From positions 1 to 29,133 of the IMG/VR virus record IMGVR_UViG_3300044970_001797: 29,133 bases of DNA; one strand, written 5' to 3'. The DNA is from a virus. Every line of letters begins with the position of its first letter. Within the stretch, counting starts at the first letter, position 1. A program made the translations under genes and the position numbers. The notes under the pieces were generated by a model. The model was not told where the DNA came from. It saw nothing but the letters and a program-made list of their open reading frames with translations, and did no database searches. Positions 1 through 29,133 of the stretch are shown piece after piece.

Positions 1-19
1 CGACGAACGTGATTTCCAT
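1..19 (-). CDS. Start of an unknown gene cut by the window edge
   Basis: The minus-strand ATG at position 19 gives MEITFV before the window ends. GGGAG lies 10 nt upstream and a GCCTACA element overlaps the leader. Only six codons are visible, so function cannot be judged. The promoter-like sequence and ribosome-binding site support a real start. Confidence 0.4.
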
Positions 20-52
20 GTTGTGTAGGCTCCCTTTCCGTGGATGGCGGGT

Positions 53-80
53 AGGCTACACGACAAGAATCCGGCGTCAA
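53..80 (-). promoter_or_regulatory. Promoter-like sequence upstream of the gene at the window edge
   Basis: Minus sense reads TTGACG, a 16-nt spacer, and TAGCCT, which is a good -35 and a poor -10. It sits 46 nt upstream of the ATG at position 19 and 19 bp after a TGCGCTCTT box. The remaining 81-159 region contains a 12-bp direct repeat CTACGCAGTTCC at 114-125 and 133-144 and no ORF of its own. Confidence 0.4.
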
Positions 81-99
81 GCGGTGCGTCTCTCGCCGC

Positions 100-108
100 A
101 AGAGCGCA
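100..108 (-). repeat. TGCGCTCTT box, copy 1
   Basis: Minus sense TGCGCTCTTGCGGCGAGAGA, 19 nt upstream of the TTGACG hexamer at 75-80. The same 9-mer recurs in both other left-end gaps and I saw it nowhere else in the window. Confidence 0.6.
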
Positions 109-159
109 CTTTACTACGCAGTTCCGGCCAGCCTACGCAGTTCCGACCGTCCCTTCGCT

Positions 160-342
160 CTAGAGCGTCGTTCGTTCCAGCAGGCGGCGCAGCGTGGCGG
201 CGTGACGCTGGTGCATCGTGTCAGGCAGGGCGTTGCAGTGCGCCGCCTGGAATTGAATCGCCTCCCGCTCTGCGTCGGTAAGCCGCAGGCGGGCGATCTC
301 GTCGGCCTGCTCGTCCAGTTCATCCAGCGGATCGCCGTTCAT
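160..342 (-). CDS. Small 60-residue helical protein
   Basis: The protein reads MNGDPLDELDEQADEIARLR then LTDAEREAIQFQAAHCNALP and DTMHQRHAATLRRLLERTTL. The motif LTDAEREAI with a terminal HAATLRRLLER is reminiscent of small proteins that recur in planctomycete-type genomes and phages; this is memory-based and unchecked. GAGAGGGA precedes the ATG. It stands alone between two promoter-containing gaps. No catalytic residues; a regulatory or protein-interaction role is possible. Confidence 0.7.
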   Translation of the reverse strand: MNGDPLDELDEQADEIARLRLTDAEREAIQFQAAHCNALPDTMHQRHAATLRRLLERTTL

Positions 343-438
343 CGCGTCCCTCTCTGCGGCGTGTAGTGTCTTGGACGTTCCGTGTGGATCAGCACAAGAA
401 ACCTATGTCGATCCGCTCGCATCCTCAATGCGGGGGCT

Positions 439-466
439 ATTGTACGCCCTCAGTCACGGGGCGCAA
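439..466 (-). promoter_or_regulatory. Promoter-like sequence upstream of the 60-aa gene
   Basis: Minus sense reads TTGCGC, a 16-nt spacer, and TACAAT. It shares GAAAA(C/G)GCATTGCGCC with the promoter-like region at 993-1020. A leader of about 95 nt would precede the ATG at 342. The remaining gap from 343 to 438 shows no further ORF. Confidence 0.55.
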
Positions 467-471
467 TGCGT

Positions 472-495
472 TTTCCGGTTTCGCGAAAACGGAAA
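472..495. promoter_or_regulatory. 24-bp imperfect palindrome beside the promoter, operator-like
   Basis: The sequence has the form TTTCCG-n-TTTCGCGAAA-n-CGGAAA, with 11 of 12 positions paired across the dyad and a perfect TTTCGCGAAA core. It lies 5 bp upstream of the -35-like hexamer at 461-466. It may be a regulator site or, as RNA, a hairpin. No T-run follows. Confidence 0.5.
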
Positions 496-511
496 GACCG
501 CCTTCTGGTGC

Positions 512-520
512 AAGAGCGCA
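512..520 (-). repeat. TGCGCTCTT box, copy 2
   Basis: Minus sense TGCGCTCTTGCACCAGAAGG, directly after the stop codon of the 148-aa gene and 45 nt upstream of the TTGCGC hexamer. It shares CACC and a downstream GGTC with copy 3. Confidence 0.65.
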
Positions 521-967
521 CTAACAGCGAAACGGTTCCACCTTCTCCTGCCATGTGACAACCAGATGGCGTGTGGCGTCGTCGGCATACTCCATCGTCG
601 TGATGTCGAACTTGCCGTCAGTCTCCACGCCAAGCGCGGCCGGATGCCGCTTGTCGTAAATACCGTCAGGAAGGCCCACGCTTTCTCGCTGTGGCAGGCT
701 CTTGTGCCGGTATTCGACTTTGTAGCCTTCGTCAGTCTCCTCCACCGCGACCGGATAGAAGTCACCCAGCCGATCCACAAGCAGGGCCGTCAACCTTCCG
801 CCCGTTGGCTGGTGGGCATCGTAGGCGCAGGCGAAAGCCAGTTGCGCCCGGTCGAAGTCATGCCCGGAAATCTTCCCAGCACAGAGATCAAGAGCCGCCT
901 GCATGATGTATTCGCGGCACTGGTCGGCCCGCTCAACGGATTCTCGCCCGACGCAAACGTACCCCAT
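521..967 (-). CDS. Hypothetical protein of 148 residues behind its own promoter-like sequence
   Basis: The protein begins MGYVCVGRESVERADQCREY and contains ALDLCAGKISGHDFDRAQLA, PTGGRLTALLVDRLGDFYPV and GYKVEYRHKSLPQRESVGLP, then KFDITTMEYADDATRHLVVT. Mixed alpha/beta, no signal peptide or membrane segment. GGAAGGTGATC is a good ribosome-binding site. Unlike upstream genes it is flanked by sizable non-coding gaps and a promoter-like sequence, so it is likely independently regulated. I do not recognise it; a regulator, anti-defence or host-takeover role are all only possibilities. Confidence 0.72.
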   Translation of the reverse strand: MGYVCVGRESVERADQCREYIMQAALDLCAGKISGHDFDRAQLAFACAYDAHQPTGGRLTALLVDRLGDFYPVAVEETDEGYKVEYRHKSLPQRESVGLPDGIYDKRHPAALGVETDGKFDITTMEYADDATRHLVVTWQEKVEPFRC

Positions 968-992
968 GAGATCACCTTCCTTTCGGGGCGTG

Positions 993-1020
993 ATTCTACC
1001 CGGCAGGCAAGGCGGCGCAA
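993..1020 (-). promoter_or_regulatory. Promoter-like sequence upstream of the 148-aa gene
   Basis: Minus sense reads TTGCGC, a 16-nt spacer, and TAGAAT. The predicted start site leaves a leader of about 20 nt with GGAAGG before the ATG at 967. The stretch GAAAAGGCATTGCGCC covering the -35 element closely matches the one at the promoter near 439-466. Confidence 0.55.
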
Positions 1021-1047
1021 TGCCTTTTCACGACCGTCTCTAAGGTG

Positions 1048-1056
1048 AAGAGCGCA
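1048..1056 (-). repeat. TGCGCTCTT box, copy 3
   Basis: Minus sense TGCGCTCTTCACCTTAGAGA, overlapping the 3' arm of the terminator-like hairpin and 27 nt upstream of the TTGCGC hexamer at 1015-1020. Confidence 0.65.
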
Positions 1057-1082
1057 ACTACCGAAGATTGCTCGGTAGTTGC
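1054..1082 (-). terminator. Terminator-like hairpin after the structural operon
   Basis: A perfect 11-bp inverted repeat, GCAACTACCGA with a 7-nt loop and TCGGTAGTTGC, lies 15 bp downstream of the 90-aa gene. In minus sense it is followed by GCTCTTCACC, which has only a weak T-rich segment. It may be a weak intrinsic terminator or an mRNA 3' stabiliser at the end of the late operon. Confidence 0.55.
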
Positions 1083-1096
1083 CGTATGTTGTGGGC

Positions 1097-1369
1097 CTAG
1101 CGCACGGGCTGAATATACAGCCCCTCAAGCACCGCCTTCGGGTCGCTACCGAGCAACTCCAGCACGCGGGCCTCGACCTGTTCCTGCGTGTAGTCGCCGG
1201 CTGCGGTGTAGGCATCGCCCTCCCAGAGCGTCAGGGGCCGCATGAACGGACGCATCTGCACCTGCACCCGACGCAGGGCGGCGGCGTCCACAGTGGTCAC
1301 TGGCAGTTCGTGGAACGTCCGCGTGCCAAGGCCGGGAAGGTTCACCGTGACGGGCGAGGGAAGCAGCAT
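1097..1369 (-). CDS. Small conserved-type protein after the adhesin gene, function unknown
   Basis: The 90-residue protein begins MLLPSPVTVNLPGLGTRTFH and continues ELPVTTVDAAALRRVQVQMR then AAGDYTQEQVEARVLELLGS. It has a beta-rich N-terminus and a helical C-terminus. AAGGAG lies 4 nt before the ATG, so it is probably well translated. It closes the structural operon: a hairpin follows the stop codon and the gene style changes after it. Role unknown. Confidence 0.72.
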   Translation of the reverse strand: MLLPSPVTVNLPGLGTRTFHELPVTTVDAAALRRVQVQMRPFMRPLTLWEGDAYTAAGDYTQEQVEARVLELLGSDPKAVLEGLYIQPVR

Positions 1370-1378
1370 GACAACTCC

Positions 1379-3700
1379 TTATGCAATTCCAAGAATGTTT
1401 GATCCGTTGACTCCGCGACCCTTTCGCAGATTGGTCGTAACCACGTTGCCGTTGAGCGTGTCGGGAACAGTGCTGCCGCCGGCGAGCGTGATGGTCCCGG
1501 CGGCACCGGGATAAAAACTGTAGAGATTCCACGAGTAGCCATTCCCACCCGCAACGGAGAGCGAAGTGCTTGACGCGTCCGTCAGCGTGATGCTGCCGCC
1601 GCTGGTGGAGGGGTCATCGGCTGACCCAGACGCGTTGCCGCCATTGGCCGACACGGACCCAAGTTGCACGGAGTTGTCGCTGACGACCGAGATGCTGCGG
1701 CCTCCGGTCGGTGCGTAATTTGTGTATGCGTTCCAGTCATACCATCCGTCAGCACCGTTCCCATTGATCCCGCCAATAAAACTCTGCGCGACACCGGCCC
1801 CGCGAACGGAGATGCGAGACGGCCAGTCCTGCGTGAGCGTCACGCCGCCGAAGTTGCCAACGCCGAAGTCGATCACGATGTCGCCAGACACGCTCGCGGC
1901 GGCGTTGAAGGCGTACTGTGCAGTAGCCAGCGGGCTGGCTTCCGTCGCGTTTCCTGTCGCGTCGCTGCCGGTTGTGCGGACGTAGATGGTGGACGGAATC
2001 GGGCCGGTGACTTCGCCGTTGTAGTAGAAGTTGCCGTTCCACACACCGTTGCCGCCGCATGCTAACGTGGTCGCGACGTTATCAAAGTAGTAGGCGCCAT
2101 TCAGGCATCCATCGACATAGGTGGTGCCGGTGATCGTGCCGGTGTTGGTATTAGTCCCAGTGAACGTCGCATTGCCAGTGATGGTGCCGCTGTTGGCTGC
2201 GGTGTCGGTGAACGTCGCATTGCCAGCGATGGTGCCGCTGTTGGCTGCGGTGTCGGTGAACGTCGCATTGCCAGTGATGGTGCCGCTGTTGGCTGCGGTG
2301 TCGGTGAACGTCGCATTGCCAGTGACGTAGCCGCTGGATGTGTTGTATGCCGCCCCCGCGAACGTCGCCGTTCCGGTGACTGTGATGCTGATCCCGAAAG
2401 CCCAGTTCGTCGTCAGGTTCACGACCGTTGGCGTGCTGCCGGAGTTCCAAGTGCAGTCCGCCGCCAGCACCACACTGTCACTGGAGTTTGGAAGGGAGGA
2501 TGCTTGGCTAGCGAACGTGTCGTCATCCCACCAACTTGACAGGTTGCTCCAATCTGAGCCGGTGAAGTACATCGTTCTCGGCTGAATCTGCCCGTTGACG
2601 AAAGTGCCGTAGGCGTTCGTCCCGGTGAAGCCATCCCAAGTCACAGACCCGGTGACAGTGCCGACGTTGAAGGAGTCCTCCAGAAACGACGCATTGCCGG
2701 TGATCGTGCCTTCGTTGCGAGACTCGTCGTTGAACGTCGCCGGCCCGACGAACGTGCCTAAGTTGTACGAACTGTCATTGAATGTCGCGCCGCCAGCGAC
2801 GGTTAGAGGGACGCTGCCGACAGAAACATAGGACTGGCCATTTAGCACCAAACTCCCCAAGTTCGGTCGAATGCCTGCGGCGACGGGCGAGTTGAGCGTC
2901 ACCGAGCCGGTGACGAACGTGTAGTCGTCTGGAAAGTTTATTGGCGACTGCATTTGCGCGGTGTCGTTTAGGACTACGTTGCCGACGACCGACGTCAAAT
3001 TGGTGAAAAAACAAGAGTCGTTGAATGTGCAGTTTCCGATGACGCGAGGAATCCGCGCGGGGTTGGCGGCGAAAAAGCCAGACGGCCAACGAGGGCCGGG
3101 ATATGTGTAGAAATTACCTGACGCTGCCTGTCCGTGTGCTGGGCTGTAGTAGAGCGTGCAGTCGCCGGTGACAATCGCGGTGCCGAGAGTACCCGCGTAA
3201 AGCGTGCATGGTGCATTGATGTATGCCGGCGCGTTCGGCCAGCCACTGCTGGTCGCTCCTAGAGCATACTTGTAGGCGATGACCTGCGCGGCGTTTACCG
3301 TACCGTGAATGATGAATTGACCATCGGCACCCGACGAGGTGAGCGTCACTGTCCCACCCACGTTCAGCGTGATCATATTCGGCGTGACGTCGCTGAGCCC
3401 TGTACCAGTCAAGCCGATGCAGCAGTAGCCGTTGCAGGCCATGTTGCCCAGCACGTTCAGCGAGATGCCTATCGCGCAACCGACAGTTGCGCTCGGGGCG
3501 TTGGAGTTGGTTGTCAGCGAGGCCACCGTCGGCGTTGAGCCACTATTGGAATACACCTTCGCGTTGTTTGTGATTACAACGTCGTCAGCGGAGGTTGGCA
3601 GCGATGTGGCCGGCGTCGTGAACGTGGAGTTCAAAAACCAGTTGCCAGGCGAGGCCCAGTTGGTGTTTCCGCTGGTGTTTCTGTAATACAGCGTTGCCAT
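1379..3700 (-). CDS. Large beta-repeat adhesin/tail-spike-like virion protein with tandem repeats
   Basis: The 773-residue protein is built of repeated beta-rich units. Two related entry domains exist: residues about 12-65 (NWASPGNWFLNSTFTTPATS, SADDVVI, SGSTPTVASLTTNSN) and about 375-430 (DWSNLSSWWDDDTFASQASS, SDSVVLAADCTWNSGSTPTV). Each is followed by units such as GNATFTDTAANSGTI and GPATFNDESRNEGTI, which predict a beta-solenoid. Near residues 570-640 a segment DATGNATEASPLATAQYAFN and IVIDFGVGNFGGVTLTQDWP resembles a right-handed beta-helix. Three nearly perfect 48-bp DNA repeats lie in the centre. The C-terminus ends RKGRGVNGSNILGIA. Such proteins act as virion adhesins or spikes; depolymerase activity is not shown. 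No strong ribosome-binding site precedes the ATG. Confidence 0.82.
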   Translation of the reverse strand: MATLYYRNTSGNTNWASPGNWFLNSTFTTPATSLPTSADDVVITNNAKVYSNSGSTPTVASLTTNSNAPSATVGCAIGISLNVLGNMACNGYCCIGLTGTGLSDVTPNMITLNVGGTVTLTSSGADGQFIIHGTVNAAQVIAYKYALGATSSGWPNAPAYINAPCTLYAGTLGTAIVTGDCTLYYSPAHGQAASGNFYTYPGPRWPSGFFAANPARIPRVIGNCTFNDSCFFTNLTSVVGNVVLNDTAQMQSPINFPDDYTFVTGSVTLNSPVAAGIRPNLGSLVLNGQSYVSVGSVPLTVAGGATFNDSSYNLGTFVGPATFNDESRNEGTITGNASFLEDSFNVGTVTGSVTWDGFTGTNAYGTFVNGQIQPRTMYFTGSDWSNLSSWWDDDTFASQASSLPNSSDSVVLAADCTWNSGSTPTVVNLTTNWAFGISITVTGTATFAGAAYNTSSGYVTGNATFTDTAANSGTITGNATFTDTAANSGTIAGNATFTDTAANSGTITGNATFTGTNTNTGTITGTTYVDGCLNGAYYFDNVATTLACGGNGVWNGNFYYNGEVTGPIPSTIYVRTTGSDATGNATEASPLATAQYAFNAAASVSGDIVIDFGVGNFGGVTLTQDWPSRISVRGAGVAQSFIGGINGNGADGWYDWNAYTNYAPTGGRSISVVSDNSVQLGSVSANGGNASGSADDPSTSGGSITLTDASSTSLSVAGGNGYSWNLYSFYPGAAGTITLAGGSTVPDTLNGNVVTTNLRKGRGVNGSNILGIA
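2162..2325 (-). repeat. 3.4 copies of a 48-bp coding repeat in the adhesin gene
   Basis: Units of 48 bp (16 codons) start at 2162, 2210, 2258 and 2306 (partial). Units one and three are identical; unit two has a single base change. They encode GNATFTDTAANSGTI-type strands. Diverged forms of the same 16-residue unit continue upstream, so the array arose from a beta-repeat ancestor and was recently homogenised or expanded. Confidence 0.95.
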
Positions 3701-3703
3701 TTA

Positions 3704-4084
3704 TCAGTATCCCGGTACGAATGCGATGATGTCCCACGCATCCCGCCCCGCGTGATACGTCGCGGCGAGTACGTCCGTCTTGTTCGCGGCCGTTGACCAA
3801 GGCAGCGGCGAGGATGCGCTAGACGGGATGACGAACTTGTTGCCCAGCGTCACCGTTCTGCCGCCGGTCGCGTCCTGCCGAATACGCCACCTCAGTGTCT
3901 TGCCGTCCACAGGGTTCGATGGGTTGGCGATGGTGGTGTTGCCGGTCAGGGTAACGTCGAAGATGTCGCCAGTGCTGGCGTCGGTGCTCAACGTGGCGGC
4001 GTAGGGGAGGGCGACCGTGACCGGGCCGCTGGATGACGAACCGCCGCCGCCTGCACTCGCCCCGCCCGTGATGATGATTGACAT
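3704..4084 (-). CDS. Virion-type protein with C-terminal fibre-associated domain
   Basis: The 126-residue protein has a flexible N-terminus (MSIIITGGASAGGGGSSSSG) with a Gly/Ser run, then a beta-rich domain GPVTVALPYAATLSTDASTG and the stretch NTTIANPSNPVDGKTLRWRI. The sequence DATGGRTVTLGNKFVIPSSA and SPLPWSTAANKTDVLAATYH recalls domains in phage fibre and tail proteins. It is next to the 773-aa adhesin, so the two may work together. No enzyme motif is visible. Confidence 0.72.
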   Translation of the reverse strand: MSIIITGGASAGGGGSSSSGPVTVALPYAATLSTDASTGDIFDVTLTGNTTIANPSNPVDGKTLRWRIRQDATGGRTVTLGNKFVIPSSASSPLPWSTAANKTDVLAATYHAGRDAWDIIAFVPGY

Positions 4085-4362
4085 TAGTACGCCTGCACCG
4101 AGAGGGTCGTGCTACCGCTCGCGACGACCGCCGTCACGCCAGCGTCGAACAGTTCTTTCTGGGCGTCTTGATCGCAGATCAAGACCTGCCCCGCCGCCAG
4201 TGGGATGCCGTTCGTGGCCGTGACCGCCGTGGCGTCCGGCGTCAGTTTGAGATAGGCCGTCGTCGAGCCGTTGTTGCCGATGGCGACGAATTTGTAGGGG
4301 TACCCGCTGCTGGCCGGAAGGACACTAGTGCTCGACGTACCGACCGAAACGCTGGCAATCAT
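4084..4362 (-). CDS. Small virion-type protein, function unknown
   Basis: The 92-residue protein begins MIASVSVGTSSTSVLPASSG and contains KFVAIGNNGSTTAYLKLTPD and AAGQVLICDQDAQKELFDAG then VTAVVASGSTTLSVQAY. The pattern of repeated Ser/Thr beta strands and 'G.vL.cd.da' resembles small head or tail accessory proteins. The ATG has AGGAG 6-7 nt upstream. It ends with a one-base overlap into the next gene (TAATG). Probably expressed with the adhesin group. Confidence 0.68.
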   Translation of the reverse strand: MIASVSVGTSSTSVLPASSGYPYKFVAIGNNGSTTAYLKLTPDATAVTATNGIPLAAGQVLICDQDAQKELFDAGVTAVVASGSTTLSVQAY

Positions 4363-4374
4363 TAGCCGCTCCTG

Positions 4375-4698
4375 CTAGTTCTGCGGGGCAGCCTCGACCG
4401 CCCGCACCGTGACTGTTTTGACCTTCTCACGCAGCTCCCGCTGCCCGTGAGCCAACTCCTCGAGGGTCGCCGCCTGCTGGGTTTGGACTGAACTGATTTC
4501 CTTGAGTGTCTCGCTCGTCGTCTCGAGGAACTGAACGTGGCTCTCAACCACGGGCTTCACGAGCGTCCCGTGCAACGTGATCGCCGCCTCGCGGCCCAGC
4601 CAGATGATGACGCCAAGTAGCACCACCGGCACGCCGAAGCGTTCCGCGACCCGCAGCATGGAGTCAAGCACGCCTTGCTTTAGTTCGTCTGCCGTCAT
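4375..4698 (-). CDS. Small one-TM membrane protein with coiled coil (holin-like)
   Basis: The start is the ATG at 4698 (MTADELKQGVLDSMLRVAER); the longer reading through the kinase end is not supported. The 107-residue protein has one clear hydrophobic segment FGVPVVLLGVIIWLG at residues 21-35, then helical Glu/Gln-rich sequence TSETLKEISSVQTQQAATLE. A short N-terminus, one membrane span and a charged C-terminal coil resemble phage holins or small spanin-like membrane proteins. No neighbouring endolysin is visible, so lysis is not shown. GGATGGG lies upstream of the start. It is the last gene of the cassette. Confidence 0.75.
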   Translation of the reverse strand: MTADELKQGVLDSMLRVAERFGVPVVLLGVIIWLGREAAITLHGTLVKPVVESHVQFLETTSETLKEISSVQTQQAATLEELAHGQRELREKVKTVTVRAVEAAPQN

Positions 4699-4714
4699 CT
4701 GCGCCCATCCGTGG

Positions 4715-5281
4715 CTATTGTTGTATTGTAGCCTTTGGGGCGGCCCCAGAGAGGACATTCGCCGCGACGGTCTGCCGGAGCTTTTCGACGGTAGACCAGT
4801 TGCCGACGACTCGATCAATGAGTGTGGCATCCACCCCGGCCTCGCTGGCGTGCCGCATCGACACGCCACGGACGCACCCTTCGCCGCGGACGATCTGCCA
4901 GACCTCGCCGCCGGCCGCCTTGATGGCCGCCGCCTCGTTGTCAAAGCGGACGTCGGTCACGACGACGTTGCGACCGTCGGCCAGGAGCCGGTCGATCCGG
5001 CGCATCCCGATGTCGATCCAAATGTTCTCGCCGACCATGCCCCTGCCCCACTCGGTTCCGAGGGTCTGGAGGAGCTGCCGCGGCGACCGGCCGACCCAGT
5101 CGATCTCGGTCTCCTTGAGTTCGCGGTCTTGGAGGTCTTCGGGCAGCAACCCGGTCACGACGGAGATCATCTCGTAGAGCGGGTCGGCGAAGGCCACGCG
5201 GTAGAACTGCGCCGTCTCGCGCAGGATGCTCGCCACCGTGTCTTTGCCGCTGCCGGCGGCCCCGCAGAGCCCAATCAGCAT
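4715..5281 (-). CDS. Deoxynucleoside monophosphate kinase (P-loop)
   Basis: This 188-residue protein opens MLIGLCGAAGSGKDTVASIL with a Walker A motif at residues 7-14 (GAAGSGKD). Further signs are FADPLYEMISVVTGLLPEDL, the family segment SPRQLLQTLGTEWGRGMVGE and NVVVTDVRFDNEAAAIKAAG. Relatives such as T4 gp1 phosphorylate dNMPs to dNDPs for phage DNA synthesis. It overlaps the deaminase gene by 7 nt; the deaminase supplies dUMP, so both act in pyrimidine nucleotide supply. The last codons ATIQQ contain the GGCTACAATA element discussed separately. Confidence 0.92.
   Translation of the reverse strand: MLIGLCGAAGSGKDTVASILRETAQFYRVAFADPLYEMISVVTGLLPEDLQDRELKETEIDWVGRSPRQLLQTLGTEWGRGMVGENIWIDIGMRRIDRLLADGRNVVVTDVRFDNEAAAIKAAGGEVWQIVRGEGCVRGVSMRHASEAGVDATLIDRVVGNWSTVEKLRQTVAANVLSGAAPKATIQQ
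4721..4733 (-). repeat. GSCTACAWT element before the holin-like gene
   Basis: Minus sense GGCTACAATACAA at the end of the dNMP kinase gene, 26 nt before the next ATG. The 13-mer AAAGGCTACAATA (4724-4736) is identical to the one at 10483-10495. Confidence 0.55.
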
Positions 5282-5733
5282 TCCAAATCCCTCCCGTCGA
5301 AGCGAATCGTGACCCCCACCGTCTCGTTGAGCCAGCGGATATTGACGCCCCCGCGACTGAGCATTTCGTCGGCCATCTCCAAGTTTTCTAGCCACCGACT
5401 CGGCGTGGCCTGCCGCAGGCTCACCAGTCCGACGACCTCGCGGATGCCGGACAGGATGATGCCCCTGGCGCAGTCGGTGCAGGCGAACCAGGGGGCGTAC
5501 ATCGTCGCGCCGGCAGTGGCAATTCCCACGGCCGCCGCCTTGTAGATCGCGGCCCGCTCGGCGTGCTCCGTGATCTGGTATTTGCTGGCGCCGTCGATCC
5601 GGCAGGCGGCGCGGTTGACCCCGTAGACCAGCCGCTTGCCGGCGACCAGGACGGCGCCGACTTGGGTGTTCGTGTCGTGCGAAACGGCCCTCGCGTAGCG
5701 GAGAGCCTCGCGGAGATAGTCAGTCTCGTTCAT
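5275..5733 (-). CDS. dCMP/cytidine deaminase-type zinc enzyme
   Basis: This 152-residue protein begins MNETDYLREALRYARAVSHD and has the deaminase fold signatures TQVGAVLVAGKRLVYGVNR, TEHAERAAIYKA (H57-A58-E59) and PWFACTDCARGII (C85 and C88 as Zn ligands in a PxxxCxxC arrangement). Deoxycytidylate deaminases convert dCMP to dUMP for dTMP synthesis. The pair with the next gene, a dNMP kinase, supports a nucleotide-metabolism role. I chose the ATG at 5733; a 17-residue longer reading is unsupported. It overlaps the 60-aa gene by 14 nt and the kinase by 7 nt. A role in substrate preparation for modified bases is only a hypothesis. Confidence 0.9.
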   Translation of the reverse strand: MNETDYLREALRYARAVSHDTNTQVGAVLVAGKRLVYGVNRAACRIDGASKYQITEHAERAAIYKAAAVGIATAGATMYAPWFACTDCARGIILSGIREVVGLVSLRQATPSRWLENLEMADEMLSRGGVNIRWLNETVGVTIRFDGRDLEC

Positions 5734-5902
5734 AGGGCGTACTGCGCTCCTCCATAATCGCGATCCGGTACTGGAGCCGCTCAATCTGCTCGAGCGCCCG
5801 GCCGAGGGCCGCCGCCAGCGTCCCGTTCGCGGCCGTCCACGAATTCGACGGGCCGTACTTGTTCACCAGCTCCCAGGCTTTGTTGATTTCGTCGGGTGTC
5901 AT
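5720..5902 (-). CDS. Small 60-residue helical protein, function unknown
   Basis: The protein reads MTPDEINKAWELVNKYGPSN then SWTAANGTLAAALGRALEQI and a C-terminal coiled stretch ERLQYRIAIMEERSTPYERD. It is helical and charged. The start overlaps the metallophosphoesterase stop (ATGA), and its end overlaps the deaminase start by 14 nt, so it is translationally embedded in the enzyme cassette. It could be a small partner of either enzyme. No family recognised. Confidence 0.72.
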   Translation of the reverse strand: MTPDEINKAWELVNKYGPSNSWTAANGTLAAALGRALEQIERLQYRIAIMEERSTPYERD

Positions 5903-6948
5903 TTCAAGAAGATCGGGAGCACCTTCGTCACCCGCCCGTGGTCGTGGTCGATGATGACGAGCGACTGGCTTGGGGGCTGATACTCAGCCTTGATGCGGTC
6001 GGCGAATGCGTTGTGGCCGATCAAGCAGCCATTCGCCACGAACCGATACGGCAGCCAACTGAAGCAGTGCCAGTGACCAAAGATGTCGAGGTCGGCCCGC
6101 TGGGCCTGGTTCCAGTTACTAATCGCCTTGTTCGCGGGGATCGTCAGCCCACCCACGCCCCCGCCAAACCGGATTGCGTGGCCGTGGTGCGCCCTCACGA
6201 TGAAGCCGTCGAGGTTGATGTTGTTGAGATACCCCTCGCCCACCTGCCATTCGACGTTCTTTCGCTTCTCTTGGCCCGCCATCGTGAGGTAGAGATGCTG
6301 CTCGAACGAGTGGTCGTTCTCAGTCGCCATCCGAGGGTGCTTTGTGCTGCGGCCGTGATTGCCGCTCGCCGTCGCGACGAGCACCGGGGCGATCTCGCTC
6401 ATGGCGTCGATCACGCCGCCCAGCCGCTCGCCTGCCCAGCGGGTAGCGGCCAGCGGGGCCAACTGGGTCACTTCCACGAGGTCGTCGTGAATATGCCCGG
6501 TGATGAAATCGCCGAGCGCCGCCACGACGATTCGACGAATCCCCGTCAGGTGCTTTTCGTGCTCAATGAGCATTGAGGCCCGCTGCACCAGTTGCTTGAT
6601 CCGGCGGTCGGCGATGTCGAGTGTGAAGTGATTCAGGTTGCGGCAGGTTTCGGGCCGCACCTCTTCTTCAACGTGCCAGTCCGAAAGAATTAGCACCGCC
6701 GTCGCCTCCGGTCGCTTGCCGCGCGGGCGGCTGCGGGCGATCTTCTTCGGCGAGACGTCGGAGAGCGCCGTCAAGTTCGCAACGGCCGCCTTCTCGGCGT
6801 CAAGTTGCTTGAGCGATGCGTCGTACTTCCGCTTCAGGCTCGCCAGTTCGTCCCGCAGCCGCGAGTTGCTGGCATCGCGGGCGACGTCTAGGTGCCGCTC
6901 GAACGAAGCCAGCGAAGGATCGTGTCTCTGTTTCCTGGAACGGGCCAT
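5899..6948 (-). CDS. Calcineurin-like metallophosphoesterase
   Basis: This 349-residue protein has the ordered metal-binding motifs of metallophosphoesterases: LILSDWHVEEE (D90, H92), ALGDFITGH (G146-D147), ASGNHGRST (G196-N-H198), VRAHHGHAI (H254/H255, H257) and DIFGHWHCF (G291-H292-W-H294). These bind two metal ions for phosphodiester hydrolysis; phage relatives may act on DNA ends or nucleotides. An N-terminal coiled coil (LRDELASLKRKYDASLKQLD, residues about 31-50) precedes the enzyme domain. The ATG at 6948 has GAAGGAGC upstream, ruling out a 45-residue longer reading. It overlaps the upstream gene by 61 nt. The substrate cannot be told from sequence. Confidence 0.92.
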   Translation of the reverse strand: MARSRKQRHDPSLASFERHLDVARDASNSRLRDELASLKRKYDASLKQLDAEKAAVANLTALSDVSPKKIARSRPRGKRPEATAVLILSDWHVEEEVRPETCRNLNHFTLDIADRRIKQLVQRASMLIEHEKHLTGIRRIVVAALGDFITGHIHDDLVEVTQLAPLAATRWAGERLGGVIDAMSEIAPVLVATASGNHGRSTKHPRMATENDHSFEQHLYLTMAGQEKRKNVEWQVGEGYLNNINLDGFIVRAHHGHAIRFGGGVGGLTIPANKAISNWNQAQRADLDIFGHWHCFSWLPYRFVANGCLIGHNAFADRIKAEYQPPSQSLVIIDHDHGRVTKVLPIFLK

Positions 6949-7157
6949 TTGTGCTCCTTCAGCAGGTCCGTGATCGCCTGGCAGAGTGTCGCGTAAGACA
7001 CCCCCGCGAATTTTCCATCCGTGTATGCCTTCTTGACCTCGCGGAGCCGCTGCTGCGCCTCCGGCGGCAGCTTCGAGAACCACGACCGCTTGGGCGGGTT
7101 GTTCATCGCGGCGGCGGCCCGCTCGAGCACGAAGTCAACGGCAGAGAGTTTCGGCAT
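6888..7157 (-). CDS. Small protein with possible helix-turn-helix DNA-binding region
   Basis: The real start is the ATG at 7157, overlapping the metallopeptidase stop by one base; it gives 89 residues. It begins MPKLSAVDFVLERAAAAMNN and contains LPPEAQQRLREVKKAYTDGK followed by FAGVSYATLCQAITDLLKEH and a C-terminal RDTILRWLRSSGT. The two short helices with a G-[VL]-S-x-[AT] turn resemble helix-turn-helix proteins such as phage small-terminase or regulator N-termini. The end overlaps the next gene by 61 nt, an unusually large overlap. A DNA-binding role is plausible but unproven. Confidence 0.75.
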   Translation of the reverse strand: MPKLSAVDFVLERAAAAMNNPPKRSWFSKLPPEAQQRLREVKKAYTDGKFAGVSYATLCQAITDLLKEHKWPVPGNRDTILRWLRSSGT

Positions 7158-7444
7158 CACTCTGTCTCCCTGTAGCCAAGGGTCCAAAGAACCCTCGAAA
7201 GGTCGCGGGCGGATTCCGTGATGTGCTCCTCGCTCACCGTGGGATAGAGAGCGTGGAGGCACTCGTGGACGATGGTTTCGAGGCGGGGGCGGTTGGAGAG
7301 CTTCTCGTCGATGAGAATCTTCCGCTCGAGCTTTGGGTTCTTGGAGTCCGGTAGATAGGCCCAACCGGCGGCGTTGCCGCGGAGGCGGGTGAATCGCAGG
7401 AGCCACTTGACCCCGGCCAGCGTGAAGTGGTGGTCTTCCGGCAT
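7157..7444 (-). CDS. Small HExxH zinc metallopeptidase-like protein
   Basis: This 95-residue protein has the motif VHECLHALYP at residues 59-68, giving H60-E61-C-L-H64, the HExxH zinc site of gluzincin/SprT-like metallopeptidases. A possible third ligand lies in VSEEHITESARD. Its length is far shorter than usual proteases, so it may be a domain-level enzyme, a zinc-binding protein or a peptidase-like adaptor. The N-terminal half (VKWLLRFTRLRGNAAGWAYL) is basic. It opens the seven-gene cassette after a promoter-like sequence and its stop overlaps the next ATG (TGATG). The motif is clear; activity and substrate are unknown. Confidence 0.75.
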   Translation of the reverse strand: MPEDHHFTLAGVKWLLRFTRLRGNAAGWAYLPDSKNPKLERKILIDEKLSNRPRLETIVHECLHALYPTVSEEHITESARDLSRVLWTLGYRETE

Positions 7445-7450
7445 GGGGAT

Positions 7451-7478
7451 ATTGTGGCTATGTAGCCTATCCGGTCAA
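7451..7478 (-). promoter_or_regulatory. Promoter-like sequence for the enzyme cassette
   Basis: In the 47-bp gap between the poly-Gly gene and the mini-metallopeptidase gene, minus sense reads TTGACC-16 nt-CACAAT. The -35 hexamer is near consensus. The spacer holds a GGCTA-CA-TAGCC inverted repeat. The ATG is 6 nt after the -10-like hexamer, so a leaderless message is possible. No good ribosome-binding site is seen, in line with this. Confidence 0.5.
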
Positions 7479-7491
7479 GGCGAGGTTTTGG

Positions 7492-8298
<807 letters not shown>

Positions 8299-8313
8299 GG
8301 CCGGGACTCCTTT

Positions 8314-9399
8314 TTATGCCGTCGCCGTCGCGGTGGCTGACCACGGGCCGGTGCCGGCCGAGTTCACCGCAGCCACGCGGAAGACGTATTCCGTGCCGAC
8401 AGTCAGGCCGTACAGGTTTTCGTTGAGGCCGTATTGCCCCCATGTGTAATTCGTCCACGAACTGCCGCCGTTGCTGCTGTATTGAATCGTGTAGTCTGTG
8501 ATGGCAGCGCCACCATCGTCGGCCGGGGCGGTCCACGCAAGCGTGACGTAGCCATAGCCGTAGCCGTCTGGAGTTGCCGTTAGCCCTGTCGGCGCGCCAG
8601 GCGCCGTTGGTGCGAGCGTCGTGCGAGTGATCGGTGAAGTGAACGACCCGGTGCCTATGCCGTTGATCGCCGCTACGCGGAAAACATATTCGGCTTCAGG
8701 AGTCAGGCCCGTGACGACCTGCGTTGCGGCCGTACTCGGCGTTCGCGTGACCGCCGTGTAGGAGGCCGTATCTGGGCCATATTCAACGGCATAGTCCGCG
8801 ACAGGCGCGTTGCCGTCACTCGCGGGGGCTGTCCACGCGAGCGTGACACTGGACGCTGCTGCCGTGCCACCCAGCCCCGCCGGCGCTCCGGGGAGATCGG
8901 CGACATAGAGCGAGTTGACTGTCATGCGGTCCTGGCCCTGCGTAATCGTCCAATCCTTGCGGTAGCGCAGGATGACAGACGTCGCTGTGGTGACGGTCGC
9001 GGTGCCAGAACTGTTTTGCGTGCCAGAAATTGAAAACACCTGGTTGCCATTGATAAGCAGGCGACCGAAGTCGTAATTCTCTTCGCTGCTCGCAGTGCAA
9101 TCCCACTTGAGCGTGCCAGCACGATTCACCTTGACAAGTGCATCTCGGTTGACCTGGCTGCCGGTCACGCCGTTTCCAGCGTTGATGTTGTTGCCGCCGA
9201 TGAAGCCAGTGAGCGGCGTTGCGCCGTCGCCGGTGCCAGAGAACGAAGCGAACGCAGTGCCGGGCGTGGACAAGACGACCAGCGTGTCGGTGCTAGTGTT
9301 GCCCTGCCAAACAACGTCAAGGCCGCGATACACCATTGTCACCGGGGCCGCACCCTGGCTGATCGCTGTGACCAGAGTCGTTCCGGCTTGCAGTGGCAT
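8314..9399 (-). CDS. Virion surface protein with two fibronectin type III domains
   Basis: This 361-residue protein has an N-terminal beta-rich part (residues 1-165, with TLVTAISQGAAPVTMVYRGL and GNNINAGNGVTGSQVNRDAL) and two tandem FN3 repeats. FN3 number one spans about 171-265 with SSVTLAWTAPASDGNAPVAD and YVFRVAAINGIGTGSFTSP. Number two spans about 266-361 with YVTLAWTAPADDGGAAITDY and YVFRVAAVNSAGTGPWS. FN3 modules on phage virions are thought to contact carbohydrates or extend adhesins. The ATG at 9399 lies 3 nt after the preceding gene. No ribosome-binding site is clear, suggesting coupling. Confidence 0.88.
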   Translation of the reverse strand: MPLQAGTTLVTAISQGAAPVTMVYRGLDVVWQGNTSTDTLVVLSTPGTAFASFSGTGDGATPLTGFIGGNNINAGNGVTGSQVNRDALVKVNRAGTLKWDCTASSEENYDFGRLLINGNQVFSISGTQNSSGTATVTTATSVILRYRKDWTITQGQDRMTVNSLYVADLPGAPAGLGGTAAASSVTLAWTAPASDGNAPVADYAVEYGPDTASYTAVTRTPSTAATQVVTGLTPEAEYVFRVAAINGIGTGSFTSPITRTTLAPTAPGAPTGLTATPDGYGYGYVTLAWTAPADDGGAAITDYTIQYSSNGGSSWTNYTWGQYGLNENLYGLTVGTEYVFRVAAVNSAGTGPWSATATATA

Positions 9400-9402
9400 C
9401 GT

Positions 9403-10107
9403 TCAGGTGATGAAGTAGAGGGTGGCCGTATTGGGCGAGGTGATCGCCGAGAACGCCGACTGGGTGAGCACGACAACAGCCGTGACCTGAGTGCCGCCGG
9501 TGATGAAGTCGTGGGCGTGCGTGGCCGACGCGGCCGAAATGTCCGTGACCGTCAGGGTCACGTTCCCAGTTCTTCCCTGCACCTGCGTCACCGGGAAGAC
9601 GAGGTCGGTGATGCTGGCCGTATTGTGGGTGTGGCTGACCGCGGCGTAGGCGTGAGTATGGCTGGCGGCGGCGGCCGTCAAGTCAGTGACGGTCAGCGTC
9701 ACCGTGCCGGTGCGGCCCTGGACGCTCGTGACGATCGGCGAGATGTCAACGGCGCTGTGGGTATGGGTTGCCGGCTGGAAGAGCGTCGGGACGTTCGTGA
9801 GGCTTGTGTACGAGCCGCTCACGGCCACCGCGGCCAGCCCTGTCACCTCGATTGCGGCGTGAGTATGGGTCGCCGCAGCCGCCGTGACGTCGGCCGCGGT
9901 GAGCGAGATCACGCCGGTGCGGCCCTGCACGGACTGCACTGATTGCGCCTGGCCGATGACGGTAAAAGCACCGCCGGTCGTCGTGACGGTGATGTTGGCC
10001 CCTGCCTGCACCTGGAGCGCTGGCAGGCCGTAGTTGATGGCGGGGCCGACGTTGAGGGAGACGGTATCCCCGCCGGACTGGGTGACGATGACTGTGATGT
10101 CGCTCAT
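9403..10107 (-). CDS. Tail fibre protein with His-x-His repeats
   Basis: The 234-residue protein contains three copies of a VQGRTGxVxLTxxD unit (near residues 59, 129 and 177), each followed by Ala-rich sequence and HxH motifs at residues 81-83, 115-117, 150-152, 159-161 and 197-199. HxH motifs bind metal ions along trimeric needle-like fibres such as the T4 gp37 tip; here they occur between collagen-like units typical of phage tail fibres. The start at 10107 overlaps the previous gene by 4 nt; a 21-residue extension is unsupported. Its host-binding role is inferred from family resemblance. It precedes two other surface proteins. Confidence 0.85.
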   Translation of the reverse strand: MSDITVIVTQSGGDTVSLNVGPAINYGLPALQVQAGANITVTTTGGAFTVIGQAQSVQSVQGRTGVISLTAADVTAAAATHTHAAIEVTGLAAVAVSGSYTSLTNVPTLFQPATHTHSAVDISPIVTSVQGRTGTVTLTVTDLTAAAASHTHAYAAVSHTHNTASITDLVFPVTQVQGRTGNVTLTVTDISAASATHAHDFITGGTQVTAVVVLTQSAFSAITSPNTATLYFIT

Positions 10108-10475
10108 GGTGCCACCGGCCTCACTGCCCCGGAAAGAACGGTTCTCGTCACCATCCCCGGAGACACCCACCGGAGATACCAGCGGTAGTTATTGGCCGGC
10201 GAGAGGGCGGCCGTCTGAGTCTCTGACAGGCCGATGACGATCTTGCCAGCGGCCAGGTCAACCGGCGTCACGACGAACGCCGTCGCCGTCTGGCCGACGG
10301 TGTTCACGAAGCCCGCGCCGCCGCCACCGGAGGCCAGGTTTCCTGAGACGTAGATGGCATTGTGAAACTGATAGCCAGTGATGTCGTTGGAAAAGTCCAG
10401 CGCAACATTGACTTCGTCTCCGGCAACGAATGCGAAGTCCATCTGCGCAGGGAGCTGGCTGAACGTGACGGCCAT
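10104..10475 (-). CDS. Small beta-rich tail/baseplate-type protein
   Basis: This 123-residue protein begins MAVTFSQLPAQMDFAFVAGD and has EVNVALDFSNDITGYQFHNA with GKIVIGLSETQTAALSPANN and YRWYLRWVSPGMVTRTVLSG. The pattern of an N-terminal 'GD.i.l.l....itGytf.a.I' strand followed by a strand pair and 'yrW.L..v' is typical of small phage baseplate or fibre-attachment proteins, including BppU N-terminal-like domains. It lies 20 bp after the GCGCDRR gene and overlaps the next fibre gene by 4 nt (ATGA). AGGA lies four bases before the ATG. It may anchor the following fibre. Confidence 0.75.
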   Translation of the reverse strand: MAVTFSQLPAQMDFAFVAGDEVNVALDFSNDITGYQFHNAIYVSGNLASGGGGAGFVNTVGQTATAFVVTPVDLAAGKIVIGLSETQTAALSPANNYRWYLRWVSPGMVTRTVLSGAVRPVAP

Positions 10476-10482
10476 AATATCC

Positions 10483-10495
10483 TATTGTAGCCTTT
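10483..10495 (-). repeat. GSCTACAWT element before the baseplate-type gene
   Basis: Minus sense AAAGGCTACAATA, directly after the stop of the GCGCDRR gene and 8 nt before the next ATG. Identical over 13 bp to the element at 4724-4736. Confidence 0.55.
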
Positions 10496-10705
10496 TCAGC
10501 CCTCCGGCGGGTCGTCTCCAAGGCCGAACATTTTGCGGCCAAAGTCGTTCAACTTCTTCTGGCGACGGTCGCAGCCGCACCCCGAAAAGCCAGCGGCCTT
10601 CGCCACCTTGTCGGCGCGTTCTTTCGTGATCCCGACGCTCGCAAACGCGGCGGCGACGATGTCGCCGAGGCCGTCAGGAGGCGGTGATTGTGAGGGTGAC
10701 TTCAT
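10496..10705 (-). CDS. Small protein with a GCGCDRR motif
   Basis: This 69-residue protein contains GLGDIVAAAFASVGITKERA-DKVAKAAG followed by FSGCGCDRRQKKLNDFGRKM. The combination of a short helical region and G-C-x-C-x-x-R-R-x-x-L-N is a recurrent pattern in small proteins encoded in phage tail-fibre regions; the two cysteines could bind metal or a cofactor. Its start lies inside the end of the large virion gene (32-nt overlap) with AGGGGAA upstream. The stop lies just before a GGCTACAATA element and the next gene. Function unknown. Confidence 0.75.
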   Translation of the reverse strand: MKSPSQSPPPDGLGDIVAAAFASVGITKERADKVAKAAGFSGCGCDRRQKKLNDFGRKMFGLGDDPPEG

Positions 10706-13700
10706 TGGCTTCCCCTGGCCTCGGCGGTGTCGTTCCCATCCAGCAGCCGTCAGAACTTAAAAGCCCGTAGGTGTAAGCGGTCTTAACTAGCGTCACCGGC
10801 TGGCCTGAAGCAAGTTGCTGCTCTTCGCCCTTGTTTAATATGAAGGTAGCCGTGCCGAAGTATTGGCTGTAGTATTCGTTTTTGCCGATTGAGGTGCCGC
10901 CCGGCGGGTTCACGCCGTTGCTTGCAAGGATAGAGCCGCCACCGGAAGTGCCACCGACCACAATGGGCGGCGGGAGCGAAACCTGCGGAGTAATGCCCAG
11001 GACCGTAGCGGACGGGCCGGACTCAGGTGTGTTCAGCCGATACCACGCACCGCCGTAAAAGACCCAGAGCGAACCAGTCGGCACGGATGGGTTGGTGGTC
11101 ACTCTATAGATAGCAAAATTGTCCGATGATTCCGGCAGCGCCTGTTCACTCGGGGCGGTTGGAAAGTCAAGCCCGCTCGGTGGCGCTGGGCCTTGGACAA
11201 CAGTAGAGCCCAAGCCAGCGCCGGGGCTAAAGCTCCACTGATAGCTTGAGATGCCGACGTTTTGCTCGAAATGCTCGTCGTAGCCGTAAGTCAGGTACCG
11301 GCTTGACCACTGTAAGACAAGTTCCCCGGTGGTCGTAGTCTCTAGCCCAGGGTAGCAGGTGAATGAGCGCAACGCGGTGATGTGCGACTGATAGAACGCG
11401 AGCGTTGCACTGCCGCCGTACCCGCGGGCAATGGGCTCAGACGACCTGGACAGCGGAACGCCACTAAAGCCAATAGTCGCCGGCGGGTTGCTGCGATTTG
11501 GTCGCATTGGCACTGTCGTGCCAGGGCTTGAAACATGGCACCATGTGTTTTGCTCGACTGCGTGTCCGCCAAGTGTCGTGCCATGCGTGATCGTGCTTGG
11601 CAAGAACTCGCTCGGCATGGGGTTCCACGAACGATAGACGCCGACCGGAATGCTGCCTGTCTTGCTCCTTGAAATCGTGATCGTCGTGATCTCTGGGCCA
11701 AAGATCATCGAGGAGTGTCGCTGTGCTGCCGACGGCGATGCGCACGCCGGCAGCGTCATCGCTGGCGACGGGTTGATCGTCGTCGGGAAGCCGAAGTACG
11801 AGAACGGCACGCTCGCCGCCGCATCCAGGGACGACGGCACGCCTGGGACGAACGTCGGCGGGTCGGGCTCGCTGTGGAAACTGCCGAGGGCCGGCTCTAC
11901 GTTCACGCCGGCGGTCGCCGTAATGACCTCGCTCGGAGCATCTTCGTCTCCTTCCGTGGTCGGCGTCGGTATCAGCTCCGTGACGCTGGAAGCTGGCGTT
12001 GTTGTGATTGGATAGCTCATCGTATCCACCAGCTCTCGGCCGATGGATGGGTCTTGCACGATGCACCACATAAACCTGCAACCAAGCAGGCACGGCTGGC
12101 ATTGGCCGTAGGTCAGCGGCCCGTCAGTTGTGATCGGCTTTGTGACTGAGACTCGCGACTTCTCCGACCCCTCGGCACCGTGAACAGGCTTGAACGAGAT
12201 CGCCCACTGCGTGTTGTAGTCAGTCTGGTCGCCGTCGGAGAGTTTCAGCCTAAATCGCCTGTCCGACAGCCGCCGGATGGACTCGACTTCTGCCTCTTTG
12301 TCGGCCCCCGTGGAAACGTCTTTCCCTTTGACCTCTAAGGCTTCAAGGAGGTACTCCTCCTCGTCGGCCGGAGTCGTCGCCGCCTGGGTCATGGTTTCGT
12401 CCAAGATCACGACGTTCTTGTCAAAGACGAGGTCGATCTCGGTCAGCGGGTTCTCGTGAATCAGCCCGTCTGTGTTTGCGATGCCTTCCCACAGCAATGG
12501 GTCGAATCGAGGGGTCGGGCCTGTGTAGCCTTCCGGTAGTTCGATCTCGGTGTTGTCAAGTGACCGCTCGCGGACAGAGATGACGATGTCGGGTAGTGTG
12601 TTAGCGACCGCCGGCTGGTTGAGAGCGCGGTCGATCGGCTGCACTGCACGCAGCTCGTACCAGCCCTTCGCGAGAGGCCACCACTCATCTGTGATCGGCC
12701 CGCCGTTGACGGAGTACGAGTGAGACGAGCCGCTAGCGGCTGCCGAAAACAGCGGAAACGGCTCAATCGTTCCATCGCGAGTAGACGTCCACCCATTGGA
12801 CTGCGTGTAAGACGCCCGCTCGTTGATCCGGCCGAAACCTGGCACGACCCCTGACGCCAAAGGCTCGTCCACGAAAGCGTCGCGGCACTGATTCCACGCG
12901 CGGGCGGGCGGCGTCTTGTCAACGACAAACGACCAGAAGGATCGCAGGGGTTGCGTGGCTCGGCTTTTCCCCGCGTCCGTTTTTCCAAAGTCCAGCAGCC
13001 ACGAGCCATCGAAGTCGCCGACCATGAAGTACGAACCTTCCTCGGTCGTGTACGGCGTCAGTTGGGCTCCGATGGAATACTCCGGCGCGTCTCTATCCTG
13101 CTCTTTCGTGACCTCGCCAACGAGTTGCCCGTTTCGGTATATCTTGAAAAAACACGCGGCCGTTGAATTGATCCCCGCGATTGCGACATGCGTGTACCCT
13201 CCTTCTGCGCCTAGCCTGCGGCCCGCGCCGTGAACGATGTCGCCTTGGCTGGCGTATGGCACTCCGGCGCGGGCGTCCGGCGGCTGCTTGGCGTGGCAAA
13301 ACGCCGTCACGAGGCGGCCGCCCTCCGCTGGTGCGGAGAGGGTATTGAGCCGCATTGACGCCAGCCACTTGTCTGCGGCCGGAGGCATGACGAGCCGCTC
13401 GGTGCCGTTGAGCGAGATGAGGCTTTTGACTTGGTAGCTTTTCGTTGGCTTGCCGCTCGCCCAGTCCTGGCGAGCAAGTTCGACCCTCGCCAGGTATGCG
13501 CCTTGGGTTTCACCCGGAATCACTGGCGGCGCAACAAACGGTGCGTAGTAGGGCTCGAGCGCGCCATGTGGATGAATCCCGCCGGGCGAGATAAGTGGCT
13601 GGCCTGAGCTTATCCTAGCCGGCGGGCCGCCTGCTGCTGGCTCACGCAAAAAACTCGTCAACGGATTAATAATCGGGCATTCGTAAACCGCATCGAAAAC

Positions 13701-14183
13701 CCCTACCCACCCAAGACCCGTATTATCTGGGAGGACGTTCGTTTTGATGAGCTTGTTCCCACCAAACTGTGCGAAGAGCACGCACTTCAGTTCCGCCAGC
13801 GCCTCGGCGTATTCGGCCTTGAGCGTATAGGTCATCTCCGATGGAAACGGATTGACGAAGTAGGACTTCGCCACCGCCTGCGGTCCTGGGTAGCCGGGAT
13901 TGCTGAGTGGCGTCAGCTCCAGCTTGCCGTAGAGCGAGACTCCGACCGCCCCCAGCCAAAGCCCCAGCGAGCTGCCGGAGGCATACTCCAGGATGTTTTC
14001 CATGAGCCGCCACGGGCCGCCGCTGATGAACTTGTGCGACCGCGCCTTGCTGTCACACAAAATCTCCGGTAGATCGGCGCTGGCGTCCCAGAAAAACTTG
14101 GTCGCCTCAGTCCGCAGTTGCTCGCACCGAAAAATCGGCACGAACGTGCATTTGTCGCAGCACACAATGCAAGCGGGGAGCAT
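10674..14183 (-). CDS. Large virion protein with lectin-like and Ig-like regions (putative tail tip/receptor-binding protein)
   Basis: This 1169-residue protein follows tail-tip genes. The N-terminus is Cys-rich (CIVCCDKCTFVPIFRCEQL), possibly a metal or disulfide site. Residues about 290-415 resemble a concanavalin/LamG-like jelly roll: YTHVAIAGINSTAACFFKIY-RNGQLVGEV is the typical 'wtHvA....g...iYvNGql' pattern. Residues about 575-660 resemble an SbsA-type bacterial Ig-like domain (NPLTEIDLVFDKNVVILDE ... WAISFKP). The C-terminal third is Pro/Thr/Ser-rich with several glycine runs. A GTG three bases upstream of the ATG at 14183 is an alternative start; GGAG lies before both. The stop overlaps the next gene by 32 nt. 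A role in host-surface binding is inference. Confidence 0.78.
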   Translation of the reverse strand: MLPACIVCCDKCTFVPIFRCEQLRTEATKFFWDASADLPEILCDSKARSHKFISGGPWRLMENILEYASGSSLGLWLGAVGVSLYGKLELTPLSNPGYPGPQAVAKSYFVNPFPSEMTYTLKAEYAEALAELKCVLFAQFGGNKLIKTNVLPDNTGLGWVGVFDAVYECPIINPLTSFLREPAAGGPPARISSGQPLISPGGIHPHGALEPYYAPFVAPPVIPGETQGAYLARVELARQDWASGKPTKSYQVKSLISLNGTERLVMPPAADKWLASMRLNTLSAPAEGGRLVTAFCHAKQPPDARAGVPYASQGDIVHGAGRRLGAEGGYTHVAIAGINSTAACFFKIYRNGQLVGEVTKEQDRDAPEYSIGAQLTPYTTEEGSYFMVGDFDGSWLLDFGKTDAGKSRATQPLRSFWSFVVDKTPPARAWNQCRDAFVDEPLASGVVPGFGRINERASYTQSNGWTSTRDGTIEPFPLFSAAASGSSHSYSVNGGPITDEWWPLAKGWYELRAVQPIDRALNQPAVANTLPDIVISVRERSLDNTEIELPEGYTGPTPRFDPLLWEGIANTDGLIHENPLTEIDLVFDKNVVILDETMTQAATTPADEEEYLLEALEVKGKDVSTGADKEAEVESIRRLSDRRFRLKLSDGDQTDYNTQWAISFKPVHGAEGSEKSRVSVTKPITTDGPLTYGQCQPCLLGCRFMWCIVQDPSIGRELVDTMSYPITTTPASSVTELIPTPTTEGDEDAPSEVITATAGVNVEPALGSFHSEPDPPTFVPGVPSSLDAAASVPFSYFGFPTTINPSPAMTLPACASPSAAQRHSSMIFGPEITTITISRSKTGSIPVGVYRSWNPMPSEFLPSTITHGTTLGGHAVEQNTWCHVSSPGTTVPMRPNRSNPPATIGFSGVPLSRSSEPIARGYGGSATLAFYQSHITALRSFTCYPGLETTTTGELVLQWSSRYLTYGYDEHFEQNVGISSYQWSFSPGAGLGSTVVQGPAPPSGLDFPTAPSEQALPESSDNFAIYRVTTNPSVPTGSLWVFYGGAWYRLNTPESGPSATVLGITPQVSLPPPIVVGGTSGGGSILASNGVNPPGGTSIGKNEYYSQYFGTATFILNKGEEQQLASGQPVTLVKTAYTYGLLSSDGCWMGTTPPRPGEANEVTLTITAS

Positions 14184-14186
14184 CAC

Positions 14187-14879
14187 CTAGCACTCCGCGG
14201 CGATCAGATAGTATTCGCCATCCTGCGCGGCTGCTGCGCACGACTTCGGAGCAGTCTGCGGCGCCGCGAGCATGGGGTAGAAGAGGTTTGTGACACTGAG
14301 CGTTTCGTTGGTGGCGATAGCCCCCATAACCTTCACCTCCTTCGCCGCACCTTTCGCCCACGTTCCCGTGTAGGTGCAGATGCGTATCGGCTGCTTGTCG
14401 GCATCCATCAACATCGACACGCTACGGGTCTTCTCGATGATGCACCAGGCCATCGTCGGCGTCGGGCCAAGCGCATCTGTGAGGACGGCTGTCTGCGTCG
14501 CTCCCGTGCCGCCAACGATGCCGATCGTTCCGGTCGAGAACACCCTTGGCGGCACGGCCGACAGAATGTTCAGGGCCGTGATCTTCTTCGTCTCGACAGT
14601 GCCGTTTGGGTTCGTTTGGACAATCGGCCCATACGCTGCCGTAGCGACCGTGCCGCCTTTGTGCGTGTAGAGCGTCACTGTCATCATCGCGCCGCGATGC
14701 CAAGTCAGCGTGCGCGGGTATGCGGCGAGGTACGGCTTCGTGTCTGCGCTGGGGACGCCCCCACCTGGCCGCGTCTCGACGCGGGTGATGTTCGTCTGCG
14801 GGATCATCCCATCCACCTTGGCGATGGTGGACTTGATCTTGTCCTTGAGGTTTTCGCCTACGAGAAATCCGCGAGCCAT
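14187..14879 (-). CDS. Tail-tip associated protein, function unknown
   Basis: This 230-residue protein starts at the ATG at 14879 (MARGFLVGENLKDKIKSTIA), 2 nt after the previous stop; a 23-residue extension inside the upstream gene is unsupported. An N-terminal helix (KDKIKSTIAKVDGM) precedes a beta-rich body with TVTLYTHKGGTVATAAYGPI and NGTVETKKITALNILSAVPP, and a Cys-containing end KSCAAAAQDGEYYLIAAEC. The N-terminus resembles small phage proteins adjacent to tail-tip genes that carry a short coiled helix before a beta domain. No enzymatic motif is visible. The role is inferred from the tail-tip neighbourhood. Confidence 0.72.
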   Translation of the reverse strand: MARGFLVGENLKDKIKSTIAKVDGMIPQTNITRVETRPGGGVPSADTKPYLAAYPRTLTWHRGAMMTVTLYTHKGGTVATAAYGPIVQTNPNGTVETKKITALNILSAVPPRVFSTGTIGIVGGTGATQTAVLTDALGPTPTMAWCIIEKTRSVSMLMDADKQPIRICTYTGTWAKGAAKEVKVMGAIATNETLSVTNLFYPMLAAPQTAPKSCAAAAQDGEYYLIAAEC

Positions 14880-14881
14880 AA

Positions 14882-15946
14882 CTACAGCCCCAGTCGCAGT
14901 TGCAGGATGCCGGTCAGGTTCACCGCCCGCTGCACGCCGCCGCGCCACAGGATCGGGCGGGTGTCTTCGTCGATCTTTCGCGGCGTGCCGTCCTCGTTGA
15001 GGGCGATCGGCAGGCCGGACTCACGCTGCTGCGCCCCGCCGCCTTCGTACTCAGGAGTCATTATCATCGCGCGCACCTTCTGGTTCGTCTGGATGCCTTC
15101 CGGCAACGCAAGCGGCGTGACGATCTTCATCGACTCGTGCTTGAGCGGCTGGGCGAACGGGTCGCGGGTCTGGTCAACGAGATTCGGCGTGTAAGACTTC
15201 ACGTTCCAGCCGGTCAGCGGGACGACGACGTCCCAGCCGCAGTTGCCTTCGCCGTCCACGAAGTTGGCGCGGTACGCGAACTCGTAGGTGTTCATAAAAC
15301 CGCGGTAGATCGTCGAGCCGAAAGACTCAACGTGCGGCGAAGCCTCGACGCCACGGAACATGACCGTAAAGCGCTCATAGGTGGCGTAGGGGCCAAGGGA
15401 CATCTCGGTGTCGTTGATGCAGCCGCAATACTGCGCGAACGCCGTGCCGGGGTTCACGCTAAACTGCGTCACGCGGATGGTGGTGATCGGCTCGAGTTTC
15501 GTGAGGCCGTCGATCAAGTCGCCGGCTGAGTTGTAGATGGGCGACCAGGTATTGCCGGGACGACGAACCCACGAGTACGCCGGCATCTCGTAGAGCGAGG
15601 TGCTGGTGGAGAAGTTCGCGGGGCGAACGTCTGGAGTGTATGTGCCTGGGTCTTGGCTCTCGCCGCCAGAGGCGCCAGGCATCGCCTTGTACGTCGCCGT
15701 GATGAGCCGGACGAGTCGGCTGTCTCCGTCAGCCCTGACGTCGATGGAGACGCAGGGGATCGGGTTGTCGGCCCCAGGCAGAACGTCGCCAATCTGGACG
15801 CCGATGACGTCGTTGAGATAGTACGACTCGCCGGGGTGGGAAAGGATGACCTTCCACGTTCGCGTGGCTGTATCCGACAGGGAGCCGCCTTCAGCCGACC
15901 GGCTGAAGGACTTGCCCTGCATCAACTCGGAAACCATTTTTGGCAT
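14882..15946 (-). CDS. Minor tail protein downstream of the tape measure, function unknown
   Basis: This 354-residue protein starts MPKMVSELMQGKSFSRSAEG and is encoded directly after the tape measure, where distal tail and baseplate hub proteins lie in siphoviruses. Visible segments include TRTWKVILSHPGESYYLNDV, GVQIGDVLPGADNPIPCVSI, TYERFTVMFRGVEASPHVES and a C-terminal LWRGGVQRAVNLTGILQLRL. The pattern of FRG..YRGFMNTYEFAYRAN suggests a beta-rich virion component. I do not recognise a specific family. A distal-tail or tail-tip role is inferred from position only. The ATG overlaps the tape measure stop (TAATG). Confidence 0.75.
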   Translation of the reverse strand: MPKMVSELMQGKSFSRSAEGGSLSDTATRTWKVILSHPGESYYLNDVIGVQIGDVLPGADNPIPCVSIDVRADGDSRLVRLITATYKAMPGASGGESQDPGTYTPDVRPANFSTSTSLYEMPAYSWVRRPGNTWSPIYNSAGDLIDGLTKLEPITTIRVTQFSVNPGTAFAQYCGCINDTEMSLGPYATYERFTVMFRGVEASPHVESFGSTIYRGFMNTYEFAYRANFVDGEGNCGWDVVVPLTGWNVKSYTPNLVDQTRDPFAQPLKHESMKIVTPLALPEGIQTNQKVRAMIMTPEYEGGGAQQRESGLPIALNEDGTPRKIDEDTRPILWRGGVQRAVNLTGILQLRLGL

Positions 15947-18900
15947 TAGTTCACGACTCCACCGAGGCCATCTGCAACCTTCTTGATCCCCTCGTTTATT
16001 TGCTTGAGTTCAGCCGTCTGCTTCGCCATCTCAGCAAAATTGATGTTCTTGTTCGGGTCATCGCCCCTCAAGAGCCGGTTGAGTTCTTGGGCGCCTTGGG
16101 CCGTCGAAACGTCTGCGGCAACGAGCGCTGCGCGAGATGGGATGCGGGCGTTCATTCGCTCTTGCTCGAAGCCGGCGAGCATTGGGGCCACTCGCCGAAT
16201 CATGTCTTCTTCGGCGCGGCCGATTGCCTCGTTCATGCGTTTGCGAATCTTTTCGATGTCTTCTGGCATCCCGCTGCTGTTCTCAGCGGCGCGGCTTGCA
16301 GACTCGCGAATGTCTGCAATCTGCTGCTCCAGGTCTTTTGCTGCCCGCTCGCCTGGTGTTTGCTGGAGCACGTCTCCGCGATCGGCCGACGCCGCCTGCT
16401 CGGCGAGTTGCGTTGAGGCGTCCCTTGCCCTCTTGACCCCAGCGCTCTGCTCAACGACGCTGTTCTCAAGTGCGGCGCGTTCGGCGATCAGCGAGTCGCG
16501 GGCCTCTTGCGGCAAGACGCCAGCGGATGCGAGCTGTTTGTCGATCTGGCTAATGCGATCGAGGGAACTGGCGATTTTTCCAGTGAAGGATTGAATCGTA
16601 CTCTCGTATTCAGCCACGGCGAGCTCGGCATCATCCCATGTCGGGAAAGTTTTTGCCCCTTGGTTGATTATGTCGGCTTGCTTCTGCAACGCATCCGCAA
16701 CGGCGTCCAGACCTCTTCTACGGGCCTCGTCGATCACATCTTCATCTGTCTGGCCGCCTGCCCTTTCGATTCCAGCGGCCTCGCGTATCCGAGTGAATTC
16801 GCGTCCAGCGCTTAGCATTCGCGCGGCACGCCCTGCCCGGTCCTTCGTCGGCCCAAACTGGGCCGCCTGCTGCCCGAATACTTCCCTTGCTCTGGCGATT
16901 TCCTGCTCAACACGAACTTTCGCTGCCTGCTGATCTCTTAGTTGCGACTCAGCGGCGTCACGGGCTTTTCGGCTGTCAGGCGTGCTTCGGCCAAGATCGG
17001 CGCGGCGGGTGGCGTCGGCGTTGGACTGTGCCTGCTGGAGATTCTGTTCGACCTCCCGGCGAGATCGGTCAAGCGCCTCCGCGAAACGCTGCACAGCAGA
17101 CGTCGCGACGGTGATTCCTTGTGTCTGGGTTTTTAGGGCGGCGGCTTGAGCCGTGGCATCGCTGAGTTTTGTGGCTGCCTCCTCCTGCGCGGCCTGTCGC
17201 TCCGTCGGGTCGGCAATTCTTGCGGCTGCTTCAAATGCGCGAAGCGCCTCCTGGAATGCTACCCCGACTTGATCCACAGCGATGCCGAACTGCCTGGCTG
17301 CCGGCACTCCCTCCTTGATGCCCTCGGCAACGGCGGACTGGGCCGCCTCAATCGCGTCAGCGGCTGGTTTGGCGCCTTCAAAAAGTTGAACTGCAACTTC
17401 GTCAAGCGCACGGACGACTTTGGTGGCGTCAAGCGTAGACAAGACCCGCTCAAGTTGCTCCAGCTCCTTGGCAGCCGCAGCCGCGACGCCAAAACCAAGG
17501 GCGTCGCCGCCGGTTGCGACAGGCGATAGCCGCCTAATCTCTGCCTCAATGGCAGCTCGCTGCTGGCTATCGTCGCCCGCGGACAATCGCCTAGCGTCTT
17601 GGCTGGCCTGCTGGCGAACGCGATCTGCTTCTCTCGCACGGGCCGCAGCCGAGCCAGCGTCTACGGCAGGGGCGAGTTGCGCAACGCCGACATTCGCGAG
17701 CGATCGCTCAAGCGCCAGCCGGACGTCGTCTCGCGTTGCACTGCCAGCGTTTGCCCGCCTTGCTGCCTCCTGCTCTCGCACGCGCGACGCCTCAATCTGT
17801 CGCTGAAGGCCAACCCGCACGCCGGCATTGCCCTCAGAATCAAGTCGTCGCTGAAGCGCCGCTTGGTTCGCGCGCTCTCTCTGCACACCTTGGTCGGCGT
17901 CGGCAACGCGACCCTCTCGGAGCTCCTTCTGCTTCTTGATGAGGTCGTCGAGTTGCTTGCGGAAATCGTTCGCCTCGCTGGCAGCCGGAGAGAAGACGTT
18001 TCTCGTCAAAGATTCCCCAAGAGACTGAAACGCCTGGGCCAGTTCTTCGACAAGGCTCTTCTGGCGGGCGAGAGCATCGTTCAGAGCCTTCGTCTGGTCT
18101 TCGGCCGTGCGGCCATCGTTGATCCACTTGTTGATCGCGACGGCCACCTGCCCGCCGATGACAGCCGCAAGGCCGATGAATAGCCCTTGGGTGCCGCCAA
18201 GGATAAACGCCAACTGCGTGATGTTGTTACTGACGGCCCGCAGCTTGAATTCAAGCCCACCCGTCGCCGAAAAGAAGTCGTCGATGGCAAAGGCAGCTTG
18301 GTTGACGGCGAGGCTGAAGTTGTCGAAGCCTCCACGGGCGACGTCGCCGCCGCGTTGGATTTGCCGGAATGCGTTGCCGACCGAAATGCGGCCGGTGGCG
18401 GCGGCAGCCTCCGCGGCAGCCCGCTGGAGTCGCTCCAGTTCCCTGCGAACCGCCGGCAGGCCCGTCGTCCCGGTGCTGATTGCCTCCTGAAGCCGGGCGC
18501 GGTACGCCTCGTAAGCGCGGGCCGCCGGGCCGCCGGCAACGGAACCGACCTGAATCAAGACACGCTGCAACCCTTGCAGTTCGCCGATTGACTGCCGGAC
18601 GTCTGCGTCATTGATGAAGTCGCCGAAGCTCTGTACCTGGGCCGCCTGCGTGGTTCGGCGCACGGCTGCCGTCAGCGTGTCCATGTTTCGGGCGGCGTTC
18701 TCGATTTCCTCCGCGGTCGCCCGTGGCCCCAGAGCAACGAGGCGGATGAATTCCTGCTCGGCGCCTTGGATCGCGGGAATGAAGTGCGAACGCACGGCCG
18801 CTGGCATGGCGTCGAGCTGGCTCTTGGCCGATACGATGCCGGAGCGGAATTGGTCGAGTTGCCTAGTGGCTGCGCCTAGCGGGGAGCCGAGCGAGTCGGC

Positions 18901-20073
18901 CGCCTGCGACGCGAGCCTTCCGCTGAAGTAATCTGCCGGCAGTTGCGTGGCTCGCTGCGAACGAGCGCCGACATTTGCAGCCAGCTCTCGCTCTCGGTTG
19001 AGGCTGGCTTCGGCATCACGAAGGGCAGCGATGTCTCGAATGCGGTCACGGATCGACCGGCCAGTGGCATCGACGGTTGAGGCCAGTCGCGAAGACGCTC
19101 CGACGTTAGCGGCCAGTTCTCGCTCGCGGTTGAGGCTGGCTTCGGCATCACGAAGGGCAGCGATGTCTCGAATGCGGTCACGGATCGACCGGCCAGTGGC
19201 ATCGACGGTCGAGGCCGCACCTACGTTCGCAGACTCAAGTGCCTCGCCAACCTGCGCGCGCACACGCGCAGCAATCTGAAGCAGGCTCTCCAGGCTCGCC
19301 CGCGCCCGCGTCGTGTCGATGTTGAGAATCGTCCCAGACTCAATCTCAGCCCGTCGCTTCTGAATCAGATTGTCGATGGCGACGAGTTTCTGGACGTCAT
19401 TCGCAACCCGGCCACCCTCGAGCACCGAAGCCGGGGCTGCGGCGGCCCGCTGCCTTACATCAGCCGACGCGGCCAGCGAGTCGCGGACGCGGGGGGCAGC
19501 GAAGGCCAACTCCGTCCCACGCGGGCCTGCGGATGCCATCTGCGCGGCTTCGGCGAGCCGGTCGGCGGCCTGGGCTGCGGCCAGTGCTCGCCTCTCGATA
19601 CGCTCGAAACTCTTCTCGCCGATGATCCCGCCACGAGTGAGGGCGGAATTGAGATACTCCGCACTCTTCTGGGCCGACTTCAGCGCCGGCTCGAATCCCA
19701 ACTGCACAGGGGCCGCGAGTTTCTCAACCGCCCGTGCGGCCCGCGAGAGCGGCTCGTTGACGAGCACGGCCGCCTGCTGGAGAGCCTTGAACTGATCGAC
19801 GGCCTGGCGGATCGAACCCACCGCCGCCGTGTCGAAGCCCTTGAACGAGAGCCTCTGCGTGGCGACTGCCTGGAGGGCGCGTGAAACCTTCTGCGACTCT
19901 GTGTAGATGCCGCGAAGCGCCGACGTCGCCTCCGACTGGGCGCGGGTGAGCGACGTCTGCATCGACTTGGCGAAGCTGCGAACCTCGTTCGCCGACGCAT
20001 TCAGCTTGCTATTGAAGTCGCTGGTGTTCGCCGTAACCAGCGCCGAGATTTTACCGAGATACGCTTTTGCCAT
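15946..20073 (-). CDS. Tail tape measure protein
   Basis: At 1375 residues this is the longest gene in the window; tape measure proteins set tail length and often pass into the host during DNA entry. It is dominated by alpha-helical coiled-coil sequence rich in Ala, Gln, Glu and Arg, as expected. The N-terminus is MAKAYLGKISALVTANTSDF with NEVRSFAKSMQTSLTRAQSE, a start common in tape measures. A hydrophobic segment LFIGLAAVIGGQVAVAINKW near residue 630 is a candidate membrane segment. A tandem duplication of 44 residues (STVDATGRSIRDRIRDIAAL repeat) lies near residues 285-375. By the usual about 0.15 nm per residue rule it predicts a tail near 200 nm. It follows the chaperones and its stop overlaps the next ATG by one base. 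Confidence 0.93.
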   Translation of the reverse strand: MAKAYLGKISALVTANTSDFNSKLNASANEVRSFAKSMQTSLTRAQSEATSALRGIYTESQKVSRALQAVATQRLSFKGFDTAAVGSIRQAVDQFKALQQAAVLVNEPLSRAARAVEKLAAPVQLGFEPALKSAQKSAEYLNSALTRGGIIGEKSFERIERRALAAAQAADRLAEAAQMASAGPRGTELAFAAPRVRDSLAASADVRQRAAAAPASVLEGGRVANDVQKLVAIDNLIQKRRAEIESGTILNIDTTRARASLESLLQIAARVRAQVGEALESANVGAASTVDATGRSIRDRIRDIAALRDAEASLNRERELAANVGASSRLASTVDATGRSIRDRIRDIAALRDAEASLNRERELAANVGARSQRATQLPADYFSGRLASQAADSLGSPLGAATRQLDQFRSGIVSAKSQLDAMPAAVRSHFIPAIQGAEQEFIRLVALGPRATAEEIENAARNMDTLTAAVRRTTQAAQVQSFGDFINDADVRQSIGELQGLQRVLIQVGSVAGGPAARAYEAYRARLQEAISTGTTGLPAVRRELERLQRAAAEAAAATGRISVGNAFRQIQRGGDVARGGFDNFSLAVNQAAFAIDDFFSATGGLEFKLRAVSNNITQLAFILGGTQGLFIGLAAVIGGQVAVAINKWINDGRTAEDQTKALNDALARQKSLVEELAQAFQSLGESLTRNVFSPAASEANDFRKQLDDLIKKQKELREGRVADADQGVQRERANQAALQRRLDSEGNAGVRVGLQRQIEASRVREQEAARRANAGSATRDDVRLALERSLANVGVAQLAPAVDAGSAAARAREADRVRQQASQDARRLSAGDDSQQRAAIEAEIRRLSPVATGGDALGFGVAAAAAKELEQLERVLSTLDATKVVRALDEVAVQLFEGAKPAADAIEAAQSAVAEGIKEGVPAARQFGIAVDQVGVAFQEALRAFEAAARIADPTERQAAQEEAATKLSDATAQAAALKTQTQGITVATSAVQRFAEALDRSRREVEQNLQQAQSNADATRRADLGRSTPDSRKARDAAESQLRDQQAAKVRVEQEIARAREVFGQQAAQFGPTKDRAGRAARMLSAGREFTRIREAAGIERAGGQTDEDVIDEARRRGLDAVADALQKQADIINQGAKTFPTWDDAELAVAEYESTIQSFTGKIASSLDRISQIDKQLASAGVLPQEARDSLIAERAALENSVVEQSAGVKRARDASTQLAEQAASADRGDVLQQTPGERAAKDLEQQIADIRESASRAAENSSGMPEDIEKIRKRMNEAIGRAEEDMIRRVAPMLAGFEQERMNARIPSRAALVAADVSTAQGAQELNRLLRGDDPNKNINFAEMAKQTAELKQINEGIKKVADGLGGVVN
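18995..19209 (-). repeat. 132-bp tandem duplication in the tape measure gene
   Basis: Two 83-bp segments, 18995-19077 and 19127-19209, are identical, with an offset of 132 bp (44 codons). Weaker similarity extends to the left of each core, so the full unit is about 132 bp. It keeps the reading frame. The near identity points to a recent unequal duplication. Confidence 0.93.
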
Positions 20074-20077
20074 CGGG

Positions 20078-20395
20078 TCATCCCTGACGCGGTTGGTTCA
20101 GTTTCATCAACTCGTTCAAAATCTGCGCCTGCGACTGCTCCGGCTTGACGGCCGTCGGAATGAAGACCGCCTCGTCAGGTATGTCGCCCTTCTTGTAGTT
20201 CCCGCTGGCCGCCATGATGATGCGGCAGATTCTCGCGGTCTGAGCCCAGGAGTCGGGGAGCGGGTGCCTCTGGTCGTAGGCATACCACTCCGCGATCTCC
20301 TCCGAATCAACCTCCCGCAGCAACCGCTTGACCGACATTCCCAGGCAGAGGGCCAACTTCAGGTAGAACTTCCGCTCGGGCCTGTCGGCTAGTCT
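20078..20395 (-). CDS. Tail assembly chaperone, downstream frame made by -1 frameshift (lambda T-like)
   Basis: This is the second half of the chaperone. No good start codon is present at the correct place; reading in the -1 frame from the slippery site gives RLADRPERKFYLKLALCLG followed by MSVKRLLREVDSEEIAEWYA and YDQRHPLPDSWAQTARICRI. The stretch resembles the lambda T-type region of chaperones ('lAl.lgmtv.eLl.ris..El.eW.ayy'). The -1 frame is open from the site to the stop at 20078, adding 105 residues after Lys111 of the upstream protein. The end lies 4 nt before the tape measure start. A stand-alone product from an internal TTG or ATG is less likely. Confidence 0.85.
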   Translation of the reverse strand, partial: RLADRPERKFYLKLALCLGMSVKRLLREVDSEEIAEWYAYDQRHPLPDSWAQTARICRIIMAASGNYKKGDIPDEAVFIPTAVKPEQSQAQILNELMKLNQPRQG

Positions 20396-20727
20396 TTTCC
20401 CAGCGCCTCCACGGCCTCGTTCGTGAAGGCGTTGACCTTCCAGGCCGCGTCGAAGACGCGATTGATCACGACGCTCGACTTCTTGCCGAGGTCAGCCGAA
20501 TCCTCATCCTTGAAAATCCGCTCGCCGGCCTCGTCGCACAGGGCGAGCAGGAGGAACCGGACACGAAACGCCTTCATCTTCTGCTCGGCGTAGGACTCCT
20601 CGAAGGAGTCGCGGTCGGTGCCGCTGATCACCTTGATGTAGTAGGTGCCGCCCCACTCGGGGATTTCAACGGCCTCCACCTTGATGTCGTTCGCCGCCAG
20701 AATCCGCTTCCGAAGATCAGTCGCCAT
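20389..20727 (-). CDS. Tail assembly chaperone, upstream frame (lambda G-like)
   Basis: This 112-residue protein lies directly between the tail-tube genes and the tape measure gene, the position of tail assembly chaperones. It begins MATDLRKRILAANDIKVEAV and contains YYIKVISGTDRDSFEESYA and FRVRFLLLALCDEAGERIF, which match the chaperone pattern 'vkvreltgkeRdafe...r..ll.l...De.G..lF'. GGGAG precedes the ATG. Its last codons CTG GGA AAA GAC TAG contain the heptamer G-GGA-AAA, a canonical -1 slippery site, so a fraction of ribosomes should continue into the downstream frame to give a fusion of about 216 residues. These proteins coat or recruit the tape measure during tail assembly and are absent from the mature virion. 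Confidence 0.9.
   Translation of the reverse strand: MATDLRKRILAANDIKVEAVEIPEWGGTYYIKVISGTDRDSFEESYAEQKMKAFRVRFLLLALCDEAGERIFKDEDSADLGKKSSVVINRVFDAAWKVNAFTNEAVEALGKD
20395..20401 (-). other. Programmed -1 frameshift slippery heptamer GGGAAAA
   Basis: In minus-strand sense the zero frame reads CTG GGA AAA GAC TAG. The heptamer G GGA AAA fits the X-XXY-YYZ rule, 3 nt before the codon next to the zero-frame stop. The -1 frame beyond it is open and encodes the recognisable second chaperone half. Lambda uses GGGAAAG at the same place in its G/T genes. I have not found a clear downstream stimulatory structure by eye. Confidence 0.88.
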
Positions 20728-20728
20728 G

Positions 20729-21085
20729 CTAACTCCCTGAGTAATCCGTCATCGTGAACTTCATCGTCCCTCGAACCAATTCGCCAACCCTGGCTTCAAC
20801 CTGCGCAGACTCCAAAACCACATTTCTCGAAACCGAAAGGAAGCTTGAAGTGAATGTCAGAGGCCCAACCGTTCCGGTGTCCGGCGGTGGGGCGTCGGCC
20901 AAGAAATCCACGGAGATTGAGCCGGGCTTGAAGTCTCCCGTTGGCACCATGACGGCATGGCCGGCTGGTGTGTTCGCTGCCGTCATATCGACCAACTCCG
21001 GCGTACCGGCCTCGACGGAGATGCCCGTCACCTGGCCGGCGAACCCACTGAACGAGAAGGTCGCGTTGTAGGCAATGCCTGGCAC
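20729..21085 (-). CDS. Tail-tube-like protein, copy 3 of 3 tandem paralogs
   Basis: This 118-residue protein starts at a GTG (21085), which gives the N-terminus MPGIAYNATFSFSGFAGQVT aligned with MAGVSxQGxTF of its two neighbours. The C-terminus VVLESAQVEARVGELVRGTM also aligns with theirs. It is the most diverged copy, with ADAPPPDTGTVGPLTFTSSF in the middle. No strong ribosome-binding site precedes the GTG, so translational coupling to copy 2 (gap 2 nt) is likely. The stop lies 1 nt before the chaperone ATG. Confidence 0.7.
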   Translation of the reverse strand: MPGIAYNATFSFSGFAGQVTGISVEAGTPELVDMTAANTPAGHAVMVPTGDFKPGSISVDFLADAPPPDTGTVGPLTFTSSFLSVSRNVVLESAQVEARVGELVRGTMKFTMTDYSGS

Positions 21086-21087
21086 GA

Positions 21088-21444
21088 CTAGACCTGCACG
21101 CGGAACGACGCGGAACCCCGAACAAGCTCACCGACGCTGGCTGTGACCTGCGACGATATGCAGGTCGCGTTTCCTGAGAACGCGATCTTTCCGCCGACCG
21201 AAAGCGAGCCAGATGCGTTGACCAGCGGGATCGCTGACGCGGTGATGTATTCCACATCAACCGTCGGCAGCGAATCGACCGTCTTGTGCGTGTAGTAAAC
21301 CTGCTCTGGATCGTCTGGCCCCAGCCCCATGTGGGCGCCGGAGACGCGGCCCCGCTCCTGGCCGTAATTGACCGTGACGCTGGTGACGGAATAGGAGCCA
21401 CCACCAAACGAGAACGTCGTGCCTTGTGAGCTGACGCCAGCCAT
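21088..21444 (-). CDS. Tail-tube-like protein, copy 2 of 3 tandem paralogs
   Basis: This 118-residue protein begins MAGVSSQGTTFSFGGGSYSV and has a C-terminal half, GKIAFSGNATCISSQVTASV-GELVRGSASFRV, that aligns with both neighbours. The central part (LGPDDPEQVYYTHKTVDSLP) is the most divergent region among the copies. Only 6 bp separate it from the upstream gene. The role is inferred as a tail-tube or tube-related virion protein from position and paralogy. No catalytic motif is visible. Confidence 0.72.
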   Translation of the reverse strand: MAGVSSQGTTFSFGGGSYSVTSVTVNYGQERGRVSGAHMGLGPDDPEQVYYTHKTVDSLPTVDVEYITASAIPLVNASGSLSVGGKIAFSGNATCISSQVTASVGELVRGSASFRVQV

Positions 21445-21450
21445 GTCGCC

Positions 21451-21786
21451 TTACGCGACGCGGAAGGTCGCGCTCCCGCTGATGAGAGCCCCCACCGAAC
21501 CGCCGATCGAGGCCGATGCGAGCGTCGCGTTGCCGCTAAACGACATCGGGCCGCTGATCGACAAGGCGCCGGACGTACCGGCCGCGAGCACCGTGGTCGA
21601 GATGTAGTCGATCGTGACTTCCCGTTCGGTGGCGAAGCCGCCGACGAACTCGCGGCGACCGCCGGGGGCGATGCCGAGATGCGAGCCGTCAACGAGGTCT
21701 TGGGTGTCACTGACTTGAACGCTCGTGACCGTGAGGCTGGAGCCACCGAAGGTGAAGGTGAGTCCCTGTGCTGAAACGCCTGCCAT
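21451..21786 (-). CDS. Tail-tube-like protein, copy 1 of 3 tandem paralogs
   Basis: This 111-residue protein begins MAGVSAQGLTFTFGGSSLTV and ends ATLASASIGGSVGALISGSA-TFRV. Both ends closely match the next two gene products, so the three are paralogs. It lies after the tail terminator and before the tail chaperones, the position of the major tail protein in siphoviruses. The beta-rich composition and alternating Ser/Thr/Gly strands fit a tube-type fold. AAGGAGG lies close upstream of the ATG, a strong initiation signal. Which copy forms the main tube is unknown; one could be a tail-surface or neck ring variant. Confidence 0.72.
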   Translation of the reverse strand: MAGVSAQGLTFTFGGSSLTVTSVQVSDTQDLVDGSHLGIAPGGRREFVGGFATEREVTIDYISTTVLAAGTSGALSISGPMSFSGNATLASASIGGSVGALISGSATFRVA

Positions 21787-21825
21787 GTGTTCGCGCCTCC
21801 TTGCGCCGCAATCTAGTCTTGTAGG

Positions 21826-22254
21826 TTACGCGGTGGCTTCGTTCCACCGAATCTGAAACAACTGCCGGACTTCGTAGGCCGGAGGCAGTTGCGCCCCAGC
21901 GACCGTCGGATCGAGGAAGTCGTCCGTTTCGGACACCAACCTCATATCTTGTATTGTAGCCCCGGCCATAGTGCCGGTGTGTCCATCCAGCGCAAGCCGC
22001 ACCTCGTCGGCCAGTTCACGCACCGCGTCGTAGGAGAGCGCCCACGACGCAATCTGGAGGCCGACGACCGGGACGAAGAGCGGGCCGCTCAGGGCCGTCT
22101 CGCGGGTGATGTTCGACCGCTTGTAGACGATGAACGGCAGGCTCGCGCCGGTCTTCGGCACGGCGATGGGGTAGACCTGGAAGCCGACGATCCGCGCCAC
22201 GCCGGGCGTGGAGACGAGTTTCTGGTAAACGTGCTTTTCGGGGGAGATGAGCAT
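21826..22254 (-). CDS. Tail terminator/completion protein (DUF3168-like)
   Basis: This 142-residue protein has the layout of DUF3168-type proteins, which cap the tail tube at the head-proximal end. It opens PEKHVYQKLVSTPGVARIVG, then IVYKRSNITRETALSGP, IASWALSYDAVRELADEVRL (the family's central helix) and a C-terminal AYEVRQLFQIRWNE strand. The ATG overlaps the upstream stop (TAATG). Unusually, the coding stretch ATIQDMR carries a 21-bp element nearly identical to one in the capsid leader. Gene order (gp10-like, then terminator, then tube) fits siphoviruses. Confidence 0.85.
   Translation of the reverse strand: MLISPEKHVYQKLVSTPGVARIVGFQVYPIAVPKTGASLPFIVYKRSNITRETALSGPLFVPVVGLQIASWALSYDAVRELADEVRLALDGHTGTMAGATIQDMRLVSETDDFLDPTVAGAQLPPAYEVRQLFQIRWNEATA
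21941..21961 (-). repeat. GSCTACAWT element inside the tail terminator gene
   Basis: Minus sense GGCTACAATACAAGATATG (18 of 21 matches with the capsid leader element). Here it lies within coding sequence (ATIQDM), 155 bp upstream of the first tail-tube-like gene. Confidence 0.55.
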
Positions 22255-23024
22255 TAGAATTTGTTGATTTCTGCTTGGATCAGTTGGGCCAGGACGCCTT
22301 GCACCTGGGCCGCCGAACTGACGATGGTGCGTTCCATCGGGTGATACGCTGGCATCGGGTCGATGCTCTCGCCAGGGCCGAGCGTGATCGGGTGCGTCTC
22401 GCCGTCCTTGCCGGTGGCGAAGTCGTGGGAGTAGCCCTTGCCTCGCTTGGACTGCCGCGTCGGCTCATTGAGGCTGCCCATAAGGAAGTAGTACCCGCGG
22501 CTGCGGCGGGCGAATTCTTCGTCATTCATGGCCGACGACGTTCGCCGCATCTTGCCGTTGATCATCTGGTGGACGTTGACGTAGGTACGGCGGTTCTGCG
22601 TACCGGGGCGGCGGCGGCCGGAGCCGAACTCGACGAGCCAGGCATGGTTGCCGCTCTCGCGCCCCTCTTCGGAGCCGACGGGGCCGGTCTGCCGGGGGCC
22701 GGTGATCGCCACGGCGACTTGGCCGCCCTCGTATTCCTTCGTCCGCGTGATCGTCGCCTTGGCGAGGTTGCCGGTGGCACCGCTACTGCCCGCGGCCAGC
22801 GGCTTCGAGACGAGGGACTTGTAGCCCATCGCAATCGGTCGCGATGCCTGCTTGACGCACTTTTGGAGCAGCCCCGGCGCGGCGAGCGCCCCGGCCACAC
22901 GCTCGAGTTCCTTTGCCAGTTCGCGGACGCCAGCGGTGTCAACCCGCACGAAGCCCTCGGTCTGGCTTTTGCCGGTGCCGAAGCCAACGTCACGGGGCGA
23001 CGGATTGCTGGGATTGATCGCCAT
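22254..23024 (-). CDS. HK97 gp10-like neck/tail-completion protein
   Basis: This 256-residue protein sits between head-tail joining and tail-terminator genes, where HK97 gp10-like proteins are encoded. Supporting segments are VDTAGVRELAKELERVAGAL, a conserved region with NLAKATITRTKEYEGG, then NHAWLVEFGSGRRRPGTQ matching the family's 'A..vEfGT' turn, and a C-terminal PAYHPMERTIVSSAAQVQGV matching the 'PFlrPA...' end. It is longer than a minimal gp10-like protein because of an insertion of about 70 residues (roughly 150-220) rich in Arg, Ser and Gly. It overlaps the following gene by one base (TAATG). Confidence 0.82.
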   Translation of the reverse strand: MAINPSNPSPRDVGFGTGKSQTEGFVRVDTAGVRELAKELERVAGALAAPGLLQKCVKQASRPIAMGYKSLVSKPLAAGSSGATGNLAKATITRTKEYEGGQVAVAITGPRQTGPVGSEEGRESGNHAWLVEFGSGRRRPGTQNRRTYVNVHQMINGKMRRTSSAMNDEEFARRSRGYYFLMGSLNEPTRQSKRGKGYSHDFATGKDGETHPITLGPGESIDPMPAYHPMERTIVSSAAQVQGVLAQLIQAEINKF

Positions 23025-23025
23025 G

Positions 23026-23340
23026 CTACTGCACCTCGTGGACGAGGAGTTCCAGTCGCGTCCGGTTGTCCCGCTCGCTCACGCTGGCGATCTCGAGCGT
23101 CTTGCCACGCCAGAGAATCCGATACTGCGGATTCACCGTGGCCCGGTAGCGGATCGAAATCTTGTGCGAGGCGATGACGTTGGCTTGCTGGGCTTGGAGG
23201 ATGTCGCGGCTCGACAGCCCATCGACGCTGGCCCAGACCGTGTCTTCGGTGGCCCACGAAAGCGTGGCTTCGCCCGTCGGGCTTCGCATCTCCTGCGGAG
23301 CCTGCAAGGCGACTCGCTCACGCATCATGCCGATGTTCAC
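23026..23340 (-). CDS. Head-tail joining/adaptor protein (SPP1 gp16-like)
   Basis: This 104-residue protein has the family signature of the phage head-tail joining proteins (Pfam PF05521). It opens MRERVALQAP with TGEATLSWATEDTVWASVDG, continues RDILQAQQANVIASHKISIR and ends YRILWRGKTLEIASVSERD. In SPP1 the relative gp16 closes the connector and gates DNA. The GTG at 23340 is chosen because it overlaps the upstream stop (GTGA) and has GAGGG 5 nt before it; ATGs at codons 5 and 6 are alternatives. Position between connector and gp10-like genes agrees with the family. Length is typical. Confidence 0.92.
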   Translation of the reverse strand: MNIGMMRERVALQAPQEMRSPTGEATLSWATEDTVWASVDGLSSRDILQAQQANVIASHKISIRYRATVNPQYRILWRGKTLEIASVSERDNRTRLELLVHEVQ

Positions 23341-23798
23341 GTTACGCTGCCCTCGCCGATCAAGACGATGTCGTAGGTCGCGCCAGCCGGACCAGTGACC
23401 GTGATCGTCCCGGCCGTCATGCCGGCGGCCGTCGGATCAACCTGCACATACGCGCCCCCCGCGGCCACGGCCAGCCCGCTGGTGGGCAGCGGCAGGCCCG
23501 CAAAGGTCAGGAGCGACGAGGCGTGGCTGTTGCGGATGTAGACGGCTTTCACCGCCGTGATCGCCACGCTCACTGCGGCCCCGTCGCGGGTGTCTGGCAG
23601 GCTGGCGAGGTTCAGCGTCTCGCCGGAGCCGACAATCGTCCGCGAGTCGCTCCAGACCACCTGGGCCTGGTAGGCCGCGGTGCCGTCGGAGAGCACGGCC
23701 GAATACGAAGCGGGGGTCGCCCGCAGCGTCCGCGCGATGTCGGCGACGCTCGTCTCGTGGGCAAGGATGGACAGCGTGATCTGGGCATTCAAGCTCAT
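23337..23798 (-). CDS. Phage structural protein of unknown function between connector and head-tail joining genes
   Basis: This 153-residue protein is mostly beta-rich and small-residue-rich: ARTLRATPASYSAVLSDGTA, SRTIVGSGETLNLASLPDTR and a C-terminal TITVTGPAGATYDIVLIGEG. The segment VKAVYIRNSHASSLLTFAGL resembles small virion proteins where a scalar or field value is evaluated on a beta sandwich, but I cannot name a family with certainty. Its start overlaps the connector stop as ATGA and its stop overlaps the next gene (GTGA), placing it firmly in the head-completion operon. A minor virion or neck protein is the most likely role. No catalytic residues, membrane segment or signal peptide are seen. 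Confidence 0.7.
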   Translation of the reverse strand: MSLNAQITLSILAHETSVADIARTLRATPASYSAVLSDGTAAYQAQVVWSDSRTIVGSGETLNLASLPDTRDGAAVSVAITAVKAVYIRNSHASSLLTFAGLPLPTSGLAVAAGGAYVQVDPTAAGMTAGTITVTGPAGATYDIVLIGEGSVT

Positions 23799-24445
23799 CG
23801 GTATTCTCCCCAGCCGCTCGCAGCGAGCAGCGTCTCGAACGTCTGCGGCACCGGCAGTACCTGGCTGTAGCCGGCCACGACGGGCTGCCGCATCTCGAAC
23901 CAGTGCGCCACCAGAAGCATGATCAAACTCTTCACCGTTTGCGGTACATTCCCGCCACTGGCCCCGTAGCCGGCCGTCCAGCGGACGGTGACGCTGTTCT
24001 CGTCGCCCCGCACCGCCGGCCAGACGCCCTCGTAGTTCGGGTAGACGCGACCGGGGGTCGTGCGGGCATCCACCTGGAAGGCGTTCGCCGCACTGGTGAT
24101 GGTCTGCATGGAGCCGCCCTCGTCGCGGTACGTCACCGTCACCGTCTCGGCCTGCATCGGGGGCTTCGGCAGGACGATCTCCCAGAGCGGAAACGTGTCG
24201 TAGCGAGCCTCCCAGACTTGGCTGACGAGACTCAGGCCCAGCACGTTCTCAACGTACTCGCGGGCCGTCGAGATGAGGCTCGCGAGGTAGGCGTCCTCGT
24301 CGGTGCCGTCCACGCGACACTGAGCCTTCGCCTCCGCGAGCGACACCGGCTCAACGACCGGGGCCGTGTGCCGGACGAGGCTGCGGTATGGCGTGATCGA
24401 GCTATCCGGGTGCTCCGGCGAGCCGTATCGAATCGTGACTGTCAT
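23795..24445 (-). CDS. Head-tail connector protein (gp6-like / phiE125 gp8 family)
   Basis: This 216-residue protein matches the head-tail connector group that includes HK97 gp6 and phiE125 gp8, which form a ring beneath the portal. Visible hallmarks are EPVSLAEAKAQCRVDGTDED with YLASLISTAREYVENVLG (the N-terminal helical adaptor), a central beta region YDTFPLWEIVLPKPPMQ, then VTVRWTAGYGASGGNVPQTV and the C-terminal helix KSLIMLLVAHWFEMRQ. The length is normal for the phiE125 gp8 type, which is longer than the minimal HK97 gp6. The start overlaps the upstream stop as ATGA and the end overlaps the next gene by 4 nt. The family assignment is confident from motif order and gene neighbourhood. 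Confidence 0.9.
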   Translation of the reverse strand: MTVTIRYGSPEHPDSSITPYRSLVRHTAPVVEPVSLAEAKAQCRVDGTDEDAYLASLISTAREYVENVLGLSLVSQVWEARYDTFPLWEIVLPKPPMQAETVTVTYRDEGGSMQTITSAANAFQVDARTTPGRVYPNYEGVWPAVRGDENSVTVRWTAGYGASGGNVPQTVKSLIMLLVAHWFEMRQPVVAGYSQVLPVPQTFETLLAASGWGEYR

Positions 24446-24639
24446 TTCACTCGCTTCCTTGCTTGTGACTGCACGGTGGCCTTTTCAGTCCGCTCCTCGA
24501 GCATCGCCGTCTCGGCGGGCTTCTCGCCGACCGGCTCGACCATCCCGCGGGCGATGAAGATGCGGGCCATCCCGTCGCCCCAGTCGAACACCTGGCCGAC
24601 CCGATACCCGTTGAAGCTCTTGAGTACGCGAATCTTCAT
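24442..24639 (-). CDS. Small phage protein of 65 residues, function unknown
   Basis: The protein begins MKIRVLKSFNGYRVGQVFDW and continues GDGMARIFIARGMVEPV before a charged Lys/Arg/Glu tail. Small proteins with this pattern (a KVLKPF..-GKVYPPG-like beta hairpin and an ARxLIxxGxVEPV helix) are common between connector and capsid genes in phages. The ATG at 24639 overlaps the glycosyltransferase stop as ATGA and its own stop overlaps the next gene as ATGA, which decides the start and implies translational coupling. A longer in-frame extension inside the upstream gene is not supported. The function is unknown; a minor head or connector-associated role is possible from context. Confidence 0.75.
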   Translation of the reverse strand: MKIRVLKSFNGYRVGQVFDWGDGMARIFIARGMVEPVGEKPAETAMLEERTEKATVQSQARKRVK

Positions 24640-25364
24640 TTTATGGCGCCCCAGGTTGACTCTGGCGGCGATTGGCCGCCGTTCCAGTATTCGGTCGTGT
24701 GCTGTTGCACCTTGCCGCCCTCGACCGTCCGGCTGGGCCAAGTGATCATCAGTTCGGCGTGGCCGACGCTGATGTTCGTCGCGAGCCCCAGTTTGTTGCC
24801 GGCCTTCGCGAAGCCCTTCCAGAACGAGATGTCCTCGTCAACGTGCGAGCCGTTCCAGTCACCCTGGTCGTTCGGCTTGGCGACGAACCAAGGCTTCTCC
24901 ATCTTCTTGATCGCTTCGGTGCGGATCAGCGTGCAGCCGAAATGCGCCGTCTCGACGAGCTGCACGGGCTTCGAGAACCAGTCGCCATCGACGACGGTCT
25001 TGTCGTCCGTGCTGACGCCCGGCAGGGCGAACATGACGCACGGGCTTTCCCGCTTCGTCTGGAGCGGCGCGATGGCATCCACGCCAGAGTGCATGAGCAG
25101 GGCGACGAGGGCTTCGACGGTCTTGCCGTTGAACACGGTGTCATAGTCAATCGTGAGAATGACGTCGTACTTGTCGATGACGCTCTCGATTGACCGCGTG
25201 AGACACTGGCCGAAGAAGACGCCCGTGTGCTTGATAACGGGAATCTGGTGGGGCGTCAGGGCCGAGTGGACGCAAAAGAAGTTGTCCGTGAAGCCGAGGC
25301 GGGGCGTGCTCATTACGGCACACACCCGCACCTCGGCCTCACAACTACCGACACGAATTAGCAC
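24636..25364 (-). CDS. GT-A type glycosyltransferase inside the head gene cluster
   Basis: This 242-residue protein resembles GT-A fold family-2-like glycosyltransferases, which transfer a sugar from a nucleotide-sugar donor. The N-terminal strand VRVCAVMSTPRLGF is followed by YDVILTIDYDTVF with a DxD motif at residues 73-75 (metal and nucleotide-sugar binding). Later come AHFGCTLIRTEAIKKM and HVDEDISFWKGFAKAG, matching the acceptor/base region ('DED.xF') of the fold. I chose the GTG at 25364 because it keeps the first beta strand and has AGGAG 7 nt upstream. The stop overlaps the next ATG as ATGA. Its position between capsid and connector genes suggests virion-protein or host-surface glycosylation, but the acceptor is unknown. 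The upstream ribosome-binding site lies in a small hairpin. Confidence 0.82.
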   Translation of the reverse strand: MLIRVGSCEAEVRVCAVMSTPRLGFTDNFFCVHSALTPHQIPVIKHTGVFFGQCLTRSIESVIDKYDVILTIDYDTVFNGKTVEALVALLMHSGVDAIAPLQTKRESPCVMFALPGVSTDDKTVVDGDWFSKPVQLVETAHFGCTLIRTEAIKKMEKPWFVAKPNDQGDWNGSHVDEDISFWKGFAKAGNKLGLATNISVGHAELMITWPSRTVEGGKVQQHTTEYWNGGQSPPESTWGAIK

Positions 25365-25369
25365 GACTT

Positions 25370-25386
25370 CGCTCCTGTTAGGAGCG
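25370..25386 (-). promoter_or_regulatory. Hairpin overlapping the ribosome-binding site of the glycosyltransferase
   Basis: In minus-strand sense CGCTCC-TAACA-GGAGCG forms a 6-bp GC-rich stem with a 5-nt loop. The 3' arm contains the GGAG ribosome-binding site for the GTG start at 25364. Such a structure could lower translation initiation. It is seen directly in sequence; a regulatory effect is inference. Confidence 0.45.
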
Positions 25387-25442
25387 GGCGCGCATCCTTG
25401 CGCCTTAGTCGGCCGTCACTGGCCGTCCCGCTTGTTTCGGGA

Positions 25443-25880
25443 TCAACCAGTAACCCAAGCCACCGCACCAGCCTCGCCAGCGGTCGTCGGCGCAACGCCG
25501 GCACGACTCAGGCGGGCAGTCACGGCGACATTGACGGCGGTCGTCGGGGTGACGCTGACCCGGAGGTAGCGCTTCTTCGACCGCGTGTCGATGTCCATCT
25601 TCACCACCGACGGCTGCGTGGTGACGGGAACCGTCGGGATCGTAAATCCATCGACGCCGCCGCCCACGAGGGCCGTCACGCTGGAGTAGGCCGTGTTGTC
25701 GTCCGACTCCTGCACACGCAGGACGCTCGCGAACACCGTGTTGGCGTTCGCCGCCCGCAGAACCGTCACGCTCGCATGGTCGTAGCCGAGCGTGTCGATC
25801 GTGAGGGTCGCCGTCTCGCTAGAGCCGGTGACACCCGCGGGGATCGTCGCTACGACCTTATCGTTTTCGTGCTGCTTCAT
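25443..25880 (-). CDS. Probable capsid decoration/head protein downstream of the capsid gene
   Basis: This 145-residue protein lies immediately after the capsid gene, the usual place for capsid decoration or stabilisation proteins. It is rich in beta-forming Thr/Val segments, for example SSETATLTIDTLGYDHASVT, RVQESDDNTAYSSVTALVGG and KKRYLRVSVTPTTAVNVAVT. The pattern of a fluctuating-signal beta sandwich ending RYLRVSVT is common among small phage head proteins. I see no catalytic motif, signal peptide or membrane segment. The ATG at 25880 has AAGGAG 10 nt upstream, and the gap to the capsid stop is only 21 nt, suggesting co-transcription and high expression. The role is inferred from position and composition; a tail or unknown virion protein remains possible. 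Confidence 0.6.
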   Translation of the reverse strand: MKQHENDKVVATIPAGVTGSSETATLTIDTLGYDHASVTVLRAANANTVFASVLRVQESDDNTAYSSVTALVGGGVDGFTIPTVPVTTQPSVVKMDIDTRSKKRYLRVSVTPTTAVNVAVTARLSRAGVAPTTAGEAGAVAWVTG

Positions 25881-25901
25881 CTCGAGAGTGCTCCTTTATG
25901 A

Positions 25902-27242
25902 CTAGGCCGTCTTGAGGGCGACCACCGGGCCGACCTCCGACGTCGAGCCGAGGGTGTGGTGGTTGACGTCGAACCGCATGGTTCCCTGGAGCAGGAGCTG
26001 ATCCGTGGTGGCGTACACCTGGTCGTACAACCGCACGGCGAAGTCCCGACGACGGGCGTAGATGCTGGACAGGGCCATGTTGCCGAAGAGCACCTTGACC
26101 TTGTTGCTGTCCACGCCGAGGGTGCTGTTGAGCACATGCACCATCCGCACGGGGTAGCCGAGGAAGGACTCACCGGCACCGGAGCCGACGTTCTCGACGG
26201 TGTTACCACCGGCGGCGTACTTCAGGCGGGCGATGCTCGCCGCGTAGCCGGCGGGCGAAACGTACCAGGCGGCTCCCTGGCGGGCGTAGATCGGCAGCTT
26301 GCCGATGACCGCGAGGAAGTCCTCGATGTCGAGCGTCTCGAAGGCGGTGTTGCCGCTGGCGGCCGACACGACCGAGGCCGTGTAGTTGCCGTCGTTGATC
26401 TTCGGGACGATGCCGTTGATACCACCCGAGCCAGAGGCGCCATCACCAAGCCAGCCGACCAAGTCGATTTTGTAACTGAGACTAGTTGCAAATTCAGTTG
26501 CAACAGCATCTGCAAGGTTGATCACACCGGCCGAATCCTCGACCACTTCGGTGCTCATCCGGCAGCCGACGGCGAGCTTCTTCGCCACGAGGCTCACCTG
26601 ACCGTAGGTCGGCTCGCTCTCGGTGATGGCCGAACCTTCACCGACGAAGTAGGCGGTCGTGCCTCCCGTCCGCTTCGGGATCACCATCGTGTCGCGGCTC
26701 ATCGACACGTTCTCCGCGGCGGGCGGGAACGTACCGTAGGTCTCGACAAGGCGGATCACGCGATTGGCGAACTCCTCCGGCACCAGCGCGCCACCGGCCG
26801 AGTTCGTGCCTTCGTTGAGAGCACGGGCCTCGACGCCGTTCTCACGGCACCACCGGATGTCGGAGTCGTTCTTGAACACGGCGGCCTTGATCCACCGGCC
26901 GCAGCGATACGCAGCGTCCACCGCATCCGGGCCTTCGTTGAAGGCGCGGAGGGTCGTGTGATGGGGGCTGACGGCCCGAATCTCGACCTTCTTGGGCTGC
27001 TCGGCGACGGGGGCAGGAGCCTCGGCGGGGGCGGCCTTCTCGACCACCGCACGCAGTTCGGCTTCCTTCTTGGCGAGGGTCCCCTCGAACTCCAGGTCCG
27101 ACTTCACCGCGTCGGCCTCGGCCGACAGCTTGCGGAGTTCCGCGGTTTGCTCTTCCGAACGCTCGGCCACTTCGGCCAGTTCGGTCATCCGAGCGGCGAT
27201 TGCCGCGGCACGATCCTGAAGACGCTTGAGGTTGCTCGCCAT
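25902..27242 (-). CDS. HK97-fold major capsid protein
   Basis: This 446-residue protein forms the icosahedral shell. Residues about 1-70 are a coiled, charged region (LKRLQDRAAAIAARMTELAE) that behaves like an HK97 delta/scaffold domain, followed by an Ala/Pro linker. The core is typical of the family: EGTNSAGGALVPEEFANRVI, then VSMSRDTMVIPKRTGG, AITESEPTYGQVSLVAKKLA, GDGASGSGGINGI and a C-terminal ARRRDFAVRLYDQVYATTDQ. The start is the ATG at 27242, preceded by GGAG and AAGG; an upstream in-frame extension of 28 residues is unsupported. The gene follows a 158-bp leader, the longest gap in the head module, which suggests separate control of this highly expressed gene. A short AT-rich patch is present inside it. 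Confidence 0.95.
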   Translation of the reverse strand: MASNLKRLQDRAAAIAARMTELAEVAERSEEQTAELRKLSAEADAVKSDLEFEGTLAKKEAELRAVVEKAAPAEAPAPVAEQPKKVEIRAVSPHHTTLRAFNEGPDAVDAAYRCGRWIKAAVFKNDSDIRWCRENGVEARALNEGTNSAGGALVPEEFANRVIRLVETYGTFPPAAENVSMSRDTMVIPKRTGGTTAYFVGEGSAITESEPTYGQVSLVAKKLAVGCRMSTEVVEDSAGVINLADAVATEFATSLSYKIDLVGWLGDGASGSGGINGIVPKINDGNYTASVVSAASGNTAFETLDIEDFLAVIGKLPIYARQGAAWYVSPAGYAASIARLKYAAGGNTVENVGSGAGESFLGYPVRMVHVLNSTLGVDSNKVKVLFGNMALSSIYARRRDFAVRLYDQVYATTDQLLLQGTMRFDVNHHTLGSTSEVGPVVALKTA

Positions 27243-27400
27243 GATTGGCCTTGCTCCTGGTTGAGCCGGCCAAACGCGAAAGTGCGGCAGCCGGCGGGTG
27301 TATTGCCCGCAAGCACGCCGCGACAAGAATCCTCAAGTCGCTCGCACTGCTCCTCACGAAATCCTTCGTGAGGCTTATATCTTGTAATGTAGGCTGTTGC
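27243..27400 (-). promoter_or_regulatory. Leader region of the capsid gene with hairpin and AT-rich element
   Basis: This 158-bp gap is unusual in a module where genes normally overlap. In minus-strand sense it starts with an AT-rich element (CCTACATTACAAGATATAAG, 27374-27393) that resembles a promoter -10 region. A perfect 9-bp inverted repeat follows, CCTCACGAA-GGAT-TTCGTGAGG (27352-27373). No T-run follows the hairpin, so an intrinsic terminator is less likely than an mRNA 5' structure or processing site. The capsid ribosome-binding site lies at the end of the region. Confidence 0.55.
27374..27394 (-). repeat. GSCTACAWT element in the capsid leader
   Basis: Minus sense GCCTACATTACAAGATATAAG-like, AT-rich in a GC-rich setting. 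It matches the element at 21941-21961 at 18 of 21 positions. It may be a -10 region, but no clear -35 is found. Confidence 0.55.
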
Positions 27401-28696
27401 TTACTTCGTGTGCAAATGAGTGGAGAGCAGCACGCTCTTCAGCGCGGCGGCCTTGCCGACGTAGTCGATGCTCCGATCACTCGCTTGCATCTGCTTGACC
27501 TTGCGCGCCGCCCAGTTCTTCGCGGGCGTGCCGCCCCACAGAAGCCACGCAACGAAGCCGGGCTTCTCTTCGCCGGCCTTGTCCCAGCCGGGGGACTTGC
27601 TCGCCGACTCGTGCCGGGCAAACCAGGCATTCATCTCGCGAAGCCATTCGGGATTCATCTCCTCGCGGCGGGCGAGGCGGTTCGCGCGGGCGACCGTCTC
27701 AGGCTTGAGGCCGTCGCCGCTCTTGCCCTCTTCGTGCAGCTTGAGCCCGCGCTTCGCCGCAGCGGCCATGCCGCTCGTCGGCTTCAGGCTGACCGCCCGC
27801 TCATCGTCGGGCGAAGACTCCGAAACATCGGCGTGGGCCGTCAGTTCCGACATCCGTCGGCCGATGAAATAGTCGGTTTCCTCCCACTCGCCGTCTTCCG
27901 ACTCCCAGAGGCGGATCAGCACGGCGGGATCGTCGGGCGTTGCGGGGAGCGGCTCCTCCGAATACTCGCCCAACTGGCCTTCTTCCATGATGTGCTCGAT
28001 GCGGCCGACGCCGCCATCCCACGACACGAAATCGCCTTGGGCGTGCATCACCGTCGCGGCTCGTTCTTCAGTCTTGGCTTCCAGCGGTACTTCCGCGACA
28101 CCTTCGGCTCCCCCGGCCGAAACAGGCTGCGCAGTATCTTCGACCACAGGGCTAACCGCTCGCTCGTCATTCGCCATCTCCAGGGCTCGCTTGCTCACAT
28201 ACGTTTCGGTGGCGAGGTAGGCCGGCGTGTCCACGGGGCCGGCATCGCCGAGGTACGAGAACTTCTTGATGCGGCGGATCATCCGGCCGCCCGCGTCCCG
28301 CTGCCAGGACTCGTCCTTGGGGTTGGAACGGAACGCGAAGCTTGATCCGCGGACGTCCCCGCGGGAAATCAATTCGACGACCGCCTCGGCCGACTTCGGC
28401 GGGTCGATCTCGTACCGCAGGCCGCGCTCATCGACGAACAGCCGCATCGTGCCGCTGGAAGTCCGGCCGATCACCTGCGTGTGGTTGTATTTGCCGAAGA
28501 CGTCGGGGTTCGACCGCATCACCTCGTCGAACGCGCCGCGTTCCACGATCTCGTGGAAGCCACCCAAGTCCTGCGACTCGGATTCAAAGACGGCCGCGTA
28601 CCCGCGAATGACCGTGCGGCCATTCAGGTCGGTCTTGACCTCAAGCCCCGGCTGCTCGCCGATTAGGCGTCGTTCAAGTTCGCACGATCCGTCCAT
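27401..28696 (-). CDS. HK97-family prohead protease (S78) fused to two C-terminal domains
   Basis: This 431-residue protein opens with a typical prohead protease of about 200 residues: RGYAAVFESESQDLGGFHE, then YNHTQVIGRT carrying the likely catalytic His72, and RGDVRGSSFAF carrying the likely catalytic Ser119. Such enzymes cleave scaffold or capsid delta domains during procapsid maturation. Two further regions follow. Residues about 215-290 (GDFVSWDGGVGRIEHIM, TPDDPAVLIRLWE, ETDYFIGRRMSEL) look like a small SH3-like HVA1-type domain. Residues about 305-425 (AAAKRGLKLHEEGKSGDG, PGFVAWLLWGG) look like a helical domain seen in other phage head and protease proteins. An AGGAGGT ribosome-binding site lies 11 nt before the ATG. 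The gene sits between portal and capsid genes. The family call is firm; the roles of the fused domains are unknown. Confidence 0.93.
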   Translation of the reverse strand: MDGSCELERRLIGEQPGLEVKTDLNGRTVIRGYAAVFESESQDLGGFHEIVERGAFDEVMRSNPDVFGKYNHTQVIGRTSSGTMRLFVDERGLRYEIDPPKSAEAVVELISRGDVRGSSFAFRSNPKDESWQRDAGGRMIRRIKKFSYLGDAGPVDTPAYLATETYVSKRALEMANDERAVSPVVEDTAQPVSAGGAEGVAEVPLEAKTEERAATVMHAQGDFVSWDGGVGRIEHIMEEGQLGEYSEEPLPATPDDPAVLIRLWESEDGEWEETDYFIGRRMSELTAHADVSESSPDDERAVSLKPTSGMAAAAKRGLKLHEEGKSGDGLKPETVARANRLARREEMNPEWLREMNAWFARHESASKSPGWDKAGEEKPGFVAWLLWGGTPAKNWAARKVKQMQASDRSIDYVGKAAALKSVLLSTHLHTK

Positions 28697-29133
28697 GACT
28701 TCGTGACCTCCTCATACGGTCTGCCGGAGCGGTGGCACTCCAGCAGCAGATTCCGCGATTCTTCCATCCACCCATGCACAAATGCGTCGATGTCTCGGCC
28801 AGTCGCCTGGGCGGCGTCGAGCAGTTCGGTCTTCATCCGCTGCTCGTGGGCCTCGAACCAGGCCGTGATCTTGGCTGGCTTGGCCCGCCGCTCCACGATG
28901 CCGTCCGCTTCGATGGCCGCGAGGCGTCGGAGCGTCGTGCGGAAGAGAACTTCGGCGGCCGACCGCTCGCCAGCCGTGGCGGCGTCACCGGGGGTCGGGC
29001 CTTCGTTGCCGTCCTCGGCCGGTTCGTCCTGCGGCAACGGAGCCGTCTGGGGCTGGGTCGCGCCGTTCGGGTTGTTGACGGTGAAAGCGTCGAGCAGTTG
29101 CATATTCACCTGCACGAAACGCTTGTTGCCCAG
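28663..29133 (-). CDS. Phage portal protein, C-terminal part (truncated by window edge)
   Basis: The reading frame is open to the window edge and begins mid-protein, so only about 156 C-terminal residues are present. The visible part starts LGNKRFVQVNMQLLDAFTV and then becomes a Pro/Glu/Gly-rich linker followed by a charged helical tail. Portal proteins form the dodecameric ring at the capsid vertex through which DNA enters and leaves. The assignment rests mainly on position: the gene lies directly upstream of a prohead protease and a major capsid gene, the standard HK97-type order, and the opening residues resemble the end of a portal core. It overlaps the protease gene by 34 nt. The long Ala/Glu-rich tail (recognisable segment ATAGERSAAEVLFRTTLRRL) is seen after many portal cores. 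A separate head protein is possible but less likely. Confidence 0.7.
   Translation of the reverse strand: MGNKRFVQVNMQLLDAFTVNNPNGATQPQTAPLPQDEPAEDGNEGPTPGDAATAGERSAAEVLFRTTLRRLAAIEADGIVERRAKPAKITAWFEAHEQRMKTELLDAAQATGRDIDAFVHGWMEESRNLLLECHRSGRPYEEVTKSWTDRANLNDA

What the first reader, a model, noticed from the sequence alone, without database searches (positions are those of the whole stretch)
4721..27394. Recurrent GSCTACAWT element, mostly at gene boundaries, always in the coding-strand sense
Related elements occur at 27374-27394, 21941-21961, 10483-10495 and 4721-4736, with weaker forms at 7461-7467 (GGCTACATAG), 21813-21828 (ACCTACAAGA) and 21-34 (GCCTACACAA). Two pairs are strikingly similar: 18 of 21 bp between the capsid leader and the terminator gene, and 13 identical bp (AAAGGCTACAATA) between 4724-4736 and 10483-10495. 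They are AT-rich islands in GC-rich DNA. They could be late-promoter -10 regions, but several lack a -35 and one lies only 8 nt before an ATG. Alternatives are a phage-specific activator site, an RNA processing site or a recombination boundary used in mosaic exchange.
Basis: partly seen in the sequence, partly recalled or inferred. Interest (0 to 1): 0.65.

Follow-up and report, generated by a model that had tools for sequence, protein, structure and literature searches.

The report
Phage promoters and a capsid leader RNA
The repeated short sequence is the core (-10 box) of ordinary bacterial-type promoters that start transcription of several genes in an uncultured phage family; one is hidden inside another gene, and the one before the capsid gene begins a conserved folded leader RNA not found in Rfam.

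Summary
The four core GSCTACAWT copies are real (4 found, 0.23 expected) and conserved in dozens of related viral contigs. Nearly all other CTACA in the window are in-frame tyrosine codons (33 of 35 coding copies); the two exceptions are two of the reported elements. Comparative evidence makes the element a sigma70/sigmaA-type promoter -10 region. (1) Before the capsid gene, 42 of 42 distinct versions have TTGCA[C/G], exactly 18 bp, then TA; 33 are full TAnnnT; held-out contigs agree. (2) At the kinase 3' end the hexamer drifts between TACAAT, TATAAT and TAAAAT, with G at -14 in 31/34 and a purine 7 nt after it in 31/34. (3) The copy inside the tail-terminator gene is held at synonymous sites (AT3 0.77 versus 0.21). 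(4) The copy 7 nt before an ATG implies a near-leaderless mRNA. GG versus GC before TACAWT fits extended -10 sites without a -35 versus one capsid promoter with a -35. Of the weak forms, 7461 and 21 are not -10 boxes and 21813 is poorly conserved. The capsid promoter also starts a covarying ~146-nt leader RNA without an Rfam match. There are no transcript data and the host is unknown.

The parts
27410..27415 (-). -35 box TTGCAC of the major capsid gene promoter
   Evidence: TTGCA[C/G] in 42 of 42 distinct versions, always 18 bp before the TA hexamer; coordinates
27386..27391 (-). -10 box TACATT of the capsid promoter (element 27374-27394)
   Evidence: TA in 42/42, full TAnnnT in 33/42 with seven different hexamers; held-out contigs agree
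27240..27385 (-). Structured capsid leader RNA, from the base after the -10 box to the capsid ATG
   Evidence: Covariation in two hairpins; fold z -4.2; covariance-model match; no Rfam match
27352..27373 (-). Leader hairpin 1, GGA in the loop region
   Evidence: 8 of 9 pairs with changes on both sides
27320..27341 (-). Leader hairpin 2, GGA in the loop region
   Evidence: 6 of 7 pairs with changes on both sides
25902..27242 (-). Major capsid gene; ATG at 27242 (the TTG at 27326 lies in the leader)
   Evidence: phrog_10 match; ATG conserved in relatives
21953..21958 (-). Intragenic -10 box TACAAT within the tail-terminator gene (element 21941-21961)
   Evidence: Synonymous-site constraint over 47 distinct genes; kept in relatives
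21940..21958 (-). Constrained block TACAAT-N4-GATATGAGG
   Evidence: GAT 47/47, AGG 45/47, codon 99 ends in T 47/47
21826..22254 (-). Tail-terminator gene
   Evidence: phrog_347
21451..21786 (-). Gene after the tail terminator, likely major tail protein (guess from gene order; no family match)
10484..10489 (-). -10 box TACAAT, G at -14, 8 nt before the ATG of ORF 10104-10475; near-leaderless mRNA predicted
   Evidence: Kept in G001 and G008; homology with G001 begins at the element, 10101-10495
4725..4730 (-). -10 box TACAAT, G at -14, at the 3' end of the kinase gene, before ORF 4375-4698
   Evidence: 34 distinct sites in relatives, hexamer drift, G-14 31/34, purine at the 7th nt 31/34
7449..7478 (-). 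Promoter of ORF 7157-7444: TTGACC 7473-7478, N18, CAATAT 7449-7454; the reported weak form 7461-7467 is in its spacer
   Evidence: TTGAC-N18-NANNNT in 19 of 19 distinct upstream regions
53..80 (-). Candidate promoter TTGACG-N16-TAGCCT for the gene at the left end; the reported weak form 21-34 lies downstream in ribosome-binding sequence
   Evidence: Also present in G003; coordinates

Best explanation
The elements are -10 regions of sigma70/sigmaA-type promoters, most likely read by the host RNA polymerase with its housekeeping sigma factor, on the coding strand of this siphophage-like genome. The hexamer is TACAWT, a TAnnnT-type box. The capsid promoter has a -35 (TTGCAC, 18-bp spacer) and needs no extension. 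Transcription should start about 7 nt after the hexamer. This gives a ~140-nt structured leader for the capsid gene, an internal start inside the tail-terminator gene that feeds the next gene, a start at the kinase 3' end, and a near-leaderless mRNA for ORF 10104-10475. Shown: sequence conservation, spacing, hexamer drift, codon constraint. Inferred: promoter activity, start sites, which sigma factor, timing.
For: Excess over shuffles and non-coding-frame concentration. Capsid: TTGCA[C/G]-N18-TA in 42/42 distinct versions, TAnnnT in 33/42, confirmed on contigs found only by the leader RNA model (5 of 5 loci, 4 distinct). Kinase end: TACAAT/TATAAT/TAAAAT drift, G-14 in 31/34, purine at +1 in 31/34, background 0.049 per kb. 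Tail terminator: AT3 0.77 against 0.21. ORF 7157 upstream: TTGAC-N18-NANNNT 19/19. TAGGCT is among the 6-mers enriched after stop codons in an unbiased count (10 seen, 0.8 expected). Mapped promoters of a high-GC bacterium look alike (PMC3898074), and leaderless genes carry TAnnnT close to the start codon (PMC3160421).
Against: No transcript or reporter data. 9 of 42 capsid variants have TACAAA or TACAAC, without T at position 6. A strict E. coli consensus scan finds no promoter in 20000-29133. GATAT after the hexamer is more conserved than a start region needs. In 31 of 80 kinase loci the searched window held no such hexamer, mostly in distant relatives. G at -14 in the tail terminator is also dictated by the codon.
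Confidence: 0.9

Rival explanations
1. The element is the binding site of a phage-specific activator, repressor or sigma-like factor that recognises GGCTACA-N6-GATAT.
For: GATAT recurs at a similar distance after several copies; TAGGCTAC is conserved in the spacer before ORF 7157; ACT is kept three nt upstream of the capsid -35 in the variants listed.
Against: Spacing to the -35 follows TAnnnT, not CTACA (17 or 22 nt to CTACA, always 18 to the TA hexamer). At the kinase end only the -10 hexamer and G-14 persist. No sigma region 4 over the cut-off in 12 family genomes (incomplete genomes).
Confidence: 0.07
2. Recombination boundary sequence used in mosaic exchange.
For: Homology begins at or just before the element for ORF 10104 (G001: 10101-10495) and for ORF 7157 (right ends 7468-7494 in most relatives); genes are inserted upstream of the capsid promoter in G015, G018 and G021.
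Against: Does not predict an exact 18-bp -35 spacing, drift to TATAAT, G at -14, a purine start, or synonymous constraint inside a gene that stays collinear.
Confidence: 0.02
3. RNA processing or translation signal acting in the transcript.
For: Often close to stop and start codons; a folded leader follows in the capsid case.
Against: The element lies 5' of the conserved leader and is joined to a -35 box at a fixed distance; no shared RNA structure or ribosome-binding sequence at the other copies.
Confidence: 0.02
4. Chance recurrence plus Tyr codons.
For: Most CTACA in the window are Tyr codons; CTACAWT alone is barely above chance.
Against: The four elements are outside the Tyr frame; GSCTACAWT exceeds 100 shuffles; conserved in relatives; codon choice at the tail-terminator copy opposes the GC-rich bias.
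Confidence: 0.01

Closest known systems
sigma70/sigmaA promoters of high-GC bacteria (TAnnnT -10; mapped in M. tuberculosis, PMC3898074)
   Same: TAnnnT hexamer, often preceded by [G/C][A/G]N, no need for a -35, purine start preferred
   Different: Phage promoters of unknown host; TACAAT and TAGGCT preferred; capsid promoter keeps a strict TTGCAC at 18 bp; GATAT often follows; starts not mapped
Extended -10 promoters
   Same: G at -14 in copies without a -35
   Different: Position -15 is C, G or T and not fixed as T
Leaderless genes of Actinobacteria and Deinococcus-Thermus (PMC3160421)
   Same: TAnnnT about 10-14 nt before the start codon and no ribosome-binding site, at ORF 10104-10475
   Different: Seen here for a phage gene by sequence only; not shown experimentally
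Start-associated sequences of Cluster K mycobacteriophages (PMC3203893)
   Same: Short, one-orientation repeats close to gene starts, shared by genes of different families
   Different: SAS is GGGATAGGAGCCC, contains AGGAG and sits at the ribosome-binding site in the non-structural half; the present element has no AGGAG and sits mainly in the structural half

Membership tests
sigma70/sigmaA-type promoter | -10 hexamer with T1, A2 and T6 (TAnnnT) | tested here: met
   Four window copies TACAAT/TACATT; 33/42 capsid variants TAnnnT, the other 9 TACAAA or TACAAC; kinase 34 distinct sites
sigma70/sigmaA-type promoter | -35 box at 16-19 bp | tested here: met
   Capsid promoter only: TTGCA[C/G] at 18 bp in 42/42; absent at the other three copies
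sigma70/sigmaA-type promoter | Transcription start 6-9 nt after the hexamer | not testable with these tools
   Indirect only: purine at the 7th nt in 31/34 kinase sites
Extended -10 promoter | G at -14 where no -35 exists | tested here: met
   31/34 at the kinase end; GGC at the copies at 21953 and 10484; capsid copy, which has a -35, has C there
Extended -10 promoter | T at -15 (TGn) | tested here: not met
   T in 8/34 at the kinase end; G in the window copies; classed as the G-14 form only
Start-associated sequence (SAS) | GGGATAGGAGCCC overlapping the ribosome-binding site | tested here: not met
   No AGGAG in any of the four elements; definition from PMC3203893
Phage-encoded sigma or single-subunit RNA polymerase promoter | Such a polymerase or sigma gene in the genomes | tested here: inconclusive
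   Sigma70 region 4: none over the cut-off in 12 records; T7-type RNA polymerase: none, but the controls were silent too; records are incomplete
Known Rfam leader RNA | Match to a curated covariance model | tested here: not met
   No match at E up to 1 in 27200-27430 nor at gathering threshold in the window

The most novel reading that the evidence does not exclude
The capsid promoter opens a so-far undescribed family of cis-regulatory leader RNA (~146 nt, two strongly covarying GGA-loop hairpins plus further helices, one copy per contig, immediately before the capsid start). It would control translation or transcription of the capsid gene in a large uncultured phage group, for example by binding capsid protein or a GGA-binding regulator.
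Probability: 0.55. Interest if true: 0.6.

Novelty: new member of a known kind. Interest (0 to 1): 0.4.

Why it matters
It gives a defensible promoter map for a widespread uncultured phage group without any transcript data: conservation, spacing, hexamer drift and synonymous-site constraint stand in for 5'-end mapping. It shows a promoter kept inside a tail-terminator gene, probably to boost the next gene, and it exposes a conserved capsid leader RNA that ORF callers can read as a 28-residue protein extension.

Tried and rejected
Host identification failed: no bacterial genome encodes a close capsid relative, the phage collection has only distant capsid and terminase matches below 60% identity, and a DegT aminotransferase from a relative has only about 31-43% identical matches scattered over many phyla. 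The scan for relatives of ORF 10104 returned nothing. The idea that ribosome-binding sites generally sit in hairpin loops (CsrA-like) was tested genome-wide and not supported (stem of 4 or more in 25.6% against 20.3% of control sites; 5 or more in 7.3% against 9.9%). A fixed CTACA-N6-GATAT unit as the recognised element was considered and dropped as the main reading because spacing to the -35 follows TAnnnT; GATAT stays unexplained. The 16-mer scan of viral contigs mixes relatives with likely chance hits and was used only to find repeats in relatives. A strict E. coli consensus scan found no promoter in the region. The capsid leader has no counterpart in the phage collection at nucleotide level.

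Full report
What the window is. G000 is a 29,133-base IMG/VR virus record, G+C 63%. PHROG matches give a head protease, major capsid protein, head-tail adaptors, tail terminator, tail assembly chaperone, minor tail proteins, exonuclease, dCMP deaminase and deoxynucleoside monophosphate kinase, all read on the minus strand. Sixteen syntenic relatives were fetched and oriented.

Checking the observation. GSCTACAWT occurs four times, all minus strand, against 0.23 expected. CTACA itself is mostly coding: 33 of 35 copies inside genes are Tyr codons in frame, and the two exceptions are the elements at 21959 and 4731. Non-Tyr copies concentrate between genes. The three weak forms do not hold up as the same element: 7461 is in the spacer of a TTGACC-N18-CAATAT pair and 21 is in a ribosome-binding region; 21813 is not kept in several relatives.

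Capsid promoter. Upstream of the capsid gene in about 75 related loci, 42 distinct sequences all read TTGCA[C/G]-N18-TA; 33 give a full TAnnnT with seven different hexamers. The distance from TTGCAC to CTACA is 17 or 22 while that to the TA hexamer stays 18, which identifies the hexamer as the functional unit. A covariance model of the leader RNA then found contigs that had not been used for the alignment; 5 of 5 loci checked (4 distinct) carry TTGCAC-N18-TAnnnT.

Kinase-end promoter. At the 3' end of the kinase gene, relatives down to about 45% amino-acid identity keep a hexamer that drifts between TACAAT, TATAAT and TAAAAT while the amino acids and the stop position change. In 34 distinct sites G is at -14 in 31, and the 7th nt after the hexamer is a purine in 31; the hexamer class occurs at only 0.049 per kb elsewhere. 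In 31 of the 80 loci the search window held no such hexamer; most of these are the more distant relatives, and in L357 and L358 it lay just outside the window.

Intragenic copy. In 47 distinct tail-terminator genes the codons over the element prefer AT-ending or rare forms (GCT/GTT, ACA, GAT, AGG): AT at third positions is 0.77 over the seven codons from 98 and 0.21 over the gene. Selection therefore acts on the DNA or RNA and not only on the protein. The copy lies about 170 nt before the start of the next gene, a likely major tail protein (a guess from gene order; no family match).

Copy before ORF 10104-10475. TACAAT is kept in three genomes although the upstream sequence in the window differs from that of the other two. 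A start 7 nt downstream leaves 0-3 nt of leader, and no ribosome-binding site is present. Leaderless genes with TAnnnT close to the start codon are known in high-GC bacteria (PMC3160421).

One reading for all four. The three copies without a -35 have GGC before TACAAT, with G at -14; the capsid copy has GCC and a real -35. In M. tuberculosis, TAnnnT is often preceded by [G/C][A/G]N, no -35 consensus is found, and purine starts dominate (PMC3898074).

Leader RNA. Between the capsid promoter and the ATG at 27242 lies a leader with two hairpins whose pairs covary: 14 of 16 pairs change on both sides in some sequence, 54 cells against 17 in shuffles, and slid controls are far lower. The window's leader folds 4.2 sd better than shuffles. 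It has no Rfam match and occurs once per contig searched, before the capsid gene in the syntenic relatives. The TTG start at 27326 of the mechanical ORF lies inside it, so annotations using that start would be 28 residues too long.

What remains open. GATAT follows several -10 boxes at a similar distance; TAGGCTAC is conserved in the spacer before ORF 7157; ACT is kept three nt upstream of the capsid -35. These may mark a regulator. Host, sigma factor and timing are unknown.

Verdict. As a kind it is known; the intragenic promoter with synonymous constraint and the capsid leader RNA are the more interesting parts.

Noticed in passing
27240-27385 (-): Conserved, covarying capsid leader RNA with two GGA-loop hairpins and no Rfam match; once per contig in the relatives searched.
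   Followed up: partly
27243-27326 (-): The TTG-started capsid ORF runs into the leader RNA; tblastn then matches the RNA as if it were 28 residues of protein, a likely source of wrong start annotation.
   Followed up: partly
21793-21806 (-) and 25390-25403 (-): Ribosome-binding sequences set in short hairpins (GCGC-AAGGAG-GCGC, GCGCA-AGGA-TGCGC); relatives show GCAC-AAGGAG-GTGC after the kinase gene. Not a genome-wide trend.
   Followed up: partly
7462-7469 (-): TAGGCTAC conserved in the spacer between TTGACC and CAATAT before ORF 7157-7444 in nearly all relatives; reason unknown.
   Followed up: partly
27419-27421 (-): ACT kept three nt upstream of the capsid -35 in the distinct variants listed, also where the upstream gene differs; possible activator contact.
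   Followed up: no
1056-1080 (-): Strong hairpin AACTACCGA-GCAATC-TCGGTAGTT after the gene ending near 1097, a possible terminator of the long operon; a TAGAAT -10-like box follows at 993-998.
   Followed up: no
L206:2533-4466 (relative G005): A relative carries DegT-type aminotransferase and ATP-grasp genes; the closest cellular matches to the aminotransferase are scattered over phyla.
   Followed up: partly
L375, L381, L384, L387 (around the kinase stop): AAGGCTAC or TAGGCTAC sits just after the TACAAT box here (start of the predicted transcript), so the recurrent GGCTAC is not at one fixed promoter position.
   Followed up: no
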